Below are positions 1-64,000 of a stretch of 64,000 nucleotides of DNA, piece by piece. The DNA is from Fistulifera solaris (Eukaryota; Bacillariophyta; Bacillariophyceae; Naviculales; Stauroneidaceae), in assembly GCA_030295235.1 (NCBI GenBank), contig AP026138.1, positions 868,001 to 932,000 on the forward strand, written 5' to 3'. The notes under the pieces were generated by a model that was given only the letters and a program-made list of their open reading frames with translations, ran no database searches and was not told the origin of the DNA. How positions within the stretch are numbered: position 1 is the first letter of the stretch; the number at the start of each line of letters is the position of its first letter. A program made the translations under genes and the position numbers.

Positions 1-1082
1 GCGGGACACCGATACTGGTGGAGGCGCATATCAAAGAACCGACTCCGCTACCGTTGCATCATACACCATTGGCTTTGTCATTTGCTATTATAGCTGCGGA
101 AGATGCGATCAAAGGATCATTGACGACGACCTCGTTTTCGGCAAATACCGACAGCCCGTCGCTGCAAATGGTCGCTCTATTGGATCCGACATTGCAGGAA
201 GAATTGGTCGCCGACGGAAGTCTCATTACCATTGCTATGAATGTACACGGAGAAATATGTTTGGTCGATTATGCGGGAGGGTGTGAATTGGAACCCGTCA
301 TGTTTCGGACCGTGTGTCAAACCGCCGACCAAGTATTGCGTCAGAATCTATGTCCTGGATTGGAGCAGTCATTGGAAGAAGCCGATGAACAGGCCTTGCG
401 GGAACGATTGCAACGATTGCAGTTGCAGCAGCAGCAGCAGCAGCGTGAAGCACAGGCCGATGCGAAAAGTACCGATATGGACTGGAACACTACCGAAAGC
501 ACGACTGTGACGACGGCTACCGCAATGGACGTGGTGTTGGATGCCGCCGTCGAACAAGCTCAAGTCCAAGCGGAAGAAGCCTACAAACGACAAGCTTTAG
601 ATTACAATATAGGACACATGCCGACGGCTGTACGTGAAACGAAACAGCAACAAGTCAAACAGCAAGCAAATGCGCTATTGCAGTCTTTGTTGCAGTCGGT
701 GGCACAGGAAGAGGAGCCATCATCGGTTCAAGTATCCGGATCAAATGAAACAGTAGAGCACACCAATGCGGTCGTGGAAGACGTGCCTCCTGTCAAGAAC
801 CAAAAGATTGTCGCAGCTCCTTTAGAAACTTCAAATGCGACAGAAGCTCCCTTGCAACAAGCAGTTACAAAGACGATGAATGACGAGGATGACGATGAAG
901 AAGACGAGCCAGTTGTGTTACAAAGCGAATTTGCTAGCATCAAACCACCTGCTAGCACCAACGACAATAAAGTGATCGCGGCTATCAGCAACGAAAAGAA
1001 TCAAGACGACGATGAAGACGACGTGGATGATTTGGCGGATGCTATACGAAAGAAGAAAAAGTCGAAGAAACCAAAGAAATAA
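1..1082 (+). CDS. RRP45: Exosome core subunit RRP45/EXOSC9, 3' part (5' end outside window)
   Basis: The frame is open from the window edge and gives 359 residues. The first ~90 residues match the second half of an RNase PH-like fold of the RRP45 type: an HHTPLALSFA strand, then a DPTLQEE segment, VADGSLITIAMN, and a GEICLVDYAGG strand. RRP45 is a non-catalytic ring subunit of the nuclear/cytoplasmic RNA exosome for 3'-5' RNA processing. After the fold comes a long acidic, Gln-rich tail with a (CAG)n-coded poly-Gln near 420-440, DEDDDEEDE clusters and a basic end (RKKKKSKKPKK) that could be a nuclear signal. The tail is longer and more repetitive than I would expect from the family. The start codon lies upstream of base 1. 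The fold identification is by motif recognition only. Confidence 0.85.
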   Translation, partial: GTPILVEAHIKEPTPLPLHHTPLALSFAIIAAEDAIKGSLTTTSFSANTDSPSLQMVALLDPTLQEELVADGSLITIAMNVHGEICLVDYAGGCELEPVMFRTVCQTADQVLRQNLCPGLEQSLEEADEQALRERLQRLQLQQQQQQREAQADAKSTDMDWNTTESTTVTTATAMDVVLDAAVEQAQVQAEEAYKRQALDYNIGHMPTAVRETKQQQVKQQANALLQSLLQSVAQEEEPSSVQVSGSNETVEHTNAVVEDVPPVKNQKIVAAPLETSNATEAPLQQAVTKTMNDEDDDEEDEPVVLQSEFASIKPPASTNDNKVIAAISNEKNQDDDEDDVDDLADAIRKKKKSKKPKK

Positions 1083-1289
1083 ACATTGTTGGCGTAGAAT
1101 AGCTATAATTTTCCCCCACAGAAGCCGAGCTTATTATGCAATCGGCTAGCCGACTCCTCTACGCCCCATGACCATGACGATCTAGTTTATTTAACGAAAA
1201 ACCTTATTCATAGAAACTGAGCAGTTATAGGCGGAAACTATAAAACGGTACAGTCTTTATGATTGTACTGGAGCATGGCTTTGACAAAT

Positions 1290-1580
1290 CATATGAATGA
1301 GTTGGATGCTTTGTTCCAGTCAATGATGGAGGAGATGTGGCCGTCAAAGGTTCAGTTAACTGGATTTGAACTGGCAGTATCTGGTAGTCATGGAAGATTT
1401 GTCACCCGTTCCGAGCAAAAAAGTCGCAACGCTCGCGGCACGATTAACAGAATATGTCGTTGCTCAAGTGAAACAAGCAAAATGAAACGACTGATGACGA
1501 GGATGAAGATGAAGACGAAGACGATGAGCCGGTGACACTGCACATCGGATTCGCTACCGTTAGAACTCCCCAGCAGGAAA
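1290..1580 (+). pseudogene. Decayed partial copy of the RRP45 acidic tail
   Basis: About 210 bp after RRP45 stops, a non-continuous reading frame resembles its tail. One stretch reads VVMEDLSPVPSKKVA against AVVEDVPPVKNQKIVA in RRP45. A later stretch reads DEDEDEDDEPVTLHIGFATV against DEDDDEEDEPVVLQSEFASI. An earlier ALFQSMMEE stretch lines up with LLQSLLQSVAQEEE. The order is the same in both copies, but the frame is broken and holds an internal stop. I read this as a tandem duplication of the 3' end of the gene that has since decayed. Low-complexity acidic sequence can align by chance, so confidence is moderate. Confidence 0.5.
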
Positions 1581-1730
1581 GTTACAACAAACAAGCAGAT
1601 AACCATCTTATCATGTACTTATTACAAGTTGCTACACTCACAATTCCATTTCGACAATTAATCGACGAAGATAATGATTGTTGCGGCGGCGGGCATTTAC
1701 AGTATATTGCGAGTGTCGGGAAAGCTGAAT

Positions 1731-1965
1731 TTTCACGTTCCCAGGAAATCTGGGCGATTGGTATTAACGTTGGTCCAGAAAATCTGGACCAGTTGTAGTT
1801 TCGCGTTCCCAGGAAATCTGGGTGATTGGTATTTACGTTGGTCCAGAAAATCTGGACCAGTTGTAGTTTCGCGTTCCCAGGAAATCTGGGTGATTGGTAT
1901 TTACGTTGGTCCAGAAAATCTGGACCAGTTGTAGTTCTCGCTTTCCCAGGAAATCTGGGAATGTG
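1731..1965. repeat. 68-bp minisatellite, 3.4 copies, each with two palindromes
   Basis: Units start at 1731, 1799 and 1867, with a partial fourth from 1935. Each 68-bp unit holds two inverted repeats: CCCAGGAAATCTGGG, and about 33 bp later GGTCCAGAAAATCTGGACC. Units 2 and 3 appear identical and unit 1 differs at a few bases. The partial fourth unit keeps only the first palindrome. The core CAGAAnTCTG resembles that of the array at 15583-16190. All units are short-read open on both strands, so small ORFs here are artefacts of the repeat. Confidence 0.9.
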
Positions 1966-2264
1966 GTTTTCTCACTCTGGTCATTTTTTACTCGCAAGAG
2001 GTGCGCGCGCGAAAAGGCTCGCCGGCGACCACAGATGGGCGCGCTCCTTCAAAAATTGCCGCCACTTTTCGCGTCCTCCTCGTCGCGCCTCGCATTCTTT
2101 GCAGCTCGGCCAACTTTCACCTTTGCCATTCTATTCCGGCCTTCTTATTGTGAATCTGTTACTCCTCTTGCGTTATTCGACAAGTTCTTATTGATTGAGC
2201 AGGATATTGAAAGGATTGACGGAAACAATATAAAGAATACCGCGTACAGTGAGCCTTGCGGAGC

Positions 2265-3920
2265 ATGTCGTCGACAAATGATACGAATGCGTTTGATGCT
2301 CTCGCGCAATCCGTTCCTTCTACAAACGCAACAACACCACGCACTTACGACACTTCTGTTCCGTCAGTAATGCTACAAGGATCAAGTCAGTTTCATTGTG
2401 GTTTAGAAGCCATGGAAGATTCTCTATCATGTGTCGTCTGCCGTGAGATTTTCCGCAATCCCATTTCGCTGTATCCTTGTCAGCATTCCTTTTGCAGCGA
2501 ATGCGTTCGCAAATCATTGAAAGAACAACTCAAATCGTTAAAACGAACAGCAAATTGCCCGGTCTGTCGAGTACAATTGGATACAAGCGGCATTGCCTTT
2601 GAAAAGTGCATTCGACCGAATCCGACGTTAGAGGATTTATCCAATGCTTATTCGGGCATTCGCAACGAAATGTATTCAATCTTGTCATCTTCGGCCTCGC
2701 CAGCAGCGTTAACAGCATCAGCGGCAACTGCTACGCGAACTAGTGAAGAAGAAGCACCTCGTCGATCGAGTCGTCTCTCTGCCGACAACGAAGTCGTAGA
2801 ACGATCATCAACACTACCTCATCAGCAGCCGCCACAGCCACAGCCACAGCAACCACAGCCACGACGACTCACCAAGAAGAATCCGGTCTTGTATCATTCA
2901 CTCAAAAAGAAGCAGTTGCAAGACTTATGCCGCAAGGAAGGATTGTCGACATACGGTTCCGATACCGAACTTAAACTCCGTCATCAAGCCTTTTTGGAAC
3001 TATACAATGCCGAGTGCGACAGTCAGACTCCCCGGACGCACGAGGAGCTATTGCAAGACTTGGCGCAGCGCGAACAGCAGCGACGGTTGGTGGAAAGTCA
3101 AGATCGACGCAATGGTGCGCATGCGCATACTGCGCACGTTGAACGGTTTTTTCAACAACGCAATCGTGATGGACCGGCCATGAAGCGCGGGGATTCGGAA
3201 TTTGATCAGGAATGGAAGGAGGGATGGAAACGATTGATCGCCCAGGGAAAAGAGCAGTTAGAACGAGAGCGCAAGAAGAAACAAATGGCGACGAATGAAA
3301 AGAAACCAGCTAATGATTTGAACGAAATCACCCACATAAAACAAGCAAGTGATTCGGACAAGCCAGTTGATTTTGATACGAAGGCGCTTGATAAGGAAGA
3401 GCACAGCGAAGTAAAAGCCCCCGAAAAAGAACAAATTCATGTACGGGATCCAGTTGCCAACAGGAAGAAGTATGCCGATGCAGTGTTGAATTTCCGGAAA
3501 GTGAAAGCATGGCCCGCTTATGGATATGAGAACCAAGAAAATGAACAAGAGGATAGAGCTAATGAAGCTGCCGTTCCCGCAGTCAAACCAATGCCATCGG
3601 TAACTCCCCGGGTGACGAAGCGCCCTTTTGAGGTCATGTGTCCATGGAGTTCAGCCACCTCCGTCTCAGACGTCTCGCCTCCTAGTTTGGGAGTCGCCAC
3701 TTCTAAAATCGACTTCTCGTCAAATCAGCCAAAGCAGCCAAGACTATGCGACGTACCAAGTAAGTCTCACACGAGCCAGGGTTCTATTGTCGGGCCTTGG
3801 ACGTGCAAGCTATGTACTTTCCTAAACACGAAACGCACGTGGAGCACAGCCAAATGCGAAATGTGTGAATCTCCGCGTCCAAGTTTCACCGAGACACAAG
3901 AGGTCATTGCATTGAATTAA
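2265..3920 (+). CDS. RAD18: RAD18-like E3 ubiquitin ligase (RING + SAP + RanBP2 zinc finger)
   Basis: The protein has 551 residues from the ATG at 2265, in one exon. A C3HC4 RING lies at about residues 55-103 (CVVC, PCQHSFCSEC, CPVC). A SAP-like motif follows around residue 215, with YHSLKKKQLQDLCRKEG and the LELYNAECDS ending that is typical of RAD18. A long Glu/Lys-rich region leads to a C-terminal RanBP2/NZF-type zinc finger (WTCKLCTFLN, CEMCESPRPS). RAD18 with RAD6 monoubiquitinates PCNA at stalled replication forks. RING plus SAP points to RAD18. The usual UBZ4 finger between them is not visible, and the C-terminal zinc finger may supply ubiquitin or protein binding instead. An upstream in-frame TTG was not used. 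Confidence 0.82.
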   Translation: MSSTNDTNAFDALAQSVPSTNATTPRTYDTSVPSVMLQGSSQFHCGLEAMEDSLSCVVCREIFRNPISLYPCQHSFCSECVRKSLKEQLKSLKRTANCPVCRVQLDTSGIAFEKCIRPNPTLEDLSNAYSGIRNEMYSILSSSASPAALTASAATATRTSEEEAPRRSSRLSADNEVVERSSTLPHQQPPQPQPQQPQPRRLTKKNPVLYHSLKKKQLQDLCRKEGLSTYGSDTELKLRHQAFLELYNAECDSQTPRTHEELLQDLAQREQQRRLVESQDRRNGAHAHTAHVERFFQQRNRDGPAMKRGDSEFDQEWKEGWKRLIAQGKEQLERERKKKQMATNEKKPANDLNEITHIKQASDSDKPVDFDTKALDKEEHSEVKAPEKEQIHVRDPVANRKKYADAVLNFRKVKAWPAYGYENQENEQEDRANEAAVPAVKPMPSVTPRVTKRPFEVMCPWSSATSVSDVSPPSLGVATSKIDFSSNQPKQPRLCDVPSKSHTSQGSIVGPWTCKLCTFLNTKRTWSTAKCEMCESPRPSFTETQEVIALN

Positions 3921-4906
3921 AACAATATCTCGAAACGCTTTTGGATGCTACAAACACGAGACCGACAGAGACTTCGGTTGATGGCCTAATCTTGCTTCTG
4001 AAAATATAAAAAACAAGCTTGAATTTAGACTATTTTCTTTGAATATGTCAATCGGTCTGTGTGAACACTTAATTATGGATCCAACTTAGCAAGAAGCACG
4101 TTTCTTCTTCTGACTGATAAGATAAAAGTTTGGCGTGCATTAGTCAAAGTGCTGAGGACAAAAATTGGGATGCACTAAAACCAATGCTCCTAGCTTGCAT
4201 CGACATACAAGCATGCAACGAGATGGTTGCGACGTTGCGATGTGCGAGGTGCGAGGTGCGAGTAACGGAGCAGAGTTCTCATTCAACGTAGGAGGCAATT
4301 GAGATTGGCGGTCCAAACGTAAACTTTAATTTTATTCTACTGTAGTCTAGTTCCTAGTTCAATTTTCAATTTCATCATTCATCCTCATCAGCGATTGTTC
4401 GGCATTCATGATTGGTTTTGAAGTTCGTTAGGTGTTCGACAAAACGTACTTGGGTTTCTGGCAGCTGGCCAAACATTATTTATTGGCAGCTGTCACTAAT
4501 TCTGTGTAAATTCGCCCGTTTCTTCAGCCGTTTCTTGTTCTTCACGTTGCACCTTTCTTTGATTCTAAGCAAGCTACTTCAGGAACCATACTATGAAGGG
4601 TCATTTTCTACATTCAAAGAAATCTGATCGTCATTTCTGGATTCTGGACCTATTGGCATTTTCATATTCAAGCCGCCGATCAAATTTTGGTACAAAACCT
4701 ACGTAGATTTGTACGCCGATTTGCCTTTTCATTCACTCTGTAGCGCGAATCGTACTTTTGGATTTCCCGAAGAAGACCTTCTCTGAAGACAATGTTTGTT
4801 TGTCCCTTCCAACTTCCAACCTTTTTCTGACCCCCAAAAAATTGAGGGTTGACTTCAAAACATCATTCAATCACAACGACTTCCTATCTAATAGACCAGA
4901 GCCTCA
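3921..4906. other. Intergenic, no gene seen
   Basis: This 986-bp interval lies between two same-strand genes. It contains a short GCGAGGTGCGAGGTGCGAG run near 4240 and AT-rich stretches. A 71-codon frame at 4412-4627 has no recognisable protein features. It probably holds the 3' flank of the RAD18-like gene and the promoter of the next one. Confidence 0.6.
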
Positions 4907-5800
4907 ATGATGAATCAAAATATATCACGTGACGATATGAATGAGAGAATAGTACAGCAACGTAGCGCAATCTCATTAAACAACGTCGGCGTCAGTCTGT
5001 TGCAACGAAGATGTTATATGCAGGCAGTCGAGGCATTCGAGTGCGCCGCTTCTCTCCTGCCCGACAGTCTGCTGGAAGCTACCGATAAAATGAATGTGAA
5101 TGACCTTGTACAAAAGAGCTTGAAGCATTTAACAACAGCGAAACCCGCTCGCCGTGAAGCTTTAATCATTGAAGTTCTTTCCGTGACACCCGATGGATAT
5201 CTTACGCTCGAATCAGACAACAATTCGTGTCGTAGAACTGTGCTGGAGTCCGTTTTTCTTGACGCTCCGTGTCCGTCGGTAGCTCATGCGGTTCGGTTAG
5301 AATCACACTACGTTCCTAAGCAAGAGGCAATTGCAACGCACAATTTGGCAATCGCCTGCCTATGTCTGGCAAAAGGGTTCCCTGTCACGAATGAGAAGCG
5401 ATTTCAAATGAAGAAACTTTTATTTGAGAAAGCAACTCAATACGCCCGTCTTTCCGCGACGGTTCTTCTAGAACACTGGCAATCTTCCTTGACTACCTCG
5501 GAATGCCGGGAATTAGAGAATGCAGAAGAAAATGAATGCCAGGATGCGACAGAGTGGCTGAATCGAAAGATCGACTCTTCAGCACCTAAGAACCATCACG
5601 GTATTCTCGATAGCATCACTGTGGGTGTTATTAATGTGTTCTTGACGACTTTGCAGGAGACTTCACGCACTGAAGAAGCCAAAGAGCTCTACAACCAGTT
5701 GGTGGACTTTCGAGAATCGGCCTTCGATAACAACGAACATCAATGTCAAGCCTTGTTAAAAACCATTCTTCGGTCTGGTGGCTTGGCCGCGGCCGCATAA
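4907..5800 (+). CDS. TPR-like protein, function unknown
   Basis: The product has 297 residues from one exon, starting at the first of two adjacent ATGs. Residues ~22-45 (SLNNVGVSLLQRRCYMQAVEAFECAASLL) look like one tetratricopeptide helix pair. A second helical segment near residue 140 (IATHNLAIACLCLAKG) and a C-terminal helix pair (VGVINVFLTTLQETSRTEEAKELYNQLVDF) also read as TPR-like. There are no catalytic motifs, signal peptide or membrane segments. Diatom genomes carry many short proteins of this style, presumably protein-interaction scaffolds. The role is not known and is not inferable from neighbours. Confidence 0.7.
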   Translation: MMNQNISRDDMNERIVQQRSAISLNNVGVSLLQRRCYMQAVEAFECAASLLPDSLLEATDKMNVNDLVQKSLKHLTTAKPARREALIIEVLSVTPDGYLTLESDNNSCRRTVLESVFLDAPCPSVAHAVRLESHYVPKQEAIATHNLAIACLCLAKGFPVTNEKRFQMKKLLFEKATQYARLSATVLLEHWQSSLTTSECRELENAEENECQDATEWLNRKIDSSAPKNHHGILDSITVGVINVFLTTLQETSRTEEAKELYNQLVDFRESAFDNNEHQCQALLKTILRSGGLAAAA

Positions 5801-6150
5801 GAGAGAGGGGTATGTACAGTCTTCTCCTCTTTTCATTATTCTGCTTCATAACTATGTTGTCATAATAATCGTTATTCGGTGTCTACTGGAAGGTTCGGGA
5901 AAAAGTGTACACTCACGTAGACTCCCGTAGAAAAATGTACCAAGCAGAGGTGCGTTCCCGTGTCTCCCAGTGCTCTCCTTGAGACTTTAGTTTACTTTTT
6001 ATACGGAGTAAGTACTGGTAGTTAGCCATGAGCCATGCGAAGTGGTTGTACTATATTCGATCATAGCTAGTACCGGAGCGATGTATTTCGGTCACACGGT
6101 CACACGCGCACCTATTTTGCGTCAAAAAACTTTGACGACTGCACGCGACC
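5801..6150. other. Intergenic, likely promoter of the cyclophilin gene
   Basis: This 350-bp spacer has no coding signal. A GTAAGT donor-like hexamer at 6008 could mark a 5' UTR intron, but no paired exon can be shown. Confidence 0.4.
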
Positions 6151-7274
6151 ATGACAAAAGACAAAGAGCGATACTACAAAGACTCACTCGCTCTCATTGC
6201 AAAGATCTTTCTCTTCTTACAAAGTCTTTCAGTTAAAGGAACAAGAGCTTGGTCGCAAAGAAGTTGCACGTATCGACGAAATATTAAATAAAACGAACGT
6301 ACAAAAGATGAGTGCAGCCTTGGAAGAACTCGAAGCCGAAGAAGCTCTTATTCGCTGCGGTACAACGAAAGGCGATATTGTGATGCATTTGTACCGCAAA
6401 TGGAGTCCGCATGGATACGATCGAGCGGTTGCCTTGTACGAACATGGCTTTTACGATCATTCGCACTTTTTTCGAACAGTGCCCAACTTTCTGGTGCAAT
6501 TTGGCATTTCCTATACCGATGATGTCGAACTACAAAAGAAAGCACGTTCTACGATCCCCGATGATCCTCAACTAGATCCGCCGATTCCCTTTGATGTAGG
6601 AACGATATCGTATGCTGGTACGTCCCTTTGAATTGAATTGAATGCAATGATTGATCAAGATATCATGATTAGGTATCTTTCGCTCGTTACTCGGCATGCG
6701 GATTCATCTTACCCTTTCCTCTGTTTCCTCTCTTTTTCTGCGGTTTTTTATTCTTCAAAAAGGGAGCGGACCGAACAGCCGAACGTCTCAACTATTCATC
6801 GCATACGCCGGCCTTCCATCTTTCGGGACACAATTATGGGAAACACCTATCGGTGAAATCGAAGAAGGCATGGATGTCGTGGAGAAATTTTATAGCTACG
6901 GGGATATGCCGCCCTGGGGTAAAGGTCCTGTGCAACAGAAAATTCATGGTGGTCCGTCATATATCGAAGAAAACTTTCCTTTGACGGACAAGTTTACTTC
7001 GTGTCACGTGCAGCGTTTGCAGACGGCCGATGAACGGGATGCGGAACTTACAGATCCTACCGACGATGTCACCGATGAAGTGCCACCAGAATTGTTGGAG
7101 CGGCCGGAACAGTTGCGACACGCGGAAACCAAAAAGCCAGACACAGAAGCACTTTCACCATCGAAGATTCCAACCTTGTCGGCAGTAGCAGCGGTAGCCT
7201 TACTGGCTATTGTTTGGTGGTGGTGGCGCTGGCTTTTGGGTCGATCACAGCAGAAATCAAGCAAGTCTAACTGA
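6151..7274 (+). CDS. Membrane-anchored cyclophilin-like peptidyl-prolyl isomerase, 2 exons
   Basis: A cyclophilin-like domain is split by an intron at 6618-6762 (GTACGT donor, AAAAAG acceptor, 145 bp). Exon 1 carries GTTKGDIVMHLY and a FFRTVPNFLVQFGIS core that keeps the Arg, Phe and Gln of the active site. Exon 2 starts GSGPNSRTSQLFI, the second conserved core. Downstream is an acidic linker, then a C-terminal hydrophobic segment (AVAAVALLAIVWWWWRWLLG), suggesting a tail anchor. The 5' end is uncertain. The frame is open from about 6232 (LKEQELGRKEVARIDEIL) but its first ATG is 6309. An ATG at 6151 in another frame would add a hydrophobic segment (SLALIAKIFLFLQS) and needs one base removed near 6224-6231. 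Isomerase activity is inferred, not certain. Confidence 0.72.
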
Positions 7275-7853
7275 TGGCTTAGACAAGGAATTTACTCACT
7301 CTAGAACCTCTACCCGAACCAACATATTCCGCTTAAGCTCTGCTAGTCCTCTAGTAGCTTGAGATGCTCCGGGTTAGAAGCTGTTGTTCGTACCGCATCG
7401 AAGCGCTCTCCTTAGCTTTAGGCAACTAAGACGGGCAAAATTATGTCCGTTCGTCGTTATCCTATTAAAACGTGCGTGCCTCTCCAAGTTTGGAAGTCTT
7501 CTCGCGTGGGAGTTATTCCGGGAACGTTTTGCGCTCGCAAGATTGAAGAGACACTCCACCAAATTGTAAACGCTCGACTCTACGAATAAAAAGTCCCACC
7601 TTTCTTTGGCGAGAGTCGTCGTACAGCGATAAAAGGCACAGTAGTGCTACTTTTCACTTTATTGTCAATTATAACCGCTCTCTGTCGACTCCGTCTAATT
7701 TCAACGTACCGCATTTTTGGCGCAAAGCACACTTTCGCATTTTCCGATCGAGAAGGATCCATCACATTCATTCCGAATCATCATTGAACTGCCATTATTG
7801 TAGTTTATCATACGAAACAACCCGAGAGTACAGCAACAATCAAGCAACAAACC
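7275..7853. other. Intergenic, no gene seen
   Basis: This 579-bp stretch separates two same-strand genes. Short overlapping frames on both strands at 7374-7771 have no recognisable motifs. It likely holds a 3' flank and a promoter. Confidence 0.5.
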
Positions 7854-8651
7854 ATGAAGGCAATACAAGCGGTACTTTACCTGAGTTTACTGTCGACAGC
7901 CACGTCGTTTACTCCTTCGACGACCGCTCCGCGCATAATTAAGACTTCTATAACACAGCGCAAAGCATTTGATGCTTCCACCGTGGATGCATTTTATCAG
8001 TCACAGCCCTACTTGGCTGCCTTTTTGACTTGCGGTGTTAAGGCGGGGTCGGCCGACTTTGTGGCTCAGAAGCAGCAGGCATCGCAAGCGAAAAAGGAAG
8101 AGGAGTCACAGGGAGAACGTGAGTTCGATGTCTCTCGCAATCTCGCATTCCTTGTGTATGGAGGCCTTTGGCAGGGAATTTTTCAGCAATGTCTGTATCT
8201 GCACTTATATCCGGTTTTGTTTGGAGCAAACCCTACCCTGGAATCGATCGCCTGTCAAGTGGCGTTCGACGTGCTCATTACCGGGCCCATCTTGTGCATT
8301 CCGGTGTCCTACTCGGTAAAGAGTATGTTCGCATCGGGTGAAGTCTCTTTGGAAGCCGTAGAACGGGGTCTTCAAAACTACTGGCGTGATATTACCACCA
8401 AGGGATTGATGAAGACCTATGGCTCGATTTGGGTACCTGCACAATGTCTAACATTCGGTGTGGTTCCGCCGCATTTGCGAGTTGTTTTTGTGGCGGCCGT
8501 GTCGTTCTTCTGGGTGACTCGCCTTTCTGCGATCTCCTCGTCTGCGCCTTTGTCATCGACAACAGTGGCATCGCCATCAATGCCTCCGCCTACCTTACTG
8601 CGTCTTCGCGGGGATGCACAAACGGAATCGAGAGCTTGTCAGCAATTATAG
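7854..8651 (+). CDS. Mpv17/PMP22-family membrane protein, plastid-targeted
   Basis: The protein has 265 residues in one exon. It starts with a signal peptide (AIQAVLYLSLLSTATSF), where TATSF resembles the ASAF-type site of diatom plastid presequences. The Mpv17/PMP22 family pattern follows. There is an early helix (YLAAFLTCGVKAGSADFVAQ), a glycine-containing helix (LVYGGLWQGIFQQCLYLHLYP), and the diagnostic C-terminal segment with IWVPAQCLTFGVVPPHLRVV and SFFWVTRLS. Family members are small multi-helix membrane proteins of organelles with proposed channel roles. The Pro/Ser-rich last 40 residues are unusual and could reflect a missed splice or a frame error near the end. Plastid location is inferred from the presequence. 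Confidence 0.82.
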   Translation: MKAIQAVLYLSLLSTATSFTPSTTAPRIIKTSITQRKAFDASTVDAFYQSQPYLAAFLTCGVKAGSADFVAQKQQASQAKKEEESQGEREFDVSRNLAFLVYGGLWQGIFQQCLYLHLYPVLFGANPTLESIACQVAFDVLITGPILCIPVSYSVKSMFASGEVSLEAVERGLQNYWRDITTKGLMKTYGSIWVPAQCLTFGVVPPHLRVVFVAAVSFFWVTRLSAISSSAPLSSTTVASPSMPPPTLLRLRGDAQTESRACQQL

Positions 8652-8813
8652 AAGAGAATGATCAACCTACACAACCACAACAGCATCGACATAAAGCCAC
8701 CTTCTGATAGAGCATCGTACATAGACCTTTTAAATGCATAAAGTAAAGAGACAGTACAAATTTTGATTGATTATATGTAGATTATGAGAATTTGATGATA
8801 AGACACAGATAGT

Positions 8814-9635
8814 CTAACACTCGAGACGAGTGATGATCAAGTCGACATCCGAAGCATCACTGGCTCGTGCGGCTTGCTCTTGCTGTTGCCGCTTCACAGC
8901 AAGCAGTCGACGAAACTCGACTACAACCTGCTGTCGTGACTTTTTGATTTCATCCACAACATGCATTGCGGCCGCCAACTCGCTTTCCGTGATACCCCAA
9001 TCTTCTCGCAGCAACTCAATGCGGCGTTCAGCACTAACAAACAACTCCTGAAGCGTGCGTTTGTTCTTCTGCAGGTCTGGTAGATCGTCAGCATGCGTAT
9101 CAAAGAGCCACACCTCCGGCCGCTCTACGAAAGACCAATCTAGCGTCAAGGGAGGTCCCGCCTTACAGGCCGGATTCTCTCCCACCGTCCGAGCAAACTC
9201 GCGTATTTGTACGACACTGAATCGAACCGATCGCGGGTGCGTCTTCAAGCCAGTCGACGGAGACGAAGGGGCGGACGAGCAGCACGTGGTTGACAAAGTC
9301 GATTTGATGGAAGCATCTTCTTCGCTCGGATTCGTCAACGACAAGGAATCGCATCCGTCCTCTTTCGACATCAACTTCGGCATTCGAAAGCTCATGCGAC
9401 GTTGTAATCGTTTACCCCAGTGTGGACGCGATGTAGAGGGTAATGAGAGACGTCGAAGAGACGCTCGTCGTGACTTCTTGAATGATGCTGCTTCATTGTC
9501 ATTCTTGTAAAGAGAGAGATCTGTGCCGTCGCGTGAAGGGTTACATGAAGGCGTAATCGCCGTTTCGGAACAACACAAGCTCCTCGACGAAGCAAGCTTA
9601 GCAAGGCGCTTTGACGGAAAGGATAGCTTCCACAT
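8814..9635 (-). CDS. Conserved stramenopile protein of unknown function
   Basis: The protein has 273 residues in one exon, starting at the ATG at 9635. The N-terminal half is basic and Ser-rich. At about residues 140-172 it has VRFSVVQIREFARTVGENPA followed by GPPLTLDW, a motif I recognise from many diatom proteins without known function. The C-terminal half is helical and charged, likely a coiled coil (ELLREDWGITESELAAAMHVVDEIKKSRQQ and on). There is no signal peptide, membrane span or catalytic motif. It converges on the 3' end of the Mpv17-like gene, with about 160 bp between stops. Confidence 0.75.
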   Translation of the reverse strand: MWKLSFPSKRLAKLASSRSLCCSETAITPSCNPSRDGTDLSLYKNDNEAASFKKSRRASLRRLSLPSTSRPHWGKRLQRRMSFRMPKLMSKEDGCDSLSLTNPSEEDASIKSTLSTTCCSSAPSSPSTGLKTHPRSVRFSVVQIREFARTVGENPACKAGPPLTLDWSFVERPEVWLFDTHADDLPDLQKNKRTLQELFVSAERRIELLREDWGITESELAAAMHVVDEIKKSRQQVVVEFRRLLAVKRQQQEQAARASDASDVDLIITRLEC

Positions 9636-10188
9636 GAGAATGATGTATTCGAAGTGTCGGACTTGTGCTAGTAAAGATCAAACCGACATCCAGCAATGGC
9701 TTCCCGCTCTTTTTGTGAGAGATGCTTGATGATTGCTGCTTGTCGCTTCTTTTCTCCTTTCGAATAAAAGAGAGAATAAAAGAGAAAGAAGAATACGGCT
9801 CTATCAACTGGGTTCGATAACACACGAACTGATCTTATGTTATAAATAGAGAGAGCAACTGGGGATCACGAAAATGTGTCACTTTGTTTTTCGTTCTTGC
9901 ACACATGCGCGTTTTGTTTTCTCGCGTTTGCATGCAGCGTGATAGTAATGAGTCCCGTGGAAAATTTCAAATCCAATAACACGGATCCGAGTATCGATTA
10001 CATAGTGACACGAAAGGAATTCGGCGTTCAGAACGCATCGCGTGACTCCACCAAATTGACTCACGATACCGGTTCTCCGACTAAAAGCGAGACACAGTTT
10101 AGAACGCGTCGAAGTCCATCGAGACTCAAACACGAGTTAAATTAGGCTAGGAATGGTTTAATTACTAATAAGCATTTTAACCGCAGCA
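9636..10188. other. Intergenic, promoter side of the 9635 gene
   Basis: This 553-bp region lies between two minus-strand genes. A GAGAGAATAAAAGAGAAAG purine run sits near 9770. An 89-codon plus-strand frame at 9876-10145 starts from GTG and has no recognisable features, so it is not called. Confidence 0.5.
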
Positions 10189-11281
10189 TTATTGCGACGC
10201 GACTGTTTCTTCTGCAGCAGAAGCACGTCGCGCAGCTCGTCGTTCTAGCTTACGTGCACGTTTGAGTTCGGCAGGTGTCATGTTAGCATGATCGAGGGGT
10301 GGACCAGCAATAGGTTCATTGTTTAGGAAAGGCTTGTTTTCCAGTTCACTTTGACCCGCGTTCTTTCCGTTTTTAGCCGGACCGGACGATGTCGACTGTA
10401 TCTTTTTCGTTTCTTTGTTACGGGCGCCCTTGCGAGACCGCAACAATTTCCGCTCCTCTCGTGCTTGCCGTGAAGCCTGTTCTTGCTCTTGCATCTTTTC
10501 ACTTTGTAGACTGATTGTAATACGCTTCCGTTCCAGTTCGACGATCCGCGCTGCAGGAATCTCATCGCCGGGCTTGTACAGATCGTGCGGCGATGCCACA
10601 TATTCATCACTCAATCGAGATACATGACAAAAGGCATCGATGTGACAATTGATGTCAACAAAAATACCAAAATCCTTGACATACACGACTTTTCCTGGAT
10701 ACGATTGCCCTAAAACAAAGTCAGTGACTGGTTTTCGTCCGTAACAATAACGTTTCGCTTTTGCCGTTTCCGAGTTCGTTGTCGAACTAGCAGCTGACTT
10801 TGGTTCATCACGGTTGTTGTTGATTTCCTCTTTACTTTTAGCATTCAAATCTCTTGTTGCCTCTGTTTTGCTCAACTCGAGGGAGGCACTCTTCTTTGTG
10901 GAATGCGTTAATGTAGAAGGGGCGGATGATTGCGACTCGGTGATTTCACTAGTAGATTGTCTTCCGCGACGACGTTTCCCTCGTTGACGTCGTGCGGGGG
11001 CTTCCAAGTCTATGCCGGTATCTTCGTCATCGCTATCGGCGTTCGTGCTGTTGTGTTTGTCGACGTGTTCTTTGTCGTTTTTATCACTCGTGGACGATGC
11101 AGAAGTAGTTGTTTTTGTGACCATAGACTTGCTCTCGGCTATAGTCCGTACTTCCTCTGCGGTAGCTCGTTGTCTCGGCATTTCCTCGATGTGTTCATTT
11201 GACGAAGAATGATTGAGAGAAACACCACCGCGCGAGTCCGTTTGCGGTGGCTTATCCTTCTGAGATGAAGATTTTTTCTTT

Positions 11282-11317
<36 letters not shown>

Positions 11318-11527
11318 TGATTCTGTTTCTTACTGTTTTCGAGTTCCATGATGGCCTTTTTGATTACTTCTTGTTGTGCGATATCATCTTGAGCTTGTTG
11401 CAATTTCCTATGCAAGTGTTTTGGCTTTTTGCTCTTTTTTTGTGGGCGGCTCTTGGATGGTCGGATATGTCACAGATGAGGGCTGTCGCTGATCTTGACG
11501 ACGTCGTTTGGCACCCAATCCACCCAT
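10189..11527 (-). CDS. S1 RNA-binding domain protein, frame broken once
   Basis: The first 30 codons, from the ATG at 11527 (MGGLGAKRRRQ), and the rest of the protein are in different frames. They join if one base of the T7 run at 11435-11441 is extra; then TKKSKKPKHLHRKLQQ reads through and the total is 445 residues. A poly-Gln run of about ten follows at 11286-11316, then a Ser/Glu-rich linker and RRQRGKRRRGRQ. A single S1 fold lies in the C-terminal half (LGQSYPGKVVYVKDFGIFVD, then VSRLSDEYV, then KRITISL). The last 100 residues are basic. S1 proteins bind RNA in translation, rRNA processing or decay. The basic ends suggest a nuclear or ribosome-associated role, but I cannot assign a named family. 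Confidence 0.75.
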
Positions 11528-12025
11528 TGTAGATTGATTGTCGTGATTTTAAAGTTAACTTTCAATTACTTGTCATACCTATCGGTTTATTACATGTCAC
11601 GCGTCGAGACGCAATTGTTTTTGTTCTTTGCTGTTGAGTGGTCATCTTTTCGCTCGTAACGACGGCAAGACGCACTTTGGATTATAGTAAAAACTGAAGA
11701 CAACGATCTCACGAAGACTCTTCCACTTGAAAGAAAAATACTGGGTAACTTGTAGTCTAGTGCCAATGCTGCTAAAGAGCGACAAATGAAGCCCAAGACA
11801 TTTTGCTGAGCGATCGAATTAAGAGCATTGTCGCCCGAAAGAAATAGACTCATGACTGAAGTGCAGTCGTGGCGAAATCCGGACAACACTTATTCGGTCC
11901 ATAGTAAAACGGAAGACAACGTTTTGCTACGGTGACAAAGGTAATAATAGTTTCAAACATCTGTAACAGGTATGATCTTGTTCAAAGTGGTTCATCATGT
12001 ACATTTTATAAGCAAGCTTGATTCT
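11528..12025. other. Intergenic, no gene seen
   Basis: This 498-bp stretch lies between two minus-strand genes. A 99-codon frame at 11590-11889 has no recognisable features. Confidence 0.5.
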
Positions 12026-13038
12026 TTAAGAGGTATCGGAGTTATAGTCGACTAGAGAAGAGTCGAGGAGTCTGGGTGTTGGCTGCCTTTCAAAAGCTTG
12101 TATTTGTCGACGTTCTCGTGGATGCGGCGCGTTTGAACCTTGTACCTCAAATTGCAGCTCTACTTTGATGGAGTGTGACTCGATCGAAGATATCACGTCA
12201 GGGCATGGTGCAGACGACGATGATGATTCTGTTCGATTCGTCTTTCGCGACACAAAGATAGAACCTTGTCGCAATTTCTTCCACTGATGCTTTTGCTTTT
12301 GTAATGCTGAAGTACCATACGTGGTTTCTTTTGCTCGTACTTGATCTACTCTGCTGCTCGATGTTAATAACCTCGTGCGGTGCGGATTCCATCCATTTTT
12401 CTGTGACAATTGAGTCTGTAAATTGTGGCGTTGACGTTTGGCGCGATGAATATCACGCAGTTGCGCGTTCCGATCAGCATCATTCAGAAATTGTTCATTT
12501 CTCTGTTTTTGTAAAGAGGTAGTTGCGCTTGCTCATGCTGCAGCAGCTGCCTGCGTTCAATCGCTTGTACTGGGTCTTCCGCCGATTCTTCATGAACAGC
12601 ACGATCTCGATGGGATTCATTGCGTTGCAACTTTTGTAGTCCTTGTACAAACACAAACTGTTGATGCAAAGGATCTGTTCGAATAATAAATTCTTGTGTG
12701 TGACACACCCGACAGTTCATGTGAAATTCCCAAGTATCATCCGTTATATAAGAAGTTGTAGACGACGAAGCAGTCTTGTTATCAATTGTAGCATCTGACG
12801 GACGTCGCTTCACAGCATTATACCGTGTTCCGCGACTGATATAAGCATCACAATTTTGACACAATGCATTGTACGGCAATTCAAAACGAACAGTCCTGTG
12901 TGTGCTTGTAGAAGAATTTCCTTGCTGCTGGTTGTGATACCATTGATTCTTCGTTAATTTCGGATTCTTTTGCGCCGCTTCGTAGTACTCGGGCGGCAAA
13001 TAATAGCCATCGGCTTGTGTGGCAGCCAATGAAGACAT
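12026..13038 (-). CDS. CWC16/YJU2 splicing factor (CCDC130-like), frame broken once
   Basis: The start is the ATG at 13038 (MSSLAATQADGYYLPPEYY). The N-terminal half carries the CWC16 signature: NQWYHN, VRFELPYNALCQNC, GTRYNAVK, then FHMNCRVCHTQEFIIRTDP. The paired CxxC sites bind zinc. CWC16 proteins (YJU2, CCDC94, CCDC130) act in the spliceosome around the first transesterification. The frame stops after LPLYKNREMNNF. The family pattern continues in another frame (QKQRNEQFLNDADRNAQLRD, then IHRAKRQR), which matches the helical tail of CCDC130. One base missing at about 12505-12516 joins them into 337 residues. A 68-bp GT-AG intron is formally possible but would remove family-like sequence. 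Confidence 0.83.
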
Positions 13039-13646
13039 ATTAACGAAGGAATCAAAGAAAGGAATGAATGGGGTTGCGAAAGGCAATGCTTCATTGCGCT
13101 CGACGATCGACTCTTGATCGACGCATCATCGTCTTTTGCGAGACGCGAGCAGGTTTTGGTTTCTTCATTATTCGGTTGCCGGTAAGACTCGACGAGGAAA
13201 CTACTCTGGTTCCAACTGTAGATTACTTTTTTCACGACTGGGTTTCAGTCATTAGTCATCAGCCTTAAAATATGGCGATTTTCGTATAAAATGGTCCACG
13301 TTTCGCTCGAATTGTACGTCTAGCTTCGATTTAGGATCTTCTCTTGTTAACAATTGTTTTGCTTGTGATTGAATGACTAGAACGGTAACTTAAACGATAT
13401 TTTAGAGGAGAACTCCTTTTCACAAAATGATACGTGACGCAAACAGATAATCCAGTCTTGCGGAAAACGGACAACACTGTGGCCTCTATAGTACGGAGTA
13501 TACGGACGAACATCTGCTCGTTGCACTTTCAACGAAAACGAAAAAGATACCTCCTCGCCAATCGCCATCACAATGGGAACATATTCCGCATAGTCACCAT
13601 TACCGGTACCGCTCTTACGACGATCAACTTTTCCATCCAGATTAGA
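13039..13646. other. Divergent promoter region (CWC16 / LHC)
   Basis: This 608-bp interval separates divergently transcribed genes. The plus-strand frame of the LHC gene is open further upstream to 13434, but the encoded sequence there is not protein-like. I see no clear regulatory motif. Confidence 0.5.
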
Positions 13647-14252
13647 ATGAAGCATGCTATGATTAGTGGTTTACTGCTCGTGGCCTCCACGAGCACAGTG
13701 AGGGTCCACGCGTTGAGTACAAACAATCGTCCCAGGGCCCTCCCAAGCAGTATCAGTCTCGAGGAATGCACATTCGCGGGAAATATCGGATTTGATCCTT
13801 GGCATTTCGCTACTTCTCGTCGTGCTCTCTGGCATTATCGAGAATCGGAAATCAAACACGCTCGTTTGGCCATGATGGCTTCGTTGTGGTTGATCGTCGA
13901 GCAAGATGTTTCTCCTTGGTGGTATGACTCTTTCGAATTCGAATCCTCTCTCATCGGCGATGCAGAGACCTTGCTGAAACGAATAGCACCTGTGTGGTGG
14001 GGTGCTTGTACAGGCCTCATGGCATTGTGTGAATTACAGACACACGACCGAGACGAAATCGCAAGTCAAAGTCGTGATGGAAATTATGCGCCGGGTCAAC
14101 TGGGATGGGATCCGTTACATTTGTATCCTGACAAAAACAATCCGCTGATTCAGCAAGGGTATCTAAGTAGTGAAATATGGTCTGGGCGAGTGGCCATGTT
14201 GGGTATGGTTGCTCCATTAAGTCAGCAAGGATACGAATGGTTGGGTGAATAA
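13647..14252 (+). CDS. Light-harvesting-complex family protein (FCP/LHC-like)
   Basis: The protein has 201 residues in one exon. The ATG at 13647 was chosen because it begins a signal-like stretch (MKHAMISGLLLVASTSTVRVHA) fitting a plastid presequence. GFDPWHFA then precedes helix 1 with ESEIKHARLAMMASL, the conserved chlorophyll-binding motif with Ala where many members have Gly. A second LGWDPLHLYP motif precedes a C-terminal helix with SEIWSGRVAMLGM, matching the helix-3 motif. The middle helix is less clear. The motif style (ESEIKHARLAM) resembles divergent LHC-like proteins rather than major FCPs. Function in antenna or photoprotection is inferred from family only. Confidence 0.82.
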   Translation: MKHAMISGLLLVASTSTVRVHALSTNNRPRALPSSISLEECTFAGNIGFDPWHFATSRRALWHYRESEIKHARLAMMASLWLIVEQDVSPWWYDSFEFESSLIGDAETLLKRIAPVWWGACTGLMALCELQTHDRDEIASQSRDGNYAPGQLGWDPLHLYPDKNNPLIQQGYLSSEIWSGRVAMLGMVAPLSQQGYEWLGE

Positions 14253-14592
14253 ACTGGCAACGCGTCGAATTGCGACAAAATTCAACTACTAAGCTGATTC
14301 ATATAAATAGAGACAAAGTTATTAAACATTTGATTTCTGTATAAAAAAGGGCTAAAGTGGCAGAGGAGTCGTCCGAATTCTAGGAAAGGGGGAGGATCTT
14401 CGGCAACATTTTCGCCGGAAAAACGACGCATATACTGCTTAAGATGTTCCAAATATAGTTTCTTTCAGCTAGGTTGCTAATCTCCTAACACTAACAACTT
14501 GTAAGTATATTGAGCTATATCATCAATGCAAACATCGATTTACTCTACGCTTAAAAAATTAATGCATCAGTTCATTACGTTAATTAAATAGT
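14253..14592. other. 3' flank of LHC gene
   Basis: This 340-bp AT-rich sequence lies between the LHC stop and the first 222-bp repeat. Nothing is recognised in it. Confidence 0.5.
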
Positions 14593-15550
14593 TGTCTTGA
14601 TGACAGATTTCGTCCACATTTACTACGGCACAAAGTGTTGGTTTAGGGAAAACATGACTGCAATTTCAGTCATCAACTAAATCTTATAGTGACATCGACT
14701 GCTAGTCTATGATATGCATTTTTGTCTTGGTTTCTGCTGTAATAAACAAATCGCATTTCACTAGATACTAATGTCATTTGTATTCGAATGCATACCGTTT
14801 CTTTTTGTCAAATTGTCTTGATGATCGATTTCGTACACTTTTTACTATGGCACAAAGTGTAGGTTTAGGGAAAACATGACTGCAATTTCAGTCATCAACT
14901 AAATCTTAAAGTGACATGTGACATCGACTGCTATGATATGCATTTTGTCTTGGTTTCTGTCGTAATAAACAAAATTGCATATCACTAGAGATACTAATGT
15001 CATTTGTGTTTGAATGCGTAACGTTTCTTTTCGTCAAATTGTCTTGATGATCGATTCCGTCTACTTTTTACTATGGCACAAAGTGTTGGTTTAGGGAAAA
15101 CATGGCCTCAATTTCAGTCATCAACTATATCCTATAGTGACATCGACTGCTAGTCTATGATATGCATTTTTGTCTTGGTTTCTGCTGTAATAAACAAATC
15201 GCATTTCACTAGATACTAATGTCATTTGTATTTGAATGCATACCGTTTCTTTTTGTCAAATTGTCTTGATGATCGATTTCGTACACTTTTTACTATGGCA
15301 CAAAGTGTTGGTTCAGGGAAACACGACTGCAAATTCAGTCGCGAATTGAAACGGTATGTCAGCTCGTCAGCTCAAACTGAACTGCTAGCCCCACAAAATG
15401 CAAATTCTTTCATCTCGGTTGCTTATAAAATATATCTTGTCATTGAATGTCATTGATGCTACACTTGAAGTTTGGTGCGTTTGTCGATCCTCTACGTCAA
15501 TACGTCTTGATGAGCGTTTTCGTCGGAATGTACTATAGGTTTAAAGTGTG
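14593..15550. repeat. ~222-bp satellite-like tandem repeat, about 4.5 copies
   Basis: Copies begin with TTGTCTTGATGA at 14593, 14813, 15039 and 15261, giving periods of 220, 226 and 222 bp. A degenerate fifth start is at ~15503. Each unit contains a CACAAAGTGT palindrome, a short hairpin in which TGACTGCAATTTCAGTCA pairs around a central loop, and an ATATGCATT segment. The first three copies are near-identical apart from small indels. The fourth diverges after about 80 bp, and the region between it and the fifth start is unrelated. There is no coding signal. Confidence 0.88.
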
Positions 15551-15582
15551 ACATCAACTTATCCACGAGATTTTGTTACTAT

Positions 15583-16190
15583 TCCCAAAACACCGATTGC
15601 AGAATTTCTGGAAAATGCACAAAACCCTTGTCTGACGGAAAGCCCCAATCCCAAAATTTTTGAAACGTGCACAGAATCTCTGTGTCATCTTTTCACCTGA
15701 TCCAAAATATCTGGATGTCTCGCAGAACTTCTGTTCGACCCAATAAACCGGGTCCAGAATTTCTGGACCATCCGCAGAATTTCTGTGTGACCGAATACCG
15801 TTTCCAGAATTTCTGGAATATGGGAAAATGTTATCTCAAACCCAAACACCAATTCATTTCAAGAATTTGTGGTACGTGCACAAATGCTCTATGCGACGCA
15901 AAGCACCTAATCCAAAAAATTTGGATGTCACAGAACTTCTGCACGACCCAAAACACCGATTCCAGAATTTCTGGAAAATGCACAAAACCCTTTTCTGACG
16001 GAAAGCCCCAATCCCGAAATTTCTGAAACTCCACAGAATCTCTGTGTCACCTCCTTCACCTTTTTTTTGTTTTTTTTTACCTGATCCAGAATATCTGGAT
16101 GTCTCGCAGGACTTCTGTACGACCCAGTACACCGCACCGGGTCCGCAGATTCCAGAATTTCTGGTACTTGCACAAAAGCTCTATGCGACG
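15583..16190. repeat. Array of ~17 short palindromes (core CAGAATTTCTG)
   Basis: Short inverted repeats related to CCAGAATTTCTGG recur throughout, with spacings that alternate between about 21 and 30 bp. Examples are at ~15672, 15702, 15723, 15752, 15774 and 15803, and again at ~15931, 15960, 16033, 16085 and 16107. Outer bases vary but usually stay paired: CACAGAATCTCTGTG, TTCCAGAATTTCTGGAA, ATCCAGAATATCTGGAT. A ~160-bp block at 15583-15742 recurs at 15948-16127, with a poly-T insertion in the second copy. A stray relative lies near 16490. The array shares its core with the minisatellite at 1731-1965. Confidence 0.85.
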
Positions 16191-16301
16191 CAAAGCGCAA
16201 TAGCCATGTTAGTCTTTACGTTGTTACCGGAATAGATGGATATTGTGAAAACGGAAGATGAATGGAGTGAAAAGAAATCAAAACGGACGAGGAAAATTGC
16301 G

Positions 16302-16400
16302 CGGTCCCAGCCGATCCCAGCTTACTTGGGCTGCCCAGAAAAAAATGGGGAACGAAAAAAACCTGGGCAAACCCAGATTTTTTTTGGCCTGTTGGGACCG
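16302..16400. repeat. ~100-bp foldback-like sequence
   Basis: It begins with CGGTCCCA at 16302 and ends with the reverse complement TGGGACCG at 16393-16400. Inside are nested CCCAG / CTGGG elements and A- and T-rich runs that can pair. No target-site duplication is seen. It may be a foldback element or another piece of the local palindrome-rich DNA. Confidence 0.5.
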
Positions 16401-16681
16401 TCTGTCGTGTCATCCTAAAGCCTGTTAGGCCATAAAACCTGGGATCCCATCCTCAAAACCCTGCCGTTAGTACAGGCCCAAAAGCACCTATAATCCAAAA
16501 TATCTGAAAGTTTCACAGAGCGATATTTTGCCCTCCATTCATTTTCTAGCAATCAAGAAAATACAACTTGCGAGCATCTAACTAATTTTCTCTGTTCATC
16601 AAAAGCAAGTCCCATCGCATACGAACGAGACATGACATCAAAGGGACGCCGGCGGCAGGATTTGCTTCATCTTCCTCCTTG

Positions 16682-18161
16682 ATGATGCTCGTCACTGCCT
16701 CGACGACAGGTGCTTTTTTGGGTGCATTGATTAGTCGTTGGTGGTACTTGTCTTCAAGCAAAACAACAGAACGAGAAGCAGTTTCTTTCAATACAATTTT
16801 CTCTTCCAGCAGCTCGACCTCTCGTGTGAATCGAGCGACAAACGACACTACAATCCCCACTCACATTCGTAAAGAACAATTATCACGGCACGAGTTGTAT
16901 TTTTGGAGAAGAAGGCATGCAACAACTGCAGAAAACACGCATTTGTGTCGTCGGATTGGGAGGTGTGGGGAGTCATACCGTCATGGCTTTAGCTCGGGGA
17001 GGGATTGGCTATTTGCGCATCATCGATCATGATCAAGTCACTCTGAGTTCGTTGAATCGACACGCTGTCGCTACTTTGGCGGATGTGGGTATACCGAAAG
17101 CCGTTGCTCTGCAGAATTCGATGCGTCAAATATGTCCGGATCCTCAGTATTTGCAAGTGGATCCCCGTGTCGAAATGTATACGGCCGAGACGGCTGCTTC
17201 GTTACTCGACTATGATGAAGATGGACAACTCTGTTCTTGGGATTTAGTGATTGACGCGATTGATGATATTCCTACCAAGGCGCATTTGATTCAACATTGC
17301 TTGCAACGGAATATTCCGGTCATTTCGTGTATGGGAGCGGGTGGAAAGTCCGATTTTACGCGTTTGTGCGTGTCCGATTTACGGTCGGCGGCGAAAGATC
17401 CCTTGGCGACGAAATTGAAACAAACCTTGAAACAGTTGCTCGCGAAACAACACAACAGCATCACAACGAACAACGGCAGCATGGACAATTATCTAGATGA
17501 CATGAAAAAGCTAACAGTTTTGTACAATTCCGAGAAACCCGTTGTGAAACTCGCCGATTTTACGGCATCGCAGAAAGCACAAGGTGTTCAACACTTTGGG
17601 GCCGTGGAAGGGATGAGGATTCGAATTTTACCCGTTTTGGGGACGACGCCGTCGATTATGGGACAAGCGTTGGCTGCGTATGCCTTGACGGAATGCGGAG
17701 GGAAACCTTTGGCGCAACCAGTGACCGGAGAGCGCGTCGGGAAGAATGTTCGTAACAAACTGTTTCAAAAATTAGAACATCGGGAACAAGGAATTGCGCA
17801 ACACTATGATCCGCAGAGAGTGCATTCACGGGATGAACCGACTATACTCACGCTACCCGATGGAAAACAAGTGTGGATTGGACCCTTGCAAGTCGATCAA
17901 GATGATATTGACTACTTGATGCAAGTATGGAGGAATCGATGCGCAGTCACACAAGCCAGATTGGGAACGATTTTTCATTTGGTGCGATGGGATGTTTCTC
18001 AGCCGAGTGATTTGCACAACTTGGTGTTAATCAGCGCGGGTGCGTTGCAAAAGTACGACAATCCATCCGACTTTCTTCGTAGTTGGGAAACGATACCTAA
18101 TGATGTTCGTGAGACGATCGAGTTACGTCTTCAAGCTATTCGACAAGTTCAAGAGTTCTAA
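16682..18161 (+). CDS. TCD1: tRNA threonylcarbamoyladenosine dehydratase (Tcd1/TcdA), frame broken once
   Basis: This E1-like ThiF-family enzyme cyclises t6A37 of ANN-decoding tRNAs to ct6A in an ATP-dependent dehydration. The hallmark motifs are VVGLGGVGSH (nucleotide-binding loop), DHDQVTLSSLNRHAVA, the IDAIDDIPTK aspartates and CMGAGGKSDFTRL. The N-terminal part (IRKEQLSRHELYF, about residue 70) is in a different frame from GEEGMQQLQKTRICVV. The family sequence is restored if one base of the T5 run at 16900-16904 is extra, giving 492 residues. The extreme N-terminus (LVTASTTGAFLGALISRWWYL) is a hydrophobic anchor; yeast Tcd enzymes sit on the mitochondrial outer membrane. The C-terminal ~150 residues are less conserved. 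Confidence 0.88.
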
Positions 18162-18263
18162 GAGAAATAGGATTAAAGAACAACAAATGATACTAGAGCT
18201 ATAGAATATTCGAGGAGACGTTTTAGCACAAGGTGACGTTACGTATCGTCCCTTCCTTTGGTT

Positions 18264-18829
18264 TTAAGTTGTCATCAACGCCTTGAACTCCTCGAAAGAA
18301 ATCTGACCATCTCCATTCGTATCCACTTCGTCCATCATGGCATCCAGCTCTCCTTCCGTCAATGCCTGTCCCAACTTTTTCATGAGTCTCTTCAACTCTT
18401 TTCGATCAATTGCCCCTGATCCATCCGAGTCAAAGACGGCAAATGCTTCCCGTAATTCATCGTCGTGATCACGTTTCCCAATTCTTGATTTCATCAATGT
18501 GAGAAACTCCGGGAAATCAATTTCGTGGTCCCCATTATCATCAACGGAAGAAATCATTTCAATGAGATCTTCTTCGGTCGGACTTTGTCCCAATTTTCGC
18601 ATAATTTGTTGCAATTCTTTCAGTTCGATCGTTCCTTGAAAACGAGAAAAGGAGAAATCTGTGAGAGACGTGCGCACTAGACAAATAACGCAATAGCTTG
18701 GTCTTTGTTACTCCCATTTGACGTACCATCTCCATTAATATCAAACATAGCGAAAGCTTCCTTCAAATCGGCAATTTGCTCTTCCGTCAAATCGTCATGA
18801 TCTTTATTCTTGCTGCTTGATTTGGGCAT
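18264..18829 (-). CDS. Calmodulin-like protein, four EF-hands, 2 exons
   Basis: The exons are 18727-18829 and 18264-18634. The 92-bp intron (GTACGT...TTCAAG) interrupts the first EF loop, and splicing gives DINGDGTIELKE in 157 residues. The other loops are DDNGDHEIDFPE, DSDGSGAIDRKE and DTNGDGQISFEE. The order and spacing match calmodulin (TEEQIADLKEAF, then KLGQSPTEEDL, then REAFAVFDSDGSG), with an eight-residue Ser/Lys-rich N-terminal extension. Loop 2 has His at the usual Gly6 position, which may weaken Ca2+ binding there. Linker differences (SRIGKRDHDDEL) make it a calmodulin-like protein rather than conventional calmodulin. It is transcribed divergently from the BET gene. Confidence 0.88.
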
Positions 18830-19474
18830 GTTGATTGATAATAGGAAGCAAAATTGTATTGATTCGTTGTTAATTAGCCTGTTAAAACAGGTTGGACCGA
18901 GCTCTTGGGTGACACTTGCAAAGGGACGAGGCGTCTTTAAGAATAAAAAAGGAAAGATGCGATGCGGAGACATTTTGCTCCTCTAAATTCTAAATCACGA
19001 TGCGAAAAGACCGACTATGACCCTTTTGGTGCACTATAAGTACTATAGTCCTTGTTTCTCCCTCCACTCCGTCTTCGCAAGACTAGTTGTTAGCTGAGTC
19101 GTGCGCAGGATCTGGTTCGTGTTTGAAATTTGCGCCGGACGCCGGACTGAGTTTTCGTCGGATGGTCGTACGGACGTCAGCACGATTGCGGTCCCATCAT
19201 TTCAGTGACTATCCATTGTAGTGTAGAACCCTTTTTCCTTTTGAATGGTTCTCCCACATTGCGTCCGTACGACTGTCGCAAACACGTTGCGATGAACGCA
19301 AGGAATGCTACGTGGAATCTCTACAGGAAAAAAGCGTCGTAGTGCAGCCAACAACATGAGCAGCAACAAGCAAACCCAAAGCAACAATCGATTGCCATTG
19401 ATTTGGGTCTGTTACGATTGATTGTTTCATTTCATCAATTCATTTCTTTAATTAGCTATTTGATTCTTTGCTCC
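18830..19474. other. Divergent promoter region (calmodulin-like / BET)
   Basis: This 645-bp region lies between divergent genes. The sequence just before 19475 (TTTGCTCCATGCAG) also looks like a splice acceptor. An upstream coding exon from the ATG near 19354 is therefore possible but not supported by any protein feature. Confidence 0.45.
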
Positions 19475-22400
19475 ATGCAGGAAGTAGACGAAAACAATAT
19501 TACAAAGAATGATGATCACAATGATACAGTAACTACGACAGAAAAGGCAATGAAGGCTATCGAAACGGAAAGCAACAATTCAAATGATGATGATAATGAT
19601 GTTGTTATGAAAGATGCAGAAGAATCAGACGAAGAGAGAAATTTACCCGATAACAATAACAATGAAAATAGTACGAAAGAAGAAACAGCGGCGCATGTAG
19701 AAAATGGATCCACGGCGTCGCCAGAAAAGGATAACAATGACAATCACTTAACAAACACAGCAACAAAAGAAGAAGACGCGAATGATTCACACAATAACAA
19801 TGATATTACAAACGGAGAAACAGACACGGCGATGCAGCAGAATCAGCAACAACAACAACCCACAGAACCGTCGGCTTCCTCGTCCGCCGAGCACAAAAAG
19901 GAAACTACCGAGAAACCAGCAGCTCCGGCACCGCCTCCGCCTGTCATGAAAGGAACATTGTCGTGTGATATTGATCATCGTCGTCATCTCATTCGTGGAA
20001 TGTGGAATTACGAAAACTCAAATGTATTTCCGCCGCAACCATTTGAACTCGTACGGAATTTAGGACCGGATGAAGATAAGGAAGATTTGACCAAGGATGC
20101 CGAGTTTCACGGTTCCTTCCGTCTAGCTTACTTCCATACTACGTCGAAAGGGAAACAAAAGAGCGAATTAAAGTTATACAAGAGACCGGAGTCAATGTCA
20201 AATTCACAAAAGTGGAGGGAAGTGACGACGAATACAAAGTCGACGGAAAAGGGACGAATCAATTCGGGATTTTTCACATTTACGGGACAGCAACACGCAG
20301 TAAAATGGAAGGTGATAATTCATTGAGTGTCGTTTTGCGAAAGCGATACGAAGTATCCGATCAACCCGCTGCCGCTTCCGCGTCGACGACGCCGAACGTC
20401 GTCACTTCATCTCTGGCAATGATCTCGGCAGAAACAGACAATGGTCCGCTTCCACCTCCTGCGACTTCCTTTGCTACGGGAGTGGTATGTTTGCGAGGAA
20501 AGATACATCAAGAAACATCGGCAGAATTGGGAATCGAGGATGTCGTTTACCGTATTAGTGGCATGTGGTCGACCGGTCTCGATAAAATCCTGGAAGACCC
20601 GGACAATACCAAAGGCCTCTGCAATAGATTTGAATACGAGCACAAAAGCTCACAGCCGTCTTCTACGTTCCCAGTGTCGGGGCGTTACAGTGGATGGTTT
20701 GATCTGAGTGCGGAAGATGGAAGCAGAACCAGGATCAACGAGAGAGATGTCACTTTGAAGTTTCGCAAAAATAGCGAGGGGTACCACAATGTTGAAGGAA
20801 AAGGGAGCAACGTATTTGGAAAATACAGCATCACAGGAACTTTGACATCGGACCATATTCTGACGATTTTTCGTCATTTTCAACCCCGCAAAATCAAGTC
20901 TTCGAGCAGCAAAGTTGGTGTAGCCCCGGCTTCGGGGGCGACGAATGGTAGTACGGTACGTCGGCCTTCGCTTTCTATGGAGGATGCGAAGTTGAAATTA
21001 GACGACGTGCAACTACCAGAAGGTGAGACTCCAGATGCAATTTCACCACCCGCGAATGGAAGCTACTCGGCAGTGTCAAGGGGTGTTCTACGGGTGAATC
21101 CCGACGGATCTCACAGCTGCCAGGGCAAGTGGGCCGAGATGAGAGACCACTTTAACACAGGGCAGACAAGTCCCTTTAGCTTTCGCTTGGAAGCTCACTT
21201 TGCCACAGAACCGTCGGATGGATCGGAGCAACGGTCATTTCCTCAGGATTCTCCCATGTACAGAGGTACTTTTCAACTCAAGAAAGGCGCGTCTAGGTAT
21301 ACAACTGTGGTGGACCAGCAAATAGTCATGAAGTTTCAGTTGAACAATCAAGGCTCCTTCAACGTTCACGGGAAAGGGATAAACGCCATCGGAGAGTTCG
21401 CGTTGATTGGTACGCTGATCATGAGTGGCAAAACTGGGGGTCAGGTTGAACTCTACCGCATGTATCCACAAGAAAAACTCGCGGCTCCCCCACCACCTAT
21501 CAAGTCAGCAACGGAAAACGGCAGTTCCAGTTCTTTGCCAGGACCCGACACCGCCGCGCCTCCGAAGATACCCGCTCCGTCCCATCTGCCAATGCAACGA
21601 CGAGAATCATCTCGCTTAGTAAAATTGCCGTCGCGCCTGGAAGACGATGATCCGTCGGCTCAACTTAGTCGAATCATGGAGAAGTGTTCCCAAATTCTTC
21701 GTATCATTCGTGAAAAAGATGTTGAATTGGGCGCCTTCTTCTCCGAGCCTGTGGACCCTGTCGCCCTGGGCATCCCTACATACTTCCAGATTGTGAAGGA
21801 GCCCATGGATTTGAGAACGATTTACAGGAAGATGGAAGCGAATCAGGTCGACTCGCCTGAAGAATTTGCACGCCTCGTCAGACTTGTTTTCGAGAACGCC
21901 ATGACATTCAATATTGACCCTGCCCATTCGGTTCACCAAGCAGCCCGCAACCTTCTTGTGCTCTTTAATCAAAAGTTTCGAGATGCAGAACGTACGATCC
22001 AAAACATTAGAAGGTCCCATGGCGATGAATTGAAAAGAAAGATGATAAGAAACGCAGACGGGGCGAAGAGCTGATTAGTCTGAAGCAACGTCGGTTGGAA
22101 GAGGCAAAAGCCATGTCAGCTTCTAATACAAGTGCTATTGCAGCTTTAGTGGCGGCGGCTCCGATTGGTAATCCTTCGAATGTGACGCGTTCTGAGTTCT
22201 TGAAGCTCATTGATGTCATTCAGCAACTGCAGCAACAAGTTGTTCAGACGCACACAGCTCTTGCAGAACTTTGTCCAGGCGATGAAAGTGACATGAAGGT
22301 GTCCAGTTTGTCGGCGTACCCCAGCACAAACTCGATTCCACAGTCGATTACACCAGCCTTTGATACAAAGAAGAAGCAAGTGCGACGAAAATCGGAGAAC

Positions 22401-23473
22401 GCGATGGCCCCACCTGTGGAAGTATACGATGAACTACCGTTGACGCTTGAGGAACAAGAGCTATTGACTGAGACGATTAACGAACTACCCCCAGAGCATC
22501 TTGGTGGTGTAATACAAATACTGAGAGAGGCTGCACCGGTGGGAGCCGATGAAGAAGAAATCGACCTTGATATTGACCAACTTGATAATCGAACTCAGCG
22601 TAAATTGCTTGCTCACGTGTCGAAGGTAAGAATAATCGCACGTCGTTGGGATTGTTGCGGGAGCGTCATTCATAAACAGTACACTGATTTCGGTTCTATT
22701 ATCTTTTGCGAACTGTACAGTTTGTGAAGAAGACCAAGGTCAAAGGAAGAAAACGACCCGTGTCGAAATCTCCCGTGCCCAAAAGGCAAAAGACGAATGA
22801 CACCACGTCGACGAAGTCAAAGGCATCTGTTGCTAGTGCTGGATCTGATCCATTCTTTGCCTTCAACAAAGACAACAGTGAATCGGATGATGACGACTCG
22901 GATGATGGTGAATCATCGTCTAAACCGACTGCTGTTTCCGAGACGAAAAAGCAGAACGGCAAAGTCTTTGAATTGAATACCAACACCGTCGACGAAGATC
23001 TCGATGACGATGATAACGATGACGATGAAGATATTGCCGCTAACTGGAATATGAAGACAACTACAGCCAGTGCTAGTCAAGGCAAGTCAGCAGATGACGA
23101 CGACGATTGGGGAGCCGCTCGGGAACAAGCGGCAGCCGCGAAAGCGCGCGAAGCCGAACGAAAAGCCCGCGAAGAGAAAATGAAAAAGGAAGCTGAAGAA
23201 TTGAAGAATCAACGCTTGGCGGACGCTGCCGCTCAAGTAGAAGAAATACGTGCCCAGCGCGAAGAAGAGGAAGCCAAGAATGCTCGTCTACGCGAACAAG
23301 AAGCGGAAGAAGCACGGAAGGCGGCACGAGAAGCGCTTCGTGCCCAAGTTCAATCCGTAGAGCAAACGGTTGATTTGGGCGACTCACAACGGGATTTAAT
23401 GAAACAATATGAGCAGAGTTTTCTCGACAAGGATTATGGAAGCGCTAGTCCTTCTTCGGACTTTGGATTTTAA
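19475..23473 (+). CDS. BET-family bromodomain protein (3 N-terminal repeats, bromodomain, NET), frame broken twice
   Basis: The exons are 19475-22625 and 22721-23473, with a 95-bp intron just after LLAHVSK. Two frame changes, one missing A in each of 20170-20172 and 22033-22036, must be allowed; the total is then 1301 residues. The order is an acidic Asn-rich N-terminus, then three related beta-rich repeats (~160-290, 335-470, 535-665), each ending in a K-G-x-N-x-F/I-G-x-F/Y-x-I/L-x-G-T pattern. A bromodomain follows at ~730-837 (GIPTYFQIVKEPMDL, ENAMTFN with the acetyl-lysine Asn). A NET domain is at ~988-1050 (LTLEEQELLTETINELPPEH). The tail is acidic, then a Glu/Ala/Arg coiled coil. BET proteins read acetylated histones to control transcription. 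The N-terminal repeats are not a known BET module to me. Confidence 0.87.
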
Positions 23474-23873
23474 ATCAGAAGAAACGAAACTTTGGGATAA
23501 TGCTATATGCGCAGGGGGACGACGGCATGCTTTGCGTTTGGAAGTTGTACTTGATTATGTAATTCTTTTCTAATGGGATACTGTTATTGTTTCGATGTGC
23601 AGTATTGCAACTCGGGTTATCGTTTAAAACGAGTTCGTCTTGATAAAGTTTGCAACAATCCACAGGCCGTCTTGCGCCGTCCGGTGATTTTCTACGCAGT
23701 GTCACGTAGCTTTTGTACCGCGACAGCTCGTACAGCTTCCACACGTTTTCTCAAAGGCCATGAGGCCGCGCGCTCTTTGCATTTTCTTCATTGCTTATCG
23801 AGGACGTTTCATTCTTTTGCTATCATCATTGCAACTGCTCTCCGTTGATATTTGATTTGCGAATAAGAAGAAA
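23474..23873. other. Intergenic, no gene seen
   Basis: This 400-bp stretch lies between same-strand genes. A 91-codon frame at 23573-23848 has no recognisable features. It probably contains the eIF4E promoter. Confidence 0.5.
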
Positions 23874-24601
23874 ATGGGAGATATTCCGGAAGGCGAGCAT
23901 CGCTTACAAAACGGTACGCAGATGAGAAATCTTAATCAATTTTTTGTTGCAAATCTTGCTGCTTTTCATTCACTTCTTTCGTGTTATATATGGTTTGTCT
24001 TAATTCTTACACACGTACGCACCCATACACTGCAGAATGGGTCTTGTGGGAGCACAAAGCCGCCGGTGGCGGTGCAAAATCCTCCAATCAGTGGAAAGAA
24101 AACATGAGTGAATTGTGTCACATTCGAACAGTTGAAGATTTTTGGAGAAATTTCAATCACATTCCCAAACCCTCCGAAGTTTTCTTTGACGGAGAATCCC
24201 GCAAAAAAGTCGGTCCGACAGCCAAGACCATTGAAGAGTATTCGCTATTTAAAAAGGGAATTGAGCCGGAATGGGGTGATCCGGCTAATATTGTAGGCGG
24301 AGAATGGTTCTGCCGACAATCATTCGAACCGGAATTGTTGGATCTGTACTGGATGAACTTGGCTATGAGTGTCATTGGAGAAACAATGGAGACCGATAGT
24401 CCCGAAGATACGGTGAATGGCGTTCGTGTTGTGGACAAATCGCGTGGACAGTATCCCATGTTCAAACTGGAGTTGTGGGTTCGCACTCGCCGTCCGGGCG
24501 ACAAAGATCGATTGCTCAAGCGATTGCAGGAAATCATCAAGGATGGTCAACACCCTCGATTCAAATTACAACCCAAGTTCGAGTGGAAGGATCACTCCTA
24601 A
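23874..24601 (+). CDS. EIF4E: Translation initiation factor eIF4E, 2 exons
   Basis: Exon 1 is 23874-23913 and exon 2 is 24036-24601. The 122-bp intron (GTACGC...CTGCAG) joins QN to EWVLWEHK, giving 201 residues. The fold is clear: VLWEH strand, NQW (first cap Trp), VEDFWRNFNHI, YSLFKKGIEPEW (second cap Trp), GGEWF, WMNLAMSVIGE and VVDKSRGQYPMFKLELWVR. eIF4E binds the mRNA 5' cap and recruits eIF4G. The Glu that normally follows the second cap Trp (WE in human) is Gly-Asp here, so guanine recognition may differ slightly. The 201-residue length fits the conserved core with a short N-terminus. Confidence 0.92.
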
Positions 24602-24690
24602 ACGCAGATTCTATTATGGAGTCGATTCGTAGCAAGATTCTATGTTTAAGGACTACCTAGTAACTCTTGTTCCCTTTTTATGGTATCTAT

Positions 24691-25893
24691 TTACGAGGAG
24701 ACCTTCGGTGAATACCAACTCTTTGCCTGACCCATCCAAGCAATCATTTTTTCATTAATTATATCTGGAACTTCATCGTGCGGGCAATGTCCTACGCCTG
24801 GCAAGACATCGAGCTGCCAAAAGTAAGATGGTTTAGGAAGAGCGTTTGAGTTTCCTTCCCCGTTCTGTTGAAAATAAAAAGTCTCCAACCCTGTCGCGGG
24901 ATGTGCACCCGCGTTATACGGAGTCCAGGGATCATCCTGGCCCCACAGAGCCAAGACAGGACACTGCAAGGTCGGCAAGATGGATTCCGGAGTCGGCCCG
25001 GGAGGACCACCAAACACAGATAGAAACACATCACGTGCTCCCTCATCGTCTGCCGGTGCCAAGAGTATTTCAAGCAGCTCTTCATCAACATTAGAGACAC
25101 CATTCACACCGTATACACCATTTTTCGATAATATTGTTTGTACATTCTCTCGCGTACGAAAATTTTCAAAGAATCGAGGTCCAAAGAAAGGTCCTTGAAT
25201 GAATACTTTTTGAACGACAAACAAGATCGGCCGCGCCCACAGAGGAACATCTTCGTATCGAAAGCCAGTCATACCGCCACTGCAATTGAACAGCACGAGA
25301 CCTCGGACCGCATGGGGTAATAATTGTGCGACCATGAGAGAACACAATCCTCCAATCGAATTACCGGCCACAACCCATGATTCTTTCTCCTTCTGCGCAA
25401 CGATGAAGTCACGCAATAGTTCCGCAAACAATTCCATACTGTACGGTACATTTGCTGGTTTATCACTGGCCCCGAATCCGAGCAAATCGACCGCATATAC
25501 GCGATAACCAGCTTGCACAAGTGCAGGAAATTGGTAACGAAAGTGATTGACATTCGCGCCGAAACCATGAATGAGCAACACAGGCGGGCCTTCTCCTTCG
25601 ACACGATAATTTATATTGTATTGTTTGCCTTGATACTTCCACGAAAATGATTCATAGACGCGTCGCACTTGGGGAGGCATCCGAGCTGTAGATGTCGTTG
25701 ATAGATTTGCCGCATCCTCTGCAGTCATTCCCACAGCATTCGATTGTTGCGGTTGCGGTTGCGGTGATTCGGGTGAAGAGAACTGTCGCATCGATTTTCT
25801 TATCGAGTGCTTCGTCGGTAACAAAGCAAAGCTTTGACACGAGATGACGAAACAAGAAAAAGCTATCAAAGTTCTCATAGAGTTGCAATGCAT
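24691..25893 (-). CDS. Plastid alpha/beta hydrolase, pheophytinase-like
   Basis: The protein has 400 residues in one exon. The N-terminal stretch (LIAFSCFVISCQSFALLP) is a signal peptide with an S-F cleavage motif typical of diatom plastid presequences. A Gln/Pro-rich transit-like segment follows. The hydrolase core has the oxyanion HGFGAN, a nucleophile elbow GNSIGG with the catalytic Ser, the acid in WGQDDPWTP, and the catalytic His in GVGHCPHDEVP. GNSIGG and GHCPHDE are characteristic of pheophytin pheophorbide hydrolase and close relatives. A role in phytol removal or chlorophyll turnover is inferred; related plastid esterases cannot be excluded. It converges on eIF4E with 89 bp between stops. 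Confidence 0.85.
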   Translation of the reverse strand: MHCNSMRTLIAFSCFVISCQSFALLPTKHSIRKSMRQFSSPESPQPQPQQSNAVGMTAEDAANLSTTSTARMPPQVRRVYESFSWKYQGKQYNINYRVEGEGPPVLLIHGFGANVNHFRYQFPALVQAGYRVYAVDLLGFGASDKPANVPYSMELFAELLRDFIVAQKEKESWVVAGNSIGGLCSLMVAQLLPHAVRGLVLFNCSGGMTGFRYEDVPLWARPILFVVQKVFIQGPFFGPRFFENFRTRENVQTILSKNGVYGVNGVSNVDEELLEILLAPADDEGARDVFLSVFGGPPGPTPESILPTLQCPVLALWGQDDPWTPYNAGAHPATGLETFYFQQNGEGNSNALPKPSYFWQLDVLPGVGHCPHDEVPDIINEKMIAWMGQAKSWYSPKVSS

Positions 25894-26603
25894 CTTGTTG
25901 TTGTATGATTTGTCAGCGAAATGTGTCTTTCTTGAAGGAACAGAACCAAGTATTAGTAGAGAAAGATAACAATAGAAGAAAAGAAAGGAAAATCTTGAGA
26001 ACGGTTCAACTATAAAGCTTTTGCTTCGCTATAAAATAATGAGAAAGCAAAAGACGACGAAGAATGACGAGATCCATTTTCAAAACAGTTCCGAAAAGCG
26101 GGTTCGATCCCCATTAACGAAGCCGATGAGCGTTCAGGATATCTCACATTCAGGACTGAAATCGAGTCGCGAAAAAAGTCACATACACATTAAGGCTATA
26201 GTGAATGCTTCTAGGACGGCGAAGTCGAGGAAGAGCGAGCTCTAGGCAGGGCGTTGTGTCGTAACTATGGCTAATTTCCATACTAAGCATAACTTTAAGG
26301 TGCACTATGACTTTATGGTAAGGTATTGCGACAAATACACAAAGGTGCAGGATCTAAGTTGGATTGGACGTAGCGAGTCGAGAACTTGAGTGCAAACAAT
26401 TACGCTGAAGGTTTGTGTAAATACACATACGGTGAAACAATCGCATTTCTATCAACGAAATAGCAATCACTCATAGCAAAGCCATCTAAGTGCTATCTTT
26501 CAAGGATTGAAAAGTAGATTGTAGCTTCTTACAAATTTCCGAACGGTGGGAGAAATCAATTCTCGATTCTTGGCTATCAAATCCCTCCTATCTTTCACTC
26601 CTT
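25894..26603. other. Intergenic, no gene seen
   Basis: This 710-bp region lies between two minus-strand genes. A GGTTCGATCC string near 26102 resembles a tRNA B box, but no tRNA can be folded around it. A 74-codon frame at 26021-26245 lacks recognisable features. Confidence 0.5.
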
Positions 26604-29587
26604 CTATCCCGTAGTTTCCTTTTGAATCAATTCAACCATGGATATTGGTTTCCAAGGCAGCGACGGGTTTTCACAAGCATACACCACGTTGGATTCCAGA
26701 TAAATGGGTGTCTTACCAAATACAAAAACCTGCTTGCCACTACTTGATTGGCTATTCATTGATTTGGGTTGAAACAAAATATCGTGTTCACGTGCCAACT
26801 CTTCAACGACTTCCCGAAAGGTCGGTATGGCCGTCTGAGTTTGTCGTCGCAATCGAATTTGTGCTTCCACAAAAGCGGTGTCGCCACCTTCCATGCGGTA
26901 GTAATCATCGTCCGCTCGTTTCTTGGCTTCCGCGACACGACGGGCCAACACGGTCTGATAGGAGACAGGATCCGACGGATAGAGCACGTCGTCCACGGGG
27001 ACATACGGTACTAACATTTGTAACACGGCATTGAAATACCGACAAATCATTTCGTCGTGGAAAAGTAGGATCTGCGATACTTTGCTCCCATTGACATAAA
27101 GCAATTGCGACTTGAAATTTGCATAGGTTGCTGCCACCTCAGTTGCGTGACCTTCGACGATTCTATCGTGTTGCAATATTACCCAATTCGACATTACTTC
27201 GCCTTCCAACAGGCTCAAAAACATTTCATCGGACAAAAGACCCACTTCATGCATCTCAAGCGTCTTGAATAAAAAAGCGAGTGTCTTTGTTGTTCTCTAG
27301 TACGGATTGCGACAAAGCTCGTGCCAGACGTGGTGTTACAGACGTAGCCATCATCGAGTGAATTGTTTCCTTTTTGAACAGAATCTTCCACGGCATAAGG
27401 CAGTGAACAATAGCATCCAAGAACTCCAAATCTTCAGATCGTTTCTGGTCCAAATACTGGACAGATTTTTGTAGTTTGCGTTTGCAATCCGATAAGAACG
27501 ACGACATAGATGCGATTCTCCCCAACTGCGCTATCCAGGGTAATATCCAAAGATCGAGACGATTGCGCAAATCACTTCCTTCCCATTGGGGCTTCCACTG
27601 AGCGACAGCGCGTGACAATCGATCGTGGATACATTGAAGCAGGATTTCATCTTGAAAACGTTGCCATACTGAATTCCTGCTTTCGTCCTCTTCATCAAAT
27701 CTGTTGGGTAGTACATTTTGATCATTATCGCTGCACTCGGTGCGTTTCTGGACTTTCTGATCGAGTGGCTGAATCATGCGTTCTAGTAATTCATAAAGGT
27801 TGACCCCTTCCCAGGACGACTGAATAGGGTCCCAGCGTGATGACTCAAATGCTTTCTTCGCAGTCGGCAGAAGATATTTAAGGGCAAGTGTTGACGCCAG
27901 CTTGTTGGCAGATGAAACATCTTTCACAGCTTTCGCCAGATGAAGAACCGACGCAATTATCTTCTCAGATACGTCGATGTCATCTTGAAGTGGCTTCCAT
28001 CCTTTCATTCTGTCCTCTACAAAGGTTCCAATGATGGAGGGGGAGCATGACATCCAAGAACTGCAGTTCTTTTCGATCTTGAGCGGAAAATATGTTCGAT
28101 ATACTTTGAATGTGCCGACTCAAACCCTTCAACGATGTATCTGCCTCGTCCGATGTAGGTGTTTTGTCAACACTAAGTAGGTGTTCCATCGATCTCAAAA
28201 TCTGATTGACTCTTTCCAATTTGTCAATTCGTTCCTCAAGGGCCTGGCTCTTTTCAATGTATTCCGTCACTTCAGACGCTGCGCTATCTAGTTTTCGTTC
28301 CGAAGATCGAACAAAGCTCGCTACAGAGTACACGCTGTTCTCTAGAGTCCCCAAGACCAGTGATACATTGTGTAATAATTCTTCTGCCAATGGAACTTCA
28401 ACAGACACGTATATGTCGTCCTTGTCTGCTAATGGTCCTCGCATGTCTATAACTTTCGTTTCCTGTTGCGGCGGCTGACTCATGATGTCTGTAAATGGAA
28501 TAACCGCCGGTCGCTGCCGCTTCTTGGACTTGATTTCTTTCGCACCACGCTTCCAACTTTTGTCGTGCATCAAATCTTGGGTATTCGGAAGAATGGATTT
28601 AAAGACGGAAATTGCTGTTGCCTCTTTATCAATGACGCTATGCTTTTCTTCACTTTCGTCTTTCCATTCAACACCCCGGACTTCGGCTTCAATCTGTCGA
28701 TTCGTCTTCAGTTGCGTCGCTTCCTTGAAATTCCCAAATCCTAACCCTAGATTCGCCGGTCTTACTTTAACTTCAATGGGTTTGGAAATGCCACTCACAG
28801 CATTCTCGGCACGTTTCTTAGAACCCAATCCTCCAGCTCCTTTGTATCCCATTTTGGCTAGTAGTTTCATACCGATCCCTTTAGTATGTTTCTCCCAAGT
28901 TCCGACCTTGACTGGGGGCTGCTGTGACGCGCGCGTTGTATTGAACGGTAAAGATGATGGTATCTGCTTCCCCGATTCTGTCAGTGGGTGTGACGCTTCG
29001 CTGTTTAATGACGCTGCGTTTTCGGTAGTGTCTTTAGGGTGTGTAGATAATGATGAAGTTGATGATTCTGTCGTAAAAGTGGGCCTCCGTCGCTTGCTGC
29101 CTTTTTGCAGTAAGGAAAGAAAATAATCATCTGCTTGTTGTTGCTTCTTTTGAAATTCCAGTTCTTGGGGCGTCGGCTCTTCTACTGATGTTTCAGCCGC
29201 AATGCGAACCGATGATTCTTTTTGCGCATTATTTTGGTCGTCATCTGCTTGTTGTTCGCTCTTTGTAGAGGCTTCAACTCCTTTCACAAACATGGGAGCT
29301 CCCAAATTGTTTTTCCTCCTGCTGCTGTTGTAAGGACCCTGCCCGTTCGATCGATTTCGTTTGCGAGTCGTACCTCCTTTTTCTTCACCTTCTGAATCAT
29401 CTAGAAACACGCCATAAGTTGCTTCTTCTTTCGAGGGACGCCGCCTGTTGTCATCGTTAAAATTATTATCGCCATCGTCGATGGTTGTGTATCGAAACCT
29501 GCCTCGTTTTCGAGTCAATCGTTCATCGTCGTCGTCGTCGTCGGAGGACGCGTTTATCACAGAATCTTCGTCGTCATCATACGACAT
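26604..29587 (-). CDS. TFIP11: Spliceosome disassembly factor TFIP11/Ntr1 (G-patch + GCFC), frame broken twice
   Basis: Three consecutive frames form one protein of 993 residues. This holds if one base is extra in each of the G5 run at 28039-28043 (MLPSIIGTFVEDRMKGW) and the A6 run at 27271-27276 (RFLFKTLEMHEVGLL). The N-terminus is acidic. The G-patch at about residue 225 reads WEKHTKGIGMKLLAKMGYKG then GGLGSKKRAEN, followed by SKPIEVKVRPANLGLGFG. A coiled coil leads into the GCFC-type helical domain (LWILPWIAQLGRI, LMPWKILF). The C-terminus has the TFIP11 ending (FREVVEELAREHDILFQP, KQVFVFGKTPIYLESNVVY). TFIP11/Ntr1 activates the DEAH helicase Prp43/DHX15 to release the intron lariat. Confidence 0.9.
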
Positions 29588-30144
29588 TTTCTATCTTACG
29601 CTTCAAGTCGGGAAAGAGTAACTTACAAGCAAAGCAGTTAGATCTTTGACAAGATTACAACATGGTCGAATTTTCGTTGTAGTTGGTACTGGTAGCAACG
29701 ATTGGAGCGTATCGCCTCAGGAAGAAAAAAAGTCTGGTAAGGTTAGAGATCACTTGTTGAAGCTGAACTATGCGGTGAAGTGTAGGTTCTCGGTAACTGA
29801 GATCACGAATGAGCCAGTCCGGGGAAACATGGTCTTTCGAGGCAATTACTATGGCTTGATACTCGATCCTAGATCGTAGACCGAAATAAGCTAAGCATAT
29901 GAGGTTACGGAATAAGGAGCCTAAAGTGATATGTGGTTAATGATGATTCAGATTGAACACAACGCATAGATGGTACTCAATATCATTCGTGCGAGATATT
30001 TTCTCAAGCAAGTTACCCAGCTACTTTCGCAGTTTATCGTAAGAGATAAATACATGCAAAAGAGCACATTCTATCAAACAACATCATCTGAAATGTTATT
30101 GAAGTAGTAGAAATTTCAACTACGCACCATGTGGTAATCATCTC
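29588..30144. other. Intergenic, TFIP11 promoter side
   Basis: This 557-bp region lies between minus-strand genes. Nothing is recognised beyond AT-rich sequence. Confidence 0.5.
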
Positions 30145-31257
30145 TCATGTCGAACTTGCACCGATAGTTGCAAAACGAGCCGAAACAAGCGATGCATCCT
30201 CGCTGCAGCTCTCATCATAAGATGTAACGGAAAAATCATTGTAGTACAGAAAGTGATCTTCGAATGAATGATCCGAACAGCTTTCAATATCATACAAGGA
30301 ATCCATATCGTCATCATCGACGGAGCACTCGTCATCCGACGTTACGTCCCAAGAGACCACCGGTGCATCACTCGACTGATTTTCACCGGAGGGAGACGAA
30401 CGGTTCATCATATCTCGAACATCTCCTAAAACAGTGTCTGTAGGCAAGCGTAATGCCGTTCTTTTCTTGACCGGAGAGAAAAATGCAAGAGCGCTATCTG
30501 TAGAGGAGTAGGTTGTCATGATTTGTTCTGATGATTTCCCAGTTGCTTCGGCTGGGGAGGTTCGATCTACCTTCAAAAGATTTAATGCCAGTGACTGTTG
30601 GAGACCCGTTTGCAGAGAGAATGACCGCCTATTTTTTCGCGGAGATGCCCGGTTGGGCGATACGAATTGAATTGTTTCATTTTGGCATGCTTCTTGAGAG
30701 ACCGCTGTCAGCATACCTGTAATTTCCTGACAAAGCGTTTGGGATATTGCTCGGCTCTTTTTTTGGGGCGAAAGAAGCCGAATAGGTTGTACTGGTGGAC
30801 TCATGGAAGAAGGCGTTGTTGACATGGAAGATCCAACCCCTGGAGACTGCATTTGTCTTATTGTCGTCATCTGATCCAGCGCTGATTCCCATCGTGATAT
30901 AGCTTTTGAGCTTTCAAATGACTGACAAAGTGATTTCGGCGACAAGCTCCAACTGTTCCTTCAAGTGACGGTTGATTTCGTTTGTCCTGATTAGCTTTTC
31001 GTGTCCGCTCGAATTCATCCACACTCACTTCCCTACAAGGTAAGTATTCGTGCCTGACAACATAAAAGGGAATCAGATCCGTGAGTGATACAGGCTTTGT
31101 GAAAAGTTATATTTACTTTCGGCACTTACATAGACGAAACTCGATCGTCTTCTGTGTTCAAGCGAAAGAACTGAACACGAACTTTGCCGAATTGTATCTT
31201 GCTCGATCTTTCTTGGAGAAAAGAGGATTCAGAGTCGTTACGGTGAAGCGATTTCAT
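30145..31257 (-). CDS. Ser-rich protein of unknown function, 2 exons, frame broken once
   Basis: The proposed start is the ATG at 31257 (MKSLHRNDSESS). An 88-bp intron at 31095-31182 (GTTCGT...CACAAAG) joins KIQFGK to PVSLTDLIPFYVVRHEYLP. A missing G next to 30958-30959 joins DKRNQPSLEG to NSWSLSPKSLCQSFESSKAI. The sum is then 341 residues in frame. The motif VSVDEFERTRK...SLEGNSWSLSP followed by a WESAL helix looks like a conserved core. The C-terminal half is Ser-rich with SPQKKSRA and SPVKKRTA motifs and ends in an acidic region. The SPxKK style recurs in the gene at 57801-59490. There is no signal peptide or known domain. The splice donor is not canonical, so the 5' structure is tentative. 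Confidence 0.6.
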
Positions 31258-31902
31258 TGTTTGATTGTATTTTACAGAAAGACGAGATAGAGAGAATAAT
31301 AATGAAAACGCAATCACCATCGCCACCTGGAGTAAACGGCTCAGTCGGTTGACACTTTGGGCTGCGGCGAGCGGCGGCGCGTTTGGTGGGCGTGGAACGT
31401 GAACGCCCAATAAGCATTTCTGTCTCACTTTCAGTCAGGTACAAGTCCCAAACTACTTTTCGTACGACAGATAGATCCCCAATGAGAGGCAGAATAAAGA
31501 CGGACCCATAAGATAGTACGGAAGACTTTCAGCCCGGGAATGAAAGAGCTATACAAAACAGCTACGGCGATTTTGTCTCTTGTCAGCGACAAAATTGGCT
31601 CTTTATGAATAAACACGAGTGTACAGTGTGAACGAGAAATCGGGAAATACCTAGTCATTAAGTCACTACTTATTGCCACTTTATAAAGAGTAAAGAGCGT
31701 GCGTTGACTAAGACCTACAACATATTTCATATTATCCGGTTTACCGGATATGAATAAAGTTCGCAATTTTCCAGTAATCACCAAGAATGTCTGTAGTCCA
31801 TGATGTCTTGTTTCTTGTGTCCTCTTTTCTCGTTCCACGTTTAAAGCGATGGTCCGTGGAGAGTGGGGGCCATGGGCCATAGCGACGGGCCACGAACAAG
31901 AC
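31258..31902. other. Intergenic, no gene seen
   Basis: A 157-codon minus-strand frame at 31431-31904 has no recognisable protein features and is judged spurious. A CCGGTTTACCGG palindrome lies at ~31737. The stretch ends at the target duplication of the MITE. Confidence 0.45.
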
Positions 31903-31911
31903 ACAATGAAC

Positions 31912-32307
31912 TAGTGATCGGTCTCGAGAGTGGCGTTCTCGAGACTCTCGAGAACTGATTTCAGAATTTTCACTCTCAACCCTCAACTCTCACGGATTCG
32001 GAAGAAATTGATGAGATGAGAGTAGTACGAAATTCCTATAGTACTTTTAATAGGAATCCGGAATCTGGAAACAGGACTGTGACTTAAACTACATACCACG
32101 CGCCACGCGCCGTCAGTCCGCCGAACTTCTGCCTACTGTTCGCAGTCTACACTAGATTAGAATGTACGTAGTGGGTACCGGTAAGCCATATTTGTGATGT
32201 CACCTGCTTACGTCACCACTCTCGAGACTCTCGAGACTCTCATGGTCTCGCGCGGCCACTCTCGACTCTCGTCTCGGACCTGCTGGAAAGCACGAGACCG
32301 ATCACTA
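31912..32307. mobile_element. hAT-type MITE with 15-bp TIRs and 8-bp TSD
   Basis: The element is 396 bp. The left terminal inverted repeat TAGTGATCGGTCTCG (31912-31926) is matched exactly by CGAGACCGATCACTA at 32293-32307. The 8-bp flank CAATGAAC is duplicated exactly at 31904-31911 and 32308-32315. An 8-bp duplication with TAGTG-type termini is characteristic of the hAT superfamily. Subterminal regions on both sides carry repeated CTCGAGA / TCTCGAG motifs, as expected for transposase binding sites. There is no coding capacity, so it is non-autonomous. The exact TIRs and TSD suggest a young insertion. Confidence 0.88.
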
Positions 32308-32431
32308 CAATGAACAACGCACACTACTACGACCAACAAGCGACAATTGACAATTACAATTGCTCAATAAAGTTGAGTAAACTATGGAATTCAGTAATAA
32401 GGAAGTGTGAACGGCGAAATGAGCGGACATG

Positions 32432-32510
32432 GGAAACGGCGTTAAAATTCTACGTCTTCGTAGACCGTACGTAAAATTTGGTACCGGAGGCAGAATTTTA
32501 ACGCCTTTCC
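32432..32510. repeat. Hairpin element, copy 1
   Basis: The core runs 32438-32505. The arms GGCGTTAAAATTCT (32438-32451) and AGAATTTTAACGCC (32492-32505) are exact inverted repeats, and the stem extends outward through GGAAA / TTTCC with one bulged C. Read in reverse complement, the whole core aligns with copy 2 at 45542-45610, including the interior (GTACnAA...TACGTA...CTACG). The core is 68 bp against 69 bp in copy 2. There is no coding signal. Confidence 0.8.
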
Positions 32511-32901
32511 GGGCAATGGGCAATGGGCGATTTGAGGATTGCGTTTGCTCTATGTCCTACATCAAACGTCAACCGTTAAACAAAATCAACTCTCCGACTT
32601 GCAAAACCAGTCAGCGACCTGTTATCTCGTGGGCTGTTCCTTGTTCCTTCATTCAAGTGGAAGCTGGAAACAAACCCGACACTCGACGATTGAGGAAGCA
32701 GTTTGTCTTTCTCCTTGCCAACAAATGCCGGATTGACGTCCGAGGTTGAAAGGAAGACATCCAGGAGAAAGACCTATTTGGAAGGACCAGTAGCAAATTC
32801 GCGCTTTATCACTCCTTCTGAATGTGGGAGCAATGGTTCCGATACGTCGATGCAGCAACTACACTCGCATAGAGTTTTTGACAGCATAGGCGAACCGAAA
32901 T
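32511..32901. other. Intergenic between hairpin element and HSF 3' end
   Basis: This 391-bp stretch contains short plus-strand frames (32429-32749, 32703-32918) without recognisable features. A GGGCAATGGGCAATGGGCG short repeat directly follows the hairpin. Confidence 0.45.
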
Positions 32902-33839
32902 TTACGATAGTTGCTTAACTTTTTTACGACCTTTCGGTTGTCCTGCCAAAGACCCAACTGAAGTAACTTGACCGAGTGGTAGAACCGGTTGTATTGCATG
33001 ATTGGCACTAGCCGCCAAAAGCTGAAGTGATATTAGTGGGTATGAAAAAGATGACAGATTTTGTGGAAAAGAAGGAGAGACTAAAGCTCCTGGAAATCCA
33101 CCGACTAAGCTGGCTACACCTGGTTGAGGGATTAAACCAAAAACTGCTCCACCGGCAATCGCTTGAGTTGTGTTCGCTGCAAATGACGGGGTGGAAAGTT
33201 CTGCTGAAGCTCGTCGTTTCTTCGCAGTGCGGGCTTCTATGCGTTGCGTATCAGCGCTGCATTCTGGCGCCTCTGCAGTTGCTGACTTGGCTTCACTTTT
33301 TCCTTCTCCACAAAAAGGAAGCGCATAAAAATCAGGGCCCTCACCAACGGTCGAATGTGTATTTGATTGGCCTTTTACCGGAGTCCTTACAATTACTCTC
33401 GCAATGTCAGGGCGTCCTCTTAAAAACATCTCATGATAGTAGCCTCCACGGTCCTTTCCACAAATTATCCTTTGAAATGAGTACAAAGAGAGCTGTCTTT
33501 GAAACGATGTCAACTTTGTTTGACGAAAGAATCTGGAGACGAAGGTAGTAAAGTTGAGATGACATAGCTTTGATAAGTCTTTCAAATAATGGGCACAAAC
33601 CTCGGTAAAATTTCGCTCACGAATCTAGCAGGCTGATGCAGGATAAAGCATCTTCCATGTTCCTGCCAAGAGACGACATCACTGAGGCCACTCTTCTGCG
33701 TCGTTTCCAACATATCATATAGTCTGACGGGGAACGGATCGACAACGCCACCACGTGGTCCCCTTCTCTTGTTTTTTACCAGATCCTTTGTGACCTCTTC
33801 GATATCGACGTTGAACAAGTCCCGATACGCATCTCCCAT
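32902..33839 (-). CDS. Heat shock factor family transcription factor, 2 exons
   Basis: The exons are 33601-33839 and 32902-33532. The 68-bp intron (GTTTGT...CTCCAG) splits the DNA-binding domain, joining SEILPR to FFRQTKLTSFQRQLSLYSF. The HSF-type winged helix runs from about residue 30 (DPFPVRLYDMLE, VSWQEHGRCFILHQPARF) through GGYYHEMFLRGRPDIARVI; the recognition helix TSFQRQLSLY is intact. No hydrophobic heptad repeat for trimerisation is obvious. A short basic patch (TAKKRRA) follows, and the C-terminal half is rich in hydrophobic, Pro and Gly residues, ending GQPKGRKKVKQLS, a possible nuclear signal. The protein has 289 residues. Diatoms have many HSF genes, so the individual target is unknown. 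Confidence 0.9.
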
Positions 33840-34650
33840 AATTCTTTCTCAAAGATTAAATAATATTCTTTCTCATCCTCTACAAAATACGAAATGCAAG
33901 CGATCCTATGCAAAAATGAAAAAGATGCTTTTCATTTGAAGCGTACCAGTATCGTTCTTCGAGAGAGAAGGACGAGAAAGAGCAGAAGCAGAGGTCGAAA
34001 AGTTTCCATCCCAATAGGCTTGTTTACCACTTTTCTCCGTAGATTGCGAGTTGCCAGTTGCAAGTTGCGAGTGTCATTTTATGAAACCAATAAGCAGTAT
34101 CTCGTACAGTGCACTTCATACTGCATGACAGGTAACAATAAGTACTACGAAACAACAAGCATCCGTTGTCAGTTGCAACAAGTTCTTGCAACAAACAGAA
34201 GCCCAGAAGCCCACAAAAAGTCTAAGGTTATTTGACTTCTGATTGCCGACCGGCTTACGAAAATTAATGGTATTCTGTAGAGGGAATTTTCGATAGGCTT
34301 AGTGTTCTCTCTTTTCTCTCCAGACTCTTGACCGAGACTATACTGTGTATAAATAAAATCCTAGAGAGCTGAACCTGTGGACCCGACTAACCATCAATAC
34401 TTGCATCGTCCCTCAAATCCAGCGATTGGATAGGTGTTGGAGTTCAATTAGATGAGGGAGATTTAAACTGGGAAGTAAGTAGAAGGCAACGACAATTTAG
34501 TCTTCCTCCACTCATTGCTAGATTGGTGATTCGATCACGAAACAAAACACCTTTCTATGAGTTTATTTCTACCGCCTGTACGCAATATGAAAGGTGTCGT
34601 TTCGTTTTTTTCCAACAAATCACCAGGCGAAAGGCTCGTCATATCGAGCC
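33840..34650. other. Intergenic, HSF promoter side
   Basis: This 811-bp region has no recognisable gene. A GCGAGTTGCCAGTTGCAAGTTGCGAG run of imperfect 7-9 bp repeats lies near 34046. Confidence 0.5.
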
Positions 34651-36072
34651 TCACAAAAACGCCCGAAGATCAAATTCCGGTCGCATCTCGTTGACTCTCT
34701 CTTCGCCGTTGCAACCGAGCCTCTTTTGCCCAAAGTGCCAGCCTATTCTGTTCTCTGCGATCCATTTCACTTGCAACCATCTCGATCCACTGATCGGAAG
34801 CTGGCGTCTTTGCCAAGCACTTTGTAAGACGGCTGTTGCATTCGTATCCTTTCTAATGGAATTATACCATTCGCGACCATCCGGAAAGTACTCCCAAATC
34901 CACGAAGACTGCGGAGGATACTCCTGATACAGAACATACCATTTGTACAGCAAACCAGGTAAAAGGAACCAATCACGCTTCCGGGAAGACTCGTCGTCTA
35001 AGATTTTCTTCATGCGTGGTACTTTAGCTTGAAACCACCTGGACTCGATTGGTAAATGTGACGCTGTAGCAAACGAAAATGGTAAACCTTCATCCAGTGT
35101 CCAAGTGCGAATGCTAGGCTCTGTGGAAAGATGACATGGGACGAAAGAGGGATGCGTTCCAATCCAGTGTTCCATGGAGTACCGCCGACGGCCCAACGTT
35201 GACTCCCATTCCTCGAAAATGAGACCAAGAAGTTCATTGGGTCGCTGTTCCAGCATTTCGTTGACTCTCACTTCAAAATCTTTCGGAGGGATCAGTCGAT
35301 TAATATAGTCACATCGCGAAACGAAGAAATTTCCAGGAAAGAAGAAGGTCCACATCGGCTGGAACAATAGACCACACGTCGTACACTGATCCATGTTTCT
35401 CAGACATTCACCGGAAGTGATAGCACGCATCATATGACGACGCCAAGGGATGTTCCATCGTCCTGACGAGTAGGATCCTTTGTTGTGCATGTAGATGACA
35501 TTTCGATAGGGAAAAGATTTGCAGAATTCGTAAGCCTTTTGCAAAGTAATTTCTTCATAGCCAGCTCTGTGATGCTCCATATGAACACACTTCAGACCGT
35601 TTGCAGTACATTGTTTTTGAACGTTGGCTGCAAACGATTCACCGAATAAGAGAACATGACCCACGGTGTTGTAGTAAATTGTAAGATCATTGCTCGTTGC
35701 GGCGTACGACTCTCCAATTTGTTGCAGCTGCTCGGAAACTGTAGCTTCCGCTTCTGCAACGTCGGGAAGTGCCGCATTGGCAAAAATGTTGTAAAATATG
35801 GCAACAGCGTGGCGGTCGCTTGAGTTTTGACTCAGAAAAGGATTTTCTGTAATGATCATTCTATCTTCGAAAGGAGGCGAGTTGATGCTTTCCGGTACAA
35901 CAAAATTGGGAAGCACAGCCAAGTCGATAGGCGAAACTCCTTCGTCGAGAAGCTTCAATGAGGAATTTTCTATAAGCATTTGCATAAAAAGTATTTGCGC
36001 CGTTAAAATAAAGATACAACAACAGGAAAGACTCAACCGAGTTGATGCCGGCTTATTTCTCTTCCACATCAT
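34651..36072 (-). CDS. Type II membrane protein, putative glycosyltransferase-like
   Basis: The protein has 473 residues from the ATG at 36072. A short basic N-terminus (MMWKRNKPASTR) precedes one membrane span (LSLSCCCIFILTAQILFMQML), which suggests a Golgi type II topology. The luminal domain has VAIFYNIFANA, IYYNTVGH, a VIYMHNKGSYSSGRWNIPWR motif, clustered Cys (CLRNMDQCTTCGLLF), FPGNFFVSRCDYINRLIPP and MEHWIGTHPSFVPC. HNKGSY, GNFF and CDYI are motifs I associate with a large algal/stramenopile family annotated as glycosyltransferase-like. No DxD motif could be assigned as catalytic. The N-linked-type site NSSDR fits a secretory protein. The function is inferred from topology and motif style. 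Confidence 0.68.
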   Translation of the reverse strand: MMWKRNKPASTRLSLSCCCIFILTAQILFMQMLIENSSLKLLDEGVSPIDLAVLPNFVVPESINSPPFEDRMIITENPFLSQNSSDRHAVAIFYNIFANAALPDVAEAEATVSEQLQQIGESYAATSNDLTIYYNTVGHVLLFGESFAANVQKQCTANGLKCVHMEHHRAGYEEITLQKAYEFCKSFPYRNVIYMHNKGSYSSGRWNIPWRRHMMRAITSGECLRNMDQCTTCGLLFQPMWTFFFPGNFFVSRCDYINRLIPPKDFEVRVNEMLEQRPNELLGLIFEEWESTLGRRRYSMEHWIGTHPSFVPCHLSTEPSIRTWTLDEGLPFSFATASHLPIESRWFQAKVPRMKKILDDESSRKRDWFLLPGLLYKWYVLYQEYPPQSSWIWEYFPDGREWYNSIRKDTNATAVLQSAWQRRQLPISGSRWLQVKWIAENRIGWHFGQKRLGCNGEERVNEMRPEFDLRAFL

Positions 36073-36280
36073 GTGTTGTGCGCGTCTTGATCGTCTTGTT
36101 TGAAAACGAAACAGGCCGGTCAACCCTGTGAATGCATAAACAATTCACTTTAACAAATACTTGCAGAATGCTGGCTATGAAATAATGAAAAGAATTGCAT
36201 GCAACGCATCATCGTACTCTCGTCGTCGCCAAGGTCATCGCCCGCGGCAAAAACGCTTCGCATACAAAGATGATACAGTA

Positions 36281-36425
36281 CAACGCTTCCAATGTCTACG
36301 CTTCTTGTACGTGGCCGCCGTAGGAAATTTATCTCTGCATGGGAACCCGGATATTGAGTATATCGCCATCCCATCATCCAATTTTTGCATGTACAGGGCA
36401 CAGAGGTCAACGTTTCGTTGCGCAG
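36281..36425. repeat. 145-bp direct repeat, copy A
   Basis: It starts CAACGCTTCCAATGTCTACG and matches 36709-36853 almost exactly, with an offset of 428 bp. On the minus strand both copies read through CTCKNWMMGWRYTQYPGSHA without a stop, but no larger protein is evident. Confidence 0.88.
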
Positions 36426-36501
36426 AGTATTGGCTTGGTATCGGAAAGCAATAATGGCCACCGACTTGAAAACAAAACGTTGATGGAACGAATAATGCAT
36501 C

Positions 36502-36575
36502 GCTTCGAATGTCTACGCGATTTCACGTAGCTCTCGTAGGAAATTTATCGACAGAGGGGGACCCGGATATTGCCT
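36502..36575. repeat. Degenerate third copy of the 145-bp repeat
   Basis: This ~75-bp stretch (GCTTCGAATGTCTACGCG, then GTAGGAAATTTATCG, then GACCCGGATATTG) matches the first half of copies A and B with substitutions and gaps. It lies between them. Confidence 0.7.
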
Positions 36576-36708
36576 AATTTCGATCAGACCCTTTTTTGCT
36601 TCTTTTGGACACCAATGTCCACAATACTTTTCCGAACATCACTGATATGTGTATTGAAACAATATTCACATTTGATTTTACCTTGAAACATAGAAAAGTA
36701 CAAAGATA

Positions 36709-36853
36709 CAACGCTTCCAATGTCTACGCTTCTTGTACGTGGCCGCCGTAGGAAATTTATCTCTGCATGGGAACCCGGATATTGAGTATATCGCCATCCC
36801 ATCATCCAATTTTTGCATGTACAGTGCACAGAGGTCAACGTTTCCTTGCGCAG
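36709..36853. repeat. 145-bp direct repeat, copy B
   Basis: Near-identical to 36281-36425; the visible differences are single bases (for example GTACAGTGCACAG for GTACAGGGCACAG). The rest of 36073-37062 holds no recognisable gene. Confidence 0.88.
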
Positions 36854-37062
36854 CGTTAGGAGTTGTTTAATGTAGATGAAACGTCACAACAAGTCTTAGA
36901 GAAAATCTTGATCTAGAGGAAGGCTTCTGCAAAATATTTGTTACATAATGATTATGGCTTCTACGAAACTAGATTCCTAGAGTGAACCATCGTGCGTTCT
37001 CTGCAATATAATGCGGATGATGCAATGATTCGTCGTCGAAGCACAAGTAACTTACTTCGGTA

Positions 37063-38280
37063 TTAAAATGGCAATAGGTCCGCGAAAGCATCTTTCTGCT
37101 TTTGCTGCTTCTGTTGCAAATTGTTGCTCATATTCGAAATAGCAGACGATCCACCGTGATAGCTCATCACTGGAGCATTCGTGGAATGAAACGGCATACC
37201 CATCATCGGAGCGTTTTGATTGTACATTCCGCCCATCGTACCCATCGTTTGACTCGCCATACCATTCATTTGTTGCATCCCGTTCAATTGATTCATTTGC
37301 GTCATTCCGTTGCTCCCGAATGGCATTTGCTGCGGTTGTTGCAGCATCATTCCGTTTGTCATGTTGTTTCCTGGCACTGCCATCATCCCCGAAATGGGAT
37401 ACATTCCCGTCGAATGTGTTTGATTAAAAGTAGAAAAATTATTCTGATTCATGTTGCCGGCATTCATCATCAACGGCATATTGCTGATACCGTTCGCCGA
37501 TGCAGTATTCATTACTGGTTTTTTGTTGGCTGGCTCGGATGCCTGTGCATTTGTTGTGTTGCCGTTTATAAAGGCAAATGACGAAGCATTGTTTCCTGTA
37601 GCTGATACAGACGCAAAGTCGCCAAACATGTCAGACGAACTTGGGGCTGGGTTGCTAACAGGCACACTCGGCGCAACAGGAGCGAAAGGGTCGGTTGCAG
37701 CATGAGCAGCAATCGGAGCAGCTACGCCACTGGAGACTACGGGAGCCGTATCGAAGGAAGCAAAATCCAGAAAATCCGCCGCGGGTTGCGATGCTGCGAG
37801 AGGCGGTGCCGCAAATGACATGGAAGTTGGCTGAGAGGCAGCAGACGTCTTCTGGAAAGCTGGAGCCGGTGTGTAGCTACTCGCACTTTCCGATGCTGTA
37901 GTTGCGATTGGCTGCTCTGAATAATACCTTTTATGTTCGTAAGCATCCACAACAAAGCGTTTGAAGACTTCGATAGAGCTTCCTGTTGTAGGTCTTCCTC
38001 CTTGCCCGACTGGCGGTGCTTTTGCTAACCACGTTGCTTCGCAATAAGCATTGCCTTTTCGCTCCAATTCGTCGACTTCTTCATGCGTCCAGCTACTCAT
38101 TGTAATCGATTTGCAGCGATGACTGACAGCTTGATGAGAAGTCTTACATTCATTGCAAACAAAGGTGTGAAATTTGATGCAAATCGTCCCAAAACCCAAC
38201 TTTTTCGTCTGATGACAATTCGGGCATGTCGTATTCTGCTTTGCCAGTTGGCGTACGCGGTCTTCCGGGGACAAAGGCAT
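37063..38280 (-). CDS. ArfGAP-domain protein
   Basis: The protein has 405 residues from the ATG at 38280 (MPLSPEDRVRQLAKQ). The zinc finger is at about residues 19-46: CPNCHQTKKLGFGTI, then FHTFVCNEC, with the C-x2-C spacing of ArfGAPs. It is followed by VSHRCKSITMSSWTHEEV, where the Arg is the expected arginine finger. The domain ends around residue 120 (SSIEVFKRFVVDAYEHKRYY). ArfGAPs stimulate GTP hydrolysis on Arf in vesicle traffic. The rest is Ala/Pro- then Asn/Met/Gln-rich, with DFASFD, TDPF and FGDFAS motifs of the kind bound by clathrin and AP adaptors. It most resembles the plant AGD14 / SMAP-like class rather than the long multidomain GAPs. Confidence 0.88.
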   Translation of the reverse strand: MPLSPEDRVRQLAKQNTTCPNCHQTKKLGFGTICIKFHTFVCNECKTSHQAVSHRCKSITMSSWTHEEVDELERKGNAYCEATWLAKAPPVGQGGRPTTGSSIEVFKRFVVDAYEHKRYYSEQPIATTASESASSYTPAPAFQKTSAASQPTSMSFAAPPLAASQPAADFLDFASFDTAPVVSSGVAAPIAAHAATDPFAPVAPSVPVSNPAPSSSDMFGDFASVSATGNNASSFAFINGNTTNAQASEPANKKPVMNTASANGISNMPLMMNAGNMNQNNFSTFNQTHSTGMYPISGMMAVPGNNMTNGMMLQQPQQMPFGSNGMTQMNQLNGMQQMNGMASQTMGTMGGMYNQNAPMMGMPFHSTNAPVMSYHGGSSAISNMSNNLQQKQQKQKDAFADLLPF

Positions 38281-38744
38281 GTTATTTAGCAACCGCTTAA
38301 AGAGTTGTGATTGTATCTAGAAACAATGCCGACAGTTGCGAGAAGCTTCAAAGTATAATGATGTGGTTTGGTTCAACAAAAAGCGAAGAAAAAAATTATG
38401 GTCATCGTCGTGTCGCGTGTTTTGTGTCTTTTTTATAACCTTACGGGACTGAGGTCCCTTGGAGTCGCGTGCAAAACTCCGTACGTCTCCTAGCGGAGCT
38501 TGTAGCTAAGGCAATTGAAGCGTCGCCTATTTGTGATAATATTCCATCAAATAATGAGCACGTCATCTAACGCCGCATTGATATCTCTAATGCCAAGTAA
38601 TTGTCCGCTGATATAAGCGTAATCGTGATGTTAGTTGAATTTAGAGAATCGACTATATTCTATATTCGATAAGCTTTAACATTCGATTAGATTACTGTTA
38701 CTTAGCTGTAAGTAATCCGAATGTAGTAATGGCAAAATTGCGCC
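38281..38744. other. Intergenic, ArfGAP promoter side
   Basis: This 464-bp region lies between two minus-strand genes. Nothing is recognised. Confidence 0.5.
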
Positions 38745-39780
38745 TCAAGATGACGTGACGGGTTTGCGAGACTTGTACCCCTTCGAGGACGACGATGACG
38801 CTATGGGCAGTTGTGAACTCGACATTGAATGCCCAGATTCCTTGCTTAAACCTCTCGACTCTCTCGAAGAAGGTGCTTCTTTTGTAGATTTTCGATTGCT
38901 GCTACTCGTTTGCGGTGAACTCTTCGCCGCCTGCTCTCTCGACGATGATTTGCGATCACCTCGAGGTGATTTTCGCGCGTTACTTGGCGTTCGTGGTGAC
39001 TTTGCAGACGGCGGTGGTTTTGGAATGGAGAGGTGTTCCTTCTCTGACTTTTTTCGTATTTGAGTTCGCGCTACAGGTCGAGTGTTGAGATTCTTTGAGA
39101 TAATTCTGTTCTCTGGAAGGCCGTACTTTCTTTCGTCCGCTTTTACTTTCGCGTTTCCTGTGCTCTCTATTTTCTTTATGAATTTTCATTGCAAGCATAA
39201 AATCACCAAGTGCCTTTTTGTGAGCAAACATCCGCAGTTCATGACTCCATTTCTTAGAGACTTTCGCTAGTTTTCTTTCGCGCTCTTTTCGTTCGGATGA
39301 AGATTGAGCATAACTCATTTGCCGTTGCGCTTCCAGCACTTCATCCACACAGGCTTTTTGTAATTTCAAAATGATAGGCGAGAAGTAGGATTCAAAGCCT
39401 CGTGTCGGACTCCGCGTAACGATTTTGCTCATGTGAAGGTTTTCGGGGTCTTCTAATTCGCTGACAATCAAGCCTTCGAGTGCTTCTGTATATTCAGTTT
39501 CGCCGCGATTGCGAATCTCCTCTATAAAAACGGCCGTCTCTTCCTGCATATTTTCCATTTCTTCGTCACCCCAGAAAAGATCATCGTATTTTGCATTATA
39601 AAGCGCCCCCGGATAACTGTATTCCGTGCACAAGGGAGTGTCATTATCATCCATGTCAAAGCGAACGACTCGCCGTCTGTGTCTCCTTTTTCGTTTTGTT
39701 GTTTTAGCCGTTCGATCCTTTTCTTTCGCTGTGACGACTTCTTCGGGAGGTATTGTTTCATCCGGCATGCTGGAAACCAT
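38745..39780 (-). CDS. Basic Ser-rich protein of unknown function, frame broken once
   Basis: The start is the ATG at 39780 (MVSSMPDETIPPEEVV). Residues ~35-75 read RRVVRFDMDDNDTPLCTEYS, then LYNAKYDDLFWGDEEMENM. This V-R-F...Y...D-LFW pattern recurs in many stramenopile proteins of unknown function. A helical charged middle follows (SEDPE-like, then YAQSSSERKERERKLAKVSKKW). The frame then stops after VTTNAK, but another frame continues with a coherent Ser/Pro/Lys-rich tail (KSEKEHLSIPKPPPSAKSPR to GYKSRKPVTSS). One extra base in the T6 run at 39049-39054 joins them into 344 residues. No signal peptide or known domain is visible. Confidence 0.7.
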
Positions 39781-40436
39781 GGTGTGTTGTTTGAATGTCA
39801 ATTGTGCTGTCAAGGAAAGGAGCCGCGGTGCTGCTGTGCGCTGTCAACTTCCTTTCCATCGCGACGAGATGCGCGAGCGCGAGGTGCGAGCTTCGATGGC
39901 ACCGTGATTGGATTTTTAGTTCGTTGTAATTCGGTGACCGGAGACGCCATAATCCATAATTATGAAATCGCTCCCTTCGAACGATGTCTGTTCTCTACTT
40001 AATGACTGGGTGCGACGGATTTACTCTAGATCTTAGATTTACAAAGCTTGAATGAAACTACATAAGCCACATAAGCCCAACAGAAGGCTGTAGTCCACAA
40101 TGTCCGCCGTATTCGTAAAACGTGAAATCAGCAAGTCAACGAAAACGAAAATGTAAAATGTACTTATTGATGCAGTGTTGGCACAATTCAGAATAACAGT
40201 ACTGTAGTACGACAGTAGGTCCATTCATGACTGGCTCTAGTTTATTCAGTCATGGAAACGTTGGAATACACATTAGCCTACAGTGTACGTCCATCGTCCG
40301 CAAGAACAATCGCAAACACCAATCAAACGTTATTGCAAATAATAAGAACAGGCAGAACAAATGAATCGACGATGATAGAAACGAGATAAAGCAAAACGTT
40401 GTTACTTGATATCTTTGTTGAAAGTTACTAAGAAAT
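39781..40436. other. Divergent promoter region (unknown gene / RRP36)
   Basis: This 656-bp region lies between divergent genes. Nothing beyond short frames and AT-rich sequence is recognised. Confidence 0.5.
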
Positions 40437-41450
40437 ATGTCTACTACATCGGATGACGAGTCGACTTTCTCGGCGAACTCTTCTTCCGACGACGACAGCA
40501 GTACACCCAGCACAGAGAACCGCTACAACAGTTACTCGAACGATGATGATGAGGATGAGCAGGAAGTAACAAGAAATCGAAAGCTAAACAAGAGCGAAGA
40601 GAGTGATGATTCGACAAGCGAGAGTGCGAGCGATGAGGACGAGGACGACGATAGTGAGGACGAAGAACAAAAGCGCGAGTCAATGTCGCATCTTCCGTTG
40701 GGACAGCGCATCCAGCTCGAAGAAAGCTTTGGTGTGCGAAAGATGAGACAGAAAGATGCAAAAGACACGATTACTAGTTCTAAAAAAGTCAAAAAGAAGA
40801 GCTCAAGTAAAGAGAGTAGCGCGGGTACAACTAAAACGAAGAAGAAATCGAAACACGCGCCTACTGAAGCTTCCTCGAAACGCTCCGATTTCTTTGCTAC
40901 GCTTCGACAAACACAAATTGGAGGAGTCGGTACCGGTATTGATTTAGGAGCACATCGGTACCAACCAAAAGATCCTCGAATTAGCAATTTGCACGGTCAC
41001 CTACAAGAAGATCATTTCCAACAGAATTTTGCATTCGTGCAGGACTTGCGGAAGAATGAAATAAAGACGTTACAACGCAACATTCATGCTTGGAAAACAC
41101 CGGGGAAGAAGGGCCAGCAGTTGCGGCGGAAACTGGGTTTGACCGGGGGTACCAGCAGCTTGCAACAAGACCAAGAGCGATTGAAGCAATTGCGGCATGA
41201 AATGGCGGAATGGGAACGACAAGAGATTGAACGAGTTGCTCATCGCTCGGTGAAACAGAAGTTGCAAGATCAAGCGGCCACGACGGGTAAATTTTACTTC
41301 CCCAAACGAAGAGATCTACGAAGAATGCAAGATGACGCCAAAATGGAAGAATTGCGGAAACGTAAAGGAGAAGGTGCTGTGGAAAAGGTTCTAGCCAAGC
41401 GTCGAAAGAAGAACAAGTCAAAAGATGCTAGTCTAATGGGAGCAAAGTAA
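40437..41450 (+). CDS. RRP36: rRNA-processing protein RRP36
   Basis: The protein has 337 residues in one exon from AATATG at 40437. The N-terminal ~85 residues are Ser/Asp/Glu-rich, followed by a Lys-rich stretch. From residue ~180 the RRP36 domain is clear: KDPRISNLHGHLQEDHFQQN, then FAFVQDLRKNEIKTLQ, then a helical segment and GKFYFPKRRDLRRM, ending in KVLAKRRKKNKSKD. RRP36 is a nucleolar component of the small-subunit processome, needed for early 18S pre-rRNA cleavage. The length and acidic-then-basic layout fit the family. Confidence 0.9.
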   Translation: MSTTSDDESTFSANSSSDDDSSTPSTENRYNSYSNDDDEDEQEVTRNRKLNKSEESDDSTSESASDEDEDDDSEDEEQKRESMSHLPLGQRIQLEESFGVRKMRQKDAKDTITSSKKVKKKSSSKESSAGTTKTKKKSKHAPTEASSKRSDFFATLRQTQIGGVGTGIDLGAHRYQPKDPRISNLHGHLQEDHFQQNFAFVQDLRKNEIKTLQRNIHAWKTPGKKGQQLRRKLGLTGGTSSLQQDQERLKQLRHEMAEWERQEIERVAHRSVKQKLQDQAATTGKFYFPKRRDLRRMQDDAKMEELRKRKGEGAVEKVLAKRRKKNKSKDASLMGAK

Positions 41451-41727
41451 CCGGTCTTTCGTGTCTAGGAAATGACCTCATACTGTGACCAGTTTTTTTG
41501 CATTCGCTATTGCGTGTAAGCGGTTTCAAGGTGAAGACTCGTTTCGGTGACACTTCCCGATTGGTCTCGTTGATAACACTCACCTTGTTCGCCTACACGG
41601 ACCGATGAGTTCTTATCCGACTTTCTACCTGCCAAGCGCTTGATGGAGCGGATAGTAGCAGCCGCACGGCATTGGCTACCATAACATTTTCATTTTTGGT
41701 TTTGTGTTGGATTGCCCCAGTTGGCCC

Positions 41728-42275
41728 ATGCAGAACAAACTACGAAGAATGAATATTGCCTCAGCTGATTGCGATTATCGATGGCTGCATACATCTATGC
41801 AAGCGCTTCTCAAGAAAATGCAAACTGGACGAACCTTCACCATCTATAGTACATACAAGACCTACTTCCCCGAAATTTTGCATTTGATTGATCTTTGTAT
41901 TGGTTTGGCAAATAAGGCGCTGGGTCCACGAGAAATCAGATCTAATAGTTCGCCTTGGCGGACAAAATCGCTTTTCTCTCCGATGACTGCCCCATTGCTC
42001 TTGGTGGTGCTGTGGACAACCTGGCTGAACTATGTTTTTCATTTGCGCGTAGTCAATGTCCGAACAAGGATGCAGTGGTGACGTTGCAAGTGAATAAAGC
42101 GCTGCTGATGAATTGGTACATACGTCGAATCCAATTTTCTCTATCGTTGACAAGCATGATCAATCGAATCAACCAAACGATCGATGATATTGTTCCTGAA
42201 AGTTCTTGGCAATTTTGGCCCCATGTTATTAACAATTGCCTGGTGCTGTGGAGCGGTTTGCCGTTCCTTAGATAA
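41728..42275 (+). pseudogene. Possible gene or gene remnant, two frames
   Basis: One frame (41728 on) reads SADCDYRWLHTSMQALLKKM and FPEILHLIDLCIGLANKAL. Another (about 41955-42275) reads LADKIAFLSDDCPIALGG, AVDNLAELCFSFARSQCPN and MLMNW-like helices. Both look more protein-like than random, and one missing base near 41958-41962 would join them into ~182 residues. No family is recognised and the end is not typical of a finished protein. It could be a small gene with a sequence error, or a decayed fragment. Confidence 0.3.
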
Positions 42276-42538
42276 AGTCGCATCACGATGTTGCTGTTTA
42301 AATTTGTTAGCCCCAAGAAGGATGAATGAATTGCAGCATCATTTCATTAGTGGCAGCAACGCGTTGCAAGCCTTTGTTTAGTTGCCGGTAAGGAACTTAG
42401 GTAGGACTTGCCTGGATAGATACTACATTTACACACTCCTAGATTATTTTATTTCCGTTTCATTACATATTACGACAGCTATACCCGCACGCGACAATTA
42501 TCGTTATTAGTATTACGGAGTACTTGCTAAACCGAGCT

Positions 42539-44244
42539 TTAAGCATATTGGACGCGCATGATGTTCGTGGTACCCTTGGTGCGCAAAGCACCCGTCACAA
42601 CGACGACCGCATCACCGGCATCGAGTTTGCCTGCCGCCTTTAACTCATCAATCATGATTTGAATTTCACCGTCGAGGTCATCAAAGCTGACTACCTTAGC
42701 ATCGACACCACGGAGAATACCACAGCACTGGCGGGCCACTTGAGCCTTGTCAGTCAACACGTGAATCGGACGTCCGGGACGGAATTTAGCCACCTGAGTT
42801 GCTGTAGTTCCGCTTTCACTGCAAACAATGATAGCTTTCGCGCCACAATCGATGGTAGTTTTCACGGCAGAGCTGGCAATGGATTCAGAAGTGCTCAACT
42901 TTCCGTACTGAGCCAGGGTACTGTTACGGACAGCCTGATAAAGCATGTCGGTGTTTTGAGCACCTTCGGCTTCGGTCGTGGTTTCCGCCATGATCTGGAC
43001 AGCTGCTTGCGGGTGTTCACCGTTGGCTGTTTCTCCCGACAACATGACAGCGTCAGTACCATCCAAAACGGCGTTGGCTACATCGGAGCACTCCGCACGA
43101 GTGGGACGGGGATTGACAATCATCGACTCCAACATTTGCGTGGCGGTAACGACAGGTTTTCCGGCGATGTTCGCTTTGCGGATCATCATCTTTTGGGCTA
43201 TTTATTGGAGTAAAAAGGTAAATACACAGTCATGTGAGCATCAGCTGGTTTCAGAACAATGATCTACAATTAACGCAATCAAACACTCACCCAAAAAGAC
43301 CTTTTCAGGAGGAATCTCCATACCCAAATCACCACGAGCAACCATGATAGCATCGGTAGCTTCTAAGATAGCATCGTAGTTCTCCATACCCTCCTGGTTT
43401 TCAATTTTGCTGATAATCTTGATGCCGCTGTTCTCTTCCAAAACCTGACGAATTTTGTGAACGTCACTTGCTTTGCGCACAAACGATGCGGCAATGAAGT
43501 CAACACCGTGTTTGAGACCAAAGTTCTGCAAATCATCAATATCCTTTTCCGTCAAAGTGGGCAAATCGACGACAACTCCCGGAAGGTTCATGTTCTTGCG
43601 TTCTCCAATGGACGCATCATTTTCGATACGACAGGTGACTTCTCCGGCGGCCGGGTTGGTTGCAGTGACGGTCAAGACCAAACTGCCATCAGCAACGAGG
43701 ATTTGCTGACCGACGGTGACACTCGTAGCCAATGAAGCATAACTGCATGCCATCTTGGTAGCATCACCCTTGAAGGAGTAATCCGATGTGAGGACGATGG
43801 AGTTACCCTTCTTCAGAGAAATTTTGCTACCCTCGGCAAAGAAACCACTACGGATTTCAGGGCCTTTTGTGTCAAGCATGACAGCTATAGAGTCGAGAAG
43901 AGAGAAGGATTGGTTAAGCGTCTCTCAGCGCACACGCATTCACAGCCAATCACTTCTTTCAACTTACCAACATGCTTCCCTTTCTTTGCCGCTGCCGCTC
44001 TCAAACGTTCTAACGTCGCCGCGTGCGTTTCATGATCTCCATGACTAAAGTTGAAACGTGCAACACTTAATCCTGTATCAATCAAGGTCTCGAGCATCTC
44101 TGGCGACCAACAAGCAGGTCCGAGAGTGCACACAATCTTCGTTTGACGAGTACTCACATCCGTCGGAGCAATAATTTTAGCCAAGTTGATGTTGCCGCCG
44201 CGCAATTCGGGGCCAGATGATTCAATCTTGGGTGTCATAGTCAT
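42539..44244 (-). CDS. PYK: Pyruvate kinase, 3 exons
   Basis: The exons are 43968-44244, 43291-43884 and 42539-43197, with introns of 83 and 93 bp (GTAAGT...CTATAG and GTGAGT...AAATAG). Splicing gives 509 residues. Motifs: [50 protein letters not shown] with the catalytic Lys, [12 protein letters not shown] (metal site), [28 protein letters not shown] and [15 protein letters not shown] at the C-terminus. The enzyme transfers phosphate from PEP to ADP in glycolysis. There is no signal or transit peptide, so the isozyme is probably cytosolic. The start is the first of two close ATGs ([11 protein letters not shown]). Confidence 0.95.
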
Positions 44245-45541
44245 AGAGCTGATGATCTTAAAGGAAAACGATACGTTTATTGCAATCAAAGAAGAGATTC
44301 GTTCAGTCGAAACGTAACGAGAAATAATTTGTTTGTGACGATGGCGATGATGTGTGTGCGCGCGTATGCGAGAAAAAAGACGAAAAAGTAGTGGTGCACC
44401 CGACAGATGACAGACGCCTACGTCGCTCCTTTTTGTACGTAGTGAAATAGTATGACGTATTGTGTAGCACACTTTTTTCATGCGACCGCTTCTTCGTCCG
44501 TACCTGGTACGTCATTCTCGTCTATACTAGTACAACATAGCCAGGTTCGTGATTCGTAACTCATGACACCAGCTAACACTCATTTTTCTAAAATGAAAAA
44601 GATGCACATATTTGCAAGTGAATTTACATTTCTTTACGAAAATTTGGTAAGCCCCATACGAAGTAATATGCCCTATCATCAAAAGTAATGACGATCGTAA
44701 TGGAATTCTGGATAAACAAAAAGAAATTACCAGATAAGGTAATGTAAGCCACGGCTAGCTAGACGATAATGTACGCTTTCCGCTTCTTGTCCTGCTCATC
44801 ACTAAACACTAATCTTCAAGTTTCACTTTTCCATTCTTTTCCCTCCCATCTTCATCTTGTCTCCAAAGCTTGCTATTAACTCTAGTGCCTACCAAACTGA
44901 GCTTGTCATTTTACGCACCTTCTAAACCTCCAAACTGCTTTCGGAATTAATTCAGGGGCTCTCTAGACGCCCAAGGTTCTAGCTGACTATCCTTTCACTC
45001 AAAGTTTTCATGCTTCAATTTCAAACAAAAGAGACTCCACACTCACAACTCCTCGCTCCTCATTCCTCCAAACACCGATGTCTAGAGAGCTAATCTTTGC
45101 AATGAAGTACTGTTGTCGAAACCGACGGAGAAAGGAAAATGGAAAAGCATGGGAAATGGGAAAGACGAAAGACTAGAAACCGTAAACCGTACCAGTAACA
45201 CGTGCATAATCGATAAAACGTAGTACGCCGAATGTCGAGAGAGTGTCGTCTTTACAGTTGTCCTGAGAGTCACGTGTCACGTGCAACGTTTAGAACCCAT
45301 CTGAAATCTGAAAACGGCTTTATGTATTGGGGAATAGCGAAATGTCGCGAGACGTGGTAGGAACATAATCGATTTTATTCACTTTTTCTTCTCTTCAATA
45401 TCAATAGTCAGGCCTACTGTTGCTTACAGTTTGCTGCTTCTTTGGCGCATAAATTATGACCCGTATACAACTCGTTTCTGTAGAAGCGTCGAAGTAGGAA
45501 CAAACCAACGAAATTCAACATGCAACCCAGTGACCAGGAAG
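44245..45541. other. Divergent intergenic region (pyruvate kinase / bZIP)
   Basis: This ~1.3-kb non-coding sequence contains AT-rich stretches, a CT-rich strand near 44790-44860 and CACGTGTCACGTG at ~45272, an E-box/ABRE-like direct repeat. The bZIP factor itself could recognise such ACGT cores, but that is only inference. Confidence 0.45.
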
Positions 45542-45615
45542 GACGTTAAAATTCTGCCTCTCAGTACAAGTTTCTACGTAGAGCCTACGGCGAGGCAGAA
45601 TTTTAACGTCGCTTC
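45537..45615. repeat. Hairpin element, copy 2
   Basis: GACGTTAAAATTCTGCCTC (45542-45560) is an exact 19-bp inverted repeat of 45592-45610, with a 31-bp interior. The stem extends outward through GGAAG / CTTCC with one bulged C. It is homologous to the reverse complement of copy 1 (32438-32505). The second base pair is A-T here and G-C in copy 1, so the pairing is kept while the bases differ. Confidence 0.88.
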
Positions 45616-45953
45616 CAGTGAAGTACTTATTAGATCAAACATGCTATGCTTCAATGGCCTCTGAGCATTTCTAAGCCAACGACCGACGAACAATGAAGAT
45701 GCGTAACAAACCAAAACAATCCCAGACGACAAAACAAGCATTTCGCATAAAAAGCATCTTAACAGAAAAGCAATATCCAACAATCTCGCTTACAACACAA
45801 GAAGCTGGTGGTGTCAAGAAATCGACCTGCAACAGTCGCTCAACTTCCAAAAAATCATTTTGAATCTAGTGCCCTTCCCTACGGCACAAGCATCCGAACT
45901 GTTGTCGCCAACATCTCTCCGCCGTAACTAAAACAATTTGAATCGCGAAGTAG
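45616..45953. other. 5' flank of bZIP paralogue 1
   Basis: This 338-bp sequence between the hairpin and the start codon shows no clear motif. Confidence 0.45.
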
Positions 45954-46955
45954 ATGTTTCAAGGAAAACAGGATCGCAAGAAAGGAGATAGGGGTGAACT
46001 AGAGCGTCCTGCAAAACGAAGAAAAACGGATACGAAAGCTTCCACGAAGAACACCCCAGACATCTACACAGGCCGTGTAGCTGCCATTGAAGACCCCAAG
46101 AAACATTCAGCTTCTTTTTTGCAGGATACAAGCGAATCAAGCTCGAAAACCCGGTCAAAGAGGAGCGAATTGTTGAGTCGACTCGAGATCACCGACCCAG
46201 CATTAGCACTGCAAGACAAACTGACCACTGAAGAAGGTCAACTGGAAGAAAATCCCAATTTCACCCGTGAGCAGGCACGACAGGCCGCCAAACGCGAGTA
46301 TAACCGCCGTAATGCTGCAAGAGGTCGCATTCGCCGCAAATGCCTCTTGAGTGAGCTAGAGGACAAATGTGACATGATGGAAAATGAAATGGAGGCTCTC
46401 AAAATTGAAAACGCGGCCTTGAAGGCAGAAATTGAGGATATGAAGCACGTTGCTGCCACTGAGAACCGGGAAGAAAGTGTCGGTCGATCAATCCAAAGTG
46501 CACCCCACTCGCAGCAAGCAATAGGACAGGCACCCCAACGTACAGATCTTGATGGAAGTGAGTCACTGCAAGACAGCAATGTGATTCTATCTCAGCATGA
46601 CCCGCGGCTTTATTTCCAGCACAGCGGAACTGATGTGAATGCCAGGCTGATGAATAATAGCGCTATTCTATCGCATCGAGAGCAAGGCCTCTACTTGCCG
46701 CATGTGAGCGACACTGCGCTCTTGTTTCAGCAACAACGTGCGCTTGTACCGCAATCGAGAATGGGTGGTATAATTCATCATAATCAACCGATTCCTTCTC
46801 ACGCAGGTCTTCCAGGTGGTCAAGATTTGTTGCAAACGCTTATGCTTGCCAGAGTTCGAGCAGCCCTTAATTCAAGCACCGATCCCTCGCAATTGTCGGG
46901 TGTCAATCATCAAGGATCTTTGCGAGGCTACCCGCCTAACTTTTTGCCGAAGTGA
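45954..46955 (+). CDS. bZIP-type transcription factor, paralogue 1
   Basis: The protein has 333 residues in one exon from the ATG at 45954. The N-terminus is basic (RPAKRRKTDTKAS). A conserved lead segment (LEITDPALALQDKLTTEEGQ) precedes the basic region KREYNRRNAARGRIRRKCLL. A short leucine zipper follows (LEDKCDMMENEMEALKIENA then ALKAEIEDM), with coils at about residues 135-170. The Asn/Arg signature (N-RRNAA-R) matches a bZIP basic region. The C-terminus is Gln/His/Leu-rich and ends LMLARVRAALN...FLPK. It is closely related to the gene 1.6 kb downstream. DNA target and partner are unknown. Confidence 0.83.
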   Translation: MFQGKQDRKKGDRGELERPAKRRKTDTKASTKNTPDIYTGRVAAIEDPKKHSASFLQDTSESSSKTRSKRSELLSRLEITDPALALQDKLTTEEGQLEENPNFTREQARQAAKREYNRRNAARGRIRRKCLLSELEDKCDMMENEMEALKIENAALKAEIEDMKHVAATENREESVGRSIQSAPHSQQAIGQAPQRTDLDGSESLQDSNVILSQHDPRLYFQHSGTDVNARLMNNSAILSHREQGLYLPHVSDTALLFQQQRALVPQSRMGGIIHHNQPIPSHAGLPGGQDLLQTLMLARVRAALNSSTDPSQLSGVNHQGSLRGYPPNFLPK

Positions 46956-48557
46956 GTGGCGTGGTTATGATTAGATTCTTTATCAGCATTATTTAATCAT
47001 TCATTACCCATTCGATAATCGTGTTTGTTGCTGCCTTTCGAATGTTGATGCACTTGGTCGATGCTGGGCTAACTAAATACGTACAAAGAGAAGCAAACTT
47101 GTGTCGTAAAGGGACAGGGTTCTTCACCATTTCGAAATACCTCTCACAATATTTTTTTACAATTATAAATCGTACTGCCCGTGTACCGCAACGACTACTG
47201 TACGTAAGAAAACACACCCATTTCCCAAGCAATTTCCATGAGAATTACCGGCACGGTTCAGTCTAATCTATAAATAATGGCAAGCTAAATCATGTATTTC
47301 TCGTCAACAGGGTACAAATTTTCTCGTTTACAAAGTACAACACAAGACGATTCTACGTGATTTAAGCTGCTGATTCTCAATGCTATGCTCCTCTCGTCAT
47401 TTCCGCGTGAGACACATGTGAGCAGTTTAGTTATTAGCATAAACCTACAAGGTGTGTCGCAAAAGGCGCCAATCTCCATCGATTATCGCTCGTCACCCAT
47501 TTGACAACAAACAATATTCAGCATTAGTTCATACGAATTACTCCGCTGGAACTCGAGAGAGCTTTGTTCACACGGAGTATTTCTGTCCTCTAGATAATGC
47601 CTCTAGTCTAGTGGTACCTACTAAACCCTAGTTCCCTAGTTCCCTATGCCCTAAGTCCCTCAAGATTAAAAATGAGTAGCACAAGCACGAAGCATGCATC
47701 TATTAACTTTAGAATCTAACCTAAATGGCATTTTTAGATCCATGCACGAAGCACGATAAGCACGATGCATGATGCACGACGCACTACGCCGCACGCCGCA
47801 ACAAAGCACAACGCACATCATCACGACATCTAGAGTTACGTACTAAATTGTGTAGATGATGATGATAAGCTATCATTATCATTCACTAATCATCAATCAT
47901 CACTCATCACTCATCACCAATCATAGGGATTTAACATTTAACTACAAGACAGTGGAACTATACCCCACAAGTCTGCAATAAGTATGCAGATAGCAGATAG
48001 CAGATATGCTAAACATAAAGTAGTACAAAAACAGGAAGCCAAGTTCGCGGTTCGCGGCTCGCGGCTCTGCTCTCCACGTATATCGGCGATGCCGAGTGCC
48101 GATTTGAAAGTTAGATGCTCTGATTTCTGATGTTTGAGTAAACTTTAGTTGTCGGATACTGTAAATATTCGAATGAGCCACAGTTAAATGTCAGAAAAGC
48201 GAACTGTGCAACGTATTATGTCCTCTGATGTGGCCACTTTTGAAGGTTCTCATTTTGCAATCTGTCTGGGGCCATTAAGTATTCTTCAATCAAGTGTGAT
48301 CCCCTGAAGTACTATGTACTGCTGTGAGAGGCGAACCGCGATCGTGACCACCGTGTCGCCGCTCAAAGTTCGCCGCAGAATAAGACGCCTGTTTTCGAAA
48401 CGCGCCGCCGGACGGTGAAGTCGGGCGGATAACGCCGACAAGGAGGATTCGGTCCTTTCTTCATCAATTCATCGATGAAACACGAAGAAGAAACAATTTC
48501 AAAGCTTTTATAAAATTCTGTTACATTCAATTTTATTTGTAACGCCACTGCTCTAGG
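46956..48557. other. Intergenic between the bZIP paralogues, low-complexity
   Basis: This 1.6-kb region has no recognisable gene. It contains short tandem runs: CTAGTTCCCTAGTTCCCTA near 47630, a GCACGA-type series (GCACGATGCATGATGCACGA) at 47755-47815, and ATCATCACTCATCACTCATC at 47895-47920. These look like microsatellite-style expansions. Confidence 0.6.
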
Positions 48558-49396
48558 ATGTACGCAAGACCAAGTAGCGACCATGAGGAAGTCGGCCCTT
48601 CCAAGAAGAGGAAAGTCAGCCATCACAAAGAATCGCCGACTTTGCGATACAGCGACGTCCATGGCTCCAACAGAGACGATGGCGATGAATCGGCAAGTGA
48701 ATCTTTGCAGCCGCAATGCAAGACAGGAGTGAAACGGGTGCACATAAACGACCGAGAAAGGCGAGCAGTGCATCTCGTCGCATCGAAATATCTAATCCAG
48801 AGCTTGCCCTACGCCACAAGCTCACCAGCGAAGAGGGGCAGTTAGAAGAACACCCCGATTACACTCCAGATCAAGCGAGAGAAGCGGCTAAACGTGAATA
48901 TAATCGTCGAAATGCAGCCCGGGCTCGCATCCGTCTAAAGTGCACGTTGACTGAAATGCATGAGAAGTGTGCTTCGATGAACGACGAAATTCAAAGCCTG
49001 AAGGATGAGAATGCTGCTTTAAAAGCTGAATTGAATGAAATGAAACAACAGGCTCGTAGACAAAGTCTCAGTGCCGATAGACTTCGCCTAAGTGATATCA
49101 CCTTGCCGACAGACCGAGGATTGTATCTTCCGCAACTGCGAGGGGCCTTGGAAACTGACCGTCTCTTGCAAGGTAGTGTATTAGCTCCACAGTGGCAGTC
49201 CAACGAAGCGAGATTACAGCAGTTGATTACAATGGGTGGTGTGACACCCCTCGTTCCGTCCGTGCAGCCTGAATTGGCGCTTGGGCAACCTTTAATGAAT
49301 TCGCTCATCCTGGCCAGGGCCCGGGCCGCTTTGCATCCGAATAGCTCATTAACACTCTCCGAGCTCGGAAACTCATCACTCTTTTTACCGAAATAG
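48558..49396 (+). CDS. bZIP-type transcription factor, paralogue 2, frame broken once
   Basis: The start is the ATG at 48558 (MYARPSSDHEEVGPSKKRK). The first 53 codons and the rest are in different frames. One missing base around 48715-48716 joins SASESLQPQ to MQDRSETGAHKRPRKASS, giving 279 residues collinear with paralogue 1. The lead segment is IEISNPELALRHKLTSEEGQ. The basic region is KREYNRRNAARARIRLKCTL, then a zipper-like coil (MHEKCASMNDEIQSLKDENA). The C-terminus ends LILARARAALHPNS...LFLPK, matching paralogue 1. The two genes are a same-strand tandem duplication. The linker between zipper and C-terminus is shorter than in paralogue 1. Confidence 0.82.
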
Positions 49397-50303
49397 GCAC
49401 ACACAGTCGGATGATCGTCAATATCTTTTACCATTTTACTAATATTTTGAAAGCTCGTTCAATACTCCGTAACAAAGAGCTTAGTAAGCCCATCTCCCAT
49501 CTTAGCAAATCGCTTTGTTGCTAGTTATGCATTAGAGGAGCTGCTGGGAAACATAAATTTCAATTAAACAGGGATTGTTGATTGTTATTGCTGATGATCA
49601 TCGAATAATGGTGGTCGACGGAGAAACAACAAGATCGTTGTGTGATTTTGCGGTTTGCTCGCTATAATGACACGCAGTGAATACGTATTGTGCCACGTTT
49701 CTCCGAAAACCGAAAAAAAGCGGAGGAGCTCGATCGCAAGCAGCCAGCAAATGACCGATGACGAATGACTCATGACAAAAACAGTCGTGCTGAAAATGTT
49801 ATCACAATATTTTTACGCTCAGTCCTGTGTCCTGTAGACCACATCGAAGCCTTGAAGCAGCTCATTGTGTAGCAATGGAAGCAGGATAATCATTCATGTT
49901 ACAATGATAGGTGCGTGTTACTTGTCTGAATTGCAATCGCTCTATAAAAAAAATCGGCAAGTAATAAAGCATTCCGCAAGACCGTTCGACATAATAAAAT
50001 TGAGGCTTGCATTTTGAATAAAGATGTTTTTATTTGTTGAGAATGCATCAAGTACGCGGGTACCAGTTGCAGTTCTTGCATCCGCGCAATTCATTCAGAA
50101 GGATCGATCGAGCTAATAATTATGGCTCATGACTGCGCTGCTATCCATTCACGGATACCCACACTATATAGTGCTGTGCTTTCTTGCGAACGAAGAAAAG
50201 TCATTAACCTTACCTGGTATATTCATTCGTCGCGGTATTTTTCAGCATCGTTCAAATTGCTGGCGTTCAATGTGATAGATTTTCAAACATAAAATACATT
50301 ATT
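49397..50303. other. Intergenic upstream of the globin gene
   Basis: This 907-bp region has no recognised gene. Short minus-strand frames at 49585-49773 and 49899-50081 have no recognisable features. Confidence 0.5.
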
Positions 50304-51061
50304 ATGGTGAACGAGTTGAGCTACAATACAATCAGCCATGTTCTCGAATCATGGGAATCTCTGCGTCGGATAGCCAAGTGGGAGGAAGTTGCTGGAGTTT
50401 GTTTATTCCGAAAGTAAGTTGAGGAAACGCGAGATGCTACATTATTATTTGCTGGCGATAGCTGCAATAAAAGTTGTTACGTGCGTCTTTTTCATTTGCG
50501 TGCACTCACAAATTAAACCCCCTTTCTTAGATTATTTCACCGCTCTCCTCCTGCGCGAGTCCTTTTTGGTTTCCCCATTGATATCGATCCGGATTCCGAC
50601 GATCTTCGCTTCTCCAAACGTTTCGTGACGCAGGCAATGTACATGATTCAAATGCTCGATTCATCGATTAGTATGTTAGGCCCTGATATTGACATGCTTT
50701 CTGAAATTATGGTAATTAATATGCTTGCTAAGTTATTCATGCGCAAATATTTGTTCCGTTCTCACCTTGCTTCTTTTTGAAGTCGGAATTGGGAGCTAAG
50801 CATTCAAGGTGAGTCATCCTCAAACTTTGCTTATTAATTAATAGCTACATCTCAAAAGCCATGCTGTCTTTAACAAATACTGTCTTCTTCGTGCCGGGTA
50901 GGTATGGCGTTCAACCGGAAATGTTTACTATCATGGGCGAGTGCCTCATTGAAATGTTGGCCGAGTTACTGCCGAATGGCGTGTCCACCGAGGCAGAGGC
51001 GGCTTGGCAGACTACTTACAAAGAGCTTTCACAAGACATGATTCGAGCTTACGTCTCTTGA
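50304..51061 (+). CDS. Single-domain globin, 4 exons including a 26-nt microexon
   Basis: The exons are 50304-50413, 50531-50711, 50783-50808 and 50902-51061; all introns are GT-AG and the total is exactly 159 codons (158 residues). The protein reads NTISHVLESWESLRRIAKWE, VCLFRKLFHRSPPARVLFGF (helix C/CD with the CD1 Phe region), FSKRFVTQAMYMIQMLD (helix E), SELGAKHSRYGVQPEMF (helix F), then MGECLIEMLAELLP and QDMIRAYVS (helices G-H). His104 in AKHSRYG fits the proximal haem ligand. The layout resembles Hmp/vertebrate-like 3-over-3 globins found in algae. Ligand and role (O2, NO) are unknown. The exon 3 codons carry the proximal His. Confidence 0.88.
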
Positions 51062-51571
51062 TCACTTGTTCTAAAATGTGTAGCCTTGAACGAAGTTCGT
51101 TGACTTAGAAATTTATTACTCAACGGTATAAGGTCATGCGATGAAAGTAAAGGCGGTAGTCCGCAAAACTATTGTTGTAATCAATCGAGTTCTATTATAA
51201 GACACTACATTAAAAGTGTTTCGTCGAAACGAAAGTACTCGTTTGTTAAGTTTCGGCGCTTGGTTTTAATGCTAGCTAGCATTGGAGTACTACAAAGCCT
51301 TGAAATGGCTAATTTCCCTCTTTGGATCCAAGTTCCTTCTTGCCTGTGCACCATCCATTTTTGAATGTCAAATACCTTCTATCGAATGTATGTGAATTCC
51401 TAAAGAAGGAATAACCGCCGGCTCGACAAGTTTTGGTGCACCCTCATGGCGCCTACTTTCAGGCGAAGTTGTCGCTCTCGGTACAAGTTCACAATTCCTT
51501 CGCACCCCTCATTCATAGCAGAATAGAAGCAGTAACATCTTCTTTCCTTGTGCTTTGAAGTCGATTGTACC
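51062..51571. other. Intergenic between globin and HSF
   Basis: This 510-bp region has no recognised feature beyond short A/T-rich runs. It probably carries the HSF promoter. Confidence 0.5.
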
Positions 51572-52348
51572 ATGACAAACTTTCCAGCGAAGTTGCACTA
51601 TTTGCTCGGTGAAATGGAGAAAGATGGACAGAGCGACATCATGTCCTGGCAATCAGATGGTCTATCTTTCGTCGTTCATGACAAAGCCCGTCTCGAAGAA
51701 CACATCCTTCCACAGTGGTACCGACAATCTCATTACAGCTCGTTTCAAAGGTGCGTACTCCGGAGGAAAACCCATCGACGCCGTTTCATTCCTAATGATC
51801 TGTGATGCTCCCCTTTAGACAACTCAATATTTACGGCTTTCAGCGTATTTCGAAAGGTGCGTTTTTCACGTCAGCAGCACTGGCTTCACCTCTCAAAGTA
51901 TAACTCAATTTTTGTCCTTTGAACCACAGGAGTGCATAAAGGAGGTTACAAGCATGAATTCTTTCAACGTGACAAACCGGAGTTGTGTGCGAATATCCCC
52001 CGCTGTCGAAAGAAAGGAAAAATGAGTACTATAAAACCAAGTATCATCACTCGCAAATCTTTCGAAACCGAAGGGGAATCATCCAGTCCCCAGTATCAGG
52101 AGCTTTTGTCGCGTTCCTGTAACGAAAACGTCGGAAGCGGCAACAATACCGACTGTAGATCGAGCACGACATTGTTGAATGATTACATCGGTGCCCTCTA
52201 CGGTTTGACTCGTTGTCAGCAAGCCGACTCGCGTTGTCGTCTGGGGGGAGACAGGCCGGACGTTCATCGCGATCTCCAGAAAGCAGAAGATGAGTTGCAT
52301 GCAACAAATTCCACTACTTTGGATCGAATTTCCGATAGCAGCGAGTAA
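51572..52348 (+). CDS. Heat shock factor family protein, 3 exons
   Basis: The exons are 51572-51750, 51819-51856 and 51930-52348, with introns of 68 and 73 bp (GTGCGT donors); the product has 211 residues. The HSF domain starts almost at residue 1 (FPAKLHYLLGEMEKDGQ), continues IMSWQSDGLSFVVHD and LPQWYRQSHYSSFQ, and after splicing gives RQLNIYGFQRISKGVHKGGY and KHEFFQRDKPELCANIPR. The middle exon is only 38 nt. After the domain is a basic stretch, then a Ser/Asp-rich tail of about 90 residues without a clear trimerisation repeat. Intron positions differ from those of the HSF at 32902-33839, so the two are not a recent local duplicate. Confidence 0.9.
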
Positions 52349-53506
52349 GCGTCGCTCTTTGTCGCTTCTTAACTTTCTGCAGCGTAGACGAAAAAGATAA
52401 TACCTTAGAGCAAGCAGATTGCTTCAACTTCTATGATTGAATAGTCTGACGCGCAGAAAGGAAAAGATCAGGTGTTTTCGCTTCTTCTTTCACTCAACAC
52501 TGCACGGCGTTTTGCCATCAATTGTTGGCTGCTGAATGTTCTAAACGTACTTGATAGACATTGTCTAGTGAGGAAGTCTTTCGATTTCAGTCAGTTGCTT
52601 GCCCCCAGTAAAAGGCCGAGAGCGTGCTGGCGCATTTATCGGAATTTCTTGGGTTCGATCGAGAATACCTGTTAGGACGATAGATCGCTTCTTCGACGAT
52701 GATGACTGCCGTTACTGCTCACTATCAAGGATGAAGAGGCAAAGAGATAAAAATTGTCGCAACAGCCCAATATTAGAGCAGAATGAAGAATGAATCATCA
52801 TCGTCGCGTCGAAAGAGATGTAATCTATGGTGCTCTACTATCACGCCCCTTCGACGCCGCGGGAGTTTTTGTCAGGGGCTATTGCTTGCGACATCACGAT
52901 ATACGGTGGGCATGCCAAGATGAGTTTGGTGGTCACGTGCAGTCTTTTATTGATTCGAATGTTAGAATATAGCGAACGAGAGGAATGCGTGTGTTCGCCG
53001 TCATCGTCGCTTTGCAAAAAGGAAAATAGCGCCAGCGCACCTTTCCTCATCTCCACCATGGTTGGCGTTAAGTTTCGGAGGTGCGCGATCGTGCGCCATT
53101 GCGTGCGCGTTCATAGAGGAGTTGAAGTTTCAAAGTCGTTCGGTACTCGGGTTCTATGGAGGGAGTAGAAGATGCGACAAAAGCGAACGCGAATCGGCCA
53201 TTTCAATTCGCGATTCGCATTTTCGTTGAAGAACAAAAGAAACAAATCAGTATTGATTCAGATGATGATCGATGCTTTCCCTCAATGCCTTGCTCTTATC
53301 GTTGGGAGTTGGGAATGATCTACTCTGTTATAATAATCTCTCGCGACAAACCAGAGTGCGCTTCGCATTCGAACCCTGTTCTTCCAATCCTCATTTTACC
53401 TTCTCGTCTTGTGAATTCAATCGCTCTCTTTATTATACGGCCTGTGGAGTCATCAGCTTATTTCTTACAATTTGCTAACGATCAAGCGTAAGAGTTTCGA
53501 AGACTA
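52349..53506. other. Intergenic, no convincing gene
   Basis: This 1.16-kb region contains several short frames (52599-53491), none with recognisable features. The sequence is not obviously repetitive. Confidence 0.45.
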
Positions 53507-53905
53507 ATGAAGAGCATGAGCAAACGAGCGCTGCAAACCCTTCCAGAACAAGTACATGGTAGTCAGTTGCGGCCTTTTCCTCTTTTGCCGCACGGAAGAG
53601 AACAAGCTTCTCAAGAGTTGCGTCTACAACAAAGACCAAGTCGCTTAAGACTAAGCGATCGACAAAAAACATTTGTGTTTGTAAAGATGCTTCTACAATA
53701 TTTGGATCGTGCAAACAACCATCTTATGCAGGTACAAGCTAAAGCCATCATTGCCGAATGTGTTCAACGCAATCGCATGGGCGACCCGCTCTATGCCGAC
53801 CTTCAAAATGCTCTTCAAGTGCATTTATCAGCGGTTCTGGGATACACAACGTATACGCGTATTCAGCTTTGCTGTCGGCGGCGATATCGCAACTGCTCGA
53901 TATGA
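53507..53905 (+). CDS. Small protein of unknown function
   Basis: The protein has 132 residues from the ATG at 53507. The core (KTFVFVKMLLQYLDRANNHL, then MQVQAKAIIAECVQRNRMGD, then PLYADLQNALQVHLSAVLG) resembles a helical motif that recurs in diatom low-complexity proteins: F-x-K-x-L-x-Y-L-D, then AK-x-x-I-x-x-C-x-x-R-N-R-x-G-D. The N-terminus is Arg/Gln-rich. There is no known catalytic residue. Another frame over 53709-53999 is less protein-like. The gene may be longer at its 3' end if a base is miscalled. Confidence 0.5.
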   Translation: MKSMSKRALQTLPEQVHGSQLRPFPLLPHGREQASQELRLQQRPSRLRLSDRQKTFVFVKMLLQYLDRANNHLMQVQAKAIIAECVQRNRMGDPLYADLQNALQVHLSAVLGYTTYTRIQLCCRRRYRNCSI

Positions 53906-54550
53906 TCAAGAGAGTTTCATTTTGCTAGCTATCATTCGTAATCAAACTCCCGTCGCTTCTATCAGCTTAATGAAAACAACTCCGCTCCTTTTTGCTTAAA
54001 AGGACTCGTTTCAATTGCTAGTTGGCCTGTGCTACCTGGTAAAGCACTTTCGAGAGGCGTAGAAGGAATTCCTCTGAATCTTGTACCTAAAGTTTGCCCA
54101 CCGCACCAGACTCACTTAAGCTTAGAACAAAATGACTTAAATCGACTCAAGGACTGCGTAAGTAGAGTTCGTATGGAAAGGCTCCGCGTTTTGTAGGACG
54201 CTTAAACCCACTTTGTCCTTAGATCGTTTTCCTCGACACCAGTCACAAGCACGTCAACCTCTGAGTTTAAGGCTTTTTCACCCAGCTAGCTTGTTCTTTC
54301 CAAGGAAAGAGAAAATGTGAAGCGCAAACGCAATAAACTGACGCATAATCGCACGAAGAAATATAAATATTTCCTCTTGTGACAGACCTTCATAGCATAC
54401 AGTAGTGTAAAGAAGGAATAGTGAAAATCATCGGAGCACGGAGTTTATAAGAAAAAGTCATTGCCGTTGCACCTTTAAATATAGAGTCAAAATGTACTAG
54501 AAAGAATAATGCAGTCATTGTCTCAAATCCGCTAAGTCGAGCGGCGCGCG
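53906..54550. other. Intergenic, no gene seen
   Basis: This 645-bp region between the small unknown gene and the Ser-rich cluster has no recognised feature. Confidence 0.45.
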
Positions 54551-56804
54551 ATGCATTTTCGATCGCCGCGCCGCCCTCTCCGCCACGCCACGCTGATGAT
54601 ACCGCAAACGGCAAACAAAAATTTTGCCGGAGTAATTCATTCGTCTCCAAAATTGAAATGGAATATATCATTGATAGAATATCGTAAGAGACAATATCGA
54701 CAAAGCAACGATCAACTCAAGCTCACCAATCTCGTCAGCGAAGCAATCTTGTGCCCGAAGGAATTAAAAGAAGGCGAAAGCGCTCTAGAAAGACCCACGA
54801 ACACAGCATTTCCTTGTAAGAAATCGTTCTCGGAAAGCGCAATGATTACACCTCATATCACAGGCTCGCAAGTTATTTTACCAAGGGATCCTGCCAATAC
54901 TATATCGCCTTTGAGCGTCGTTAGCTCTGAATCAGTTGTGTCGACTGCTTCGAATAGATGGAAAAGCATAAGCAGATCTAACTTTCGGAAGCTTCCGATC
55001 GCTGAAAGCTCTACGGCTTGTGTCAATGCGTCGCATTTTGAGGATTCGGCAAAAACGGAGAATGTAACAAAGGAACAATTGTTACGTCGTCCTTTAATCC
55101 GTCGAGAATCGTTGTCGGTGAAAGATTTGCTCGCTCAGGTTGTGGAGGAACCAGGTTTTACTGCGCGGTTGTCGAAATCGATGACAGACCTCAAAACGTC
55201 CGTTAAATCGACTCACGAGAGCTCCAAAGAAAATAGATCGGTTCCGCGTCGTGACTATATGCCAGTAGAGGTATTAGCCCTGCAGACGATGGATTTGGAA
55301 GACGAAGAGAGGGCCGTTCTATGCAGTCGGTTATCACGGTCAATGACTGATTTGCAATTATCCCCTAAAGCAAAGGCGTTCGATAATATAACGATGGCTA
55401 GCAAGGTCCGGCGAAAACTTGCGCTCACAAAGTCGGACTCTTCTCAGTACATGATGCCCGCTTTACCAGTTCGAGAAGATAGTTTCAATTTATCGGACAA
55501 CCAGAATGCTCAATTTTCAACCCCAATACCAGCGAACCGAGATGCCTACATCGATAAACTGATCAGGAAGAGTACTTTATCAGTCAAGTCGTCTTGGTAC
55601 AAGAAACAATTATCGCAGGCAGCGCAGCCTCCCGAAGTGCACGCAAGTTTTGCTACCAGTGAGCCCCCCTGTGAAACAGAACATTCTTATAAACTCACTG
55701 GACGCAAATGTCCGAAAAAGTGACAACCATCATTCGAGTACAGCGCTCACATCACCAATGGCAAAGGGACTGGTAAGCAGTCAATTTTCAAGGTCAATGA
55801 ACGACCTATCTACGTCGCAGCAGTCCTTTCATGTCCGACTATCTCGCTCTCATTCGTCGGAAAGGATGCCTGTGATGCCACTGCGTCGTGGCAGCGTTGG
55901 GATTGGTAGTAGAAGTAATCAAGATTTGCCGCAAGGTGAAAGGTCAAGAGTTTCCGCTGTGCTAGTTGATTCTCCACAGCAATCAACACCAACAGTCAGT
56001 TCGAAAACACATTCACAATTGAGCAAACCATGGGGCTGGTCCGAAACGTCAACTTTGAAGCGCAGTTCGTTATCAAGTTTATCAACGGACTTATCCGGAC
56101 CACCGTGTGAACATCCGGATCTTCGTCGGCCTTATTCGTCGGAACAAATGCCGATGAAGCCAATGCGTCGTGATAGCTTAGCGGCCCCCGATAACGAGAC
56201 CTCACTGTCAAAGCCAGCTCCCGCCGAAGTGCACGCACCATACAGCCTATCAAAGGACATTGAAGAACTGATATTGAAAAGCGCTTCATCGGTAAAATCT
56301 CTTTGGCATTTGAAGCAAGCCGTTGATGCGCAAGATCTTTTTCCCAAAGAAACGAGAAATGTACTCAACGACACGTCTCCTATCCTATCGAATATGACTA
56401 GAAAAAATTCTACAAGTGAGCCCTCTGTGTCACCGGGGTTAGCTCGTGTTTCGAACTCTATGTCGGAACTTCGTTCAGTGCTTTCATCCTCCAATAATGG
56501 AGTTGTGTTCTCGGAGCTATCTCGCTGTCATACATCTGCGAGCATGCCTACAAAGCCGATGCGTCGCGGAAGTATCAATGCTGAAATTGCGTTTGCTGGA
56601 CATGGCTCCAATCTGCATACACGCCGCACATTACCAGCAATGAATTCCCAACCCACGCAATCACAGCATCCTGGTGTATCCGTCGACGAAGCAGAAGAAA
56701 GAGAACCTGGACTAGCTATTGCTAGACCCGTTGCAAAGTCCAACATCTTTTTTGACACAACTCGGTCCAGAAAATCTGTGCTTGGGGAGTCACCTAACAG
56801 TTAG
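54551..56804 (+). CDS. Ser-rich repeat protein A of a three-gene cluster, frame broken once
   Basis: The start is ATG at 54551 (or the ATG 15 codons later, MIPQTANKNF). An extra base in the C6 run at 55664-55669 joins EPPVKQNILINSLDAN, giving 750 residues. There is no known domain. Repeats are clear: S-x-S-M-T/N/S-D/E-L occurs four times (SKSMTDL, SRSMTDL, SRSMNDL, SNSMSEL). A motif S-S-x-x-M-P-x-K-P-x-R-R-x-S occurs about four times (MPALPVREDS, MPVMPLRRGS, MPMKPMRRDS, MPTKPMRRGS). R-K-S-x-L-S-V-K-S/D-x-W/L recurs (RKSTLSVKSSW, LKSASSVKSLW). The RRxS motifs look like basophilic-kinase or 14-3-3 sites. There is no signal peptide, so it is likely intracellular. Gene C shares the MPxKPxRR motif. 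Confidence 0.72.
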
Positions 56805-57800
56805 GGTCCCTGGAAGTTTAAGGACAAGAAGTTGTCTCGACAAGCACTTAATCGACCGTGATAATGCTGAGTTGAGGTTTCTCCGTGTTTCAGTTTGGTG
56901 TCAAAGATTTTGGTTAGACGAGATATGAGACAACCCTAGGTAACGAGGCTAGCGAAATAGTTCTATTGGAACGGGTTTGCACCTAGTATTGTTAAGCTTT
57001 TTTTTCGCACACCAGCTCTTTTGTTCCCTAGGTTTTGATCCAGGTCGCAAAAAATCAAAAACGGCAAGTGAAAAAGACTCTTTTGACTTTTCATGAACAT
57101 GTTACATTATTTTGGTTTTTAGCTGCTTTCTAGAGCTGCTTTCTAGCTTGCGCTCCTTAGCAATGAGGGTCGCTACCTAGGTGCGCCTTAGCTTCTTCGG
57201 CCTGGTTGCTTAGGTTAGAGAGTCTATAGAGTATAGAGTTGCTACTGGGTACTGGGTAAGGTTATAAAGGATGAAGAAGATGACAGATGACAGATGACTG
57301 TACTTGTACTTGACTATTGGCTGTTGGTAGAAAGTCATGGTCATTGTTCGTAAACGTTAACATTTGACATTAACCATTAACATGTCATTGTTTCGTCTCT
57401 ACAGTATATAGTGAATTATGAATTATGAATTAATAGTTACCTATTATGTACGTTGTATTTCGAATTTCGAAGTTCGAAGGATACTACGTACTTTTGTACT
57501 TTTGCTTTTTCTTTCGTCTAACGCTCTACAAATTGGTGCAGAGTGCAGAGGAGTCTTTCTGTCTTTCTACATTACAGTAGGAGGTCCCAAAGAGCAGAAG
57601 CCTTTAAGGCCAGACGCAAAAAGCGCCCCGCGATAGTCTTCGCACTTCGCACGACAATAAGATTTTTCACCCCTTGAATTCTCAAGAAACGACGACGAAA
57701 GGAAGCGAATAAACGCTTTGACAAAGTCAGCTGGATCGCATAGCCTTCTGCAACCTGAAAAGGTGCATTGAAACTGACTTCATTGTTATAAATCGTCGCA
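56805..57800. other. Intergenic within the Ser-rich cluster, AT-rich
   Basis: This 996-bp region has no recognised gene. It contains short local repeats such as AGCTGCTTTCTAG (twice near 57121) and TATAGAGTATAGAG near 57225. Confidence 0.5.
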
Positions 57801-59490
57801 ATGAGACGAGAAGATTGCGAAGATTTGCCTATCCAAGAGGAATTTGGAACTCCGATGTCATCGCGACTCGTTTCACCCGCTCAAGAATCTGTTTATGCGG
57901 AAATATTAGTAAACCATTCGCATGCGCTCCTCGTGTCGCCGTTGGGTGAAGATCTTTCTCCAATGAAGCGTTTGCCTGTTCCTATGATGTCGGCGCTAGA
58001 AGCATGTCGAATTCGCCGTTCAAAACTTCCCATAATGAGAGACACAAACAGAAGAGAGGCAGCCTTCGCAGCGTCGTCAAGGAAACTCGAAGGACTTGCT
58101 CGAGCAAAGTCAATGGCTCTTATGAGTAGCACAACGAAAGCTTCTTCCAGAGAATCACAGTCTTATACTAAAAGCAGTCTATCGGTCACGAAACACTCTT
58201 CGAATCCTGATCTTCGACTGCAAAATGTGCAACTCGACCGCATCGCACCATGATGAGTAACGCACGGTGGAACAATGCCCGATCTGAGAGACTCAACAAA
58301 TCATGTGACTTGAAAAATGTGTTTATAACCGACTGTTTGGTCGACATGGGCAGGATGCGCTGTGATAATCCTGGGGCAAACTCGTCATTAGACCTGCAAG
58401 GCGTATTTGGCAAATCCTCGGACAAGGTAGATACTGGAAGGAAGAATTCGGGTGGAGATTCACGGCGTAGTCTCGGTGACTCTGCAAGTAAATTAGACGA
58501 GCGGTCAGCATTGGCTCCTCGACGTCCGGTACGATTGCTGAGCCCCTTAAAAAAGAACAGGCATTATTCAACACCGGAACTTGGATGTATGCTTGGCGAT
58601 TTCGAAAAGAAACAAAGGAAAGCCTCAATGAATGATGGATGGGATGACTCGGAGAATACGGAAGGATCCCTAGAATTAAGCAATGTATTTCCAGAATATC
58701 AGCGAGAGCAAAGCCACGCTCCTGTAAGACACGGTAAAAGTCGAAGTATTACTCGGACAAATTCAAGCATCGACTTGCTCAATGTTTTCGGAGGATCGCT
58801 ACATGGATTGGATACGTCTCTATCGAAAGGATCAGCATCCGCTTCAATGAGTAACTTTCGAGCAACGCCCCTAAAATCACCCAGAAGTCTCAAAGCAGCA
58901 AGAAAATCAACAAGTACAGCTCAAGCCCAAATCTAGGCCACAATCGTTACGTATCTCCCACAAGTGTGATGGACGTGAACAATTCCTCGGATGCTCATTC
59001 CACAGGCAACGTAATTTGGAGTCATCAAATGAAGTCGGGAAATGCGTGTTCAGAACGACCGAAAAACGTATTCATTCAGGGCATGTCGACAAATGCAAAT
59101 TATACTCGAAGGACTCAATTAACATCAGTGAATACGAAAATGATTCCCGGTCGAACATCCCATGAACTTCTGACGTCGATGCAATCGTTACAACCACAAC
59201 GCCCAGCGGCAGGGTTGCAAAAATACAGCTCCACCCCAGAACTTGGTGGAAGAGATCGAAATTCACGATCAAGAACATTTGAAAACGGCCTTTCAAGCCA
59301 TAGGATGGAAAATGCCTATTGGAAGCCGAATAAATCGAACGGTCATGGAAATGTTCTTATAAAAGCAATCACTCCTCCCACCTCGGCGATACCATTAAAT
59401 CGCGGCGTCACACGAACTACCTCATCGCTTGATTTGAGCTTAGTCTTCGGTTCATCTCTTGAGCATATCGAAGGACGCTGCAATAGTTAA
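57801..59490 (+). CDS. Ser-rich repeat protein B, frame broken twice
   Basis: Three consecutive frames (57801-58253, 58250-58936, 58966-59490) read as one 563-residue protein if one base is missing near 58245-58252 and one in the A4 run at 58903-58906. The second join gives KYSSSPNLGHNRYVSP, which matches other repeats in the same protein. Repeat 1 is S-S/G-L/I-D/E-L-x-x-V-F-(G), as SSLDLQGVFG, GSLELSNVFP, SSIDLLNVFG and SSLDLSLVFG. Repeat 2 is Y-S-T-P-E-L-G (HYSTPELGCML, KYSSTPELGGR, KYSSSPNLGHN, HSSNPDLRLQN). A SPLKKNR motif precedes repeat 2. There is no known domain, signal or membrane span. It is probably a phosphorylated intracellular protein. Confidence 0.7.
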
Positions 59491-60592
59491 TTCAACTTTA
59501 AAGTTAAATAGTTTGTGGATAAATCGGATTTAAAATCACAAAAGTTGAACTTACCCGTAATCCGTAAATGAATCTGATGAAACAAAATCCACCAAGCTTC
59601 TTTATCTTTGGGCACCAATAGGGCACCAAAGTATGAGAAGAAACCTGGTAACGATAATACAGACCGAGACGCTCTTTCAATCTTTAACACAAGTGTCTAT
59701 CCAGTAAGTGTATTTGTATGAGAAGTTGTATATGACATGAACTTAATGCAGTCCACATTTTTCGGGACTGAGACTAAATTCATTCCGAGAAATTGATAAT
59801 CACCGGTTTACATAGAGAAGAGACTGATGTCAACAACCAGTTCTCGAAACGAATCATTTTTAACCGACTTAAGGGCAAGCAATGAAGCAATGAGCTGCAA
59901 CAATTAACTGGTGCCGGGACTGATCAGCGGCTGAGTCGATGGTGCTTTACAGTAGAGAAAGTAATACTATAAAAGGACAAGTTTCCAAAAAAAAGTACTG
60001 TAGCCAGTCCGCGATTGATATTATTTATACAAAGACCATAGTAGGGCTAAAAGCCCCTATTTGTTTGTAGATCTTTGCTGTTTCCCGCCTTATGGATATA
60101 TTGGACTCGCGACTCCGTTTCATGTTTCATCGATGTGTTATTACCGGAGTAATTCTTATACTCTTATACCGAGCATCAAGACTTTCTACTTTCTATCGTG
60201 TCATTTCCTTGCTTTCTATGACCTGTGTCACGAAGTGGCTGCGATATAATAGGGAATGTAGCATTGACTCTCTAAGAAACTAGAAACAGAGTTATAGTCA
60301 GCGAATCAAATGTCAAATTTCAGCCGTGCCTTCTACTTTATTAGTATAACAAGAACTGTTACTTAGGTTGAACATTGAAGGGCAATTGCAAGCGTCGTTT
60401 TTTTAGTACTTGAAATCGCATATTGGGACTTAGAAGAAGAGCTTTTCGCTTTTCTGCACGGGCAACGATTGCTCCCCCAACACTCCACCTATCAAAAATA
60501 ATCAAAACTGGGAAACGTCGACGAACTACGAATAGCGGCATCAATCAACAAAATCGAACATTAAACACAAGAGAGAGATCTTGCTTCATCAA
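59491..60592. other. Intergenic within the Ser-rich cluster
   Basis: This 1.1-kb region has short frames at 60061-60283 and 60359-60656 with no recognisable features. The final 150 bp before 60593 encode basic but non-specific sequence. Confidence 0.5.
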
Positions 60593-62032
60593 ATGGCAAG
60601 CAGGGTGCGGAATCGAGCATCTTTTGTTCCCCCACTTGAGAATCGACAGCAATTAGAAATGCCGTTAAGCATGTCATCGTGTCAGCAGCGCAAAGCGCCC
60701 TCGAAGACGCTTATTGAAACTGCCCTGAATGTGTCTCCTCATCAACCGACGACACCACTATCTTTTCCATCTAAGAAAGGAATACAGGATCCTGCTACAG
60801 CCGGAAAGAAGAGAACACCGCAAAGACAGTCTCCAGTCACTTCTCTGGATATTTTTCTGGCTTCTTCTTCTCGTAAATCAAAGAATCGCGTCAAAAGTCC
60901 CAAAGGCGTTACTGAGCTCCCAGGAAAATCGTCAAGCTTGTTATCACCTACGAAAAACGATTTTTTCTACAAAATGAAGCAGGAAGATCCACCAGCTGTC
61001 GTCGCAAGCGAACAGCCTACGCAGTCGCCTCATCAATCTGCTGTAAAGGACGCTGAGGGATGTAGAACGACTTTATCAGGTCAGGCGAAGTGCGAGAAAT
61101 CACCAACGTGCTGTCCTGCACTTGATTCTATCGCAAGCACAAGCTCTGATGTGTCGCCGCAAAAACCGAAGCGGATATCTGATGCAGAGCCTTTAGCATC
61201 GGATAATAAGCCTCCTACGCAACCATCTCCAACTCAATGCAATACAGCACAGGACAAAACTGACCCAGTGCTAAACAAGAACGTCGATAGCATTCCCACC
61301 AAGCCGGCGAGAACTTTGAGCAAAGGTGCAAAGACACAGAATGCCGTCTTTCGTCCCAAGACGCCACAAAAACGATTCCTAAAGAAGGGGATCAAGCTTA
61401 GTCCTACTCTTTTCATGGCGTCCATCTCATCACGTGCTGCTAAGATGAAAGCTATTGCAGAGTCCCCAAAAGCATTGAGGAATCTATTTGTGGGCATTGT
61501 GTCACCGAAATCCGCAGACGACGATACCCATTCGATCGAAACGCCCACGAAAAATACGAAGACAGCAGAGGCAACAAACTTCCGCCGCATGATGGCACCT
61601 GACTTGACCGTATCAGCATCCGAAGCTAATGACAGCAGCTCCTCCTTGAAGATTTCTGACTTATCGGATACACCGAGTCGGGCGAAGCAAATATCGCTAC
61701 CCGAGTTGTTGGGCCGATCTTTGCAGCACGACGTAAACGGTGAGGACAGTATGGACGATATGTTCGGAAAAGACGGTGAAAGCGAGACAACCGTTACCGA
61801 AGATCAGCGTACGCCCCTGTGCTATGACCGTTGGCACTGTTCAACGCCATGTCTACCATCGCCTAGTTTCGCTTTCCACCAGACCTCGGTGCGACGCTTG
61901 GCTTGCAGTCCAACTCACGGCAACAGCAACAGCAAGAACAATTCGGTTAACTTGCAACTCAACGCTTCTTCTTCTTCGGATTTATTCATGCCGACTAAAC
62001 CTCGTCGCTACAATAGCAGAGATTGTTCCTAA
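60593..62032 (+). CDS. Ser-rich repeat protein C
   Basis: The protein has 479 residues in one exon from AAATGG at 60593. It is rich in Ser, Pro, Thr and Lys. SPxK motifs are frequent (RVKSPKGV, LLSPTKND, VSPQKPKR, IVSPKSAD, FRPKTPQKR). The end reads SSSSDLFMPTKPRRYNSRDC, which repeats the MPxKPxRRxS motif of protein A. A short acidic region follows the middle (DSMDDMFGKDGESE). There is no known domain, signal peptide or membrane span. SP/TP sites suggest proline-directed phosphorylation. The same strand and shared motif mark it as a member of a local family with A and B, though overall sequence similarity is low. Confidence 0.75.
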   Translation: MASRVRNRASFVPPLENRQQLEMPLSMSSCQQRKAPSKTLIETALNVSPHQPTTPLSFPSKKGIQDPATAGKKRTPQRQSPVTSLDIFLASSSRKSKNRVKSPKGVTELPGKSSSLLSPTKNDFFYKMKQEDPPAVVASEQPTQSPHQSAVKDAEGCRTTLSGQAKCEKSPTCCPALDSIASTSSDVSPQKPKRISDAEPLASDNKPPTQPSPTQCNTAQDKTDPVLNKNVDSIPTKPARTLSKGAKTQNAVFRPKTPQKRFLKKGIKLSPTLFMASISSRAAKMKAIAESPKALRNLFVGIVSPKSADDDTHSIETPTKNTKTAEATNFRRMMAPDLTVSASEANDSSSSLKISDLSDTPSRAKQISLPELLGRSLQHDVNGEDSMDDMFGKDGESETTVTEDQRTPLCYDRWHCSTPCLPSPSFAFHQTSVRRLACSPTHGNSNSKNNSVNLQLNASSSSDLFMPTKPRRYNSRDCS

Positions 62033-62145
62033 TAGCAATCGCCAAAATTTTCCCAGCAAGGATGAATTTCCTCAAACTAACATTTTGATAGGACAACTTT
62101 TTAATCTGGAACACGGTTATAACACATGTGCGGTATACTGCAGTT

Positions 62146-63396
62146 CTATTTGCCCATTTCCATGGTTGAATTGTGACATTCTGTCGGAGCTGATGTAGGT
62201 TCTGGTGTGGGCTCGGGGACAACCGGAACTGGTACAGCAGTTTCATCTTCGCAGTCATGCGTCGAGCTTTCTTTGAGTACCGTAGGTGCAGGTGTTGGGG
62301 CGCAATCATGAGCCATATCGTGATAGAAATAGATCCAATGAAGATTGAAACCTCCTGCCAAGATATTAATGCGAAGTGGCTGCAGTCCTGTTGTTGTTAC
62401 CTCCATTTGCACAGCAACGGTCTCGAAGCTTTCCCACGCACTTGTCACCGGCATCCCATCCACAAAAGCAACAACGCGTTGCGATCCGACATCCATTTCA
62501 AATGCTCCTTCTCCATCTGGGGACGCTACGTTCATGGAAACTTTATACTTGCCGACCATGGGGAAATCGACCATGTACTCAACGTAGTCTCCAGGGTCCA
62601 GAAACCCAACGATTCCGATCCCCTCCGTCGATGTCTCAACTTCAACACCTTGCATGGTAGAATAGTCTGCCGCATCGACCATGAACGTCCACTTATCGAC
62701 CTCGTCCGGCACGAATTCCGAACTAGGAACTGGTGCTAAGGTTGGAACACTCACCGGTGGCAAGACGGGCGGAGCTACGGGGGTCATGCCAGGTACAATA
62801 GTCGGTGAACTAACAGGGGAAGTGACAGGAGAGCCGACTGGAACCATCACTGGTGTTGCAACAGGAGCCATGGTAGCTGGGGTCGCAACAGGGGGACTTG
62901 CCGGTGACATTGTAGTTGTAGCTGGCGCAAGAGTTCCGTCCTGCTGTTTAAAGTACATCCAAAGCAAATTGAATCCCTGTTCCTCGACATTGACAGAAAG
63001 CGTGTAAGAACCAGCCGGAAGCGTGACAAATCGGCTGATAGGCTTGTATCGCTGCCAATTTCCGGATGCTGGAAGATCTTCAAAGGTTGCAAGAACTTCG
63101 CCCGTATCGGCATTCGTAATTGTGAAGCGACCCCCGCCATCGGGACTTGCTAGGCGAACTTGCAACAAATATGATTCCTCGACCGGAATTTCCATAGGAT
63201 ATTGAATAACGTCGCCGCTTTTCAACTGGGAAAGATTGTCAGTTCCTTCCGATGACGGCTCTGCGACAATCCCTTCACTAGCCGACAAAAACGGTACGGC
63301 TGGAATGAAGTGAAATAGTTTACTTTCTTGTGTGCGTCGCAAATACTTGGCATTTGCAACCGAAGCAATTAGCAACAGACAAAGGATTGATTTCAT
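62146..63396 (-). CDS. Secreted protein with two CBM6-like carbohydrate-binding modules
   Basis: The start at 63396 gives a clean signal peptide (MKSILCLLLIASVANA, then KYLRR). The product has 416 residues. Module 1 (~residues 60-155) reads IQYPMEIPVEESYLLQVRLA, then SPDGGGRFTIT, then WQRYKPISRFVTLPAGSYTL, and ends GFNLLWMYF. A Pro/Val/Thr linker (VATPVMVPVGSPVTSPV style) spans ~60 residues. Module 2 (~240-355) has DYVEYMVDFPMVGKYKVSMN, ASPDGEGAFEM, and GGFNLHWIYF. This is the CBM6/CBM35-type beta-sandwich pattern with the G-x-x-F-N-x-x-W-I/M-x-F end. A C-terminal Pro/Thr/Cys tail follows. No catalytic domain is present. It is likely an extracellular or cell-wall glycan-binding protein. Confidence 0.83.
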   Translation of the reverse strand: MKSILCLLLIASVANAKYLRRTQESKLFHFIPAVPFLSASEGIVAEPSSEGTDNLSQLKSGDVIQYPMEIPVEESYLLQVRLASPDGGGRFTITNADTGEVLATFEDLPASGNWQRYKPISRFVTLPAGSYTLSVNVEEQGFNLLWMYFKQQDGTLAPATTTMSPASPPVATPATMAPVATPVMVPVGSPVTSPVSSPTIVPGMTPVAPPVLPPVSVPTLAPVPSSEFVPDEVDKWTFMVDAADYSTMQGVEVETSTEGIGIVGFLDPGDYVEYMVDFPMVGKYKVSMNVASPDGEGAFEMDVGSQRVVAFVDGMPVTSAWESFETVAVQMEVTTTGLQPLRINILAGGFNLHWIYFYHDMAHDCAPTPAPTVLKESSTHDCEDETAVPVPVVPEPTPEPTSAPTECHNSTMEMGK

Positions 63397-64000
63397 GGTG
63401 ACTGACATAGCAATCAGGCATTTGATAGTCAATCAAATGAATGAATGAACGAAAGCGGAAACGAAAAGTGACCGCATGTCGATTTGCAAATAGCCTTCTC
63501 GCTAATGAATCTGATTGGGGAAATGCATGTCAAATACTCTACATAAAACGTGTATACAGTCGACAATAATGACCTTTCTTTTTTTCCGTTCGTCCGTGTC
63601 CGGCCGAAAACATGACGAATGACGAAGGCCTCGAAATAAATAAGAATGATGGCCTTGTCGCTTCACATTTTTTCATCTGTTTCTTCGAGAACGCATTGGC
63701 TCTGCTCAGCTGACAAACCATAATGAGTAATACGTAATTCGCACAAATCGGTTAACTGCATACGTGCTTCGATAGCCGCTTTAACGCGCCTCGACGACGC
63801 TTTTTGCAAAATTCAATGCAGATCAATTCTGCACCGACGGTATTTGCTGTTGCCTCTTTGTGCACATATCAAAGTAAAGGCCCTTGAAATAGTTGCTTAT
63901 GCCGATGAAAAGTCGAAAAAATAGCTCTGGAAAAGACGAACCGATAGGCAATCAAAAGTACAACGCCGATAATCGATGAGTCAAAATATTGGTACTGAAG
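63397..64000. other. Intergenic upstream of the CBM6-like gene
   Basis: This 604-bp stretch to the window end has no recognised gene. Short frames at 63539-63721 have no recognisable features. Confidence 0.5.

Follow-up and report, generated by a model that had tools for sequence, protein, structure and literature searches.

The window analysed here is a stretch of 64,000 nucleotides from contig AP026138.1 of a Fistulifera solaris assembly (G000:C23:868001-932000, where G000 is the assembly and C23 the contig), and all positions are given within it unless stated otherwise. The assembly comprises 51.7 Mb in 61 contigs. A 25-base primer published for F. solaris has a single exact match in it, and the partner primer and a guide target fall within that locus with no mismatch. 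From these matches, the size and the contig number we infer that it is a nanopore assembly of the allodiploid F. solaris. The species is listed as 62 sequences and 52 Mb in a section of the 2025 re-annotation, which cites two F. solaris assemblies, one of them Fsolaris_ONT_v03reference (PMC12159174), and a passage of PMC13276009 describes its genome as allodiploid. A second contig, C24, carries a collinear homoeologous stretch which aligns with the window in pieces, at about 78-91% identity, and this served as an internal control. A Pfam scan of 40 frames from the window named, among other domains, S1, Saf4/Yju2, chlorophyll-binding protein, ThiF, EF-hand, bromodomain and BET domains, together with eIF4E, alpha/beta hydrolase, TIP_N, G-patch and GCFC (TFIP11), HSF, ArfGap, RRP36, pyruvate kinase and CBM6 domains, while bZIP scored just below the Pfam cut-off. 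Besides the copies on C23 and C24, a search with the BET domain found two weaker ones, on C3 and C4.

No Rfam matches at gathering score and no tRNA genes were found within the window. Repeats are present, including a tandem repeat at 14592-15340 (222-base unit, 3.4 copies) and a near-palindrome, CCAGAAWWTCTGG, which with one mismatch allowed gave 24 matches over both strands at 15 places in the window (lying at 1741-1958, 15599-16164 and 56767), compared to 0.33 expected. The 15-base form of this near-palindrome matches the genome 1,280 times in forward and 1,255 times in reverse orientation, against 0 for a reversed control pattern, and among the matches listed (the first 100, all of them on C1) a spacing of about 52 bases is frequent.

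A sequence-only reading of the window had proposed that at least ten of its genes jump frame by one base, at 13 listed sites, and had attributed these jumps to sequencing error. Each of the 13 sites was compared with C24 by alignment, by the distance between unique flanking anchors and by inspection of the letters. In addition, a frameshift-aware alignment which scores codon pairs was run on 30 gene stretches set by hand, and detects only those breaks that are private to one of the two copies. Under the strict rule used with it, a break required at least 15 codons on each side and a mean score of 3.9, this cut-off having been chosen after the looser count given below was known.

A one-base length difference between C23 and C24 was found at 11 of the 13 sites, in ten cases by anchors and in one (48704-48706) by alignment alone, and seven of these lie at the place proposed. 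On the minus strand, a T7 run at 11435-11441 in the S1-domain gene (10192-11548) is one base longer than in C24, and an A3 run at 12513-12515 in the Saf4/Yju2 (CWC16) gene, within the proposed 12505-12516, is one base shorter (alignment, anchors and strict rule in both cases). The TFIP11 gene (TIP_N, G-patch and GCFC domains), also on the minus strand, has an A6 run at 27271-27276 and a G5 run at 28039-28043, each one base longer than in C24, and the same holds for a T6 run at 39049-39054 in an unnamed minus-strand gene, g22 (about 38748-39894; alignment, anchors and strict rule for all three runs). On the plus strand, a T5 run at 16900-16904 in the ThiF-family (Tcd1-like) gene is one base longer than in C24 and an A4 run at 22033-22036 in the bromodomain/BET gene is one base shorter (alignment, anchors and strict rule for both).

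At the remaining four of the 11 sites a one-base difference exists, but it is displaced by about 10-56 bases from where it had been placed. The jump assigned to 20170-20172 lies in an A4 run at 20157-20160 of the bromodomain/BET gene (plus strand), which is one base shorter than in C24 by alignment, anchors, inspection of the letters and the strict rule. The one assigned to 48715-48716 lies at about 48704-48706, in a T3 run one base shorter than in C24 (plus strand; alignment only, as unique anchors are absent), within a second bZIP-like gene identified by its similarity to the bZIP gene at 46 kb. Two others fall in poorly conserved genes and are placed with low confidence: the nearest one-base difference to about 58248 is near 58221 (58221-58225, plus strand), and at 30958-30959 the lengths are equal (98 and 98 bases), the nearest one-base difference being 56 bases off, near 30902 (30901-30903, minus strand). 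The sites at 48704, 58221 and 30902 fail the strict break rule. Of the last two of the 13 sites, the A4 run at 58903-58906 (plus strand) has the same length in both copies in the alignment, anchors being absent and a 14-base length difference lying just upstream, and for the C6 run at 55664-55669 (plus strand) C24 is without an aligned counterpart, from about 55521 to 55697. At the place corresponding to window position 30765, C24 reads 16 consecutive C and C23 reads CCCC and then seven A.

Under the strict rule 24 one-base breaks were called, of which 8 occur only in C23 and 16 only in C24. All eight of the C23 breaks match listed sites and they are spread over six genes (nine when counted loosely), so that several genes are indeed hit, although fewer than the ten or more first proposed. 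They comprise 5 insertions and 3 deletions, and the C24 breaks 5 insertions and 11 deletions. Four of the 16 C24 breaks fall in g27, a stretch rich in stops and breaks in both copies which may be partly non-coding, and C24 breaks also hit the eIF4E gene (plus strand), which reads A5 in C23 at 24251-24255 and A4 in C24 by codon alignment, the alpha/beta hydrolase gene and other genes. In the BET gene and g22 both copies carry breaks, but not at the same places: in BET, the T run of C24 that corresponds to 21961-21966 (plus strand; codon alignment) is longer by one base, where C23 is unbroken, and in g22 a separate break of C24 lies opposite position 39213. A strict break is carried by 17 gene pairs, and in 15 of these the other copy is free of one. 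In C24, TFIP11, Saf4/Yju2 (CWC16), ThiF (Tcd1) and S1 each read as one open frame, of 995, 390, 519 and 444 amino acids respectively, and thus intact forms of these genes are present in the same assembly without any correction. A looser count, which admits changes of one or two bases and some weakly coding flanks, put 19 breaks in C23 alone and 26 in C24 alone. A looser two-strand caller gave 13 and 22 (35 breaks in 8386 supported codon slots), some of these 35 calls being on the strand opposite the assigned gene and the breaks at 11434 and 16901 being lost by its third-position rule.

The breaks are concentrated at runs of a single base. In one copy or the other, 19 of the 24 strict breaks touched a run of at least 5 bases, compared to 232 of 6527 control codons (3.6%; binomial P 1e-23), and when the extra base of each insertion was omitted 16 of the 24 still touched runs of at least 5. 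No sense-strand nonsense codons were found in the 30 gene stretches under the strict flank rule. The looser rule gave five stop-against-sense pairs (window positions 7622, 13489, 22647, 34704 and 51779), which lie at gene ends or in weakly coding stretches, and the two-strand caller gave 13 nonsense rows in the window (one place occurring twice), all opposite the hand-assigned gene. The third-position share of mismatches, counted only over codons with conserved neighbours, was 0.58 before and 0.66 after a gene's first break, and this persisting bias fits either error or very recent change.

These observations bear on whether the breaks are real fractionation, in which one homoeolog of each pair is lost after the hybrid origin and its breaks are tolerated as the sister copy works. 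The allodiploid genome (as described in the passage of PMC13276009 cited above) and the breakage of a single copy in most of the affected pairs are both as fractionation would have it. Against this, BET and g22 are broken on both sides, and decay should yield stops as well as frameshifts, yet the 24 strict breaks are accompanied by no strict nonsense codon. Nor does the third-position bias fall after the breaks (very recent mutations would give the same), and the breaks cluster at short runs, so that we consider fractionation very improbable. It had also been argued beforehand that the decay of a dozen essential genes is unlikely; this conclusion holds, but the argument for it is weaker than was claimed because in an allodiploid genome one copy could decay, and it is the sister-copy evidence that decides for error over decay.

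Other parts of the assembly, and bacterial sequences, were used as controls. In a second homoeologous pair, C39/C38, the two-strand caller found 9 breaks, 4 in one copy and 5 in the other, over 4128 supported codon slots, and 9 nonsense rows, which were counted without gene assignment. The same looser two-strand caller, rather than the strict rule, found 0 breaks in each of four comparisons of a stretch of E. coli K-12 with a relative (about 82% identity, 6110-6376 codon slots each; L030, L036, L038 and L040, four of 80 relatives), with 19-21 nonsense rows in each, on the strand opposite the annotated genes; bacteria are without introns, and false calls in non-coding DNA are outside the scope of this control. 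Within the assembly, a 44-kb contig, C47, holds a 20-kb near-copy of part of C28 and is probably a redundant, poorly polished contig. The comparison of these near-identical 20 kb (G000:C47:10001-30000 and G000:C28:266875-286874) gave 64 indel events and 1 substitution, and 42 of the 47 one-base events lay in runs of at least 3. C47 was the shorter in 61 of the 64 indel events and so is most likely the poor copy. As these errors are mainly in a small redundant contig, the comparison illustrates which kind of error the assembly contains, but not how frequent it is on C23. Three pieces of C13 and C21, at about 98% identity, differed by 14 substitutions and 27 indel events.

Two further readings take the one-base changes as true. 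The breaks might be real in the cultured strain, which would slip in short runs on both subgenomes and carry many freshly broken genes covered by their homoeologs, and this we regard as very unlikely. Alternatively, the lineage might be a mutator, for example with defective mismatch repair, accumulating true one-base slips in runs on both homoeologs, and one-base run changes on both copies without nonsense codons are what such a lineage would be expected to show. Repair defects act mostly on long runs, however, and 18 of the 24 strict breaks touch runs of only 5 to 7; a mutator alone would also leave unexplained why C47 is the shorter copy in nearly all of its indel events. We judge a mutator lineage extremely unlikely.

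Programmed ribosomal frameshifting in many genes would account for the coding bias that continues on both sides of the breaks, but as 11 of the 13 listed sites show a one-base difference between the copies, both cannot change frame by the same step there, and the breaks go in both directions with no common signal seen beyond a run. The caller is blind to breaks common to both copies, and frameshifts shared by both elsewhere are outside its reach; for the listed sites we give this explanation practically no weight. Unrecognised introns merit equally little. Some frame changes in the window that are common to both copies do look like introns, for example in the pyruvate kinase gene, but at each of the eight strict C23 sites the alignment of the two copies continues across the break with no more than one base of difference, too little for an intron confined to one of them. 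The pyruvate kinase gene itself (42542-44511) reads in three frames with the same arrangement in both homoeologs, a pattern which suggests introns, not errors. On the grounds given for each, we rejected real decay and programmed frameshifting, and also introns as a cause of the strict breaks.

The frame jumps are thus very probably one-base consensus indels in a long-read assembly of allodiploid F. solaris, and not biology. The sequence-only reading had held sequencing error to be likelier than decay, and this is supported by the breaks in the sister copy, the run bias, the absent strict nonsense codons, the third-position bias and the C47/C28 comparison. In such an assembly, homopolymer runs, mostly of 4 to 7 bases, would have been given one base too many or too few, these run-length errors would have arisen independently on the two homoeologous chromosomes, and an intact gene would then read as two or three overlapping frames. 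We infer that the organism's own DNA has an intact run at each of the breaks.

As biology the frame jumps are ordinary, and they are useful as a warning for annotation. Gene models predicted from this assembly may be fragmented or truncated, and comparisons of gene loss between homoeologs in F. solaris could mistake consensus errors for decay. The F. solaris gene count is given as 26,808 (26,502 after filtering) in the re-annotation (a passage of PMC12159174) and as 20,429 in the table of a study that preceded it, and split genes are one possible contributor to the higher count. The re-annotation calls the source of duplicated F. solaris gene groups unclear in one passage (PMC12159174), and the allodiploid genome is a ready explanation for these.

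Among known systems, programmed ribosomal frameshifting resembles the present case in that coding bias continues across the frame change, and differs in being common to both copies, which is not so at the listed sites, where both directions occur and there is no shared site beyond the run. Fractionation of homoeologs in allopolyploids is alike in that only one copy is broken in 15 of the 17 pairs with a strict break, and differs from what is found here, where there are no strict nonsense codons, the third-position bias is kept and two pairs are broken on both sides. Frameshifts from long-read errors are described as making genes resemble pseudogenes in a part of PMC12007338, and a part of PMC8147415 describes how nanopore assemblies of two further diatoms contain indel errors. 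The strict C23 breaks, with more insertions than deletions (5 to 3), lack the deletion bias of C47 and differ in this from nanopore homopolymer indel errors, with which they share one-base run changes, occurrence on both homoeologs and genes split into frames.
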